Of a DNA stretch of 64,000 nt, positions 1 to 64,000 are shown piece after piece. The stretch comes from Anthopleura xanthogrammica (lineage: Eukaryota > Cnidaria > Anthozoa > Actiniaria > Actiniidae). Positions within the stretch are counted from its first letter, which is position 1, and each line of letters starts with the position of its first letter. The DNA lies in the NCBI GenBank assembly GCA_964019055.1, contig OZ025207.1, positions 24,647,617-24,711,616 on the forward strand, read 5' to 3'. The notes below the pieces were generated by a model. It made no database searches. It worked only from the letters and a program-made list of their open reading frames with translations, and was not told the origin of the DNA. The position numbers and the translations under genes were made by a program.

Positions 1-1048
1 CACCAGTAATATTATCAGTTATGTTGACATCAGCACCAGCATTAATCAATGCACGACCCACACTTTCGTTGTTACTTTGAGAGACAGCACAAAACAAAGC
101 AGTTTGGTCACCATCATCAGTTATGTTGACATCAGCACCAGCATCAATCAGTGCACGAACCACACTCTCGTTGTTACTTTGTTCGACAGCAAAAAACAAA
201 GCAGTTCGGCCATACCTATCATTTATGTTGAGATCAGTACCAGCATCAATCAATGCACGAACCACACTCTCGTTGTTACTTTCTTGGACAGCATAAAACA
301 ATGCAGTTTCGCCATGATCATCAGTTTTGTGGACATCAGCACCAGCATCAATCAATGCACGAACCACACTCTCGTTGTTACTTTGTTCGACAGCAAAAAA
401 CAAAGCAGTTCGGCCATACCTATCATTTATGTTGACATCAGCACCAGCATCAATCAATGCACGACCCACACTTTCGTTGTTACTTTGAGATACAGCAAGA
501 AATAAAGCACTTTGACCAACCCTATCAGTTATGTTGACATCAGCACCAGCATCAATCAATGCACGAACCACACTTTCGTTGTTACTTTGAGAGACAGCAT
601 AAAACAAAGCAGTTTCGCCATCATCAGTTATGTCAACATCAGTGCCAGCATCAATCAATGCACGAACCACACTCTCGTTGTTACTTTCTTGGACAGCATG
701 AAACAAAGCAGTTTGGCACTCATCATCAGTTATGTTGACATCAGCACCAGCATCAATCAATGCACGAACCACACTCTCGTTGTAACTTTCTTGGACAGCA
801 AAAAACAAAGAAGTTTTACCATACCTATCAGTTACGTTGACATCAGCGCCACCATAAATTAGTGCACGAACCACACACTCGTTATTACTTTTTCGGACAG
901 CATAAAACAAAGCAGTTTGGCCATCATCATTATTTATGTTAACATCAGCACCAGCATCAATCAATGCTCGGGTCTCGTTCTCGTCTCTTTGGATGACGGC
1001 ACGCAACAAAAGATCAAACGTTTCACTAGTGTTGTTATCAGTAGTCAT
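1..1048 (-). CDS. RNase L-like ankyrin-kinase-KEN gene, unit 0, N-terminal part only
   Basis: The frame is open from an ATG at 1048 to the left edge, so only the first ~349 codons are in the window. It starts MTTDNNTSETFDLLLRAV, matching the start of units 1-3, then shows about ten ankyrin repeats of 33-34 residues with the consensus NNESVVRALIDAGADVNITD and G-x-TALFYAV. Kinase and KEN domains lie outside the window and are inferred only from the paralogues. Some repeats vary slightly (YGGADVNV, DAGTDVDI), but no stop or frameshift is seen. Upstream (1049-1459) is the spacer shared by all units; the adjacent TIMM21 copy found in units 1, 2 and 4 is missing and a BEL element lies there instead. 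Alternative: a generic ankyrin protein, but the shared start and spacer make a family member very likely. Confidence 0.85.
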   Translation of the reverse strand, partial: MTTDNNTSETFDLLLRAVIQRDENETRALIDAGADVNINNDDGQTALFYAVRKSNNECVVRALIYGGADVNVTDRYGKTSLFFAVQESYNESVVRALIDAGADVNITDDECQTALFHAVQESNNESVVRALIDAGTDVDITDDGETALFYAVSQSNNESVVRALIDAGADVNITDRVGQSALFLAVSQSNNESVGRALIDAGADVNINDRYGRTALFFAVEQSNNESVVRALIDAGADVHKTDDHGETALFYAVQESNNESVVRALIDAGTDLNINDRYGRTALFFAVEQSNNESVVRALIDAGADVNITDDGDQTALFCAVSQSNNESVGRALINAGADVNITDNITG

Positions 1049-1459
1049 GCTTTCATGTCAGAAGACTTGATGACCAACTGTAATATGCTGTTAAAGTATA
1101 TTTTCTATTTCAGTGTCATAAAAAGGATTCATGTCCAACTGCTGTTTACTGGATTCAAGCCAAGTGTTTGTTTGTCATAGGTATTCCACATCTTGAGCAA
1201 AATCTCAGCTTTTCATCTCAATTCATTGGTTCAACTTACGATAAATCCGTCATATACAAGGAAATCTTTGTTCTTTCACGATATTTTCGTTCATTTATAG
1301 TCTTACCGTCGTGATAGAAGTGTTTCTTTGCAGATCTCTTGGCCTTCGTTATTCAATGCAGCACATTGTAGTCACATATCGATCGTTGATATCACTTGAA
1401 CATCACTGTACCTATCAGAACGATTGTACTAAGACAAGATTACAGTAGATCTAACCACG
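1049..1459. promoter_or_regulatory. 5' flank of unit 0, left half of the bidirectional spacer
   Basis: This stretch aligns by eye with the sequence upstream of units 1-4, from the block just before the ATG to the conserved GATCTAACCACG at its right end, where the BEL LTR begins abruptly. In the other units it leads on to TIMM21 on the plus strand. It should hold the promoter of the minus-strand gene; no TATA box is assigned with confidence. Confidence 0.5.
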
Positions 1460-1745
1460 TGTATGGTTTGGGACCCAAGGAGTTAGCTATAGCGCAGTAG
1501 AATATCACACCATGTTGATCTTTTCGTAACTAACTGATTTAATGTTCACAATCAACTCCTTAAATAGTATTGACAAGTCTCTTGAGTCTCTCGAGTATTA
1601 TATAACGATTATGTAATCTATATTAAAGTTATTTGTGTTCCTTTGTTAGTAATTGACTATTTATTAATCTCTTAGCTTATTGTCCGTATCTAGTAGGTGG
1701 TTTTATTGTTCTTCCTCTCCTTGTTATAATACGCGGATCTGTACA
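1460..1745 (-). repeat. 3' LTR of the BEL element
   Basis: 286 bp, beginning TGTATGG and ending CTGTACA on the plus strand. It carries a 5-bp insertion relative to the other LTR. The pol frame terminates inside this LTR at 1677-1679. Confidence 0.92.
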
Positions 1746-4700
1746 TCCTCCCCCTTGGACGAGCTTGGATGTTTGTGACTTGGATGGTCTTAATGTTTGG
1801 TAAGCTGCGAAACTTGGATGATCTTGCGGCTTGGTTGTGGAACTTGGACGATCTTGCGGCTTGGGTGTGGAACTTGGACGATCTCGCAGCTTGGATGTGG
1901 AACTTGGACGATCTCGCAGCTTGGTTGTGGAACTTGGATGATCTCGCAGCTTGGCTGTGGAACTTGGACGATCTCGCAGCTTGGTTGTGGAACTTGGACG
2001 ATCTCGCAGCTTGGCTGTGGAACTTGGACGATCTCGCAGCTTGGCTGTGGAACTTGGATGATCTCGCAGCTTGGCTGTGGAACTTGGACGATCTCGCAGC
2101 TTGGTTGTGGAACTTGGATGATCTCGTAGCTTGGCTGTGGAACTTGGATGATCTCGCAGCTTGACTGTGGAACTTGGATGATCTTTGAAAGCTTCTAGTA
2201 AGTGAAGTCGTTGAACTGGTCTGTTTACCAGTCCCTTTTTCGTCAATACTTTAACAGTTCTAATTCAACCATCGGTTCCAGGGAACGTTTGGACGACTTT
2301 TCCAATCTTCCATTTCCCTCTAGGAATATTGTCATCTGTAATCAACACAATATCCTTTTCTTTAAGGGGGTTCATCTCTTGTGTCCACCGTTGTCTTACA
2401 GTAAGTGTTGGTAGATATTCACGCATCCAGCGAGTCCAAAAGTGGTTAAGCAGTTGTTGCTGATAATAATAACGTTCGTTTAGGGAAACACTTCGAGTTG
2501 GCACTTCAGGTTCGCTACCAAGATCTCTTCCTATCGCAAGTAGGGCAGGTGTAATTATTTTCCCATCTCTGATGTCATCACCAATGTATGTGAGAGGTCT
2601 TGAATTGATTGTAGCTTCAATGCCTGTCAGGACTGTATACATCTCTGTGTATGTCAAAAGTGCCTTGCCCAATACTCTTCTTAATGGTTCTTTGATTTGG
2701 CGACATACTCGTTCCCAATGTCCTCCGCGGTGACTGGCTCTTTCCGTAATAAACTTCCATTGAACTTTGTCGTTGGCTAGACTGTTCACAACCTTTTCTG
2801 GGTCAATGCTTGCTTGTTTTGCCTTCTGTTTTGAGACCTTGAACACCTTGTCTGCTTTGTGGAATGTGGACTGGTTATCAGAGCGTACGATTCTTGGTAC
2901 ACCACGTCTACTAACCATACGATGATAGGCTTGTAAGAACTCTTCCGTTGTCATGTTGTTTGTAAGCTCTAGATGAACTGCTCGCGTATCTTCGCACACG
3001 AATATACAAATGTAGGCTTTCACAAGGGATTTGTCTTCTCTTGTCTTTAGGTATAGAGGGCCAGTAAAATCCAGACCAATATTCGTAAATGGAGGAACGA
3101 TCTGTACTCGGTCTGCAGGTAAAGGGGCCATCTTCTGCTCGACTGGCTTTGTTTTCAGGTGTTGACAAATTAGACACTTGCGCAGTACTCGTTTAACCTC
3201 TCTCCTTCCTTGTGTTATCCAGAATCGTTGACGGACAATGCTGAGAGTAGTTTCAGGTCCAGCGTGATTGGCTTTACAATGGACATCTAATATGACCTTT
3301 TCTGTAACATTACACTTGTGAGGCATTATTACTTGGTGTTTGGCTTCTTCTGAGATGGACGCGAACTCTAATCTTCCACCAACAACCAGTAGACCGTTGT
3401 CATCATTCATTTGTGGGTCTAGCTTAGCGATACTGCTTGACTTGCTCACTTGATTTCCTTGTTGAAGTGCTCGTAGTTCGTCTTGAAAGGCATTTTGTTG
3501 TATTCCTTTCAGTAAAGAGTGCTCTGCATCCTTGACCTCATCTCCGGTGAGATATCCCAGCTTTGGTTTCTTGTGTAGTCTTTTCCACTTCAACAACCAT
3601 GCGGTGACACGAACTAACTTCTGCCAGCTCTCGTAGCGCTCTTCTAAGCATACTTCGGTGCTGCTTGTCATGGTAATTGAAGTTTTCTTGGCTTCGATAA
3701 GTAATTCTTCAGTTGTCTTCAAATCTTCAAGCTTTGGAACTGTAAGTAGTTTATCTGGCCATTCATTAAAATCACGTGATAGCCAATCTGGACCATTCCA
3801 CCATGTCTTGTCAGCAATCAGTTGTGGTAATGGCTCTCCACGTGTCAGTAAATCTGCAGGGTTCTGTGCTCCAGGACAGTACTGCCATTGCGATGGTGGA
3901 ACATTTTCCTTGATTTCTTGTACACGATTGGCCACGAACACCTTCCACTTCTGGCTAGATTGTCTAATCCACGCGAGAACAACTTGAGAGTCTGTCCAGC
4001 ACTTCACTTGTGTAACGGTTGTAGTTATAGACTCCAGTATTAACTTCATAATTCTTGAGAGAATTAATGCGCCAAGTAATTCCAATCTTGGAAGAGTGAC
4101 TTGCTTTGTTGGCGCGACTTTGCTCTTTGACAGCATAAGGTGTGTTTGAACATTACCACTAACATCTTTGCATCTTACGTAGACAGCTGCACCGTAAGCC
4201 TTTAAACTTGCATCACAAAATCCATGTAGTTCAAATTCAGTCACATCATCTAGTTCAGCAAACGGACACCGTGGTACTTGCAGCTGTTGTAGATACTTCA
4301 GTTCTTCTTTCCAACTCTTCCATTCAACTTTGGTTTCTTCATCAAGTGACTCATCCCATTGAATACCTTTAGACCAAAGTTCTTGAAACATCATCTTTGT
4401 TCTGATTGTAAAAGGACCAAGTAAGCCAAGAGGGTCAAACAACCTTGACGCTGTACTAATAAGGCTTCTCTTCGTCGTTTCATCTTCGGCATTAAGTAAT
4501 GTTTCACCTTGGTTGAATTTGAACGTATCTCCTCTAGTAATCCAGGCAATGCCAAGTACTTTAAGCGGCTCTTCTTTGCTTTCAACTTGAACTAACGGTG
4601 CTGTTCCTCTTAGATCAGGGTCTATGAGATCGCGTAGTTCTTGTGAGTTGGTGTACCATTTTACGAGTTGAAATCCACCAGTCTTCATTAAAGAACATAG

Positions 4701-7700
4701 GTCTTTGTGCAATACATAGGCTTTGTTAACATCATCTGCACCAGTTAAAAGATCATCTACATACATGTTTTCTAGTACTTCTTTGGATGCATCTGGATAC
4801 TTTTCTGTGTTGATTGAACAGTGATGTTGGACTGTTGCGATGGCTTGAAATGGACTGCTAACAACTCCAAACGTAACTCTTGTCATACAGTAGACCTTTG
4901 GATCTTCATCAGTACCTTCTCTCCACAAAAAACGATGACAGTTTTGGTCTTTTGCTGCTAGCTTGATCTGAAGAAACATCTTCTTGATATCAGACATCAT
5001 GGCGATTCTGTGCAATCGGAAACGAAGCAAGATGGACAATAAGTTGGGTTGAAGTGCAGGACCAGGTAGCAAACAGTCATTCAGTGAAATGCCATCTTGA
5101 TTTCTTGCCGAAGCATCAAAGACCACTCTGCACTTTGTTGTTGTCCTGTCTTCACGAATAACAGGGTGATGCGGCAAATAGAAGACTGGCTGTTGCACTT
5201 CATCATCTTTGTTGATTTCTCTTGCGTGACCATCGTCTAGATATTTCTGCATGGCTTCTTTGTACATTTTTTCTTTGTTCTTGTCTTTACGCAGTGATTC
5301 TTCGATCTTTATCATCCTTTTTAGGGCTTGTTGGTAATTTATCTTCAACTTTGGACATTCAGAACGCCATGGTAAACCGACCTCATAATGTTCACCGTCA
5401 TATTCAACCGTGGACTGGAACTGTTGTAGAGCATGTTGTTCTTCACCAGTAATTTCCCTCTTCTCTTTGCTGTCTGTAATGCCAATTGACTCGAGTTCCC
5501 AGAATTTCTTGATGGTTGTATTGACGTCTTTGTATACATCTTCTTCGATCTTCACAACTGTCAAGTTAGAGATAGACTTGCGTTTAACGTCTTCGTTTGG
5601 CGCTTCTTCGATGCAGCCAGTCAGCATCCAACCAAAAATTGAATTGACAGCGAATGGAGCAGACGCACCGCCCTTTCTTACACCGTCCAGTATCACTTGG
5701 CCCCATTGGTCGGCTCCTATTAACACATCAATAGTTGAGGAATTACGAGGAAATTCGTCGGCTAGATGAAGACCCTCGAGGTGTTTATACCTGCTGACGT
5801 CAAGTTGCACTTGGTCAAGAGGCGTACACACTGTATTTACAGACCATGCTGAGAGGTTTACTCGACTTGTACTGCCAGTGTGAGTGGAGACTTGGAATTT
5901 CACGTTTTTCACCTTTGTTGTTCGTGTCTGTCCACCATGCATGTAGATCGTCATCGACGTAAATGGACCATTCGTCTTGAGACCAAGAGCGTCAGCAACT
6001 TCCGATCTAATGTATGAGTGGTCACTACCAGAATCAACCAATATACGTACACTAACTTCTCTGCCGTTTGCATGTATCTTTGCTAGTGCGGTTGGTAATA
6101 ATCTGGTTGTTTTACTCCTATTGGCCATGAACGTACTCGTCTGCAAACCGGTATGGGCTTTAATCTGTTCATTTGCGTCTTGCTTCTCTTTGGTATCTGG
6201 CGGTATTCTGTGCAATAGAACGTGATGTTTCCTTCTGCAACCGTCAATTAAACATCCGGGTCTTTTACACGTTGAACTGCTGTGGTGGGGTCCGGTAGGG
6301 AGAAGACAATTGAAACACAGCCTTTTTTCCTTTACGATCTCCCATCTCTCTTGTACTGACTTCCTTAGAATCTTATAACATTTGGATGGTTCATGATGGT
6401 TTTCACAGAACGGACATTCGCTTCTTGGGCCGTTGTCTTTAGCGCTGGTATTTAGTGTTATTCCTGAGTAACCTCCAGATCTTTCATTGCGGTGATAACT
6501 ACCTTTGATGTTCTGCTCTTCTTTGGCACGTGTTTTGGGCGTGACGCCTGCTGCTTCCGACGCTTCCTCAGACATGACGTGGGCTCGTAGAAAATTGAAG
6601 AAATACTCAACCGTCACTTTCTTGTCATCTTCTTCACTTTCGAGCTTAGACAGTTCAAATTCCCATTTCTTTCTTACGACCTGTGGTAACTTAGACTGCA
6701 AAATAGGAACAATAATGCGGTTGCAAATTTTAAGGTTAGGCTCGTATGCTTCTAGAGTGTGGTAGCGATTAATTAAAGTATCGTGTAAGTATCGTAGTGA
6801 ACTTGCGCTTATAAAGTTTTTCTTCTCGACGTTTAGTAGGGCGTCTACTAAATGTTCAATTATAATGCGCTTTCTTCCATACCTCTGTTTCAAAACTTCA
6901 ATAGCTCTTAGATAGTTTTGGCTTGTCACTTCGACGTATTCAATCGCACGTTTGGCTGCACCGCCCACATACATTAAAAGGTAATTGAACCGTTCTCTAT
7001 CCCCAAGGGAATTGTTTTCATGAATACATGCGTTAAATTGGTCCCACCAAGTAATCCACTCTAAAATGTCTCCATTAAATACGGGTAATGTAAATTTTGG
7101 CAGACGTAAATGGCTAACTCCAGAACAAAACTTATGGTCATGGTTATCAGCTTTTGACTTAGACGACTTTGAATCGCTTTCATGCTCTCTCGTGGCTTGC
7201 TTTGAATTAATATAACTTTCTCCTTTGCTTGAGATATGTAAAATATCCTGTTCAAATTTAGTCCAATTCTTGATTAAAATTTCGACTTCAGATTCATCGT
7301 ATAACATTGTGATAATTTCTTGGACTGTATTGCCATAATTTTCCTCCAAATTATTCAGGCGACGTAATGTACTTTGCATTTCAATACAGGCATTAGCTTG
7401 CTTTTCTAATTGCTCGATTTCTCCAAAAATCATTTCAATACGTGTGCCAAATAACTTCAACTTTCGCTTTAACTTGAAAACTTGCGATGAACTTTCTTCA
7501 AATTGATTTAACGATTCACTTAGGTTAAGATCAGGTACTTCACTTTGATGCCGATTTTGAGCACTGGCGCCGATAAACAACATTAATTGCTTATTTAATT
7601 TCTCAAAATGTGTTGTTAGTTTCTCATCAATTGCTTTTTCCTTCTCTCTCTCGTTCTCCTGTACTCTCTTAAGTTGATCTTCTACTGTCGTTCTAAATTC

Positions 7701-7706
7701 TTTCAT
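1677..7706 (-). CDS. BEL/Pao gag-pol polyprotein with one in-frame stop near the C-terminus
   Basis: The frame from ATG 7706 runs 1813 codons to a TGA at 2265-2267, then stays open in the same frame to TAA at 1677. The second part begins IRTVKVLTKKGLVNRPVQRL and ends in RTIKPPTRYGQ, as BEL polyproteins do, so the TGA looks like a point lesion or readthrough site. Domains in order: coiled N-terminus; gag-like DUF1759 (LPKFTLPVFNGDILEW); Cys/His knuckles (CPFCENHHEPSKC; CFNCLLPTGPHH); aspartic protease (VDSGSDHSYI); reverse transcriptase (RVVFDASAR, MYVDDLL); RNase H (HGFCDAS, CWTDSQVV); integrase zinc-binding region and DDE core (GLDFTGP, RSDNQSTF, GHWERV). After the stop come about twelve 10-residue repeats, KLRD(H/R)PSST. 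It replicates the element and is not a host gene. Confidence 0.92.
1746..1756 (-). other. Polypurine tract of the BEL element
   Basis: On the minus strand AAGGGGGAGGA lies immediately before the TGTACA start of the 3' LTR, the expected position for the plus-strand priming site of an LTR element. Confidence 0.75.
1809..2190 (-). repeat. 30-bp minisatellite in the 3' end of BEL pol
   Basis: About twelve tandem copies of a 30-bp unit encode the decapeptide (H/R)PSST(A/T)KLRD in the pol frame. The unit length keeps the frame open on minus, and the plus strand also stays open. It lies between the integrase C-terminus and the final RTIKPPTRYGQ segment. Confidence 0.9.
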
Positions 7707-7752
7707 CTGCCGTTCTACAGAATTTGTGTTTACTTCTTTAGGAGTAGAGCGA

Positions 7753-7917
7753 TTAACTGGAGTAGAAAACGAGGCGGCAATTAAGGGATTTTAACTTAAC
7801 TAACCTTTTAATTAATTCCGCTCGGGTACCAATTGCCGAAGCGCCTTGGGCTTCCAACTCATTTCGGATATCGGCCGTGGCCATTCTTTGTATTGTCGCA
7901 GACACATCGTGGGCCAT
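7753..7917 (-). CDS. Small SAP-motif ORF in the BEL leader
   Basis: A 54-codon frame begins MAHDVSATIQRMATADIRNE and continues LEAQGASAIGTRAELIKRLV. The pattern ADIRNELEAQGASAIGTRAELIKRL resembles the SAP helix-turn-helix motif that binds AT-rich DNA. It lies between the 5' LTR and the main ORF. A GTTAGT-type donor near its end and AG acceptors just before the pol ATG would allow it to be spliced in front of pol, which is an inference. It could also be a chance frame. Confidence 0.45.
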   Translation of the reverse strand: MAHDVSATIQRMATADIRNELEAQGASAIGTRAELIKRLVKLKSLNCRLVFYSS

Positions 7918-8109
7918 CCTTAATTGATCGATTCTTGAGCTTGACTTGAAAATGTAGACTTCTTTACATACTTGATATACTTGACTTCTTTATATCTTAA
8001 ACTTTCAACTAGTTGAATAACTTGTAGACTTGAATTCTTGACATGTCTTTAAACTTGAATAAACTTGACTTGAAACTTGAAACTTGGGCCTTAACCTTGA
8101 TCGATTCTA

Positions 8110-8127
8110 ACCTTGCTCTGCTACCAA
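8110..8127 (-). other. Primer-binding site, complementary to initiator tRNA-Met
   Basis: Next to the 5' LTR the minus strand reads TTGGTAGCAGAGCAAGG. TGGTAGCAGAG matches the complement of the 3' end of eukaryotic initiator tRNA-Met (ending CTCTGCTACCA). The match stops after about 11 bases, so the assignment is likely but not certain. Confidence 0.65.
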
Positions 8128-8408
8128 TGTATGGTTTGGGACCCAAGGAGTTAGCTATAGCGCAGTAGAATATCACACCATGTTGATCTTTTCGTAACTA
8201 ACTGATTTAATGTTCACAATCAACTCCTTAAATAGTATTGACAAGTCTCTTGAGTCTCTCGAGTATTATATAACGATTATGTAATCTATATTAAAGTTAT
8301 TCGTGTTCCTTTGTTAGTAATTGACTATTTATTAATCTCTTATTGTCCGTATCTAGTAGGTGGTTTTATTGTTCTTCCTCTCCTTGTTATAATACGCGGA
8401 TCTGTACA
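8128..8408 (-). repeat. 5' LTR of the BEL element
   Basis: 281 bp with the same TGTATGG...CTGTACA ends as the 1460-1745 copy. It lacks the 5-bp insertion and has C where the other has T in TTATTCGTG. It should hold the element promoter on the minus strand. Confidence 0.92.
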
Positions 8409-9311
8409 GTGAGTACTAAAGTTGTTTCACTCTAAATAAATGAACATCAGCTTTTTCCTATTTTTCAGCTCCTTTTTCTCTTCATTTTCCTTTTCATCTA
8501 ATATGTACACTATCTTAAGAAGTAATTTAGGGACTGACCATTAATTAGAGGGGGAAAGGGATGGTGCAAATGGGTGAGGGTCATTATTTTTCATGCAAAC
8601 TCAAAGTGGAGGGTCACAAAATTGTGCAAGCCTTTAAATGGGGGGTGGGGGATTGTGGGGGTCAAGAATTTCTCTGCTGCACAAAAGGGGGGAACTTTTT
8701 AAAGATATGCAGATCAATAGTAAAATACACCAACCCTCCCCCTCTAATATGACCAGTACGTTGTGAAAAAAGGAACAAAGTTTTCGTTCATGTCCTTTAA
8801 GTTTATCCTACTGATTGATACTCCTCCCCTCCCCTACTAAATCAATTATCAATGGTCCTTTAATACCAGTGTTTGTAGATAGTTGATAACAATTTTGTGT
8901 TGTACAGTGTCTCCTGTGTCCCTGTGGCATTGGTACCTTGACACACAGTACATGATAATCATCACCTGGAGAAAAGAAAAGAAACCAACGACGATTACTT
9001 CTAGTAGAATGGTTTCTTAAGTTACATTTGTTTCGTTTGATATTTGTATTGTATTCACTGTGACTTTTGAGAAATGAATTCAATAAAACATCTTGTAGTA
9101 ACAAAAAAAGTCAGTGGTACTGAACTTGATCACTTGCAGCACAAGCATAACAGTAAGCAGTGGTGTAGCGAGAGTACTCTTAGAGGTGGGATATATAAAG
9201 GGGAATATGTGCATTTTAGCGCACTTATAATATCATATTAATTATAATACAATTTATGAGGCCCTATGTAAAGTTGTTATTAATTAATCAAAACATCTTA
9301 CCTGTACCTTG
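8409..9311 (-). other. 3' flank of unit 1, with candidate 3' UTR exon
   Basis: This block matches the 3' flank of unit 4 from about 49056 onward and starts abruptly at the BEL LTR. It contains a MITE (8533-8757), one copy of the 94-bp repeat, and splice signals on minus: a donor CAG|GTAAGATG (exon end 9301, just after the stop) and a pyrimidine-rich acceptor TTTTCTCCAG (next exon starts 8965). These sites recur in all four complete 3' ends, so a short 3' UTR intron (8966-9300) is plausible. No poly(A) site is assigned. Confidence 0.45.
8533..8757. mobile_element. MITE with ACTGRTCAT terminal inverted repeats
   Basis: It starts ACTGACCATTAATTAGAGGG and ends in the inverted counterpart CCCCTCTAATATGACCAGT. 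Copies lie at the same place in units 2, 3 and 4, so it predates the duplications. It has no coding capacity. Confidence 0.7.
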
Positions 9312-12300
9312 TTACTTGTTCATCGCGTACTTGATTTCTTCTACTGTTTGATCCCATCCATGATCGGTCACAACCTTGTACACTTCCATCACAAGATGAG
9401 GGAAATATTCCAGAAACACGAAGTCTTCCAGTAACAATTTCTTGATTGGTGTTGGCCGTGTGGCTTCAGAGACGTGTGCGTAAGCATTTCGTATAAACCG
9501 CACTAACTCCACTACAGAGTGAGTATCGTAAGACCTTCTCCTTGGTGGAGTCATTTCAGCGTAGATAGGAGGCATGTTTTTATACCTGGGGTCATTCCAC
9601 TTCCCGTGCACGACTATGGTACTAAAGTTCTTCTCCAAGTCGGTCTCCACAGGAGTTAAGCCAGTTGATCTTCTTGCACGTGGGCATCCAAACACTGACT
9701 GGTTTCCAACAGCAATGAGAAGATTTACTTTTCTCTTCTTTGACCAGAACAATGGATGATCCAGACTTTCTGCTGCACATGAGCGTTTCTCTTTATCACA
9801 TTCGAGCATCCTTTGTACAAGGTGAGTAGCCTCTAGCTGAATAGATCTATCCCATCCTTCCAGGTTTCCATTCATGATGTTGGCTTCTGTTTCATGAGCA
9901 ATTTGATATTCTCCCTTACTGGCACAATCACTTGGAGAAAATGGGTGTTTTTGTCTTGATAGAATGTAAAAAAGAACAAGTCCACATGAAAACATGTCGG
10001 ATGCCTTGGAATGATCGTGAGTACCCATCAACACTTCTGGAGACATATAACACCTCGTTCCTGCATTAGTACCAAGCACTGTAGTTGTGATATTATCAAC
10101 GCAACGGCTGAGACCAAAGTCAGCAATTTTCAAACGTAGTTGAGGCTGGGTTTTATAAAGAATATTGCCAGGCTTCAGGTCGCGATGAATGATATCTTTC
10201 ACATGCAGAAACCTCAACCCCTTGACTAAATCTTCACAAAGTTGATTACTTTTTGTGGCGTCAAATGTCGAAGCATCAGTAAGGTACTCGTCAAGATTTC
10301 CTTCCATCAGTTCTAAAACGATGTATGAGAACTTGTCCTCTTCAAAGAAATTCAGATATCGAACAATTTGTTCGCAGTCTGCAAGAGCAGTGAGATTTGT
10401 AATCTCTCGTTTGTCTTCTGGTCGCTGCATACGTACTTTCTCAATGCGCTTGATGGCCACTTCTCTACCATCCTTTTCATTGATTCCAACAAAAACATGG
10501 CCAAATGAGCCACTTCCTATGTGTTCTTTGTGACACCAGAATTCCTCATGTATCACATCGCACTCTTGTCGTCTAGCAACTTTGGCCAATTTGACTTCAT
10601 ATTTCTTCGAAATAGAAGTCCACGGAATGAGTACAGAGACTGTGCTCAAATCTAAGGCTTTTGTGAGGAGTTCTTTAAGAGCATCAGAAGCGTCTGCCAT
10701 GTCCAGACAGGACTTGCCATCAGCTCCATACAAGCGAAGGATCTTAACGATTTCACAATGCACAGATGAGTTTTCAAACTTTGCTTCTATTGAATGGTCT
10801 GATGTGTCCATTCTTCTTTTCTTTGATTGAGGTTGTTCCTCATCACTTGTTTCATCATCTTCACTAGCTGACATTTCAGAAGCTGCAGAGGGAGACTTCT
10901 CTTCTACTTTGTTACCCAATACGCCAGTATCTATAATATTCCTACAGCAGAGACGAAGTGGTTCAGACGCAGTGGTGGAAATATCTTGGACAAGATTCGT
11001 TTTCCAATTTGTTCGTGTGGATTTGTCTTTACAGATAGCATTTAAAAGACCAACAGCCAATGTCTCGGACTGAGTATGACCCTCCTCACAAGCAACGTCA
11101 ACCAGAGCTTTGGCTAGAGCAAATTTCCCTTGTTTAATGAGAATACTTAAAACTGACTCACCATCGTTGTCAGCTGTCCATGGATCAAGTCCCTTGTCGA
11201 TGGCAGTTTTCCAAAATGATTTTGGGTCTTCTAACTCTGAAACATCTGCGTAAAGACCACCCTGATAACGACGAAATGACCATCTTTTGGCCGCCGCAAC
11301 AAGAGGTGCTGCTCCTGATGAATCGACATCGTTAGCGTTTGCTCCAGCATCAAGCAACAGCTTCACAGCTATCCAGGTACTGCACAAATGTAAAGGGGTT
11401 TTATCATCACCGTTTCTGTTATTCAGTTTTGCTCCACACTGCAAAATGTAGTTTAGTATTGTTTGTAAGAATTCCTCAAATGAAAGATCTCTAGTAACAT
11501 TACTGGTATAGTCTCGAGGTGATCGTAATTCTAGTGACGCCCAAAGGTGCAGTGGTGAATTGAGATCAGCATCACTTGCGTTAACAATTCCTCTCAGGTT
11601 TTTTACTGTAGCAGGTAAAAATATTCGCAAAAGTTTTATCGTTTCATGTAAGACATCTTGTTGTATTGTATCAGATAAGCGAAGTCCTTGCTGGAAAAGG
11701 TTTAGTATTAAATGATAAACAGTTTTTCCACTTTGAGATCTTTCTTCAATGCCAGATCTGTGTTTTGACAAAAATCTACACACTTCCACAAGGGTTTTTA
11801 CTGCTGATAGTTGATTTTCTTCTCGTAATAACTGCCCCACATCTCTAGAGAGACAAAACATAAGAGGTGTTTCGTTCTTATGGTTTCTCCAGTTAAATTG
11901 AACACCAAGTTTCTCCAGCTGAAGACAAATCTCCATCACGATGTCTTGAGGTACACCCATCAATGCTAAACGAGTCGCATAGTGAAGGGCTGTATTACCA
12001 TCTGAATCAACACTATTAGGATCGGCACCTAACTTAACCAATAGTTGTAAAGCTTCTGATACTCCTTCTCCATTTTTACATTTTACATTTATAAGCGCAA
12101 TCAGCTTTTCCATTTCCTCTTGATTGTCAATAAACTGACTAGCAAGTCCTAAGGCCCTAGTAATATGTGTTATTGTGCAGAAACTTATAAACTTAATCAA
12201 CCTTTCTATGAACAGCTCACTGACAGGAAACTTACAGAAAACTATGTTCAAAATTGCTTCAGCAAATGTTACCTTCTGTACTCCACATAACTCAAGCAGA

Positions 12301-14310
12301 TCGAAAAAGCCAGGAGGAACGTTTTGTGAAAGCGAGTCTTCACTATCACCATGGAATAAATTTCTGTCAACAAAACAGTTCAAAATGCTGCAATTAAAAA
12401 TATCTTTCAAGAAAAAGGGATAGTTTTTTCCAATTTCAACAAGAATACGAGCTGACTTTGGATAGTCGAGAGCGTAAAATAATGGTGTTCTCCCATAAAC
12501 ATCTCGCACATTAACAAATGCACCGCCAGCATCAATCAATGCACAAACCACATTCTCGTTGTTACTTTGTTGGACAGCATGAAACAAAGCCGTTTGGCTA
12601 TTGTCATCAAGTATGTTGAAGTCTACACCAGCATGAATCAATGCACGAACCACACTCTCGTTGCTACTTTGTTGGACAGCATAAAATAAGGCTGTTTTTC
12701 CAGAAATATGAAAGCTACTGGTACCACTCAATGAATAAACAAATTTATCTTCTTCATACCAACTTTCCAAAAAACAATCAGTTTTGTTGATATTAACACC
12801 AGCATCAATCAATGCACGAACCACATTCTCGTTGTTACTTTGTTGGACAGCATAAAACAAAGCAGTTTGGCCATCCTCATCAGTTATGTTCACATCAGCA
12901 CCAGCATTAATCAATGCACGAACCACACTCTCGTTGTTACTTTGTTGGACAGCATAAATCAAAGCAGTTTGGTTATTACCGTCAGTTATGTTGACATCAG
13001 CACCAGCATCAATCAATGCACGAACCATGCTCTTGTTGTTACTTTGTCGGACAGCGTCAAACAAAGCAGTTCGGCCATAATCATCAGTTATGTTCACATC
13101 AGCACCAGCATTAATCAATGCACGAACCACATTCTCGTTGTTACTTTGTTGGACAGTATAAAACAAAGCAGTTTGGCCATCCTCATCAGTTATGTTCACA
13201 TCAGCACCAGCATTAATCAATGCACGAACCACACTCTCGTTGTTACTTTGTTGGACAGCATAAATCAAAGCAGTTTGGTTATTACCGTCAGTTATGTTGA
13301 CATCAGCACCAGCATCAATCAATGCACGAACCATGCTCTTGTTGTTACTTTGTCGGACAGCGTCAAACAAAGCAGTTCGGCCATAATCATCAGTTTTGTT
13401 GATATCAGCACCAGCATCATTCAATGCACGAATCACACTCTCGTTGTTACTTTGGTGGACAGCATAAAATAAGGCTGTTTTTCCAGATGTAAGATAGTTA
13501 CATGGTCTCAACGAAAGACCAACTATATCTTCTTCACTCAAATTTATGTTAAAACTATCAGTTTTGTTGATATTTACACCAGCATCAATCAATGCACGAA
13601 CCACATTCTCGTTGTTACTTTGTTGGACGGCATCAAACAAAGAAGTTTGGCCATCAACATTCGTTATGTTGACATCAGCACCAGCGTCAATCAATGCACG
13701 AACCACACTCTCGTTGTTACTTTGTTTGACAGCATGAAACAAAGCAGTTTTACCATCAAAGTTAGTACTCATGTTGACGTCAGCACCAGCATCGATCAAT
13801 GCACGAACCACACTCTCGTTGTTACTTTTATTCACAGCATAAAACAAAGCAAAATAAAAGCATAAAAACAAAGCATAAAAAAATATCTTCAGTTTCGTTG
13901 ACATCAGCACCAGCATCAATCAATGCACGAACCACACTCTCGTTGTTATTTTGTTGGGCAGCATCAATCAAAGCAGTTCTGCCATCATTATCAGTTATGT
14001 TGACATCAGCACCAGCATCAATCAATGCACGAACCACACTCTCGTTGTTACTTTGTTGGACAGCATAAAACAAAGCAGTTTTACCAAAATGATCAGTTAT
14101 GTTGACATCAGCACCAGCATTAATCAATGCACGAACCACACTCTCGTTGTTACTTTGTTGGACCGAATAAAACAAAGCAGTTTCACCAAAATGATTAGTT
14201 ATGTTGACATCAGTACCAGCATCAATCAATGCACGGGTCTCGTTCTCGTTTCTTTGGATGACGGCACGTAACAAAATATCAAACTTTTCAGTACCGTTAT
14301 CAGTAGTCAT
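9312..14310 (-). CDS. RNase L-like ankyrin-kinase-KEN protein, unit 1, with apparent frameshift
   Basis: Start is ATG 14310 (MTTDNGTEKFDILL), shared with units 0, 2 and 3. The first frame (160 codons) stops at 13828; the rest (to TAA 9312-9314) is open in another frame for over 1500 codons. A run of seven A at 13877-13883 fits a one-base insertion that explains the shift, whether mutation or assembly error. Next to it an ankyrin repeat is partly replaced by a hydrophobic segment (KIFFYALFLCFYFALFYAV). N-terminal ankyrin repeats include a three-repeat (306-bp) block present twice. Then follow a second ankyrin block, an acidic linker with SKKRRMD, a kinase (GSGSFG, AIKRIEK, HRDLKPGN, DFG) and a KEN domain with Tyr-x12-Arg-Asn-x3-His, matching IRE1 catalytic residues Tyr892/Arg905/Asn906/His910. 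Predicted role: ankyrin-regulated endoribonuclease. No signal peptide or N-terminal membrane segment is seen. Confidence 0.85.
12841..13452 (-). repeat. Internal 306-bp duplication within the ankyrin array of unit 1
   Basis: Three consecutive 34-residue repeats occur twice in a row with almost identical DNA, offset by 306 bp. This shows recent growth of the repeat stack in frame. Confidence 0.8.
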
Positions 14311-15143
14311 CCTTTGATGTCAGAAGATTTGATGACCAACTGTAATATGCTGTTAAAGTATATTTTCTATTTCTGTGTCATAAAAAGGATTCATGTCCAA
14401 CTGCTGTTTACTGGATTCAAGCCAAGTGTTTGTTTGTCATAAGTCGGTATTTCACATCTTGAACAAAATCTCAGCTTTTCATCTCAATTCATTGATTCAA
14501 CTTACGATAAATCCGTCATATACCAGGTAATCCCTGTTCTTTCACAATATTTTCGTTCATTTGTAGTCTTAGCGTCGTGATAGAAGTGTTTCTTTGCAGA
14601 TCTCTTGGCCTTGTAATGTCTTTGTTAAGGCACTTCCGCCTTCGTTACTTAACTGCAGTACATTGTAGTCACATATCGATCGTTGATATTACTTGAACAT
14701 CACTGTACCTATCAGAACGATTGTACTAAGACAAGATTACAGTAGATCTAACCATGCTCAAGGTAAGATATCGAATGATTTAAAGAAAAACTGCAGCTTC
14801 GAAATCCTTGCTTCGAAATCATAGACTGTATCCAATAGTTAGAATAGAATTCTTGGAATCAGACTTGTATCTATGTCCAAATATGGTAATATCGACACAG
14901 GGAGCCCAATCTTGATATCAAATGTACGGTTAGGTTAATTTTTTTTACAATGATTTGTTTTTATTTCTGACAAGAAAGGCGAGTATGTTTATCTATCTAG
15001 TTCCTTTACACATCTCATGATTATTATCGAATCAAAGTATTTATTTTTCCACAAGAAAGACACTTTTTCTTTTTTTCTGTCTATTTTTAGCTCCCAGTTC
15101 CCTCATCCAGTTCCCATCATCCCTCACTGGCTCCACATCCAAG
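14311..15143. promoter_or_regulatory. Bidirectional spacer between unit 1 and TIMM21 copy A
   Basis: The spacer is about 830 bp between divergent ATGs and is conserved upstream of the other units. On the plus strand CTCAAG|GTAAGATATC near 14758 is a good donor, and the pyrimidine-rich CTATTTTTAG about 50 bp before the TIMM21 ATG is a good acceptor. A noncoding TIMM21 first exon with a short intron is therefore plausible. No other gene is seen. Confidence 0.45.
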
Positions 15144-15722
15144 ATGGCGGCTCAAATGTTCAGATTTTCAAGAAAGTTCAACGACGTCAAGTTTGTTGGC
15201 AAATATCTAATAATTGGTGCAAAGAATAACAGCAAAGCTAAAATATTCAACCAGTGTACATGCAGATGGCTGTCTAGCTTGAATGGTCCAATGTTTAGGG
15301 ATAATTTAACGAACACAGCGTGTGTAAGTTCAGCCAACTCCAAATGGCTTCCAAACAAGATGTCGAAACCTTTGTTGGTGAGGTGGCTAGCAAATGAATC
15401 CAAGAAGAAGAAAGACAGCAGTGTGTTGGGAGATTTGATGGAGACACAAGAGCAGCCACAATCTCAGCTAACAGTAGGTGCCAAAGGTATGCATGACGTT
15501 GTTCTTGGTGAGAAACTCCAAACCCCTACCCCCTACCCCCACGGGGAAAGGCCGGGGTTCATAAAGTAACTTGGTAGAGGGGATCAGGATTCTAGTGTTC
15601 AAGTGTAGATGTAAAAATCTAGTTACCATGGCTAGTTAACTATATTTCTTTTTAACAGTTGTTCAGGCTGGAAGAGATGTTACATATATTTTGGTATCAT
15701 ATCCTTGTTGGATTTGCTGTCA
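15144..15722 (+). pseudogene. TIMM21 copy A: exons 1 and 2 only, disrupted
   Basis: Exon 1 (15144-15486, ATG in context AAGATGGCGG) is open and nearly identical to the functional gene at 54372, ending at the AAAG|GTATGC donor. Exon 2 begins after TTTTTAACAG at 15659 but has two 2-base insertions relative to the functional exon (in ACATATATTTT and ATCATATCC), breaking the frame, and is then cut by a retroelement at 15723 that removes its donor. Exons 3-6 are absent. At best it could make a truncated protein with the presequence. It is a by-product of tandem duplication. Confidence 0.85.
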
Positions 15723-16237
15723 ACAACAACAACAAACATTTTATTTACAACTTTAATTATTATTACAATATATTTAAAAAAATTATTAAAACTTAGAAGT
15801 TGGTTGGTAGCTTATTACAATAACCTTAAGGCTAATCTAGGTAATTAGCTATATACAATATTGACTACTGTATGAATGGGCGGGATAAATATAGGATGAA
15901 AAGAGAAGGAAAAAATATAAGCTATCATAATAATAAGTAGTAATATTAATTACAAGAAAAGCAAATTATAAATTATAGATAACAAGATCAAAAACAATAG
16001 ACAATTACAAAAGGATCAAGAGGATCAAGAACTACACTTAATTTACAGGATTATAATTGTTATGAATAGTATAAGACAATAAATACTAAATGATAAATTT
16101 TAAATAAGAGCTCAAAGAGAATAATTATTGAGTAGATCACTTTTCAGTTTTTAAATTCATTTTTGCTTAACTTTTTAATGGATTCATCAACTAAATTGCA
16201 GACTTGTGCACCAATATATTTTTAATTTTTAATAAAA
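15723..16237 (-). mobile_element. Non-LTR retroelement-like insertion in TIMM21 copy A
   Basis: About 515 bp interrupt exon 2 exactly where the functional gene reads GCTGTCACTGGTAAGG. The short sequence GTCA flanks both sides (15719-15722 and 16238-16241), like a target-site duplication. Read on minus the element ends in AATAAAATG followed by (TTG)n, like 3' ends of microsatellite-tailed LINEs or SINEs. No coding frame is recognisable. Confidence 0.6.
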
Positions 16238-18296
16238 GTCACAAGTAAGGAATAACTATGGAGCTTTTTTCATATAACTTAAGTGGGAAACATACAGTGC
16301 TGACTTACAGCACATACATGCACAGTATGCAGATAAGCCGTAATATTTTAATCACATCTCATGGTCTTCAGATATTTTATCCGATCACAACACAGTTATA
16401 CCAGAGTGTACGTGGTAAATACTAACTCTGGTTATATATACAACTATATGGTAGTAGTCGGGTACCAATTTGTTGCATTGTTTCTTACTCCTATGAAAAC
16501 TACTCTAATTTATTTTCTATGGTGTTGTGTAGAATTTAGGAATGTCTTATTCGTATTCATAGCACGTCAAAACTGTTTACAATTTACAAGCAATAATTTT
16601 AGTATACCCCATCACTTGTAAACACCATGCAAAATTTCAAAATATTTTAACATATAGCAATTATATCTACTAGAAATACTAGAACTATTATGTTTAAATT
16701 TATTAGGAGCAAAATCAATGTACTATTGAAATATCTTACTGACTCTTAGTTAAGAAGGTTGATTTGAGTTGTTGCTGTTTGTACTGATACCAATAATAGG
16801 GCTGGCACAACAAAAGGTGCACTCTGTTTTTGCATTTTTGCAACCACCTACGATTTCATGAGTTTTATAATACAGATTAATAAATTTAACCAAAGAATCA
16901 TCGCTTTGTGGCATTTTGAAAAAGAGCACACTCCAAAAAAATTTATTTTCCATGATTTTGACCTTTTTTTAAAAAGAAAATTAAGATCAAGCAAGTCCAG
17001 AACTGTTAGATTTTGGAAATATGTGGACTAATTTCATAACGTTAATGATTTCTGTGGGTCAATAGACAGATTACATAATGTTATGGGTCTTTAGACTGGT
17101 TTTCATAATGTTATGAACACTATGGTTCTCCATGGATTTTCCCGCAATAGTATATATGGCTTAAAAACATCAATACTAGCTCTATTTCTTGAGAGTGTAA
17201 AAATGCAAAAATAGAGTGCACCTTGTAAACCCGATTCAACAAGAAAACAGCAAGATGTACAGTATACCACCATCAACATTTTGAAAAGAATTTCTTAATA
17301 ACCAATCGTTTCAGAGAATTGGTTTTAATTTTTAGATGATGTTCAAGTATTGTTCAGGAATGAGTTTGTGAAATCAATATATGATTTTTTAAACATTATT
17401 AAATTGGTTAGTGATAACGTCAGTACACATACTTGTTTTGCAGTAAAGGCACTAATCTCAAGCAGCAAGGTTTTGGGGAAGGCCGGCCATTATTGCAAAG
17501 CAAGTCAATGGTAATTTTAAAATGTAACAATATGCTGTTTAAAGTATTTTGCAATCTGACAATCATGTATTTACCTGCAACAACCATTGAATACCTGGGG
17601 TTGTCAGTTATGTGTCTGCATGAGCAACATATAACGTTTATTGTACAATAATTGTGGGAGGTAACATTAAGACAAGTTTGGCTATATATAGTGATACTTC
17701 TTGTGACGTAAGTCTTTGTCGTTCATGTGCCAACCTGAGAAAGAGAAATTCAACACAACTTATGAAGAGCTTTTATGAAAATGGTTGGCATATTAACATC
17801 ACAATGCTATATATTGTTAGTAAACATGTCGAAGTATCGCTATATCTGTATTCTTTCACTTTCATGCATAACATCCAACCAGAATCTGATACATACATGT
17901 AAATTAAGCATCATAGATCATTCCTTGAGATATTGGCATGAATGGCATAATACTTACACTGCTATGAGGCTGTATATAGTTCAAGCTTGAGGTTTCTACT
18001 TCAATTTTTGACTTGAATGCTACTGTAAGTAATAGATACAATATAAGTGGCAATGTTGTATGGGATATACAATCACGAGCGGGAGGTGAGTGAATGTATA
18101 CAACATTGTCACTCATATTGTATCTTTCTTATCATATTCATTTTTTAATGAAGATGATGATTTCTTAAAAAACAGATCTCAAAAGTAGTGTTACTTAAAA
18201 AGTAGTGTTACGTAAATACAGTTTGATGTTTTAACACTTTCTGATGTCACACATTGTTTAATACAGACATCCCACATTGATTATTGTGTTTTTGTT
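16238..18296. other. Duplicated TIMM21 intron 2-derived sequence, no gene seen
   Basis: This resumes with the intron 2 sequence (GTAAGGAATA...) and then aligns in patches with 30520-31680 of the next unit. AT-rich noncoding DNA; the short frames present are not conserved between the two copies. Confidence 0.5.
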
Positions 18297-19360
18297 AACA
18301 AAGCAAGGTGCAGAATCTTTTATCTAGTTGGTGGGACTGGCTTTTGAAAAGGCTCTGGGAAACCATCATCCTTAAGCCAGACCTACAGGTTAATCAGTAT
18401 TATGTAAATCCAATACACATTACTCCTTCTGCCAAGGACTTAGGTGTCAGTATCGATACAAACTTAACTTATAACAGCCATATAACTAATGTAGTTTCCT
18501 CTTGCTTTTCAAAACTAGTTCAAATCAACCGTGTCAAGGACAGTTTTGATACCAAAACACTTCAACTCATTATCTCATCCCTAGTTTTTAGTAAGATGCT
18601 CTATTGCTCAACAGTGTGGGCTAACACAAGTGCAACGAATCTAGACAAACTACAATCAATTCAGAACTTTGCTTGCAAAATAGTTACGAACTCTAGGAAA
18701 TACGACCATGTTACTCCTCTGCTCAGGCGGCTCAACTGGCTCCCTGTAAGACAGCTTTTAATCTTAAGGGACTCCATAATGACTTACAAATGCATCAACA
18801 ATCTTGCACCTAGTTACCTCTGTAACAAATTCCAAAAACCACACACAATACACGAGTGTAAGACACGTAATAACGACGCGCTGCAGATTCCGTTATATAG
18901 AACAGCTGCAGGACAACGCTCTTTTGTATACAGAGGGACCAACATCTGGAATAATTTAGATAAGTCCATAAAAAACAGTCCTACACTAAATAGCTTTAAA
19001 ACAACTATGAAAAACTATCTAAATGCTGAACTCAATTAAACAGACTTATACATGTGCAATGGCAGATGTCGGATTTGCACTCCATTACCTTCAGGCGGTT
19101 GTTTCGGGTTGAGGCATTTGGGTCAACAATACAGTAAATGTATAGAAACTGACCCAAATGCCTTGACTTCGGGCGGTTGTTTGGGGGCGGTGGGGTGTAG
19201 CTCCGATATCTGCTATTTATATATATATATATATACATATCAATAGTTTTTAAAGTTAGCATAATATATTTAGTATTTATTTAATCCTAGTATTGTAAAT
19301 AGTTTCTGAAAAACCCTGTAGGGAGAATACTATTAAAGTTTATTATTATTATTATTATTA
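18297..19360 (+). mobile_element. 5'-truncated non-LTR retrotransposon (CR1/L2/jockey-like LINE)
   Basis: A 243-codon frame (18308-19039) matches the C-terminal part of LINE reverse transcriptases: an AKDLGVSIDTNLTY segment, a thumb-like Cys/Trp region, TPLLRRLNWLPVRQL, and the final GQRSFVYRGTNIWNNL. A 3' UTR follows, ending TATTAAAGTTTATTATTATT with a (TTA)n tail at 19337-19360. The polymerase core (YxDD) is missing, so it is dead on arrival. It is absent from the paralogous position in the next unit and so inserted after duplication. The left edge is approximate. Confidence 0.8.
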
Positions 19361-19398
19361 TAAATGATTTGCACTAACAGGTCACGTGACCCTATATA

Positions 19399-19423
19399 CC
19401 GAGAGAGAGAGAGAGAGAGAGAC

Positions 19424-19462
<39 letters not shown>

Positions 19463-19515
19463 GAGAGATAGACAGACAGACAGACAGAGAGAGATAGAGA
19501 GAAGGAAGGAAAGCT
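19399..19515. repeat. (GA)n/(GACA)n microsatellite
   Basis: GAGA runs grade into CAGA and GATA tetranucleotides. The paralogous site in the next unit carries a much longer GAAA array (31996-32422). Confidence 0.9.
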
Positions 19516-19724
19516 TGAATGAATGAAAGAAAGATATTGGGTCAAATTGAAAACCAGTACATATACAGTATTAGCTCACCCAATATAATGAGGATATTAT
19601 TTTTAACCATACTATATTCTATTAACTGGTCCAATATCTAAAGTCCTCCGATCTGCTGGACTACTGCTATAGTCAAGCACTTAAAAATCTAAAATCTAAA
19701 TAAGCCTTGGCTGTTGTATCACAG

Positions 19725-19975
19725 TGTGGGACACTCACAAAAGAGCTAAGCTCCAATTACTGGAATCCCAGGATGGAAGTGGAATTTGGAAGCTGATTTT
19801 TAAGGAGGGAGAAAAACTGGAGAACCTAGAGAAAAACCCTTAAAGCACTGGAGCGAATCAAGAAACAACTCTACTCACATAAGACCTAGAGCCCGACGGG
19901 ACCTAGAGTCTGGGTTGCATTGAAGAGAGGCGAACGCTCTCACTGTTATGCCAGCCGTGCTTCCCATAACTTAAT
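19725..19975 (-). mobile_element. tRNA-derived SINE copy
   Basis: It matches the elements at 56130-56345 and 63195-63350, sharing CAACTCTACTCACAT and GAGAACCT motifs. Read on minus, the head carries a tRNA-like A-box region followed by a degenerate B-box, then a body with the GTAGAGTTG motif. It is diverged. Ends are approximate. Confidence 0.55.
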
Positions 19976-20061
19976 AAACTCCTGTCAAAATTTGATCACT
20001 AGCAACAGTTTACTATGACATCAAGCTTCATGATATCCCTTTTAAATTTGGTCCTTTTCAG

Positions 20062-20173
20062 ATCTTTTCTTCAGCCTCATTTCATATAAACAAGATATCT
20101 TAACACCCATGTGGGAGAGGTGGATCTCCCATGAACTACAAAGAATGGGAGAACGAAATGTGATGAACTTGAG
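20062..20173 (+). other. Exon-like segment with splice signals, gene unknown
   Basis: A pyrimidine-rich acceptor (GGTCCTTTTCAG) and a donor (TTGAG|GTAATA) bracket 112 bp that read ...DILTPMWERWISHELQRMGE... in one frame. The same segment with the same sites occurs at 32695-32804. I do not recognise the protein. It could be an exon fragment carried along in the duplication. Confidence 0.3.
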
Positions 20174-20289
20174 GTAATATAATAATATAATATAATCTGA
20201 ATTTATTTCAACACAATCAATATAAGAGTAATAATATTGTACATATGTTAAAACAGCACATAATTTATTTTATTTTGTTTCTAAACTTG

Positions 20290-20570
20290 TAGTGAGATGC
20301 ATGACGAGATGATGATATACAGTATATATATATATATATATATATATTTGTATTTGCACATAATACATATACTTACTATACGTGAGCCCATCCCCCCATT
20401 GGAACATAGCCCATCAATCACTTTCCTGCAATCAGCATGGTTTTGGGCATTTCTGGCAATCAATGACCAAGTCACATGACAACTGACCATTTTCTTCTCC
20501 AAGTTCCTTCTCTAGGAATTCCTCGGCTTCCCCCTTTTCCTTTTACCCCTGGGATTCCAGGACAATGTTT
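20290..20570 (-). mobile_element. LINE reverse-transcriptase C-terminal tail (copy 1)
   Basis: On minus the sequence encodes a degraded version of the Arg/Lys-rich LINE tail (RKRG, then WSLIARNAQNHADCRKVIDG and LCSNGG). Frames are broken by stops and shifts. The duplicate in the next unit is at 33240-33515. A (TA)n run follows at 20321-20346. Confidence 0.55.
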
Positions 20571-20649
20571 ATTGATGAATTTGTCTTTTTATATTACACA
20601 TTAACAGGTTGGTGATTAGTTCTTGTGGAGGAGTGCAAGAATAAAGACA

Positions 20650-20930
20650 GTATTCCCATTAACAGGCAGACTCCCACTACAAAACCTGAATCCAATCCTT
20701 AACCCAAACCCAGACCTACTACCAATCCCACTCCCCAGACCCAAGCAGTCTACTCTCCATCCCTAACCCAGACCTACTACCAATCCCACTCCCAAGCAGT
20801 GTACTCAATCCCTAACCCAGACCTACTACCAATCCCACTCCCAAACCCAAGCAGTCTACTCAATCCCTAACCCAGACCTCACACTCCTACTCCAAACCTG
20901 CAACCCCTGGCCCTGACATCTCTACACCAT
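20650..20930. repeat. 57-bp-class minisatellite, few copies
   Basis: Three to four imperfect copies of a unit containing CCTAACCCAGACCTACTACC and CCCAAGCAGTCTACT. The paralogous locus at 33615-34230 has about ten regular 57-bp copies. Confidence 0.85.
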
Positions 20931-21184
20931 CCAATAATATGATTCTAGGAAAGGTTAGTGAAGAAGGGAAGGGGTGGCTTGTTGTTGAAGAAAAAGAGGG
21001 GGAAGGAAAAGACATTTCCCAAGAAACCTCTTGTGAGGGCACATTCTAAAAAAGTTTCAAAATGCTAAGTAATAATTTTTTGGAAGTTAAAGGCAAGAGC
21101 ATAAACCTCTTATACTGTAGAAACTTTAGGTGTTGTAATTATTTTGAAACACAAATTAAAGAAATTATTAGACATAAAAATGAG

Positions 21185-22270
21185 AAATATGAATACAGCT
21201 AGCTAGTGCAACTGAACTGCAATCTTTATTTCATCCTTTTGATAACTAATTACAAGTGAGACAATCAGAACACAAACAGAACTCTCTGGTGCTGTGAATT
21301 GAAAACAATTATCAATCAGGAAAAAACTACCAGGGTACACCAGACAGCTACATGCTGTTGAAGGAATTCCCCAAACTGACCTGGCTACCCTTGCTGAAAG
21401 TTGACCAGGTACTAACCTAAACAGCTCCATGTGTGTTCCAAAGCTCACCTGACTACAAATGTCAATCAATACTGAACTTACACTAAGGGATATATAACTG
21501 TGTTATATAAAGAGTAAGAAATAATCGACTACATCAATGACTTTGGAAAAATTATGCCTCATCCTACAATTGAGTAACAGTGTATTTTCTGAAGCTATGA
21601 ACTGAAGTTCAATAATACTGAGTAATCAGTCTGACTATATGAAAGATAAAAGCATTAGTCCTCCCCATGTAAGAACTAGTAATGCATGGAACAGTTAAAA
21701 CGTACTGCGACCATCCAAACCTTATTAATCATCAATAATAGAATATAAAATACTACTGATTGTTGTATGTTGACTAGTGGTCAACAACATTCCTACAAAA
21801 CATTCCTGGATCTGCCCCGGCATAATGATAAAATATTACATACAAATGAGACAAATATATTTTTTACTCAAATAAACAACCCAAGAAAAACTGATTAATT
21901 CAAGCTTAAAATACAGCAGCTGAATATGAAGAAAACTACAATAAAAATCAAACCACAACCTGTATGTACATGATTATGATATGTAACCCAGAACACTAGC
22001 TATAACTCCATTCAATGTGTTTAAAATACCCTTCAATCAATCTCATCTGAATAAGTTTGATTGATGCTGTAATTGATGGTATTGTCTGGTTGATGTAAGT
22101 AAAACTGCCCATTGAAATGAAATCTTATTCCAAGAAAAATTTGATGCTTCACTCTGAATAACTGAAATTGAAGGAATGGGCTTTTTTTTTCTTTTCCATT
22201 TTTTTGTTTAATTCTTCTCTTCATTTTCTTTTTCATCTAATATGTACACTATCTTAAGAAGTAATTTAGG
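21185..22270. other. Shared 3' flank of unit 2, noncoding
   Basis: It aligns closely with 34540-35570 and 48190-49180. Short frames exist (for example 21203-21469 minus), but nothing supports a protein. A minus-strand AATAAA (TTTATT near 21226) could serve as a poly(A) signal. Confidence 0.4.
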
Positions 22271-22271
22271 G

Positions 22272-22513
22272 ACTGGTCATTAATTAGAGGGGGGAGAGGG
22301 CTGATGCAAATGGGGGAAGGGTCATTATTTTCATGCAAACTCAAAGGGAGGGTCACAAAAAAAATTGTGCAAGCCTTTGAGAGGGGGTCACTATCAATTT
22401 ATAGAATAATATGGGGGGTCAACAATTTTTCTGCAGCAGAAAAGGGGGCCAGTGAAAAATATCCAAATCAAAAGTAAAATGCACCAGCCTTCCCCCTCTT
22501 ATTACTGACCAGT
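22272..22513. mobile_element. MITE with ACTGGTCA terminal inverted repeats (unit 2 copy)
   Basis: It starts ACTGGTCATTAATTAGAGGG and ends CCCCTCTTATTACTGACCAGT. Same family and position as 8533, 35572 and 49182. Confidence 0.7.
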
Positions 22514-22549
22514 CTCCTATGAAAAAAGGAACAAAGTGTTTGTTAATGT

Positions 22550-22915
22550 CTTTTCAGTTTATCTTACTGATTGATACCCCTGCCCTCCCCTACTAAATCA
22601 ATTATCAACGGTCCTCTAATACCAGTGTTTGTTGTACAGTGTTTTGTCTTGTTTATCCTACTGATTGATACCCCTCCCCTCCCCTACTAAATCAATTATC
22701 AATGGTCCTTTAATACCAGTGTTTGTTGTACAGTGTTGTGTCTTGTTTATCCTACTGATTGATACCCCTCCCCTCCCCTACTAAATCAATTACCAATGGT
22801 CCTTTAATACCAGTGTTTGTTGTACAGTGTTGTGTCTTGTTTATCCTACTGATTGATACCCCTCCCCTACTAAATCAATTATCAATGGTCCTTTAATACC
22901 AGTGTTTGTAGATAA
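22550..22915. repeat. 94-bp tandem repeat, four copies
   Basis: The unit contains TTATCCTACTGATTGATACC, CTAAATCAATTATCAATGG and CAGTGTTTGTTGTACAGTG, repeated at about 94 bp. Unit 1 has one copy, unit 3 five and unit 4 two. Confidence 0.85.
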
Positions 22916-24108
22916 TTGATAACAATCTTGTGTTGTACAGTGTCTCCTGTGTCCCTGTGGCATTGGTACCTTTACACACAGTACATGATAGTCATCACCT
23001 GGTAAAAAGAAAACAAACCAACAACGATTACTTCTAGTAGAACGGTTTCTTAATTTACTTGTGTTTCGTTTGATATTATAGAGAGTTTTTGCACCATCAC
23101 GTGCCGGCAACCATAATACAGCTTTGGCTCCCTGTGGTTAGGTGGCAGAACAATAAAATCCCTTTTCTCTCGGGAATTGAATTCTTTCTCATGTAAAACG
23201 ATTGTATTGTTCCTGCCATGCAACATGGCTGCCGTCACATGATGGTGCAAAACCTCTATTCGGTGTGACTTTTACATACACCTATTTCAATTAACGTTGA
23301 TAATGGGAAATCTGGTATATTCGACCTGAGAACAATAGGAATTGGTGGGTGTCAACATGATTTTTCTGAATTAATGCGATAATTGACACAAATTTGCAAT
23401 TCAACACCATTCAAGTGTGATTGCAACTACAGTGTATGTATTTACAATATTTATGAGATGAGCATTCAGTCTTCCACAATTCCTATAGGTCTCAGATGGA
23501 CCATTTTAGATCTCCCGTTATCAACGTTAATTAAAATAAGTGTATAACGTTTGACTCGAGTACAAAGTCAGACTGAAGCTGAGACCGAAAGGTATTCTGG
23601 GCAATGACATCTGATGTATTCATCCTCTGACGTATTGAACAGTCCACAAGTCGTATCACCAGATATATAAAATTAACCTATATACCTCCCATGTAGAATT
23701 TCAGTCTCAGCTAGTTTCTATGTTCTATATTTTGATCCCAACAATAATTTTGCAGTTGAGTATATATTTGGGGAAAAGATCATGCAAGGAAACTAGGCAG
23801 ATAAAAAGATGAGTTTCAGATCAGACAAGAAATTCAATTAACCTGACTGTTTTTGTCTTCAGTATCATGTCAACGCTTTCTCTCCACAATCTTGTAGTAA
23901 GAAAAACAGTGGTACCCAGTGAGCCTTTTTCACTTGCAGCACAAACATAACGGTACGCAGGGGCGTAGCGAGAGTCTTAGAGGTGGGAGGGGGAATTGTA
24001 GCGCTTTTTAACACATTTACCGAGTTATCCCATATGAATATAATACGGTTCAAGAAACCCCTCTATAAAGTTGTTATCAATTAATTAATACATCTTACCT
24101 GTACCTTG
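22916..24108 (-). other. 3' flank of unit 2 with candidate 3' UTR splice sites
   Basis: The conserved acceptor-side segment (exon start 22998 on minus) and the donor next to the stop (exon end 24099) define a possible 1.1-kb 3' UTR intron (22999-24098). The rest is noncoding and matches 36340-37010 and 38060-38892 of unit 3, apart from the transposon there. Confidence 0.4.
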
Positions 24109-27100
24109 TTACTTGGTCATCGCGTACTTGATTTCTTCTACTGTTTGATCCCATCCATGATCAGTCACAACCTTGTACACTTCCATCACAAGATCAGGGA
24201 AATATTCCAGAAACGCAAAGTCTTCCAGTAACAATTTCTTGATTGGTGTTGGCCGTGTGGCTTCAGAGACGTGTGCGTAAGCATTTCGTATAAACCGCAC
24301 TAACTCTACTACAGAGTGAGTATCGTAAGACCTTCTCCTTGGTGGAGTCATTTCAGCGTAGATAGGAGGCATGTCCTTATACCTGGGGTCATTCCACTTC
24401 CCATGCACGACTATGGTACTAAAGTTCTTCTCCAAGTCGGTCTCCACAGGAGTGAAGCCAGTTGATCTTCTTGCACGTGGGCATCCAAACTCTGACTGAT
24501 TTCCAACAGCAATGAGAAGATCGACTTTTCTCTTCTTTGACCAGAACAATGGATGATCTAGACTTTCTGCTGCACATGGGCGTTTGTCTTTATCACATTC
24601 GAGCATCCTTTGTACAAGGTGAGTAGCCTCTAGCTGAATAGATCTATCCCATCCTTTCAGGTTTCCATTCATGATGTTGGCTTCTGTTTCGTGAGCAATC
24701 TGATATTCTCCCTTACTGGCACAATCACATGGAGAAAATGGGTGTTTTTGTTCTGACAGAATGTAATGAACAACAAGTCCACATGAAAACATGTCGGATG
24801 CCTTGGAATGATCATGAGTACCCATCAACACTTCTGGAGCCATATAACACCTCGTTCCTGCATTAGTACCAAGCACTGTAGTTGTGATATTATCAACGCG
24901 ACGGCTGAGACCAAAGTCAGCAATTTTCAAACGTAGTTCAGGATGGGTTTTATAAAGAATATTCCCAGGCTTCAGGTCGCGATGAATGATATCTTTCGCA
25001 TGCAGAAACCTCAACCCCTTGACTAAATCTTCACAAAGTTGAGTACTTTTTGTCGCGTCAAATGTGGAACCATCAGTAAGGTACTCGTCAAGATCTCCTT
25101 CCATCAGTTCTAAAACGATGTATGAGAACTTGTCCTCTTCAAAGAAATGCAAATATCGAACAATTTGTTCGCAATCTGCAAGAACAGTGAGATTTGTAAT
25201 CTCTCGTTTGTCTTCTGGTCGCTGCATACGTACTTTCTCAATGCGCTTGACGGCCACTTCTCTACCATCTTTTTCATTGATTCCAACAAAGACATGGCCA
25301 AATGAGCCACTTCCTACGTGTTCTTTGTGACACCAGAATTCCTCATGGATCACATCGCACTCTTGTCGTCTAGCAACTTTGGCCAATTTGACTTCATATT
25401 TCTTGGAAATAGAAGTCCACGGAATGAGTACAGAGACTTTGTCAAAATCTAAGGGTTTTGTGAGGAGTTCTTTAAGAGCATCAGAAGTATCTGCCATGTC
25501 CAGGCAGGACTTGCTATCAGCTCCATACAAACGAAGGATCTTTATGGTTTCACAATGAATGCGCACAGATGAGTTCTCAAACTTTGCTTGTATTGAATGG
25601 TCTGGTGTGTCCATTCTTCTTTTCTTTGATTGAGGATGTTCCTCATCAATTGTTTCATCGTCTTCACTAGCTGACATTTCAATAGCTGCAGAGGAAGACT
25701 TCTCTTCTGCTTTGTTATCCAATACGCCAGTTTTTATAATATTCCTACAGCAAAGACGAAGTGGTTCGGATGCAGTGGTAGAACATTTCCTTGACTTTAA
25801 AATATCTTGGACAAGATTCGTTTTCCAATTTGTCCGTGTTGACTCGTCTTTGCAGATGGCATTCAAAAGACCTACAGCAAATGTCTCGGACTGAGTGAGG
25901 CCCTCCTTACAAGCAACGTCAACCAGAGCTTCCGCAAGAACAAAGTTCTCTAGGTTAATGAGAATGCTTAAAACTGACTCATCCTTATTGTCAGCTGTCC
26001 ATGGATCAAGCCCCTTTTCGATGGCAGTTTTCCAAAGTGATTTTTGCTCTTCTAACTCTGCAACATCTTGGTAGATACGCTCAAGAAAAAATAATGACCA
26101 CTTATTTTTCACCGCGGCTAAAAGAGGTGATGCTCCTGATGAATCAACATCGTTAGCGTTTGCTCCAGCATCAAGCAACAGCTTCACAGCTATCCAGGTT
26201 TTGCAGAAATGCAAAGGGGTTTCATCGTCATCATTTTTGGCATTCAATTTTGCTCCACACTGTAAAAGGTAGTTTAAGATCGTTTCTAAGAATTTCTCAA
26301 ATGTGAGATCTCTAGTAACATTGCTTGTATATTCTTGAGGTGATGGTAATTCTAGTGACGCCCAAAGGTGCAGTGGTGAATTGAGATCAACATCCCTTCC
26401 GTTAACAATTGCTCTCAGGTTTTTTACTTTAACAGATAAAAATAACGGCAAAAGCTTCATTGCTTCCTGCAAGAAATCTTGCCGCACTTTCTTATCATGT
26501 AAGCGAATACCTTGTTGGAAAAGGTTTAATGTTAAATGATAAACAGTTTTTCCACTTTCTTCAATGCCGGATCTGTGTTTTGACAAAAATCTACAGACTT
26601 CCACCAGGGTTTTTACTGCTGATATTTGATTTACTTCTCGTAACTGCCCTACATCTGTAGACAAACAAAACATAAGAGGTGTTTGGTTCTTATGGTTTCT
26701 CAAGTTAAATTGAACACCAAGTTTCTCCAGCTGAAGACAAATCTCCATCACGATCTCTTGAGGTACACCCATCAATGCTAAACCAGTCGCATAGTGAAGG
26801 GCTGTATTACCATCTGAATCAACACTATTAGGGTTGGCACCTAGCTCAACCAATAGTTGTAAAGCTTCTGATACTCCTCCATTTTCACATTTTCCATTTA
26901 TACGCGTAATCAACATTTCCATTTTCTTTTCATTGTCAATAAACTGACTAGCTAGTTCTAAAGCTCTAGTGATGTCTGTTTGCCGCCGATTCCCAGAAGA
27001 TGCCAGTGATATTTTTGGAAACATAAGAGAAAACTTACAAAAGACTATGTTCAAAATTGCTTCAGCAAATGTTGCTTTCTGTACTTCACCTTCTTCAAGC

Positions 27101-27930
27101 AATTCGAAAACTCCAGGAGGAATCTTTTGTGAAAGTGAGTTTTCACTATCATAATGGGATAAATGTCTGTCAACAAAAAAGTTAAAAATGCTGCAATTAA
27201 AAATATCTCTCAAGAAAAATGGATATTTTTTTCCTATTTCAAAAAGAATACGAGCTGACTTTGGATAGTTAAGAGCGTAAAACAATGATGTTCTCCCATA
27301 AACATCTCGCACATTAACAAATGCACCGCCAGTATCAATCAATGCGCGAACCACATTTTCGTTGTTACTTTGTTGGACAGCATGAAACAAAGCCGTTTGG
27401 CCATTATCATCAGTTTTATTGATATCAGCACCAGCATCAATCAATGCACGAACCATACTCTCGTTGCTACTTTGTTGGACAGCATAAAATAAGGCTGTTT
27501 TTCCAGAAATACCAAAGCTACCTCTCATGTTGATATCAGCTTCAGTATCCATCAATGAATGAACAACATTGTCGTAGTTATCTTCTTCAAACCGAGTTTG
27601 GTCAAAACAATCAGTTATATTGACATCAGCACCAGCATCAATCAATGCACGAACCACATTTTCGTTGTTACTTTGTCGGACAGCATAAAACAAAGCAGTT
27701 TGGCCATTATGATCAGTTTTGTTGACATCAGCACCAGCAACAATCAATGTACGAACCACACTCTCGTTGTTACTTTGTTGGACAGCATGAAACAAAGCAG
27801 TTTCACCAAAATGATTAGTTATGTTGACATCAGCACCGGCATTAATCAGTGCACGGGTCTCGTTCTCGTTTCTTTGGGTGACGGCACGAATCAAGGTATC
27901 AAACTTTTCAGTACTGTTATCAGTAGTCAT
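24109..27930 (-). CDS. RNase L-like ankyrin-kinase-KEN protein, unit 2, intact
   Basis: A single open frame of 1273 codons runs from ATG 27930 to TAA 24109-24111. Residues 1-~270 are ankyrin repeats (DAGADVNITDHFGETALFHAV type); ~370-~700 hold a second, divergent ankyrin block (LGANPNSVDSDGNTALHYA, GANANDVDSSGASPLLAA). Around 770 is an acidic stretch followed by SKKRRMD, a possible nuclear localisation signal. The kinase spans ~865-1131 with GSGSFG at 873-878, Lys895, HRD Asp985 and DFG Asp1005. The KEN domain is ~1132-1273 with Tyr1202, Arg1215, Asn1216 and His1220 in the spacing of IRE1 catalytic residues. In IRE1 and RNase L, kinase-domain dimerisation activates KEN to cut RNA. The ankyrin stack would be the ligand sensor, as in RNase L for 2-5A; the ligand here is unknown. 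No introns interrupt the coding sequence. Best reference copy of the array. Confidence 0.93.
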   Translation of the reverse strand: MTTDNSTEKFDTLIRAVTQRNENETRALINAGADVNITNHFGETALFHAVQQSNNESVVRTLIVAGADVNKTDHNGQTALFYAVRQSNNENVVRALIDAGADVNITDCFDQTRFEEDNYDNVVHSLMDTEADINMRGSFGISGKTALFYAVQQSSNESMVRALIDAGADINKTDDNGQTALFHAVQQSNNENVVRALIDTGGAFVNVRDVYGRTSLFYALNYPKSARILFEIGKKYPFFLRDIFNCSIFNFFVDRHLSHYDSENSLSQKIPPGVFELLEEGEVQKATFAEAILNIVFCKFSLMFPKISLASSGNRRQTDITRALELASQFIDNEKKMEMLITRINGKCENGGVSEALQLLVELGANPNSVDSDGNTALHYATGLALMGVPQEIVMEICLQLEKLGVQFNLRNHKNQTPLMFCLSTDVGQLREVNQISAVKTLVEVCRFLSKHRSGIEESGKTVYHLTLNLFQQGIRLHDKKVRQDFLQEAMKLLPLFLSVKVKNLRAIVNGRDVDLNSPLHLWASLELPSPQEYTSNVTRDLTFEKFLETILNYLLQCGAKLNAKNDDDETPLHFCKTWIAVKLLLDAGANANDVDSSGASPLLAAVKNKWSLFFLERIYQDVAELEEQKSLWKTAIEKGLDPWTADNKDESVLSILINLENFVLAEALVDVACKEGLTQSETFAVGLLNAICKDESTRTNWKTNLVQDILKSRKCSTTASEPLRLCCRNIIKTGVLDNKAEEKSSSAAIEMSASEDDETIDEEHPQSKKRRMDTPDHSIQAKFENSSVRIHCETIKILRLYGADSKSCLDMADTSDALKELLTKPLDFDKVSVLIPWTSISKKYEVKLAKVARRQECDVIHEEFWCHKEHVGSGSFGHVFVGINEKDGREVAVKRIEKVRMQRPEDKREITNLTVLADCEQIVRYLHFFEEDKFSYIVLELMEGDLDEYLTDGSTFDATKSTQLCEDLVKGLRFLHAKDIIHRDLKPGNILYKTHPELRLKIADFGLSRRVDNITTTVLGTNAGTRCYMAPEVLMGTHDHSKASDMFSCGLVVHYILSEQKHPFSPCDCASKGEYQIAHETEANIMNGNLKGWDRSIQLEATHLVQRMLECDKDKRPCAAESLDHPLFWSKKRKVDLLIAVGNQSEFGCPRARRSTGFTPVETDLEKNFSTIVVHGKWNDPRYKDMPPIYAEMTPPRRRSYDTHSVVELVRFIRNAYAHVSEATRPTPIKKLLLEDFAFLEYFPDLVMEVYKVVTDHGWDQTVEEIKYAMTK

Positions 27931-28674
27931 CGTCTTATGTCAGAAGATTTCATGACCAACTGTAATATGTTGTTACAGTATATTTTCTGTTTCAGTGTCA
28001 TAAAAAGGATTCATGTCCAACTGCTCTTTACTGGATTCAAGCCCAGTGTTTGTTTGTCATAAGCATTCCACATATTGAACAAGATCTCATCTTTTCATCT
28101 CAATTCATTGGTTCAACTTACGATAAATCCGTCATATACCAGGTAATCCCTGTTCTTTCACAATATTTTCGTTCATTTGTAGTCTTATATTCGTGATAGA
28201 AGTGTTTCTTTGCAGATCTCTTGGCCTTGTAATGTTGTTGTTAAGGCACTTCCGCCTTCGTTATTCAATGCAGCACATTGTAGTCACATATCGATCGTTG
28301 ATATCACTTGAACATCACTGTACCTATCAGAACGATTGTACTAAGACAAGATTACAGTAGATCTAACCACGTTCAAGGTGAGATATCGAAGAGATTTCAA
28401 GAAAAACTAGAGTAGAAATCCTTGCTTCATTCGGAACTCTTCGAAATCTTGGAATGTGCAGACTTGCATATATCCATATATGGTAATAATAACACAGGGA
28501 TCCCAATAATGATGCCAAATATACGGTTAGATTTTTCCACCTTTACTATCATTTGTTTCTTATCTCTGACAAGAAAGGCGAGTATGTTTATCAATCTAGT
28601 TTCTTTACACATCTCATGATTATTATCGAATCAAAGTATTTATTTTTCCACAAGAAAGACATTTTCTCTTTTTT
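27931..28674. promoter_or_regulatory. Bidirectional spacer upstream of unit 2
   Basis: Same sequence as upstream of unit 1, including the plus-strand donor TTCAAG|GTGAGATATC near 28372. The remaining part before TIMM21 copy B (29626-29716) is separated by the 951-bp TIR element. Without that element the ATG-to-ATG distance is 836 bp, as in unit 1. Confidence 0.45.
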
Positions 28675-29625
28675 ACTGGGTTGCTATGGTAGCAAACCAG
28701 TCTTAAAATGAGATCCGTTTTTCGGGCGTCAGGTAGACCATAATTTCACACGTCATAATTGGTCGAGAACTTGTAAACAATGTCCAATGTCCAATGAAGT
28801 TGCCACACGACATCGAGGACGATGTATTTATAGTTTTTAGTGTTGTGTCGCCATTAATTCATTCGTTCAGGGTTCGTGAAGTACTATTTTGTCTGTAGGC
28901 ATGTTGCATACTATTGTCTTTAGGTTTTTTAACGCTACGCTTAAACTACTTACAAACACACACGCCGTACGTGGTAGACACACACTAAAAGATGTTAATG
29001 AGCGATTTTGGAACGGGTTGGTCCACATACTCAAAGAGAGAAGTCTGAGAATCTATGAGCTATCTCTGAGAATCTATGAGCAAACTACGGTATGAGAATC
29101 GTAGAACTAGACAAACTAGTCAAAATAGACTAAGAGAATCTATAAACTACCTAGCTATGATCAAACTAGATCTTACCAGATCTCAGATACAAAAAAATAT
29201 ACTGAGACAAACTACATAGATAGTGATCTACAAGAAAGCGAACTGCCAAGACTCCTTGTTGAATATTTCCATTTATGAAAATACAGAAAACAAAAACTGA
29301 GGGAAAAACAAATGACCAGTTAAACACATTTTGGCTAAGAGTATTTACGTTGATAAAACGTTTGTTTTGCAGCGAACAGTTTCGATACTGAAATAGATAT
29401 GTTTATTTCATCAGCTAGTCTTGAAAGGTACTCTAGTCTACTCTAGTAGGTCAAGTAGAAATATAATATGCGTTGACAAGTCAGTAACGCAACACTAATG
29501 TCTTACTAGAATTTAAAATGTTTTTTAATAAAGGGGGACTTTGAACCCAAAAGGAACACTTTGGTAAGAAATAATAGAGTATATAGGATTGGAGAGTGGG
29601 CGAGATCTCGCACAGGCAACCCAGT
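28675..29625. mobile_element. 951-bp DNA element with ACTGGGTTGC terminal inverted repeats
   Basis: It begins ACTGGGTTGC and ends GCAACCCAGT, a perfect 10-bp inverted pair. It is absent from the same place in units 1 and 4. Inside are two GTCCAATG boxes, a TATTTATAG box and a 68-codon plus-strand frame (28889-29095, starting MSVGMLHTIVFRFFNATLKL) that I do not recognise. No target duplication is evident. A second copy lies at 43936-44940. Confidence 0.65.
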
Positions 29626-29716
29626 GAACGCTCCAAGAGCGTCTAGTTTCTGTCTATTTTTAGCTCCCAGTTCCCTCATCCAGTTCCCATCATCCCTCAC
29701 TGGCTCCACATCCAAG

Positions 29717-30516
29717 ATGGCGGCTCAAATGTTCAGATTTTCAAGAAAGTTCAACGACGTCAAGTTTGTTGGCAAATATCTAATATTTGGTGTAAAGAAT
29801 AACAGCAAAGCTAAAATACTCAACCAGTGTACATGCAGATGGCTGTCTAGCTTGAATGGTCCAATGTTTGGGGATAATTTAACGAACACAGCGTGTATAA
29901 GTTCAGCCAACTCCAAATGGCTTCCAAACAAGATGGCGAAACCTTTGTTGGTGAGGTGGCTAGCAAATGAATCCAAGAAGAAGAAAGACAGTTGGTTGAG
30001 TGATGTTGGTTGAGTGATGGTGGCTGAATAGGTACTATTTGTAAATGTCAGTTTTGGATTTATTTCATGGCTTAAATGCGTTTGCTCCATTATTCTAACA
30101 TTATTTAAATTATTTGTTTACATAATTTGTTCATTCATTCATTTTTTTTTTACGTATACTGGAATTTGCTATATATGATCCATGGATTGTTGCAAATAAA
30201 TAATGTAGACAGCAGTGTGTTGGGAGATTTGATGGAGACACAAGAGCAGCCACAATCTCAGCTAACAGTGGGTGCCAAAGGTATGCATGACGTTGTTCTT
30301 GGTGAGAAACTCCAAAACCCCTACCCCCTACCCCCACAGGGAAAGGCCGGGGTTCATAAACTAACTTGGTAGAGGGGATCAGGATTCTAGTGTTCAAGTT
30401 TAGAAGTAAAAATCTAGTTACCATGGGTAGTTAACTATATTTCTTTTTAACAGTTGTTCAGGCTGGAAGAGATGTTACATATTTTGGTATCATCCTCGTT
30501 GGATTTGCTGTCACTG
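29717..30516 (+). pseudogene. TIMM21 copy B: exons 1 and 2 only, exon 1 interrupted
   Basis: Exon 1 starts at ATG 29717 and matches the functional gene until AAGAAAGACAG, where about 215 bp of unrelated sequence (to about 30212) intervene before the exon resumes CAGTGTGTTGGG. The hexamer AGACAG is present on both sides. The insert lacks proper splice sites, so it is more likely an insertion than an intron; it introduces TGA stops. Exon 2 (30454-30516, 63 bp) is intact with its donor CACTG|GTAAGG. Exons 3-6 are missing. Confidence 0.85.
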
Positions 30517-31995
30517 GTAAGGAATATCTGTGGAGCATTTTTCATATAACTTAAGTGATAAACATACAGTGCTGTCATACAGTACATACACAGTATGATA
30601 AGCCGTAATATTTAAATCAATTCTCACTGCCTTACAGTAATGAGGGTTTATCAGATCTAACGTGACATTTTAAATTTTAAACAAAAAACGAAAATATAAT
30701 ATTTGAAAAGAGTATACCAAAATTAGTAAAATTGGAAAGTTTGAAGTGGTTTTATTGAATAGAGGAAAGATATGGGCGACCGAAGTTGACTGCCTTTACG
30801 AAGAAATGTATGGAAAACATTTGGATAGGCAAGCAGTTGCCTTTTTAGTATTCGTAGCATATCAAAACTGTTTACAAACAAGCACTAATTTTGGTATGCC
30901 TTGCCCAAATTAATATACCTTAGCTAATTACCCTATATACCCCCAAAAATTTCAAGATATTTGAACATGTGGCAATTATATCTACTAGAACTACTAGAAC
31001 TATTATGTTTAAATTCATTTGGAGCAAAATCAATGTACTATTAAAATAGCTTACTCACTGATTAATTGCTTATTATCACTTCTGGTAGTATCTGCATTTT
31101 GACTGCCTTGTAGAAATATTATGTTGAAGGTTGTCTGTATATCTTGTTTTCTGGTTTCATGTTGTACAAATAGTCAGATAGAATACTTTGAGGAGCTATT
31201 TTGACATGATTTGATTTAAGAATCGCTAGTTGCCCCCAGTCAACCATTGGAGGCCCCCCCCCCCCCCCCTCCCGTCAAATCGAACAAAGTCACATGATTA
31301 ATTGATAGTAAGCAATATACCAAAAGGGGCTGGCACCTGACTCGATCAACAGGAAAACACCAAGATATGTATCATCACCAACATTTAAAAAAAAAAATTG
31401 TTGATAAACTGTATTCCTTATTTACACAATCCTTTCAGAGGATTGGTTTTAGTTTTTAGATGATGCTTAAGTATTGTTCATGAATGCGTTTGTGAATATG
31501 ATTTTTTAAACATTTAAATTGCTTAGTGATAATGTTTATGTACTTGTTTTAATTGCAGTGAACTTGTAAAGGCACTACTCTCGTGTGTCAAGGTTTTGGG
31601 GAAGGCCGTCCATTATTGCAGAGCAAGTCAATGGTAATTTTAATATGTAACAATAGGGTCACTGTATAAAGTATTACCTAATAGACCCTTTTCGAATATG
31701 GCGTTTATGACATCAAACGAGGAGTTCCAGAATGTCCCGGACGTTATGAGTGATAATGATTGTGTTTTGGAGTCTGGGGCATTCTAGTCCCAGATGCTGC
31801 TAGTGGAAATCATTGGGTTTCGACATCCGGGACATTCTCATTCTCATTAAATTATTTATTTATACACCTACAATGTAATTGCAAGAATGTTGTCATATGA
31901 AAATAGAAAATAATAAATAGGAATAATTCCTATTTAATTATTGAATTATTTTTGCAATTAAACAGGTGTAATTATTTCACTGTTTTGAAGGTATA
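30517..31995. other. Duplicated intron 2-derived sequence in unit 3, no gene seen
   Basis: The start is shared with TIMM21 intron 2 (54951-55077), after which it aligns only with 16240-17540 of the previous unit. AT-rich with homopolymer runs; no conserved coding frame. Confidence 0.45.
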
Positions 31996-32422
<427 letters not shown>

Positions 32423-32694
32423 TGAAAACTAGTACTCATACAGTATTATCTCACCCAATGTACTAATATAAGGATTTTGTTTTTCCCCATCCTATCTTCT
32501 ATCACCTGGTTCAATATCTAAAGTCATCAGGTCTGCTGGACTACTGGATCACTGCTATGGTCAAGCACTTGAACCCATTTTCATCATTACAAGACCATCG
32601 GCTGCCATCGATCAAGAATTTACTAGCTCAGACCATTCAAAATTTGATTGACAGAAGCTTCATTTAATTATATTTTTAATTTGGTCCTTTTCAG

Positions 32695-32804
32695 ATCTTA
32701 TCTTCAGCCTCATTTCATAAACAAGATATCTTAACACCCAAGTGGGAGAGGTGGATCTCCCATGAACTACAAAGAATGGGAGAACGAAATGTGATGAACT
32801 TGAG
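32695..32804 (+). other. Exon-like segment, second copy
   Basis: Paralogue of 20062-20173 with the same TTTTCAG acceptor and TTGAG|GTAATA donor; 110 bp reading ...FHKQDILTPKWERWISHELQ.... The protein is unknown. Confidence 0.3.
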
Positions 32805-33239
32805 GTAATATAACTAATTTTCATTCAATTCAACATCTAAATTTAATTCAACAGCACATATAAACTAAACACTAAACAACTTTATTACCTCACATGTGTT
32901 GCCTATTTACTTTTTTGTTCTATATTTATAACTATATTTCTGTTTTTGCTTGACCATTTTTTTGTTTCTTTCTCTTCTATATTCATTATATTTATTATTA
33001 TAACTACTTTGTATTATTTACAAAATCTCTCAAGACTCTTTTCTGGCCTAACATTGTAAATATTTTTTGTGGGTAATTGTGTAGATCAGTCTTCCAGCTG
33101 TTACAATTAACCAATGTCCATAAAATATGTAAATTTATTCCTTTATATGTAGATGTAGTAATCTGTGACATAATTAAAAGAATCTTGCATCTTGAATCTT
33201 GAATCATATAATTTATTTTATTTTGTTTCAAAACTTGTA

Positions 33240-33515
33240 GTGAGATGACGAGATGATGATATACAGTATATATATTTTTGTATTTGCACATGCTACATAT
33301 ACTTACTTACGTGAGCCCATCTCCCCCATTGGAACATAGCCCATCAATAACTTTCCTGCAATCAGCATGGTTTTGGGCATTTCTGGCAATCAGTGAACAA
33401 GTCATATGACAACTGTCCATTTCCTTCTCCAAGTTCCTTCTCTAGGAATTCCTCGGCTTCCCCCTTTTCCTTTTACCCCTGGGATTCCAGGACATTCTTT
33501 ATTGATGAATTTGTC
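33240..33515 (-). mobile_element. LINE reverse-transcriptase C-terminal tail (copy 2)
   Basis: Minus-strand frames read NPRGKRKRGKPRNS, NLEKEMDSCHMTCSLIARNA and HADCRKVIDGLCSNGGDGLT, the basic tail and final helices typical of LINE reverse transcriptases. A TAG breaks the tail. It duplicates 20290-20570. Confidence 0.6.
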
Positions 33516-33614
33516 TTTTTATTTTACACATTAACAGGTTGGTGATTAGTTCTTGTGGAGGAGTGCAAGAATAAAGACAGTATTCCTATTAACAGGCAGA
33601 CTCCCACTACCAAA

Positions 33615-34230
33615 CCTGAATTGAATCCTTCTCCCTAACCCAGACCTACTACCAATCCCACTCCCAGACCCAAGCAGTCTACTCTCCATCCCTAACCCAG
33701 ACCTACTACCAATCCCACTCCCAGACCCAAGCAGTCTACTCTCCATCCCTAACCCAGACCTACTACCAATCCCACTCCCAGACCCAAGCAGTCTACTCTC
33801 CATCTCTAACCCAGACCTACTACCAATCCCACTCCCAAACCCAAGCAGTCTACTCTCCATCCCTAACCCAGACCTACTACCAATCCCACTCCCAAACTCA
33901 AGCAGTCTACTCTCCATCCCTAACCCAGACCTACTACCAACCCCACTATCAAACCCAAGCAGTCTACTCTCCATCCCTAATCCAGACCTACTACCAATCC
34001 CACTCCCAGACCCAAGCAGTCTACTCTCCATCCCTAACCCAGACCTACTACCAATCCCACTCCCAGACCCAAGCAGTCTACTCTCCATCCCTAACCCAGA
34101 CCTACTACCAATCCCACTCCCAGACCCAAGCAGTCTACTCTCCATCCCTATCCCAGACCTACTACCAATCCCACTCCCAGACCCAAGCAGTCTACTCAAT
34201 CCCTAACCCAGACCTCCCACTCCCACTCCC
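33615..34230. repeat. 57-bp minisatellite, about ten copies
   Basis: Regular 57-bp units (19 codons) keep a minus frame open, coding repeats of GSGSGIGSRSGLGMESRLL. The previous unit has only three to four broken copies, so this is not taken as a gene. Confidence 0.92.
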
Positions 34231-34539
34231 AAACCTGCAACCCCTGGCCCCGACATCTCTACACCATCCATTAATATGATTCTAGGAAAGGTTAGTAATA
34301 AAGGGAAGGGATGGCTTGTTGTTGAAGAAAAAGATGGGGAAGGAAAAGACATTTCCCAAGAAACCTCTTGTGAGGGCACAATCTAAAAAAGTTTCAAAAT
34401 GCTAAGTAATAATTTTTTGGAAGTTACAGGCAAGAACATAAACCTCTTATACTGTAGAAACTTTAGGTGTTGTAATTATTTTGAAACACAAATTAAAGAA
34501 ATTATTAGACATAAAAAGGAGAAATATGAATACAGCTAG

Positions 34540-35570
34540 TGCAACTGAACTGCAATCTTTATTTCATCCTTTTGATAACTAATTATAAGTGAAACAATCA
34601 TAACACAAACGGAACTCTCTGGTGCTGTGAATTGAAAACAATTTTCAATCAGGAAAAAACTACCAGGGTACACAAGACAGCTTCATGCTGTTGAGGGAAT
34701 TCCCCAAACTGACCTGGCTACCCTTGCTGAAAGTTGACCAGGTACTAACCTAAACAGTTCCATGTGTGTTCCAAAGCTCACCTGACTACAATTGTCAATC
34801 AATACTGAAGTTACACTAAGGGATTATATCTGTGTTATATAAAGAGTACTAGAAATAATCGACTACATCAATGACTATGGCAAAATTATGCCTTATCGTA
34901 CAATTGAGTAACAGTGTATTTTCTAAAGCTATGAACTGAAGTTCAATAATATACTGAGTAATGAGTCTGACTATATGAAAGATAAAAGCATTAGTCCTCC
35001 CCATGTAAGAACTAGTAATGCATGGAACAGTTAAAACATACTGCGACCATCCAAACCTTATTAATCATCAATAATAGAATATAAGATACTACTGATTGTT
35101 CATTCCTGGATCCGCCCCAGGATAACGATAAAATATTACATACAAATTTGACAAATATATTTTGTACTCAAATAGACAACTCAAGAAAAACTGATTAATT
35201 CAAGCTTAAAATACAGCAGCTGAATATGAAGAAAACTACAATAAAAATCAAACCACAACCTGTATGTACATGATTATGATATGTAACCCAGAACACTAGC
35301 TATAACTCCATTCAATGTGTTTAAAATACCCTTCAATCAATCTCATCTGAATAAGTTTGATTGATGCTGTAATTGATGGTATTGTCTGGTTGATGTAAGT
35401 AAAACTGCCCATTGAAATGAAATCTTATTCCAAGAAAAATTTTATGCTTCACTCTGAATAACTGAAATTGAATGAATGGGCTTTTTTTTTCTTTTCCATT
35501 TTTTTGTTTAATTCTTCTCTTCATTTTCTTTTTCATCTAATATGTACACTATCTTAAGAAGTAATTTAGG
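34540..35570. other. Shared 3' flank of unit 3, noncoding
   Basis: Paralogous to 21185-22270 and 48190-49180. No gene seen. Confidence 0.4.
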
Positions 35571-35571
35571 G

Positions 35572-35813
35572 ACTGGTCATTAATTAGAGGGGGGAGAGGG
35601 CTGATGCAAATGGGGGAAGGGTTATTATTTTCATGCAAACTCATAGGGAGGGTCACAAAACAAATTGTGCAAGCCTTTGAGAGGGGGTCACTATCAATTT
35701 ATAGAATAATATGGGGGGTCAACAATTTTTCTGCAGCAGAAAAGGGGGCCAGTGAAAAATATCCAAATCAAAAGTAAAATGCACCAGCCTTCCCCCTCTT
35801 ATTACTGACCAGT
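35572..35813. mobile_element. MITE with ACTGGTCA terminal inverted repeats (unit 3 copy)
   Basis: Same ends and place as in unit 2; inherited with the duplication. Confidence 0.7.
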
Positions 35814-35859
35814 CTCCTATGAAAAAAGGAACAAAGTGTTTGTTAATGTCTTTTCAGTT

Positions 35860-36335
35860 TATCTTACTGATTGATACCCCTGCCCTCCCCTACTAAATCA
35901 ATTATCAATGGTCCTTTAATACCAGTATTTGTTGTACAGTGTTGTGTCTTGTTTATCCTACTGATTGATATCCCTCCCCTCCCCTACTAAATCAATTATC
36001 AATGGTCCTTTAATACCAGTGTTTGTTGTACAGTGTTGTGTCTTGTTTATCCTACTGATTGATATCCCTCCCCTCCCCTACTAAATCAATTATCAATGGT
36101 CCTTTAATACCAGTGTTTGTTGTACAGTGTTGTGTCTTGTTTATCCTACTGATTGATATCCCTCCCCTCCCCTACTAAATCAATTATCAATGGTCCTTTA
36201 ATACCAGTGTTTGTTGTACAGTGTTGTGTCTTGTTTATCCTACTGATTGATACCCCTCCCCTACTAAATCAATTATCAATGGTCCTTTAATACCAGTGTT
36301 TGTAGATAGTTGATAACAATCTTGTGTTGTACAGT
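35860..36335. repeat. 94-bp tandem repeat, five copies
   Basis: Same unit as at 22550-22915, with one more copy. Confidence 0.85.
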
Positions 36336-37017
36336 GTCTCCTGTGTCCCTGTGGCATTGGTACCTTTACACACAGTACATGATAGTCATCACCTGGTGAA
36401 AAGAAAACAAACCAACTACGATTACTTCTAGTAGAACGGTTTCTTAATTTACTTGTGTTTCGTTTGATATTATAGAGAGGTTTTGCACCATCACGTGCCG
36501 GAACACACAATACAGCTTGGGCTGCCTGTGGTTAGATGGCAGAACAATAAAATCCCTTTCCTCTCTGGAATTGAATTCTTTCTCATGTAAAACGATTGTA
36601 TTGTTCCTGCCATGCAACATGGCTGCCGTCACGTGATGGTGAAAACCTCTCTTCGGTGTGACTTTTACACACACTTATTTCAATTAACGTTGATAATGGG
36701 AGATCTGGTATATTCGACCTGAGACCAACAGGAATTGGTGGGTGTCAACATGATTTTTTGTGAATCAATGCGATAATTGACACAAATTTGCAATTCAACA
36801 CCATTCAAGCGTGATTCAACTATGTATTTGCAATATTTATGAGATGAGCATTCAGTCTTCCACAATTCTTATAGGTCTCAGATGGACCATCTCAGATCTC
36901 CCGTTATCAATGTTAATTAAAATAAGTGTATAACTTTTGACTCGAGTACAAAGTCAGACTGAAGCTGAGACCGAAAGGTATTCTGGGCAATGACATCTGA
37001 TGTATTCATCCTCTGAC

Positions 37018-38058
37018 CAAGGGCACTAGGACACCTAAAGTACCCGGTACTTTTAATGGTACTGAAGGCGAATTTGATTAACTTTATTAACTCTCCGTGA
37101 TTGACAGGCGGTTAAGTATTACTGACGTAATAATCAGTTATTCAAACCCTTTGACCTTTGGAGTAAAACTACATTTTAGCAGCAAAGGAATACAAATACA
37201 AGATAAGTAAACACGTATAACGTTCATTTGATTCAAATAATCGGGGGAAAACTATAGAAATCCAACCACTTTAGGGACGAACCATTAGATAACTGATGGG
37301 GGTTGCAGGAATTTTAGTTGCATGATATTTATTTTTTTGTCCCATCCCCAGCACGTTATTTTTTATTTTTTTATTTTTTGCACATCATAACCTTGCACGA
37401 TATTTTTTTTAAAACTAGTATGGAATCATTAATATTATTAATCATACATAGGGCAAAATTATTGATTGGTTAATCAAGGAGGGTTTTTGGGCAAAATTTG
37501 AAGTCGACATTGACTGAACATGCAAGAAAATCAACAAGTAAAATTATAATTTATTTAACTGGCTTCTTGAAACCACTCATACTACTGAAAGAGATGATAA
37601 CTACTACTATTTCAGAATTGAAACCTGAACACTATAGTCCGAATTCTGCTTTAATTTATTATATTCTGATTTTCAATGCGATTATGTATTATAAAGGGAC
37701 CGTCGAGCGTAATTTTTATTGGGAAGGAGGCTAACTACCGCCAAAAACGGGCGAACGTAGTGGGGTTTAATTTGGGGGCATGCCCCCCGAAAGTTTTTGA
37801 AAATGGAGACCCACGGAAATGCAATTTCCAGTAATTTGAGGGGCTTTTGCAACATATTTATAAAGTTCTTACCATTACCTTTGACCTGTGTTCGCTCGAT
37901 ATATATTTTTCGCACAGAAAAGCGTGCGCGATATTTTTTTTGAGGTTTAAGGGCCTGCTCGATATTTTTTTGGGGATTTACGCAACCCCCTCCCCCCCCC
38001 CCCCCCCCCCTTCATCATCTATCTAAAGGTCTGTCCCTTAGGTGTCCTAGTGCCCTTG
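37018..38058. mobile_element. Nested TIR DNA transposon in the 3' flank of unit 3
   Basis: Ends CAAGGGCACTAGGACACCTA and TAGGTGTCCTAGTGCCCTTG are exact inverted repeats. Flanks CTCTGAC (37011-37017) and CTCTGGC (38059-38065) look like a target duplication with one mismatch; unit 2 has the uninterrupted sequence CCTCTGACGTATTG. Inside, from about 37271 to 38040, is a second inverted-repeat element (TTAGGGACGAACC... and ...GGTCTGTCCCTTA) with a long C run. No transposase is recognisable, so it is non-autonomous. Confidence 0.8.
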
Positions 38059-38892
38059 CTCTGGCGTATTGAACAGTCCACAAGTTGTGTCACAAGATAA
38101 TCTAATTAACCTATACCTCCCATGTAGAATTTCAGTCTCAGCTGACACGCGTGAAAAACGTCTGCGCATGCTCTAAGTCCGCATACAAATTAGTCAAAAG
38201 CGTCTTCGTGCTATTGTAGAAATGTGCAAATTTGACTTTCACACTTGCCTGAAGAATAGTCTTTACAAAATGCCAAAACTTAAAGTCAGTTCTTGAAACT
38301 TAAGGCTAATTCTTTCATATTGTCTTTATTAATACAGTATCTTGGTCTCACAAAAGTATACCCACGAACTTTTTTGTATACTTGGAGAAAACAAGCATTT
38401 ATTTTCTCATTAAAACTCTTCTAAATTCTTGGAAAGCGTGCTGAAAGACACGCATGCGCAAACGTTTTTCTCTAGTGTCGTCTCAGCTAGCTTCTATGTT
38501 CTATGTTTTAATTTGTACCCAACATGATTTTGCAGTTGAGTATATATTAGGGGAAAAGATCATGCAAGGAAACCAGGCAGATAAAAAGATGAGTTTCAGT
38601 TCAGACAAGAAACTTAATTAACCTGACTGTTTTTGTCTTCAGTATCATGTCAACGCTTTCTATTCACAATCTTGATTTGTAGTAATAAAAACAGTGCTAC
38701 CCAGTGAGCCTTTTTCACTTGCAGCACAAACATAACGGTAAACAGGGGCGTAGCGAGAGTCTTAGAGGTGGGAGGGGGAATTGAGCGCATTTTAACACAT
38801 TTACCGAGTTATCCCATATAAATTTAATACGGTTCAAGAAACCCCTCTATAAAGTTGTTATTAATTAATTAAAACATCTTACCTGTGCCTTG

Positions 38893-41800
38893 TTACTTGT
38901 TCATCGCGTACTTGATTTCTTCTACTGTTTGATCCCATCCATGATCAGTCACAACCTTGTACACTTCCATCACAAGATCAGGGAAATATTCCAGAAACAC
39001 AAAGTCTTCCAGTAACATTTTCTTGATTGGTGTTGGTCGTGTGGCTTCAGAGACGTGTGCGTAAGCATTTCGTATAAACCGGACTAACTCTACTACAGAC
39101 TGAGTATCGTAAGACCTTCTCCTTAGTGGAGTCATTTCAGCGTAGATAGGAGGCATGTCCTTATACCTGGGGTCATTCCACTTCCCATGCACGACGATGG
39201 TACTAAAGTTCTTCTCCAACTCGGTCTCCACAGGAGTTAAGCCAGTTGATCTTCTTGCACGTGGGCATCCAAACACTGACTGATTTCCAACCGCACTTAG
39301 AAAATGGACTTTTCTCTTGTTTGACCAGAACAATGGATGATCCAAAGCTTCCTCTGCAGTTGGTCGATCCTTTCCATCACCCCGAAGCATGTTCTTGACG
39401 ATGTGAGTGGCTTCTGGAGAAAGAGAGTCATCCCATCCTTCCAGCCTCGAGCTCCCATTTGTCATGTTGGTTTGTATTTGGTGAGCCACTTGATTATTGT
39501 TCTTAGAGAAGGGGTGCTTTTGAACTGACAGAATGTAATGAAGAACAAGTCCACATGAAAACATGTCTGATGCCTTGGAATGATCGTGTGTACCCATCAA
39601 CACTTCTGGAGCCATCCAACACCTCGGACCTGCATTAGTACGAAGCACTGTAGTGGCGATACTATCAATGCAACGGCTGAGACCAAAGTCAGCAATTTTC
39701 AAACGTAGTTCAGGATGGGTTTTAAAAAGAATATTGTCAGGCTTCAGGTCGCGATGAATGATATCTTTCGCATGCAGAAACCTCAACCCCTTGACTAAAT
39801 CTTCACAAAGTTGAGTACTTTTTGTCGCGTCAAATGTTGAAGCATCGGCAAGGTACTCGTCAAGATTTCCTTCCATCAGTTCTAAAAAGATGTATGAGAA
39901 CTTGTCCTCTTCAAAGAAATGCAAATATCGAACAATTTGTTCGCAATCTGCAAGCGTAGTGAGAATTGTAATCTCTCGTTTGTCTTCTGGTCGCTTCATA
40001 CGTAATTTCTCAATGCGCTTGACGGCCACTTCTCTACCATCCTTTTCATTGATTCCAACAAAGACATGGCCAAATGAGCCACTTCCTACGTGTTCTTTGT
40101 GACACCAAAATTCCTCATGGATCACATCGCACTCTTGTCGTCTAGCAACTTTGGCCAATTTGACTTCATATTTCTTTGAAATAGAAGTCCACGGAATGAG
40201 TACAGAGACTGTGCTCAAATCTAAGGGTTTTGTGAGGAGTTCTTTAAGAGCATCAGAAATGTCTGCCATGTCCAGACAGGACTTGCCATCAGCTCCATAC
40301 AAACGAAGGATCTTTATGATTTCACAATGCACAGATGAGTTCTCAAACTTTACTTCTATTGAATGGTCTGATGTGTCCATTCTTCTTTTCTTTGATTGAG
40401 GTTGTTCCTCATCAATTGTTACATCATCTTCCCTAGCTGACATGTCAGTAGCTGCAGAGGAAGACTTCTCTTCTGCTTTGTTATCCAATACGCCAGTTTT
40501 TATAATATTCCTACAGCAAAGACGAAGTGGTTCGGATGCAGTGGTAGAACATTTCCTTGCTACTTTTTCGGGTGAAAATAATTGCAAGAGTTTTATTGCT
40601 TCATGCAAGACATCTTGTCTTTCTGCCATATCACTTAAGTGAAGTCCTTCTTGAAAAAACTTCAGTAGTAAATGAAGAACAGTTTTTTTACTTCGAGACC
40701 TTTCTTCAATGCTTGATCCGTGTTTTGACAAAAATCTACAAACTTCTACCAGGGTTTTTACTGCTGATAACTTAATATCTTCTGGATTGAACGCCATCTT
40801 AACTCTAGATGACAAGCAAAACAGTAGGGGTGTTTGATTCTCATTGTTTCTCAAGTTAAATTGCACACCAAGTTTCTCCAACTGAAGACAAATCTCCATC
40901 ACGATCTCTTGAGGTACACCATTCAATGCTAAACGAGTCGCATAGTGAAGTGCTGTATTACCATCTGAATCAACACTATTAGGATCGGCACCTAACTCAA
41001 CCAATAGTTCTAAAGCTTCTGATACCCCTTCTTCATTTTCACATTCAATTTCATAAATCAGCTCAATCAACCTTTCCATTTCCTCTTGATTGTCAATAAA
41101 CTGACAGGCTAGTTTTAAGGCTCTAGTGATGTGCCGTGTTTGCGGACTCCCAACAACTGGTATTTTTCGGAACATGGGAGGGAACTTACAAAAAGCTATA
41201 TTCAAAATCGCTTCAGCAAATGTTGTTTTCTGAACCTCACATTCTTCAAGCAAATCGAAAAAGCCACGAGGAATGTTTTGTGAAAGATAGTGATCATCTT
41301 CACTATGATCACTATCATCTTCACTATGATCACTATCATCTTCACGATGATCACTATCATCTTCACGATGATCACTATCATCTTCACTATGATCACTATC
41401 ATCTTCACGATGATCACTATCATCTTCACGATGATCACTATCATCTTCACGATGATCACTATCATCTTCACGATGATCACTATCATCTTCACGATGATCA
41501 CTATCATCTTCACGATGATCACTATCATCTTCACGATGATCACTATCATCTTCACTATGATCACTATCATTTTCACGATGATCACTATCATCTTCACGAT
41601 GATCACTATCATCTTCACGATGATCACTATCATTTTCACGATGATCACTATCATCTTCACGATGATCACTATCATCTTCACTATGACCACTATCATCTTC
41701 ACAAACACTATCATATTGGAATAAACGTCTGTCAACAAAAAAGTTCAAGATGCTACAATTAAAATTATCTATCAAGCGAAACGGATATTTTCCTCCCTTT

Positions 41801-42975
41801 TCAACAAGAATACGAGCTGACTTTGGAAAGTTAAGAGCGTAAAACAATGGTGTTCTCCCATAAATATCTCGCACATTTACAAAGTCGCCGCAGCTATCAA
41901 TCAATGCACGAACCACATTTTCGTTGTTTCTTTGTTGGACAGCATGAAACAAAGCCGTTTGGCCATTATCATCAGTTTTGTTGACATCAACACCAGCATT
42001 AATCAATGCGCGAACCACAATCTCGTTCTTACATTGTAGGAGAGCATGAATCAAAGAAATGTTGACATCAGCACCAGCATCAACCAATGCACGAACCACA
42101 CTCTTAATTTCTTTTTGTTCGAAAGCATAAAACAAAGCAGTTTTGCCATCCCCATCAGTTATATTGACATCAGCACCAGCTTCAATCAATGCACGAACCA
42201 CACTCTTAATTTCTTTTTGTTCGAAAGCATAAAACAAAGCAGTTTTGCCATCCCCATCAGTTATATTGACATCAGCACCAGCTTCAATCAATGCACGAAC
42301 CACACTCTTGTCGTGTTTGACAGCATAAAACAAAGCAGTACGGCCACCTCTTTCAGTTTTGTTGACATCAGCACCAGCTTCAATCAATGCACGAACCACA
42401 CTCTCGTCGTGTTCAACAGCATAAAACAAAGCAGTTTTGCCATCATCGCAATCAGTTTTAGTGTTGACATCAGCACCAGCATCAATCAATGCACGAACCA
42501 CACTCTCGTTACCTTTTTGGACAGCAAGAAACAAAGCAGTTTGCCCGAAAATAATTTCAGTTTTGTTGACATCAGCACCAGCAGCAATCAATGCACGAAC
42601 TACACTTTCGTTGTCATTGCTTACGACAGCATCAATCAAAGCAGTTTTACCAAAAACGTCAGTTAAGTTGACTTTAGCACCAGCATCAATCAATGCACGA
42701 ACGGCCCTCTCTTTACTTTCTCGGACAGCATAAGACAAAGCAGTTTCGCCAATTGTATTACTTTTGTTGACATCAGCACCAGCATCAATCAATGCACGAA
42801 CCACACTCTCGTTGTCACTTTGTTGGACAGCATGAAACAAAGCAGTTTCGCCATAAGCACCAGTTATGTTGACATTAACACCAGCATCAATCAATGCACG
42901 GGTCTCGTTCTCGTCTTTTTGGGTGACGGCACTTAACAAACGATCAAACTTTTCATTACTGTTATCAGTAGTCAT
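38893..42975 (-). CDS. RNase L-like ankyrin-kinase-KEN protein, unit 3, intact with rearrangements
   Basis: One open frame of 1360 codons runs from ATG 42975 to TAA 38893-38895. Residues 1-~370 hold many ankyrin repeats, several with GKTALFYA. Residues ~425-562 are about twenty acidic heptads, ED(D)SDH(R/S), from a 21-bp minisatellite. An ankyrin block follows (LGADPNSVDSDGNTALHYA), but the ~230-residue segment before the linker in units 1 and 2 (including GANANDVDSSG) is missing in frame: the text passes from SPEKVARKC straight to STTASEPLRLCC. The kinase has GSGSFG, Lys in AVKRIEK, HRDLKPDN and DFG. Its C-lobe tail (KNNNQVAHQIQTNMTNG... RGDGKDRPTAEEAL) differs strongly from the paralogues. 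KEN has Tyr1289, Arg1302, Asn1303 and His1307. Predicted role as for unit 2. The mosaic structure suggests gene conversion or recombination with another paralogue. Confidence 0.93.
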   Translation of the reverse strand: MTTDNSNEKFDRLLSAVTQKDENETRALIDAGVNVNITGAYGETALFHAVQQSDNESVVRALIDAGADVNKSNTIGETALSYAVRESKERAVRALIDAGAKVNLTDVFGKTALIDAVVSNDNESVVRALIAAGADVNKTEIIFGQTALFLAVQKGNESVVRALIDAGADVNTKTDCDDGKTALFYAVEHDESVVRALIEAGADVNKTERGGRTALFYAVKHDKSVVRALIEAGADVNITDGDGKTALFYAFEQKEIKSVVRALIEAGADVNITDGDGKTALFYAFEQKEIKSVVRALVDAGADVNISLIHALLQCKNEIVVRALINAGVDVNKTDDNGQTALFHAVQQRNNENVVRALIDSCGDFVNVRDIYGRTPLFYALNFPKSARILVEKGGKYPFRLIDNFNCSILNFFVDRRLFQYDSVCEDDSGHSEDDSDHREDDSDHRENDSDHREDDSDHREDDSDHRENDSDHSEDDSDHREDDSDHREDDSDHREDDSDHREDDSDHREDDSDHREDDSDHREDDSDHSEDDSDHREDDSDHREDDSDHSEDDSDHSEDDHYLSQNIPRGFFDLLEECEVQKTTFAEAILNIAFCKFPPMFRKIPVVGSPQTRHITRALKLACQFIDNQEEMERLIELIYEIECENEEGVSEALELLVELGADPNSVDSDGNTALHYATRLALNGVPQEIVMEICLQLEKLGVQFNLRNNENQTPLLFCLSSRVKMAFNPEDIKLSAVKTLVEVCRFLSKHGSSIEERSRSKKTVLHLLLKFFQEGLHLSDMAERQDVLHEAIKLLQLFSPEKVARKCSTTASEPLRLCCRNIIKTGVLDNKAEEKSSSAATDMSAREDDVTIDEEQPQSKKRRMDTSDHSIEVKFENSSVHCEIIKILRLYGADGKSCLDMADISDALKELLTKPLDLSTVSVLIPWTSISKKYEVKLAKVARRQECDVIHEEFWCHKEHVGSGSFGHVFVGINEKDGREVAVKRIEKLRMKRPEDKREITILTTLADCEQIVRYLHFFEEDKFSYIFLELMEGNLDEYLADASTFDATKSTQLCEDLVKGLRFLHAKDIIHRDLKPDNILFKTHPELRLKIADFGLSRCIDSIATTVLRTNAGPRCWMAPEVLMGTHDHSKASDMFSCGLVLHYILSVQKHPFSKNNNQVAHQIQTNMTNGSSRLEGWDDSLSPEATHIVKNMLRGDGKDRPTAEEALDHPLFWSNKRKVHFLSAVGNQSVFGCPRARRSTGLTPVETELEKNFSTIVVHGKWNDPRYKDMPPIYAEMTPLRRRSYDTQSVVELVRFIRNAYAHVSEATRPTPIKKMLLEDFVFLEYFPDLVMEVYKVVTDHGWDQTVEEIKYAMNK
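41285..41712 (-). repeat. 21-bp coding minisatellite (acidic heptads)
   Basis: About twenty copies of a 21-bp unit, GATGATCACTATCATCTTCAC on plus with an occasional C to T change. All three minus frames and at least two plus frames are open across it, but only the EDDSDHR frame continues the unit 3 protein. Confidence 0.93.
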
Positions 42976-43440
42976 CTTTTGATGTCAGAAGACTTAATGT
43001 AACAACTGTAATATGTTGTTACAGTATATTTTCTATCTCAGTGTCATAAAAAGGATTCATGTCCAACTGCTCTTTACTGGATTCAAGCCAAGTGTTTGTT
43101 TGTCATAAGTATTCCACATCTTGAACAAGATCTCATCTTTTCATCTCAATTCATTGGTTCAACTTACGATAAATCCGTCATATACCAGGGAATCCCTGTT
43201 CTTTCACAATATTTTCGTTCATTTGTAGTCTTACCGTCGTGATGGAAGTGTTTCTTTGCAGATCTCTTGGCCTTATGATGTTGTTGTTAAGGCACTTCCG
43301 CCTTCGTTATTCAATGCAGCACATTGCAGTCACATATCGATCGTTGATATCACTTGAACATCACTGTACCTTTCAGAACGATTGTACTAAGACAAGATTA
43401 CAGTAGATCTAACCACGTTCGAGGTGAGATATCGAAGAGA
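42976..43440. promoter_or_regulatory. 5' flank of unit 3
   Basis: Homologous to the spacer of the other units up to the plus-strand donor-like TTCGAG|GTGAGATATC near 43418, then diverges. The TIMM21 copy expected beyond it is absent. Confidence 0.45.
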
Positions 43441-43935
43441 TTTGAAGAGAAATTTGAGACTTGATAAAAATCTTCGCTTTCAAATGGTAGTGACGCTTAT
43501 GAATAAAATATGACTTCCAGTTGATTTCGGTCCGAACGAATTAACCAATCAGGAAACAACTTACGTAGCTGTATATTTTTTAATTCTAGTTTTTTGGCTT
43601 GATAAACCATTGCAACAGCTTTTATGTAGTGAAAATACAGAAAATAAAACTCATCCGTGTAAAGATTCATGAAATATCTTTTTAGAAATAGCATATCTTC
43701 GTAAAAGTTTGTAGAAAGTATTTAATTTATATTTGAAAGTACTTGAAAATTTTCGTTGTGATAAATAATTTATTGAGCGCCTAGATTTCCCTGGGCCCAT
43801 ACTTCTGGACTTCAACTTTTAAAATGAATCAGTTTCCATTTTTATAGTAACTTTAATGCATTTTAATTCTCTCGACAACTTCACAGAACTCACTGATCAT
43901 AGCTATTCTAGTTATATGATTTTGAATAAATTATT
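43441..43935. other. Unit 3-specific spacer, nothing recognised
   Basis: AT-rich sequence not shared with the other units. No coding or structural signal seen. Confidence 0.4.
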
Positions 43936-44940
43936 ACTGGGTTGCTATGGTAGCAAACCAGTCTTAAAATGAGATCCGTTTTTCGGGCGTCAGGTAGACC
44001 ATAATTTCACACCTCATGATTGGTCGAGAACTTGTAAACAATGTCCAATGTCCAATGAAGTTGCCACACGACATCGATGTATTTATAGTTTTTAGTGTTG
44101 TGTCACCATTAATTCATTCGTTCAGGGTTCGTGAAGTGCTAGTTTGTCTGTACAGTAGGCATGTTGCGTACTATTGTTTTTAGGTTTTTTAACGCTACGC
44201 TTAAACTACTTACAAACACACACGCCGTACGTGGTAGACACACACTAAAAGATGTTATTGAGCGATTTTGGAACGGGTTGGTCCACATACTCAAAGAGAG
44301 AAGTCTGAGAATCTATGAACTATCTTTGAGAATCTATGAGCAAACTACGGTATGAGAATCGTAGAACTAGACAAACTAGTCAAAATAGACTAAGAGAATC
44401 TATAAACTACCTAGCTATGATCAAACTAGATCTTACCAGATCTCAGATACAAAAAAATATACTGAGACAAACTACAGAACGAGAGACAAACTACAAAACG
44501 AGAGACAAACAAAGCTTTGATGAAAGCTGACTCCAAGAACTTGTAGAAGTCAGACGAGCTGATAGTGATCTACAAGAAAGCGGACTGCCAAGACTCCTTG
44601 TTGAATATTTCCATTTATGAAAATACAGAAAACAAAAACTGAGGGAAAAACAAATGACCAGTTAAACACATTTTGGCTAAGAGTATTTACATTGATAAAA
44701 CGTTTGTTTTGCAGCGAACAGTTTCGATACTGAAATAGATGTTTATTTCATCAGCTAGTCTTGAAAGGTACTCTAGTAGGTCTAGTAGAAATCTAATACG
44801 CGTTGACAAGTCAGTAACGCAACACTAATGCCTTACTAGAATTTAAAATGTTTTTAATAAAGGGGGACTTTGAACCCAAAAGGAACACTTTGGTAAGAAA
44901 TAATAGAGTATATAGGATTGGTGAGTGGGCGAGCTCTCGT
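43936..44940. mobile_element. Second copy of the ACTGGGTTGC element, right end altered
   Basis: It starts at the same ACTGGGTTGC as 28675 and aligns along its length, including the unrecognised frame (44161-44355), with an extra ~70-bp stretch near 44470-44550. The right terminal inverted repeat is missing: after GGGCGAGCTCTCG the sequence departs. Either truncated or joined to other DNA. Confidence 0.6.
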
Positions 44941-46130
44941 TTTCAATAAAATTGATGCCCAAGTTTCAGTCTTTTGTTTCGTCTAAATCTAAGCACCAGT
45001 TGGTTTGGGATCTCGCCACGCAAAGCGTTGTTAGTCGCAACGAAAATTTACATTTTTTCTTGACTTTTTCGATCTTCAATAAGTAAAATTGTAAATTGCC
45101 AATCAAGATCCGAAATTCATAGTAAATTATTATTATATTATTGCTGTTGTTTATCGTTCAGAAAACTTGTTACTAGGAAATATTGAGATACGAACAAAAT
45201 TTTCGCTTATTGGCTTATTCGTTCGGGTTGAGAGAAGCGAAAACACCTGGCCCAGAGGAGGTTTTATTATTCTCCCACTACGTGTGATGATGTCAATTTT
45301 TTTCAGTGGCTCGCACACAGGGATCCCAAACTTAAAACAAAATTTCCTGTCATTTTATTTCCCGATGTATGACAAGAAAAATATTTGTTTATTTAATTTT
45401 TTTACACATCATCACACAGAAAAAAAGCAGCATGTCCTTCAGGGGTCACCGTACGAAACCACCGCTTGCTCAAACTTTTCCATTCCCTTGCACTAAATCG
45501 ACTGGCTGTAAAACTTTCAGCATGCAAGCATGTATAATTGTCTTCCTTCGTATAGCTCAGTTTTCTGGATTTCAAAACGATGATTGTCATTGCAATTTTC
45601 GCCGAAGAGTCATTTGGTCTTGCAATTCTCTGAATACTAAACTAAGTCACACAAAGCTCGACATCTCGTGTCATATTTCTTGGTTGTCATCAGTGCGTTG
45701 ATTAAAGTGAAGATTTTGAATACTAGTTCTCAACTTCATTTTACTACAAAATATTCTGATAACTTATATACAAACAATTAGTAGTAAAAAATGTTATATG
45801 AAAAGCACAAAACACGGAGATTGATGTGCTCCGCAGTAGAGGCGGATCCAGGGTTTTTTTTCAGTGAGGGGTGCAGCGTTGTACGGGCACCTGCCTCGCG
45901 AAAAAAACCAGCCCCCCCCCCCCCCCTCCTAAAAAACCCGAACCTTGTATTGGATATCTTAAGTATGTGATTATGTACATAATTATGTACATAATTACTG
46001 TTGCATGAATTGGTCAACTTAATAATCGATCCACTGAAAACAAAAATCACTTGAAAATGACATCGGACGATGTCGAAACGTTGTGAAATCAACCTTGCGT
46101 TTGTCTTTATTTTAATTATTAATTATATAA
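44941..46130. other. Single-copy spacer, no gene recognised
   Basis: Not shared with the other units. Frames such as 45167-45496 and 45369-45701 have no recognisable domain. A transposon-end-like GAGGCGGATCCAGGG and a poly-C run lie near 45840-45930. Confidence 0.35.
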
Positions 46131-46240
46131 TAAACAGAATATTACATGGGCGCTTGAAAATCTCTAACAAGTGAGCGCGGCGAACAACGCTCGAAGATAA
46201 AATTCGTATCTCCGCGCGCCCATGTAATATCCTCTATTTA
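46131..46240. mobile_element. Short palindromic MITE (ATTACATGGGCGC ends)
   Basis: Left end ATATTACATGGGCGC and right end GCGCCCATGTAATAT are inverted. The interior GAAGATAAAATTCGTATCTCC is shared with the copy at 59391-59540. Confidence 0.65.
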
Positions 46241-46876
46241 TGATAACACGTACATGACCTCCTTTTACATATACATTATTACTACATACTTCTTTTATCC
46301 TAGGAAGCCCGAGTACACGCATTTATACGTCTAGTTTACAATATCAATCTATTTAAAAGATACAATGCTAGGTAATATAGAAAACTAATCAAATATATTG
46401 ATAATATAAACTATGTATAAATAAATAATTAAGGTGTATCTTAAGGTTTGAAATCTAAAATTTATTAACGACTATGAAATATACGACTTCGAAAGGTTAT
46501 TAACAGAAATAGATTCCCAGCATGTTATTTTTTTCCAGCTTTTTCTTGACTGTTCATAAGAGTAACTGCTTTGGTTCGTTGTCTATGTTTTTCCGATATG
46601 CCTACTGCTCTGTAACGGCCGGAAACTTCACTCTCCAGGATTCGTTTTACATAAGAGGATATGCAATGATTCCCGATATCGAAAGTCAATCGTGGGTTGC
46701 ATTGTGGTTACAAAACAACTCGCACAAGCATGACGGCGCAAGCCCGTACGAGTGTGGGAATATTAATGTAATTGAGAAATAAACCCCATTATTTATTACA
46801 TGAAAGACTTTTAATAGTAAAATTTATCAAGTTCCCCAAGTTATAGAATGTTTGGGCAAATACTTTTGCAACTTTT

Positions 46877-47258
46877 GACCGAATGCCAATATGGCCGCCA
46901 CTTCATTACCATGATTTTATAAATTCATATTTTATTTGACCACTACATTAAAATTATAAATTAGAATAATATCAAATAAGTTAGAAAGTTTGAGACAAAA
47001 ATATTAAATTCTTGAGAAGTTATGAGAATTTTAAAAATGTCAAAAACACCACGAGGCTAGCAAGGAAACAGTTCACTGCATGAACACGTACAAATCTCTG
47101 TAATTTTGATTCCAAATAGCTATACTTGAATTCTATTTATAGCAATGAAACTTTCCAAAAACACATATTTCTGTTTGCTCTTTCTGATAGTGCTGCTTAT
47201 TTTTTAAGATTAGGTTTTCATTTCTGAAAGTCAATGGCGGCCATATTGGCATTCGGTC
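46877..47258. mobile_element. 382-bp MITE with 24-bp terminal inverted repeats
   Basis: It begins GACCGAATGCCAATATGGCC and ends GGCCATATTGGCATTCGGTC, exact inverted repeats (24 bp including GCCA). The interior is AT-rich and noncoding. Confidence 0.8.
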
Positions 47259-47599
47259 TAATATGGTGATCCATTCTTGATTGGATTAATATTTGCACTA
47301 GGCCCCAGTCCCTTCCTTAACCTCGAAATATTATTTAAGAGGCAGCCAACGAATCTCACAAAGAGCAGATGTGATGTGGTCAGCTTAAAAAAAATACTTA
47401 CTTTTTCAGTCAACTGCAGCAGCAGTGATGATAATTTTCTGGCGACATGTATGCTCTTATAATTAGATAAAGCATTCCTTGGTAGAAGGAGCTTATTGGG
47501 AGTTATGTCCAGGAACATAGATAAGTCATAATGGACTTTGTTACTTCATAAACAGAAATCTCTTTTGACGAGACATACAGAATGCATCATGATAATGTT

Positions 47600-47757
47600 G
47601 GTTTGCGTATGGTGATGGAATATGAAATGTATATGTGATCGTACCATACTGAATTGGACTCAGAAAAAATTCGGCTGAGCCCCAGATGGGAATCAAACCC
47701 ACGACCCTCCGTATGCTAGTCGGACGTTCTACCACTGAGCTGCTGGAGACTCTAACA
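47600..47757 (-). mobile_element. tRNA-derived SINE, inverted-pair member 1
   Basis: On minus the head reads AGCAGCTCAGTGGTAGAACG (A box) and later GTGGGTTTGATTCCC (B box), followed by a body ending near CATATACATTTCATA. It looks like a tRNA but lacks a believable full cloverleaf and is followed by a SINE body. Confidence 0.7.
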
Positions 47758-47848
47758 TTATCATCATGTATTTTCCTTAGACATTTCTGTGACTGTAGCT
47801 TATACAGTACGTTTGTCACAATTAAACCCACATTAACGACCAACTCGC

Positions 47849-47990
47849 TATTAGAGTCTCCAGCAGCTCAGTGGCAGCTCAGTAGCATACGGAGGGTCGT
47901 GGTTTCGATTCCCATCTGGGGCTCAGAATTATTTCTGAGTCCATTCAGTATGGTACGATCACATATACATTTCATACAGAATACATCGTT
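47849..47990 (+). mobile_element. tRNA-derived SINE, inverted-pair member 2
   Basis: Same element as 47600-47757 in the opposite orientation, with a short internal deletion between the A and B boxes. The two face each other across about 90 bp and could form a long hairpin. Confidence 0.7.
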
Positions 47991-48189
47991 AGCAAAGCTC
48001 AAGGGTAGCCACCCCTTTTACAGTATGAAAAAAGAAAGAAAGAAAGAATAAGGAAAATTTTGAAAAGAATACTAGTGTATGACGCCTTCCTATATAACAA
48101 CCATTCTCCTTGAAATCGTTCGGGGTCCACTGCTGAAGCTATAAGAAACATACAAACAGATAACTATAGTTCTATGATATCACTAGCAA

Positions 48190-49180
48190 AAGCAAAGGGC
48201 AACTGAACTGCAATCTGTATTTCATCCTTTTGATAACTAATTACAAGTGAGACAAAAAGAACCCAAATGGAACTCTCTGGTGCTGTGAATTGAAAACAAT
48301 TATCAATCAGAAAAAAACTACCAGGGTACACAAGACAGCTACATGCTGTTGAGGGAATTCCCCAAACTGACCTGGCTACCCTTGCTGAAAGTTGACCAGG
48401 TACTAACCTAAACAGTTCCATGTGTGTTCCAAAGCTCACCTGACTACAAATGTCAATCAATACTGAACTTATACTAAGGGATTATAACTGTGTTATATAA
48501 AGAGTAAGAAATAATCGACTACATCAATGACTTGGGCAAAATTATGCCTCATCCTACAATTGAGTAACAGTGTATTTTCTAAAGCTATGAACTAAAGTTC
48601 ATTAATACTGAGTAATCAGTCTGACTATATGAAAGATAAAAGCATATAGTCCTCCCCATGTAAGAACTAGTAATGCATGGAACAGTTAAAACGTACTGCG
48701 ACCATCCAAACCTTATTAATCATCAATAATAGGATATAAAATACTACTGATTGTTGTATGTTGACTAGTGGTCAACAACATTCCTACAAAACATTCCTGG
48801 ATCAGCCCCGGCATAATGATAAAATATTACATACAAATGAGACAAATATATTTTGTACTCAAATAAACAACCCAAGAAAAACTGATTAATTCAAGCTTAA
48901 AATACAGCAGCTGAATATGAAGAAAACTACAATAAAAATCAAACCACAACCTGTATGTACATGATTATGATATGTAACCCAGAATGTGTTTAAAATACCC
49001 TTCAATCAATCTCATCTGAATAAGTTTGATATTTGATCCTGGGCTTGGTGTCATATGTGAGTACTAGAGTTGTTTCACACTAAATAAATGAACATCGACT
49101 TTTTTCCAATTTTTTAGCTCATTTTTCTCTTCATTTTCTTTTTCATCTAATATGTACACTATCTTAAGAAGTAATTTAGG
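48190..49180. other. Shared 3' flank of unit 4, noncoding
   Basis: Paralogous to 21185-22270 and 34540-35570, with a deletion near 48985-49030. From about 49056 it matches the flank right of the BEL element at 8409. Confidence 0.4.
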
Positions 49181-49181
49181 G

Positions 49182-49404
49182 ACTGGTCATTAATTAGAGG
49201 GGGGAGAGGGCTAGTGCAAATGGGTGAGGGTCATTATTTTTCATGCAAACTCAAAGTGGAGGGTCAAACAATTGTACAAGCCTTTAAGTGGGGGGTGGGT
49301 TGTGGGGGTCGAGAATTTCTCTGCTGCACAAAAGGGGGGACTTTTTAAAGATATGCAGATCAATAGTAAAATACACCAGCCCTCCCCCCCCTAATATGAC
49401 CAGT
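49182..49404. mobile_element. MITE with ACTGGTCA terminal inverted repeats (unit 4 copy)
   Basis: Starts ACTGGTCATTAATTAGAGGG and ends CTAATATGACCAGT. Closest to the unit 1 copy at 8533. Confidence 0.7.
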
Positions 49405-49439
49405 ACGTTGTGAAAAAAGAAACAAGGTTTTCGTTCATG

Positions 49440-49620
49440 TCCTTTAAGTTTATCCTACTGATTGATACCCCTCCCCTCCCCTACTAAATCAATTATCAAT
49501 GGTCCTTTAATACCAGTGTTTGTTGTACAGTGTTGTGTCTTGTTTATCCTACTGATTGATACCCCTCCCCTACTAAATCAATTATCAATGGTCCTTTAAT
49601 ACCAGTGTTTGTAGATAGTT
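49440..49620. repeat. 94-bp tandem repeat, two copies
   Basis: Same unit as in units 2 and 3. Confidence 0.8.
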
Positions 49621-50047
49621 GATAACAATCTTGTGTTGTACAGTGTCTCCTGTGTCCCTGTGGCATTGGTACCTTTACACACAGTACATGATAGTCATCA
49701 CCTGGTGATAAGAACAAGAAAACTAGAGTCCATATTATATTATAGTGGTGTCCATAAGGAGAGGTTCTACTGGACTTGGTATATAATTGTTTGCGCAAAT
49801 GACCCTAGTTCAATTAAAAATGAATTTAAACATTGTAACAAAAACAGTGGTACGTTCTGAGCCTTATTCACTTGCAGCACTGACAAGCATAACAGTAAGC
49901 AGTGGTGTAGCGAAAGTCTTGGAGGTGGGATATAAGGGGAGTATGTGCATTTTAGCGAATTTATAATCCCATAAAAAAATTAATACGATTGACGAGGCCA
50001 TCTGTAAAGTTGTTATTAATTAATTAAACCATCTTACCTGTACCTTG
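49621..50047 (-). other. 3' flank of unit 4 with candidate 3' UTR splice sites
   Basis: Donor next to the stop (exon end 50038) and acceptor TTATCACCAG (exon start 49701 on minus) match those of the other units, giving a possible 336-bp intron. Confidence 0.4.
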
Positions 50048-53000
50048 TTACTTGTTCATCGCGTACTTGATTTCTTCTACTGTTTGATCCCATCCATGAT
50101 CGGTCACAACCTTGTACACTTCCATCACAAGATGAGGGAAATATTCCAGAAACACGAAGTCTTCCAGTAACATTTTCCTGATTGTTGTTGGTCGTGCTGC
50201 ATCAGAGACGTGTGCGTAAGCATTTCGTATAAACCGCACTAACTCTACTACAGAGTGAGTATCGTAAGACCTTCTCCTTGGTGAAGTCATTTCAGCGTAG
50301 ATAGGAGGCATGTCCTTATTTCTGGGGTCATTCCACTTTCCATATACGACTATGGTACTAAAATTCTTCTCAAAGTCGGTCTCCACAGCACTTAGACAAA
50401 TTGATCTTCCTGCACGTGGGTATTCAAACACTGACTGGTTTCCAACAGCAATGAGAAGATCGACTTTTTTCTCATTCGACCAGAACAATGGATGATCCAA
50501 AGTTTCTGCTCCACATGGTCGTTTGTCTTTATCACATTCGAGCATCTTTTGTACCAGGTGAGTAGCCTCTAGCTGAATAGATCCATCCCATCCTTCCAGG
50601 TTTCCATTTCGGATGTTGGTTTCTTTTTCGTGATCAATTTGATATTCTCCCTTACTGGCACAATCACTTGGAGAAAATGGGTGCTTTTGAGCTGACAGAA
50701 TGTAATGAACAACAAGTCCACATGAAAACATGTCTGATGCCTTGGAATGATCATGAGTACCCATCAACACTTCTGGAGCCATCCAACACCTCGTTCCTGC
50801 ATTACTACCATAGACTGTGGTGGTGCTACTATCAACGCGGCGGCTGAGACCAAAGTCAGCAATTTTCAAACGAAGATCAGGATGTGTTTTATAGAGAGTA
50901 TTCCCGGGCTTCAGGTCGCGATGAATGATATCCTCAGCATGCAGAAACGTCATCCCTTTCACTACATCTTGACAAAGTTGAGTGTTTTTTCTGGCGTCAA
51001 ATGTGGAACCATCAGTAAGGTACTCGTCAAGATTTCCTTCCATCAGTTCTAAAACGATGTATGAGAACTTTTCCTCTTCAAAGAAATGCAAATATCGAAC
51101 AACTTGTTCGCAGTCTGCAAGAGCAGTAAGATTTGTAATCTCTCGTTCGTCTTCTGGTCGCTGCATACGTGACTTCACAATGCGTTTGATGGCCACTTCT
51201 CTGCCATCCTTCTTATTGATTCCAACAAAGACATCACCATATGAGCCAATACCTATGTGTTTTTTATGACACCAAAATTCCTCATGGATCACATCGCACT
51301 CTTGTCGCCTAGCAACTTTGGCCAATTTGACTTGATATTTCTTTGAAATAGAAGTCCAAGGGATGAGTACAGATACCGTGCTAAAATCCAAAGGTTTTGT
51401 GAGGAGTTCTTTGAGATCATCAGAAGTGTCTGCCATGTCCAGGCAAGAACTGCCATCAGCTCCATACAAACGAAGGATCTTAATAATTTCACAATGCACA
51501 GATGAGTTTTCAAACTTTGCTTCTATTGAATGGTGTGATGTGTCGATTCTTCTTTTTTTTGATTGAGGTTGTTCCTCATCATTTGTTTCATTGCCTTCAC
51601 TGGCTGACATTCCAGTAGCTGCAGAGGAAGACTTTTCTTCTGCTTTGTTATCCAATCTGATGCTAGTTTCTATTACATTTCTACAGCAGAGACGAATTGG
51701 TTCAGACGAAGTAGTAGGACCTTTTCTTGCCTTTAAAATATCTTGTACAATAATTGTTTTCCAATTTGCCCTTGTAGATTTGTCTTTACAGATAGCATTC
51801 AAAAGGCCAATAGCGAAATTCTCTGACCGAGTGTATTTCTTTTCACAAGCAACATCGACCAGAGCTTTGGCTAGAGCAAAGTTCCCTTGTTTAATGAGAA
51901 TACTTAAAACTGACTTACCATCGTTGTCAGCTGTCCATGGATCAAGTCCCTTGTCGATGGCAGTTTTCCAAAATGATTTTGGGTCTTCTAACTCTGAAAC
52001 ATCTGCGTAAAGACCACCCTGATAACGACGAAATGACCATCTTTTGGCCGCAGCAACAAGAGGTGCTGCTCCTGATGAATCGACATCGTTAGCGTTTGCT
52101 CCAGCATCAAGCAACAGCTTCACAGCTATCCAGGTACTGCACAAATGTAAAGGGGTTTTATCATCACCGTTTCTGTTATTCAGTTTTGCTCCACACTGCA
52201 AAATGTAGTTTAGTATTGTTTGTAAGAATTCCTCAAATGAAAGATCTCTAGTAACATTACTGGTATAGTCTCGAGGTGATGGTAATTCTAGTGACGCCCA
52301 AAGGTGCAGTGGTGAATTGAGATCAGCATCACTTGCGTTAACAATTCCTCTCAGGTTTTTTACTGTAGCAGGTAAAAATATTCGCAAAAGTTTTATCGTT
52401 TCATGTAAGACATCTTGTTGTATTGTATCAGATAAGCGAAGTCCTTACTGGAAAAGGTTTAGTATTAAATGATAAACAGTTTTTCCACTTTGAGATCTTT
52501 CTTCAATGCCAGATCTGTGTTTTGACAAAAATCTACACACTTCCACAAGGGTTTTTACTGCTGATAGTTGATTTTCTTCTCGTAATAACTGCCCTACATC
52601 TCTAGAGAAACAAAACATAAGAGGTGTTTCGTTCTTATGGTTTCTCCAGTTAAATTGAACACCAAGTTTCTCCAGCTGAAGACAAATCTCCATCACGATC
52701 TCTTGAGGTACACCCATCAATGCTAAACCAGTCGCATAGCGAAGGGCTGTATTACCATCTGAATCAACACTATTAGGATCAGCACCTAAATCAACCAGTA
52801 GTTCTAAAGCTTGTGAAGCTCCTTCCCCATTTACACATTTTTCATTTATTAGTGCAATCAAAATTTTCGTTTCCTTTTCATTATCAATAAACTGTCTTGC
52901 TTGTTCTAAGGCTCTAGTGATGTGTATTATTCTGCAGAAACTCGAAAACGGAGTCAAACGAACTGACCTTTCTATGAACAGCTCAGGGAACTTACAGAAT

Positions 53001-53583
53001 GCTATGTTCAAAATTGCTTCAGCAAATGTTATTTTCTGTACTTTACATTCTTCCAGCAAATCGAAAAATCCAGGAGGAATGTTTTGTGAAAGAGAGTCTT
53101 CACTATAGTCATCATCATGGACTAAACGTTTGTCAACAAAAAAGTTCAAAATGCTGCAATTAGAATTATCTTTCAAGCGAAAAGAATATTTTCTTTCTTT
53201 TTCAACAAGTATACGAGCTGAATTTGGACAGTCGAGAGCGTAAAACAATGATGTTCTCCCATAAACATCTCGCACATTTACAAATGCACCACCACCATCA
53301 ATCAATGCTCGAACCACGCTCTCGTTGTTACTTTGTTGAACAGCATAAAACAAAGCAGTTTGGCCATTATCATAAGCTTTGTTGACATCAGCACCAGCAT
53401 CAATCAGTGCACGAACCATGCTCTCGTTGTTACTTTGTCGGACTGCATAAAACAAAGCAGTTTGACCATACCTATCAGTTATGTTGACATCAGCGGCAGC
53501 ATCGATCAATGCACGAACCACAGACTCGTTGTAACTTTCTTGAACAACATCAAACAAAGCAGTTTGGCCATTTATATCAGTTG
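50048..53583 (-). pseudogene. RNase L-like gene, unit 4: start deleted, one premature stop
   Basis: The frame ends at TAA 50048-50050 and is open for 779 codons back to 52387, but a TAA at 52445-52447 (codon Gln, CAA, in unit 1) interrupts it; upstream the same frame is open to about 53583. There it fuses directly to the 5' flank sequence GTTACAGTATAG, so the initiator ATG and the first ankyrin repeats are missing. The remainder has three ankyrin repeats, the second ankyrin block, the linker (SKKRRID), a kinase (GIGSYG, AIKRI, HRDLKPGN, DFG) and a KEN domain with Tyr-x12-Arg-Asn-x3-His intact. Few other lesions suggest recent loss. Internal initiation downstream of the stop could in principle give a kinase-KEN protein; that is speculation. 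Confidence 0.85.
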
Positions 53584-54371
53584 TTACAGTATAGTTCCTA
53601 TTTCAGTGTCATAAAAAGGATTCATGTCCAACTGCTGTTTACTGGATTCAAGCCAAGTGTTTGTTTGTCATAAGTATTCCACATCTTGAGCAATATCTCA
53701 GCTTTTCATCTCAATTCATTGGATCAACTTACAATAAATCCGTCATATACCAGGTAATCCCTGTTCTTTCACAATATTTTCGTTCATTTGTAGTCTTACC
53801 GTCGTGATAGAAGTGTTTCTTTGCAGATCTCTTGGCCTTGTAATGTTGTTGTTAAGGCACTTCCGCCTTCGTTATTCAATGCAGCACATTGTAGTCACAT
53901 ATCGATTGTTGATATCACTTGAACATCACTGTACCTTTCAGAACGATTGTACTAAGACAAGATTACAGTAGATATAATCATGCTCAAGGTAAGATATCGA
54001 ATGATTTAAAGAAAAACTTCAGCTTCGAAATCGTTGCTTCGAAATCATAGACTGTATCCAATAGTTAGAATAGAATTCTTGGAACCAGACTTGTATCTAT
54101 GTCCATATATGGTAATATCGACACAGGGAGCCCAATCTTGATATCAAATGTACGGTTAGGTTAATTTTTTTTACAATGATTTGTTTTTATTTCTGACAAG
54201 TTTATCAATCTAGTTTTTTTACACATCTCATGATTATTATCAAAGTATCAATTTTTTTATCAAAGTATTTATTTTTGCACAAGAAAGACATTTTCTCTTT
54301 TTTTATGTCTATTTTTAGCTCCCAGTTCCCGCATCCAGTTCCCATCATCCCTCACTGGCTCCACATCCAAG
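53584..54371. promoter_or_regulatory. Spacer and candidate TIMM21 promoter / 5' UTR intron
   Basis: It carries the shared spacer. On plus, CTCAAG|GTAAGATATC (donor GT 53989) and TCTATTTTTAG (acceptor AG 54317-54318) delimit a possible 330-bp 5' UTR intron of TIMM21. The donor is kept in units 1-4; the acceptor in the three units that retain a TIMM21 copy. The TIMM21 ATG is in context CAAGATGGCGG. Confidence 0.5.
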
Positions 54372-57300
54372 ATGGCGGCTCAAATGTTCAGATTTTCAAG
54401 AAAGTTCAACGACGTCAAGTTTGTTGGCAAATATCTAATAATTGGTGCACAGAATAACAGCAAAGCTAAAATATTCAACCAGTGTACATGCAGATGGCTG
54501 TCTAGCTTGAATGGTCCAATGTTTAGGGATAATTTAACGAACACAGCGTGTGTAAGTTCAGCCAACTCCAAATGGCTTCCAAACAAGATGTCGAAACCTT
54601 TGTTGGTGAGGTGGCTAGCAAATGAATCCAAGAAGAAGAAAGACAGCAGCGTGTTGGGAGATTTGATGGAGACACAAGAGCAGCCACAATCTCAGCTAAC
54701 AGTAGGTGCCAAAGGTATGCATGATATGTTGTTCTTGGTGAGAAACTCCAAACCCCTACCCCCTACCCCCACGGGAAAGGCCGGGGTTCATAAAGTAACT
54801 TGGTAGAGGGGATCAGGATTCTAGTGTTCAAGTTTAGAAGTAAAAATCTAGTTACCATGGGTAGTTAACTATATTTCTTTTTAACAGTTGTTCAGGCTGG
54901 AAGAGATGTTACATATTTTGGTATCATCCTCGTTGGATTTGCTGTCACTGGTAAGGAATATCTGTGGAGCATTTTTCATATAACTTAAGTGATAAACATA
55001 CAGTGCTGTCATACAGTACATACACAGTATGATAAGCCGTAATATTTAAATCAATTCTCACTGCCTTACAGTAATGAGGGGGCTTTAAAAATAAGGGGAC
55101 TTTCATTTATAACTGTATGGGTGGAGGGTGGCAATATTGGGGGGGGGGGGGGGGGTTTATATGATTTTTAGAAGTTATATAGGGCAGGGGTTGTTACTAA
55201 TTGTATGCAGCTTTATATGGGTTTAGTAATAACTGTGTGAAACATAGGTGGGGTATGATACTTTTGCCAACCAAGAAGGGAGAGGGTTAGGTAATATTTG
55301 GAAAAGACAACAGATGATTTTGCTGACCCCCCCCCCCCCCCCCCATACAGTAATAAATGAAAGCCCCCTAAGCATGACTATCAGCTTGCATGGGCTAGAT
55401 CATAATGTGATTTGAGTTTGTTTCATTTGTTGTTCTCCCTCATACAGTTTATCTGGTTTTTCCTCCCTCCATAAAAATCAACATGTGAGTTGAGTGTCGT
55501 ATGCAATAGAATATGCTTATAATGTAGTGGTAGAGTGACAGGGCCAAATTGGAAATCAGCTAGTACTTAGATACTGAGTTTGTATTATGGCCACTATGAA
55601 AAAGGGATTTATTGATTGATTGATATTTAACAAAAAGCAAGCAAAAATTTGTAATTTGGGAAAGTTTGATTGCTAATAAAAAAAATCCAATGAAACTATT
55701 TTGAATCAAAATAACAAAGATTTGTACGTGTCCAGTCAACTCAGATGACTGACTAACCTCATTCTGGTGTTATTTCTTTGCATTTTCGAAGTCATAACTT
55801 CTCAATCTTGAATATTTCCTAATATTTTTACCTCCTTAAAATAAATATAATCTGTTATTTAAAGCAGTGCTTAATTAAGACAGGAATTATTTTTAAAAAA
55901 TTCCGATTTCCATGAGAAAAAGATGATTGTGTAATCAACTTGTGCTGTCCAGGTTTCTGATTTAATTCTACATTTTGATTGGTTCTTGGGTTCTTGCTGT
56001 CTAAGTGACCCCAGTTATAGTAGTTGCACTGTAATATTTTTAATAAATTGGCAGCTGTATTCCCATTTGGTCTGCTATCCTTTTTTTTTACAAGGGTAGC
56101 ACTTAATAGCCAGTGGCTAATAAACCTGTGGCCCTCGTTCCATGATCGAATTGGAATTTAGAAGTTGATTTTTAAGGGAGCCTGAAAACCAGAGAACCTG
56201 GCAAAAAGCCCTCAAAGCACAGGAGGGAACCAACAAACAACTCTACTCACATATGACACCAAGTGCAGCTGGACTTGAACCCAGGTTGCATTGTTGAGAG
56301 GTGAATGCCCTCACTGCTATGCCACCTGACGGTGCTTCCCAAAGGTCTATGGAGAGGGAAGTATTGTATAAATAATAATTTAATTGCCTCATTCACTGTT
56401 ACATATATTTTTTTTCTAGGTGCTCTACTCTGGTACGTTTTTAGTGAGCTATTCCTTGGTTTCAGTCCAAACAAAGTTTATGCATATGCTCTAAAACAGG
56501 TGTTGGCGAACAGAGAGGTATGAAATTATAACACAAATTCCCAATAAATTAATTAATTAATCAATTGCCCTTGTTTTATGAGGGTTGCACTTAATTTGAG
56601 CTCATTCCAGGATCAAATTGGGATTTAGAATTTTTATTTTTTTGCAGAGGGAGGAAAAGTAAAGAAAATAAACCCCTTTCACTTGACATCAAAGCAGCTC
56701 AATTTGGAGGACAAAATAGAATAATTTTAATCTCCTGAGAATTGCAACCTATTGTTTTGTCCTCCAAATTGAGCTGCATTCCAATGAGCTGCAGGGGGTC
56801 TATACCAAAAATGCAATTTTTCCTCCAAACCCCTCCCCCCCTGCCTTCCCTTATTAGTATGCCTAATTTTTGAGGTAACCCCCTCTTTCATTCAAAATTC
56901 TGAAGGAACTCCTAACTATATATAACTCATAAATTACTTCAAAACCCCCCTTTTCAATTCAGGGTCACTGAATTTTGAAAAACCCTAATTTTTTGTAAAC
57001 CCTAAGCCCTACTCCACCCCCCCCCCCCCCCCCCCCCGATAAATAACGAGAAGTCACTAACTTATGAATGAGGCTAAAGCTATATTTAGATAACAAACAA
57101 CACTATTTAGATGTGACTACAGACAGTTTTTAAAAAACATGATTTATATAGTTTATGGGTGGAAAGTTTCAGGTCACATTTTCACATGACTTGAGTGGAA
57201 GCACTCTTGATCCCAGAGCTGTAATGAATGTACTAAAACTCTTTCTCTAAAATGATTTAAATCAACTATTAAGTCTAACATCCTCTCTTCATATTCAGAT

Positions 57301-58459
57301 CAATAATTACCTTAATTAAGTATTTAATAGTGTGACCATATGATTGTTGTTTTTTCTTTCACAATATATTTATTTGTATCATTAATATCAATAATAGACC
57401 TCATCGGCTTGGGGTAATGTTGTCCCATTTCAGACCACCTGTCATTCTCTTGAGAATAAGATTCTTTGTTTGAGTTGTATCCATATTCATGTATCTTCTC
57501 ATGTGCAACCGTTAAACAATGAAATGATACTCTGGGGAATGACACATGGTCTGAAATGGGACAACATTACACCCAAGCCGATGAGGTCTATTGTACTCTG
57601 TAAATATACTCTTGGACATTAGGCCTAATTATTCTGAATATTGTTACTCAACCAGATTAGCTTTTAAGTCATTATTTCGAGTAACATTTACTTTCTTTTT
57701 TTGTATAATAAAACTAAATTACTTTGTAAATATTTATAACCTAAGTAGTAAGAATAATTGTTGCTGTTGTTATATGAGATGATTCTTACTGTGCATGCTT
57801 GACGAAATGCCAGAGACTCTGGGGCAATCTAAGCGCGTTGCAGGCAAAAATCTGGCTACCTGGTGTGCAATGCGCATGCTTCAATTGGAATTATATTTAG
57901 AGTGCGCATTCCCTAACTCAAGTTTTTTACTCCTGAGAAAAGAGTCTGTTTTTATTGCTTTACTGACAGCTGCACTACCATTTTATTGACTTTTAAGGTA
58001 AAGGCTCTTGTGATAAAGGCTCTTGTGCTAGCGTGGTTTTTCAATCAATCATCAAGAAATTTCCTAAATAAGCACAGCTCTTGAAATTCTAGAGCTTCTC
58101 AGAGTCTCTGAAATTCATCGACCGGGCTTTGGGGTCAAGTGGAGGGTTTGTAAACTTTTTACCACAGGGAACCCAATTTTAAATAAAAGTGAAAGGTGAA
58201 AATAAATTCAGAAAAAAATGCCCTTTATTGCTGGGTTCACTTGACGTCATTTCCTGTCTAGTGCAGAATGTTCATCAGCTGAATCGCAAGTCTTGAGCTT
58301 GAATTTCAAATTAAAGAAACAAAGTCATTAAAATTCATTAAAAGCATTAAAGCTTATATATCATTTTCATAACATTTATATCCTTAAAACATAAACTTAA
58401 TATATAAACTGTCTTAATGTCACATTAATTGCACCGGTGTGCTTCACAAATGGACTATA

Positions 58460-58490
<31 letters not shown>

Positions 58491-61400
58491 TTAATAATAA
58501 TGATAATAATAATAATAATAATAATGATGATAATAATAATAATAATATTAATAATAATGATAATAATAATAATAATAATAATGATGATAATAATAATGAT
58601 AATGATAATAATAATAATATTAATAATAATGATAATAATAATAATAATAATAATGATGATAATAATAATAATGATAATATTAATAATAATGATAATAATA
58701 ATAATAATAATAATAATAATATTAATAATAATGATAATAATAATAATAATGATAATAATAATAATAATGATAATAATGATAATAATGATAAAGATAATAA
58801 TAATGATAATAATGATAACTATTTTGAACTTTAACATTTTAAGAACTGTCCATCTGTGCATAAGAGGGTCAAGAACCCCTTTTCGAAATAAAAACATTTT
58901 AGAGGATTTTAGATTAAACAACCATGAAGCAAATATTTTATAAATAGTCAGTATATCATTGTTTTAGTAATTTATTATATTATTATTATTATATAAATAA
59001 TAATATAAATAGTGATATAAATTTTTCTTTTTATACAATTTTTTCCTTTTTTTTTTTAATTCTATATAAAATATATATTAGTAATAAGTTTCAGTTTTAA
59101 GTATTAGTATAAGGATTAAGTATTAAAAAAAATAATAATGGTAATAATGATAATAATAATAACTTAATTTCTTAGCAGCGCATTCCAAAGACATCTCAAT
59201 GCACTTTACAGAATAAGAACCTTATATCCAAAATACTATAAAAATTGATTGTTATGTCTAAAAATTATATACTAGAAAGCAACATCGTTTGAAAACAAAA
59301 ATGTCTTTAACTGTTTTGTGAAAGAGTTCACAGATGGTGTGACTATAAAAGTTTGTGCAATGTTCTACTTAAGTCTTCTTTAAATACATAGAGGATATTA
59401 CATGGTTGCACGGAGATACGAATTTTATCTTCGAGTGTTGATGTTATCTCTCACGAGTGAGCGCAGCGAACGAGTGAGAGATAATATCAGCACGAGAAGA
59501 TAAAATTCGTATCTCCAAGCGGCCATGTAATGTTCTGTTTATTATATGAAATCTTCAATGAAAAATAATGGAGAATTTGAGCGAGCTGAGCAAAAAGTCG
59601 AAATTTGACACCACCAGTGTTGATATAAATCGTATCCCCACTGGCCACTGGTGGGAGTGGGGATATCAATTTTATCATTTTGATGTCACTCAATATCACA
59701 CTCTATTTCATATAATAATCTCCAATCTGTGTGATGTACAATCTTGCTATTTTTCCTACTGCCAGAGGGCTCTGGGTATTCTAGAGTAAGAGTCAATCCA
59801 TATTCCTCAGCAAACCTATAAGCATTTTTCACCATAGAAATGTTCCCTGCCTATAGTGTGCTCTTCAAACTTTCTCACTATTTCCATTGCGGGATCCGAG
59901 TTTGTATAAAGCTTCATTGCTGCCTTGATCTTTGTGGCCTTATAATCTGACTCAATAATAATAAAAAAATTATCATTATCATCATTTTTTTTTTTTTTCT
60001 TTTATTATGGTGTGTCTACGAGGATCAAGAACAATAAAAAGAGTACCATGTGACATTAAAAACATTGACATTGATATTGAAACAGTAGAGAGTGGCATAT
60101 GTATAAATATTTAGCTAGTTTTCAGGGGTTTTTTTTGCTTCGTTTTTTTTTAAGTGATATAAGTTTTTCTTTTTTATATAATTTTTTCCTTTTTTTAATT
60201 CTATAAACAGTATATATTTTGATATTCATCCTATGATACTATATATTTTTACAACATTGTATGGTAGTTAAACACATAGACATATATTTTATTATTATTT
60301 ATTATTATTGTTATTATTACTATTATTATTATTATCCATTATTATTATTAATCTTTTTTAATATTATTATCTATATAAAATATATATTAGTAATAAGTTT
60401 CAGTTTTAAGTATTAGTATTAGGATTAAGTATTAGTTTTTCAGTATTCAGTATTAAGTACCATGTTTCTAATATTTTGTAAAAGCATTGAGATTTTATTA
60501 TTATTATTATATATGGATTCAATAAACAGTGGTTATTATTATTAATAAATTATTATTATTATTATTATTATTATGGTCATCATTATCATTATTATTAATG
60601 AGTATATGATGTTGAAAAAAGTTGCTTTTTTCACTTTACTTTTTTTCGTTATTTTTTCAGGTGGTTGAGGAACTTGGAGAACCAGTTATGGGGCATGGTG
60701 AAACTAATAGGCGAGGACGAAGACGACATGTCAGGTACCAGTATACCCATTTCACTGCCTCAATGCCGATCGAGTGCAACCAATCAGATCCAACCATTGA
60801 CCATGCATGAGCCTTTTACATATTCTTTCCATATCTCTTCTTAGTTACCAAGAATACATTGTGGATGGTGAAAATTACATGAGAGTGAGGTTTTACGTCA
60901 CTGGTCAGAAACGCAAAGGGACAGTCCATGTGGATGTTAAACAGGTAGAGTATACCGCTGTGCTCTTTGATTACCGGCTCATTTACTAAGGAATAGCCTC
61001 ATTTCAGTGTCGAAACATACACATGCACAATGCTTTGAAATTTTGCGGATCTTTAATGCAACACATAAATATCTTACACAAAGCCGAGGATAACCCTGCG
61101 CAAAAGAGAATTTGAAACTGGAGTAGCTTACTTTCACCATCAAATATCACCTTCAAATCTTATCGAAGCCTGAAACAACCTCTTGGCTGATGTAAGTCAG
61201 GGCACGGCTAACTCATGGATTGAACCCTGAAACAACCTCTGGGCTGATCTAAGTCAGGGCACGGCTAACTCACAGATTGAACCCTGATACATCCTCTGGG
61301 CTGATCTAAGTTGGGGCATGGCTAACTCACAGATCCAACCCTGAAACAACCTCTGGGGTGATCTACATGTAAGTCAGGGCATGGCTAACTCACAGATTCA

Positions 61401-62460
61401 ACCCTGAAACAACCTCTGGGCTGATCTAAGTCAGGCCATGGCTAACTCACAGATCAAACCCTGAAACAACCTCTGGGCTGATCTAAGTCAGGCCATGGCA
61501 CGTGTTCAGTTTTCGGGCGAATTGAATTTTTCTTAAAGTTGAGCATCATCATCATCCAGCTGTACGAAAAACTAAGGATTGTTGTTGTAATTCGAGCGGC
61601 CCTCGTGGCCCCAGTTTTAACAGTCATATATTGCACGGAATTCGAGAAGAAGGGGATTATAAAATGGAGAAATTATGGGAAATATTCACTTTGATTTTTT
61701 ATGCAACTTCCTTCAATTTCAACTTTTTCTTTCTAAATGCTTCGTCGAAAACTTGATTTATATAATTTTCAGTTTTGTCGGGGATACATAATAAAACTGA
61801 TTATGAAGTTACCCAACAACATATTAATACTGGATTACAATGAAATAATTGTTTGTTTGTTTGTGTTTTTTTACTTTTTAATTATAATAATAATAAATAA
61901 ATAATAAAGTTTATTGATATAGCGCTCATCTCCAAAAAACATGTCCAAGGCGCTTTACAAAAAATTACATAAGATATTTACAATATTTACAAAACTTGAA
62001 ATTTACAAAAAATGGTCTATTTATGAATAAAAATGTAATATTAAATGTAGTATTATTCTGAAGTGGAATATAAAAAGGAATCTAAATGTATTTCTTATTG
62101 TTAAGATAAAAATATGTTATTTTTTAAAAACTAATTCTGGGTGCCCCCCCCCCCGAATTTACGTTATTATTCTAGGTGCCCCACCCCGATCCTGGGTCCT
62201 CGCTACGCCCGTCACCACCATTATCACTATCATCACCAGTAACATCATCATCATCATCATCATCATCACCACCACCACGGGAAAAATAAACATATTAGCC
62301 TACCCCTAACTCCCCCTCCCCCTTCCAATCAGCATTCAAAATACTAAAAGAAACCGGTTTTTTTCCACAGGGTTCAAGAGGGAATACAATTTATAGGTAC
62401 ATATTTGTTGAGCTCACAGATTATCCTCAACAGACAATTGTAATTTTAGATAACCGTTGA
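54372..62460 (+). CDS. TIMM21: Mitochondrial import inner membrane translocase subunit Tim21, six coding exons
   Basis: Exons: 54372-54714, 54888-54950, 56420-56517, 60661-60734, 60845-60944, 62371-62460; all introns are GT-AG and phases join cleanly to a 255-codon frame ending TGA. Tim21 is an inner-membrane subunit of the TIM23 presequence translocase, binding Tom22/Tim23 and linking to respiratory complexes. The N-terminus is basic and Ser/Asn-rich without acidic residues at the start (MAAQMFRFSRKF), like a mitochondrial presequence. VVQAGRDVTYFGIILVG at ~115-131 leads into the single membrane helix (~122-143). The intermembrane-space domain shows GEPVMGHGETNRRGRRRHV and the FYVTGQKRKGTVHVDVK and IYRYIFVEL strands. 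Length fits the family (about 250). It lies head-to-head with unit 4. An AATAAA at 62581 may be the poly(A) signal. Confidence 0.95.
55078..55370. mobile_element. MITE-like inverted repeat in TIMM21 intron 2
   Basis: The left side (GGGGGCTTT... TTTCATTTATAACTGTATGG) mirrors the right side (CCATACAGTAATAAATGAAAGCCCCC). Long G and C runs lie inside. Copies A and B of TIMM21 depart from this intron exactly at its left edge. Confidence 0.55.
56130..56345 (-). mobile_element. tRNA-derived SINE in TIMM21 intron 2
   Basis: On minus, GGTGGCATAGCAGTGAGGGC (A-box region) and GGGTTCAAGTCC (B box) are followed by a body with GTAGAGTTGTTTGTTGG and GTTCTCTGG. Same family as 19725 and 63195. Confidence 0.65.
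57393..57592. mobile_element. 200-bp MITE with ~55-bp terminal inverted repeats in TIMM21 intron 3
   Basis: Left AATAGACCTCATCGGCTTGG and right CCAAGCCGATGAGGTCTATT are inverted, and the similarity continues through CCCATTTCAGACCA. Noncoding centre of about 90 bp. Confidence 0.8.
58459..58820. repeat. (TAA)n/(TGA)n microsatellite in TIMM21 intron 3
   Basis: Mixed AAT/GAT trinucleotides over about 360 bp. Open frames in several phases are artefacts. Confidence 0.95.
59391..59540. mobile_element. Palindromic MITE (ATTACATGG ends), copy 2
   Basis: GGAGATACGAATTTTATCTTC near the left end is the exact complement of GAAGATAAAATTCGTATCTCC near the right end. The centre reads GAGTGAGCGCAGCGAACGAG. 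Related to 46131-46240. Confidence 0.7.
59541..60620. other. Rest of TIMM21 intron 3, AT-rich
   Basis: Contains several ATT/TTA runs and a segment with TAAGTTTCAGTTTTAAGTATTAG that also occurs at 59080-59110. No gene seen. Confidence 0.4.
61170..61500. repeat. ~57-bp minisatellite in TIMM21 intron 5
   Basis: About six copies of a unit containing CCTGAAACAACCTCTGGGCT, GATCTAAGTCAGG and GGCTAACTCACAGAT. Noncoding. Confidence 0.9.
61501..62370. other. Rest of TIMM21 intron 5
   Basis: AT-rich, with TATTGATATAGCGCTCATCTCC and GGCGCTTTACAAAA near 61910-61965, resembling a LINE/SINE 3' end, and a (CAT)n run near 62245-62270. No gene seen. Confidence 0.4.
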
Positions 62461-62580
62461 AACTTTGTGTCAGGGGATTGGAGGGGTGTGACTGATTCAC
62501 GCGGTAATATCGCAGTTAACAAATATAGAACAGTTGAATACACTGCGGTTTGGGCCATCATTATGAATCATATATGTTGA

Positions 62581-62586
62581 AATAAA
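62581..62586 (+). terminator. Candidate poly(A) signal of TIMM21
   Basis: AATAAA 121 bases after the TIMM21 stop codon. Confidence 0.45.
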
Positions 62587-63012
62587 TACCCAGTGGCGTA
62601 GTGAGAGTTGGGGGCGCGCGCGTTTCATTCGCGCCAAAACCACAGGGACTCCGTAAATATAAGCCAACGATAAATCTTTTTAGTCGAACACGGCTTTTTC
62701 ATGAACCATCCTGATAAAGTGGTTTTACTTAACCCGAGAAATAGCTAGAGTGAAATCAGTAGATATTAGACGAATACACTTTAGTAGACCCTAATTCCAT
62801 TGTTTTCTTTTGTGTCTATTTGACTATTACACTTTAACAAGCAATTTTTATTTCACGGGTTTAGTGATATCAATCTTAGCTAGTAGACGAATAGAGGTTG
62901 GTAGATATTATTTCCATTGTTTTCTTTTGTGTCTACTTAACAAGTAATTCTCATTTCACAAGTTGAGTAAACTCACTCCATGGAAAACAATACCATATTT
63001 TCGTTTTTCTGT

Positions 63013-63130
63013 CGGACAGCTTAAAACAAAGCAGTTCGGCCATCTTCAGTTATGTTGACATCAGCATCAATCAATGCACGAACCACACTCTCGTTGTTAC
63101 TTCGTTGTTTGTAAAACAAAGCAGTTCAGT
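63013..63130 (-). pseudogene. Ankyrin-repeat relic of the RNase L-like family
   Basis: About 118 bp match the repeats of the array (complement of RALIDADVNIT and AELLCF-type text) but with deletions. It lies beyond TIMM21 and shows that array sequence once extended or dispersed this far. Confidence 0.7.
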
Positions 63131-63194
63131 CAAACTTTTTCCTCCTTTTTGAAGTTAAATAAATATGACACAATAAATAGGATTTAGTAGTAGC

Positions 63195-63350
63195 ATTTCC
63201 ACAGAGTGATTTTTGCGGCGGGAGGAATACTGAAAAACCCTCGAAGCACAGGAGAGAACCAACAAGAAACTCTACTCACATACGACACCGCGACCCGTCG
63301 CATTAATGAGAGGTGAGCGCGCTCTCACCGTTACGCGACCCGTGTATCGC
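63195..63350 (-). mobile_element. tRNA-derived SINE fragment
   Basis: Shares GAAGCACAGGAGAGAACCAAC and the ACTCTACTCACATACGACACC region with the 56130 copy; diverged. Confidence 0.55.
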
Positions 63351-63840
63351 AAAGGATAACCACTGGCACTCACTTTATGCATATAGTACGACTGACAGGG
63401 CTTCTTGTTCTCGTCCCCTAAATCAGCCCAACAATATCCTTAGACTGCGAACAGTCTATATTTATTTCTTGGCCACTCTTCATATTTTTCTTTGACTGAA
63501 CGAGAATTAGGGAAACGCTGTGAAACCCCAAGGGGAGAGGGGCGAGACTACCTAACCCTGGTCGGGATATTAGACTTGCTACTAATTACGCTAGCCCAAT
63601 TGACCATTTCACGGTTGTCGTCGCTCAACCTAAGCCTCGATAGCGTGTAATTTATTCTTTAGAATTTAACTAAAGCCCGTGGAAGTTTTAAGTGTTTCAA
63701 TAGATATTTTTGAAAGCGCTCGTGCATCTCGGAAATGGTCGATTGTTTGATAATGTGTACAGTAAAATAAATTGATAGAAAAAAATTCAGAAAATGAGTG
63801 AATCTAACGGTCAAAGAAAGATCTGGTTTTCCATTTCTTC

Positions 63841-63896
63841 TTTTTTGTTTGTTTGTTTGTTTGTTTGTTTGTTTGTTTGCTTGTTTGTTTGTTTTT
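63841..63896. repeat. (GTTT)n microsatellite
   Basis: About a dozen GTTT units with one GCTT variant. Confidence 0.95.
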
Positions 63897-64000
63897 AATC
63901 TGGAATTCAAAATCATATGGTAAACCCAGTATTACAGTGCCAATCGAAAAACCGTGGGCAACTCTCTAACTACAAGAAGGTCGACTGATTTGTAGTCAGA

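Follow-up and report, generated by a model that had tools for sequence, protein, structure and literature searches.

The window analysed here, a 64 kb stretch of the 290 Mb genome of the sea anemone Anthopleura xanthogrammica (C2:24647617-24711616), contains five RNase L-like copies with the order ankyrin-kinase-KEN, all on the minus strand (Table 1). Long minus-strand open frames in the window translate as ankyrin repeats, protein kinase and the RNase L/KEN domain PF06479. The five minus-strand copies described in an earlier note were thus borne out, and a PF06479 profile search of the genome found the array to be larger, extending past the left edge of the window with six KEN matches in 66 kb when the flank is included. 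Successive 3' ends in the window are spaced 14.8, 14.8, and 11.2 kb apart, and flanking DNA, both upstream and downstream, has been duplicated along with the genes. The fifth copy of the duplicated upstream region (family D6) adjoins unit 5. A GTAAGT is conserved in all five aligned upstream copies, which at the sequence level is compatible with an untranslated first exon. A scan for GAAANNGAAA, which we take to be an IRF-like motif, returned 16 sites against 6.4 expected, and one for an NF-kB-like motif returned 7 against 2.6; the former included several copies of one duplicated site, the latter repeated copies and palindromes, and both were discounted.

Table 1 Features of the ankyrin-kinase-KEN array, in window positions unless C2 is given
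Feature	Position	Strand	Basis or remark
KEN matches of the array	C2:24631506, 24644165, 24656967, 24671764, 24686548, 24697703		PF06479; genome coordinates
Kinase plus KEN ends, units 2, 3, 4, 5	9315-10562, 24112-25359, 38896-40131, 50051-51298	minus	
Common N-terminus, first positions, units 1, 2, 3, 4	1048, 14310, 27930, 42975	minus	
Duplicated upstream region D6, unit 1 copy	1075..1374	minus	
Other D6 copies	14341-14640, 27957-28256, 43003-43302, 53568-53867		
Unit 1, N-terminus and ankyrin array	1..1048	minus	Begins at 1048; 3' part beyond window
Unit 2, ankyrin-kinase-KEN gene	9312..14310	minus	Frame break near 13830-13920
Unit 2 KEN domain	9315..9737	minus	PF06479
Unit 3, ankyrin-kinase-KEN gene	24109..27930	minus	Single intact frame, 1273 aa from ATG
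Unit 3 KEN domain	24112..24534	minus	Intact Y-x12-RN-x3-H
Unit 3 kinase domain	24535..25359	minus	VAVK, HRD and DFG intact
Unit 4, ankyrin-kinase-KEN gene	38893..42975	minus	Single intact frame, 1360 aa from ATG
Unit 4 KEN domain	38896..39318	minus	
Unit 5, probable pseudogene	50048..53602	minus	Kinase and KEN remain in an open frame
Unit 5 KEN domain	50051..50473	minus	

The copies differ in their state of preservation. Followed into the genome, the whole frame of unit 1 (L026) is open, with 1511 aa from the ATG and the full domain set, and another copy farther left (L028, 1241 aa) also has the full set. The proteins of units 3 and 4 share the N-terminus MTTDNS; unit 4 also carries an acidic DDSDHRE-type tandem repeat. 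Judging by their frames, at least two of the five window copies look broken. In unit 5 the start region is absent as aligned and an in-frame stop lies at 52445-52447, and this copy is a probable pseudogene.

The earlier note had also read an ankyrin stack, a kinase, and a KEN domain in common in the four copies whose 3' ends lie in the window (units 2–5), and Pfam placed all three above cut-off in four of four. With a PF06479 cut-off of 23.3 bits, these ends, in order, scored 42.2, 42.9, 44.4, and 42.4 bits (~19–21 over the cut-off; E-values 1e-10, 6.5e-11, 2.2e-11, and 9.5e-11). The kinase profile cleared its cut-off in the same four ends, with Pkinase E-values of 2e-56 or better, and ankyrin models were far over theirs. 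Kinase plus KEN matched yeast IRE1 at E 2.1e-34, across both domains. The Tyr-x12-Arg-Asn-x3-His spacing claimed for the KEN domain is present, with all four residues, in each of the four copies. The same residues were found in nearly all relatives counted, including the 111 of 120 listed relatives matched near full length; exceptions include L042, P0046, P0112, P0118, and the first KEN of L035. The kinase Lys, Glu, HRD, and DFG are likewise intact in all four window copies, and by its motifs this kinase looks active and IRE1-like rather than a pseudokinase. Two family members elsewhere, L030 and L031, have a degenerate kinase.

Over the 15 pairs formed by six copies, mean dN over mean dS was 0.51 in the mid ankyrins, 0.38 in the linker, 0.39 in the kinase, and 0.51 in the KEN domain, and just one of 60 pair-regions exceeded 1 (the linker of units 3 and 4, at 1.10). 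These ratios fit purifying selection on the coding frames.

The profile search found at least 79 PF06479 matches genome-wide, all above cut-off, which, together with the Pfam order, upholds the proposal of an expanded invertebrate family with the RNase L domain order. Two of the 79, at C18:6102785 and 6103985, correspond to exons of an ordinary IRE1 gene with multiple exons (L012). Frames open over 600 aa or more contain 63 of the matches and frames of 1000 aa or more contain 56, while 58, counting the IRE1 exon pair, lie in clusters with gaps below 60 kb. Of the matches, 41 were read in 40 fetched stretches, one of which contained both IRE1 exons, and a further four lie in the window; a complete kinase-KEN in one frame was observed in 33 of the 39 fetched non-IRE1 stretches (34 matches, L035 counted twice). 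Since C15 holds two match pairs with identical scores and C1 two matches in one frame, the number of genes should be somewhat below 77. Among the matches listed, the nearest named relatives of the window kinase-KEN are from the sea anemone Actinia tenebrosa, at up to 79% identity. The three lists of hits drawn on here each ran to 120 entries, out of 4625, 4419, and 4817. The organisms named in the best 120 of 4625 matches, where many rows are nameless, are Actinia, Exaiptasia, Actinostola, and Dendronephthya, and the named relatives there are mostly annotated as uncharacterized or hypothetical. Among the titles and opening abstract lines listed from the open-licence literature, we found no published description of a cnidarian ankyrin-kinase-KEN family. 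The domain order itself is already known, as the accessible part of a study of KEN/HEPN proteins (Anantharaman et al. 2013, PMC3710099) tabulates eukaryotic KEN-kinase fusions with ankyrin repeats, whereas a cnidarian expansion of ankyrin-kinase-KEN is not described in that part.

Superposition across both domains fits the predicted structure of the kinase-KEN region to IRE1 and, less closely, to RNase L; the likeness to IRE1 is not fully independent because the alignment behind the model (60 rows) included 18 IRE1 and 6 RNase L rows. A first model, made from 23 rows with IRE1 and RNase L absent, had a poor kinase C-lobe (pLDDT 58.9) and was discarded. IRE1 was among the 50 Foldseek matches listed and RNase L was not; when the KEN domain alone was compared with the PDB, no chain fell below E 0.05 (best 0.069).

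Set beside known systems, the family combines features of two enzymes. With vertebrate RNase L it shares the ankyrin-kinase-KEN order, the KEN Arg, Asn, and His, the fold of both catalytic domains, and the KEN profile score. It differs in its intact kinase motifs, as all 13 mammalian RNase L rows carry DFD and have lost the HRD Arg, as well as in a longer, two-part ankyrin region and in its dozens of mostly single-frame copies. With IRE1 (ERN1), its best structural match, it shares an active-type kinase joined to a KEN domain with the Tyr, Arg, Asn, and His; the Tyr, as aligned, is present in all 18 IRE1 rows and in 3 of the 13 from RNase L, which makes the anemone family IRE1-like at this position. 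Unlike IRE1, it has ankyrins at the N-terminus, and no lumenal PQQ-type domain was found in Pfam scans.

The earlier note suggested a phylogeny of the KEN domain against IRE1 and RNase L. Trees were made from 53 rows (kinase-KEN, rooted on yeast) and 58 rows (KEN-only) out of 95 prepared sequences, with RNase L represented by mammalian rows. In the kinase-KEN tree the family forms one group (100/97) and is joined with RNase L against metazoan IRE1 (100/96), a grouping in which long-branch attraction is possible given the great length of the RNase L stem (2.95 changes per column). The KEN-only tree splits family plus RNase L from IRE1 at 100/100 and has RNase L nested within the family (2 changes), which is monophyletic in 31% of bootstrap trees. 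Both trees therefore group the family with RNase L, but the AU tests reject no alternative tried: p was 0.253 (kinase-KEN) and 0.109 (KEN-only) for the family with metazoan IRE1, and 0.0763 and 0.165, respectively, for RNase L with metazoan IRE1. Profile scores are split: with KEN alone, RNase L leads in 105 of 155 rows and in all four window copies, and with the whole kinase-KEN stretch IRE1 scores above RNase L in 64 of 64. By sequence, the kinase part is not IRE1-specific, as it matches CDPK4 (6.8e-31) and human IRE1 (4.4e-30) about equally. L045, the deepest family branch of the kinase-KEN tree, was considered as a closer relative of RNase L and rejected (KEN scores 23.8 for RNase L against 26.5). 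We lean towards a common origin of the family and RNase L. If cnidarian ankyrins had instead been joined separately to an IRE1-type kinase-KEN, the likeness to RNase L would be convergent; the active-type, IRE1-like kinase, the kinase-KEN scores, and the latitude left by the AU tests all suit such an independent fusion, but the bootstrap support in both trees and the KEN-only scores go against it, and we regard it as unlikely while giving it serious weight.

According to the accessible text of PMC5927464, 2-5A binding involves Trp60 and Lys89 in ankyrin repeat 2, together with residues of repeats 4 and 9. The corresponding Trp60...Lys89 sequence pattern matched 100 of the 120 RNase L records listed, some of them truncated. 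Built from human RNase L, and so able to miss a re-wired pocket, it had no match among the 120 listed relatives, the 44 own-genome ORFs, or the 6 window ORFs, and none of the 47 repeat anchors in the window carries an aromatic residue where Trp60 would lie. As this signature is absent, RNase L-type 2-5A binding is not supported for the family. The same genome does hold an OAS cluster, with 15 OAS1_C matches, all in C3:8516523-8688008 and four of them with an internal stop. The two loci that we read have GGSxGKGT...SDLD followed by VEVDLLP or VEVDILP, presumably the OAS catalytic layout. It could be argued from this cluster, from the trees joining the family to RNase L, and from the alignment of RNase L chains starting at model residues 1–12, against 28–36 for IRE1 chains, that 2-5A made by anemone OAS binds the ankyrin arrays and activates KEN, and that the OAS/RNase L system predates vertebrates. 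Against such a pathway stand the missing pattern and the accessible part of PMC6307210, which reports OAS but no RNase L in eight lower Metazoa, with Nematostella, Acropora digitifera, and Orbicella among them, and we judge it improbable. Much the same low credence goes to a role in regulating host RNA, as in IRE1-like decay, stress, or development, rather than in defence. A kinase and KEN of IRE1 type and the lack of a known trigger would agree with this; however, canonical IRE1 exists separately as a multi-exon gene, and the family's many copies, tandem clustering, degraded members, and variable ankyrin arrays are all traits common in defence families. With an IRE1-like kinase, no 2-5A signature, and AU tests that reject neither alternative, the family is best described as RNase L-like and not as RNase L itself.

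The reading that we favour, and consider fairly probable, is that these genes encode tandemly duplicated anthozoan RNase L-like receptor-nucleases, with ligand-sensing ankyrins and dimeric RNA cutting by KEN, serving innate and probably antiviral defence. The members are probably cytosolic. The variable ankyrin array would sense a ligand or partner, whose binding would allow the kinase domains to pair, bind ATP, and, given their intact motifs, probably autophosphorylate. The C-terminal KEN domains would then dimerise into a metal-independent endoribonuclease acting on RNA, its site being predicted from the sequence and the model. Such a mechanism would be RNase L-like where the signal enters and where RNA is cut, and IRE1-like in between, and gated RNA cleavage in innate defence appears likely as its outcome. 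Of the earlier proposal of ligand-gated ribonucleases, possibly antiviral, the RNase L order, the predicted RNase site, and the IRE1/RNase L fold speak for a predicted nuclease, while gating and the antiviral role are parts that we infer, made more plausible by the presence of an OAS cluster in this genome and by a poly(I:C) report from Nematostella. In that report, the homologs detected in the response include ones called RNase L and OAS1, as far as its accessible text goes (PMC8476169). The available portion of a further source has OAS1 enriched in RLRb-positive cells of Nematostella (PMC13319465).

A wider extension of these receptor-nucleases, which we put forward tentatively and think rather unlikely as a whole, is an anthozoan repertoire of tens of them, with ankyrins tuned to different nucleotide messengers or pathogen products, partly fed by OAS, and one RNA-cutting output. 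If true, the one RNase L of vertebrates would have a counterpart here that is diversified by ligand. A kinase that looks active below an ankyrin array might also be expected in a form intermediate between IRE1 and RNase L. The finding conflicts with the absence of RNase L from such animals reported in the accessible part of PMC6307210, and anemones make both the role of OAS products outside vertebrates and the origin of RNase L from an IRE1-type enzyme directly testable; for these two reasons we consider it of better than ordinary interest. On the evidence of its sequence, one anemone genome combines an OAS cluster with dozens of RNase L-shaped genes whose nuclease sites are apparently live.

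GAAANNGAAA, an IRF-like motif, is found at an equivalent position upstream of units 1, 2, and 3 of the five ankyrin-kinase-KEN genes, and its three occurrences are copies from a single duplicated site. Units 1 and 2 are separated by a stretch that holds a Bel/Pao-type retrotransposon frame. The 21-bp tandem repeat of unit 4 encodes an acidic run of the DDSDHRE type. The 94-bp repeat was observed again in a different intergenic stretch. Past unit 5, a weak ankyrin-like match (44%, E 1e-5) is possibly the remnant of an additional gene copy.

Positions of features in the window
Feature	Position	Strand	Remarks
GAAANNGAAA	1102-1111, 14364-14373, 27984-27993		directly upstream of units 1-3
Bel/Pao-type open frame	2265-7790	minus	1841 aa; Peptidase_A17, DUF1759, integrase parts
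94-bp tandem repeat, second location	22557-22909
57-bp tandem repeat	33632-34235
94-bp tandem repeat	35857-36303
21-bp tandem repeat	41293-41702		19.5 copies; within unit 4
Ankyrin-like match	62991-63155	minus

In family member L035, a single frame holds a second kinase-KEN, and the first KEN has lost the R/N/H residues of the predicted RNase site; in family member L038, a partial second kinase match lies in one frame. The precomputed Pfam lists of two relatives, P0112 and P0114, additionally contain PF01335, the death effector domain, and its presence suggests a link to cell death. The linker of protein P0003 (within residues 760-860) is acidic, with a basic KKRR patch N-terminal to the kinase that may be a nuclear localisation signal. 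In the genome, 15 OAS1_C matches were clustered at C3:8516523-8688008, four of them with an internal stop.
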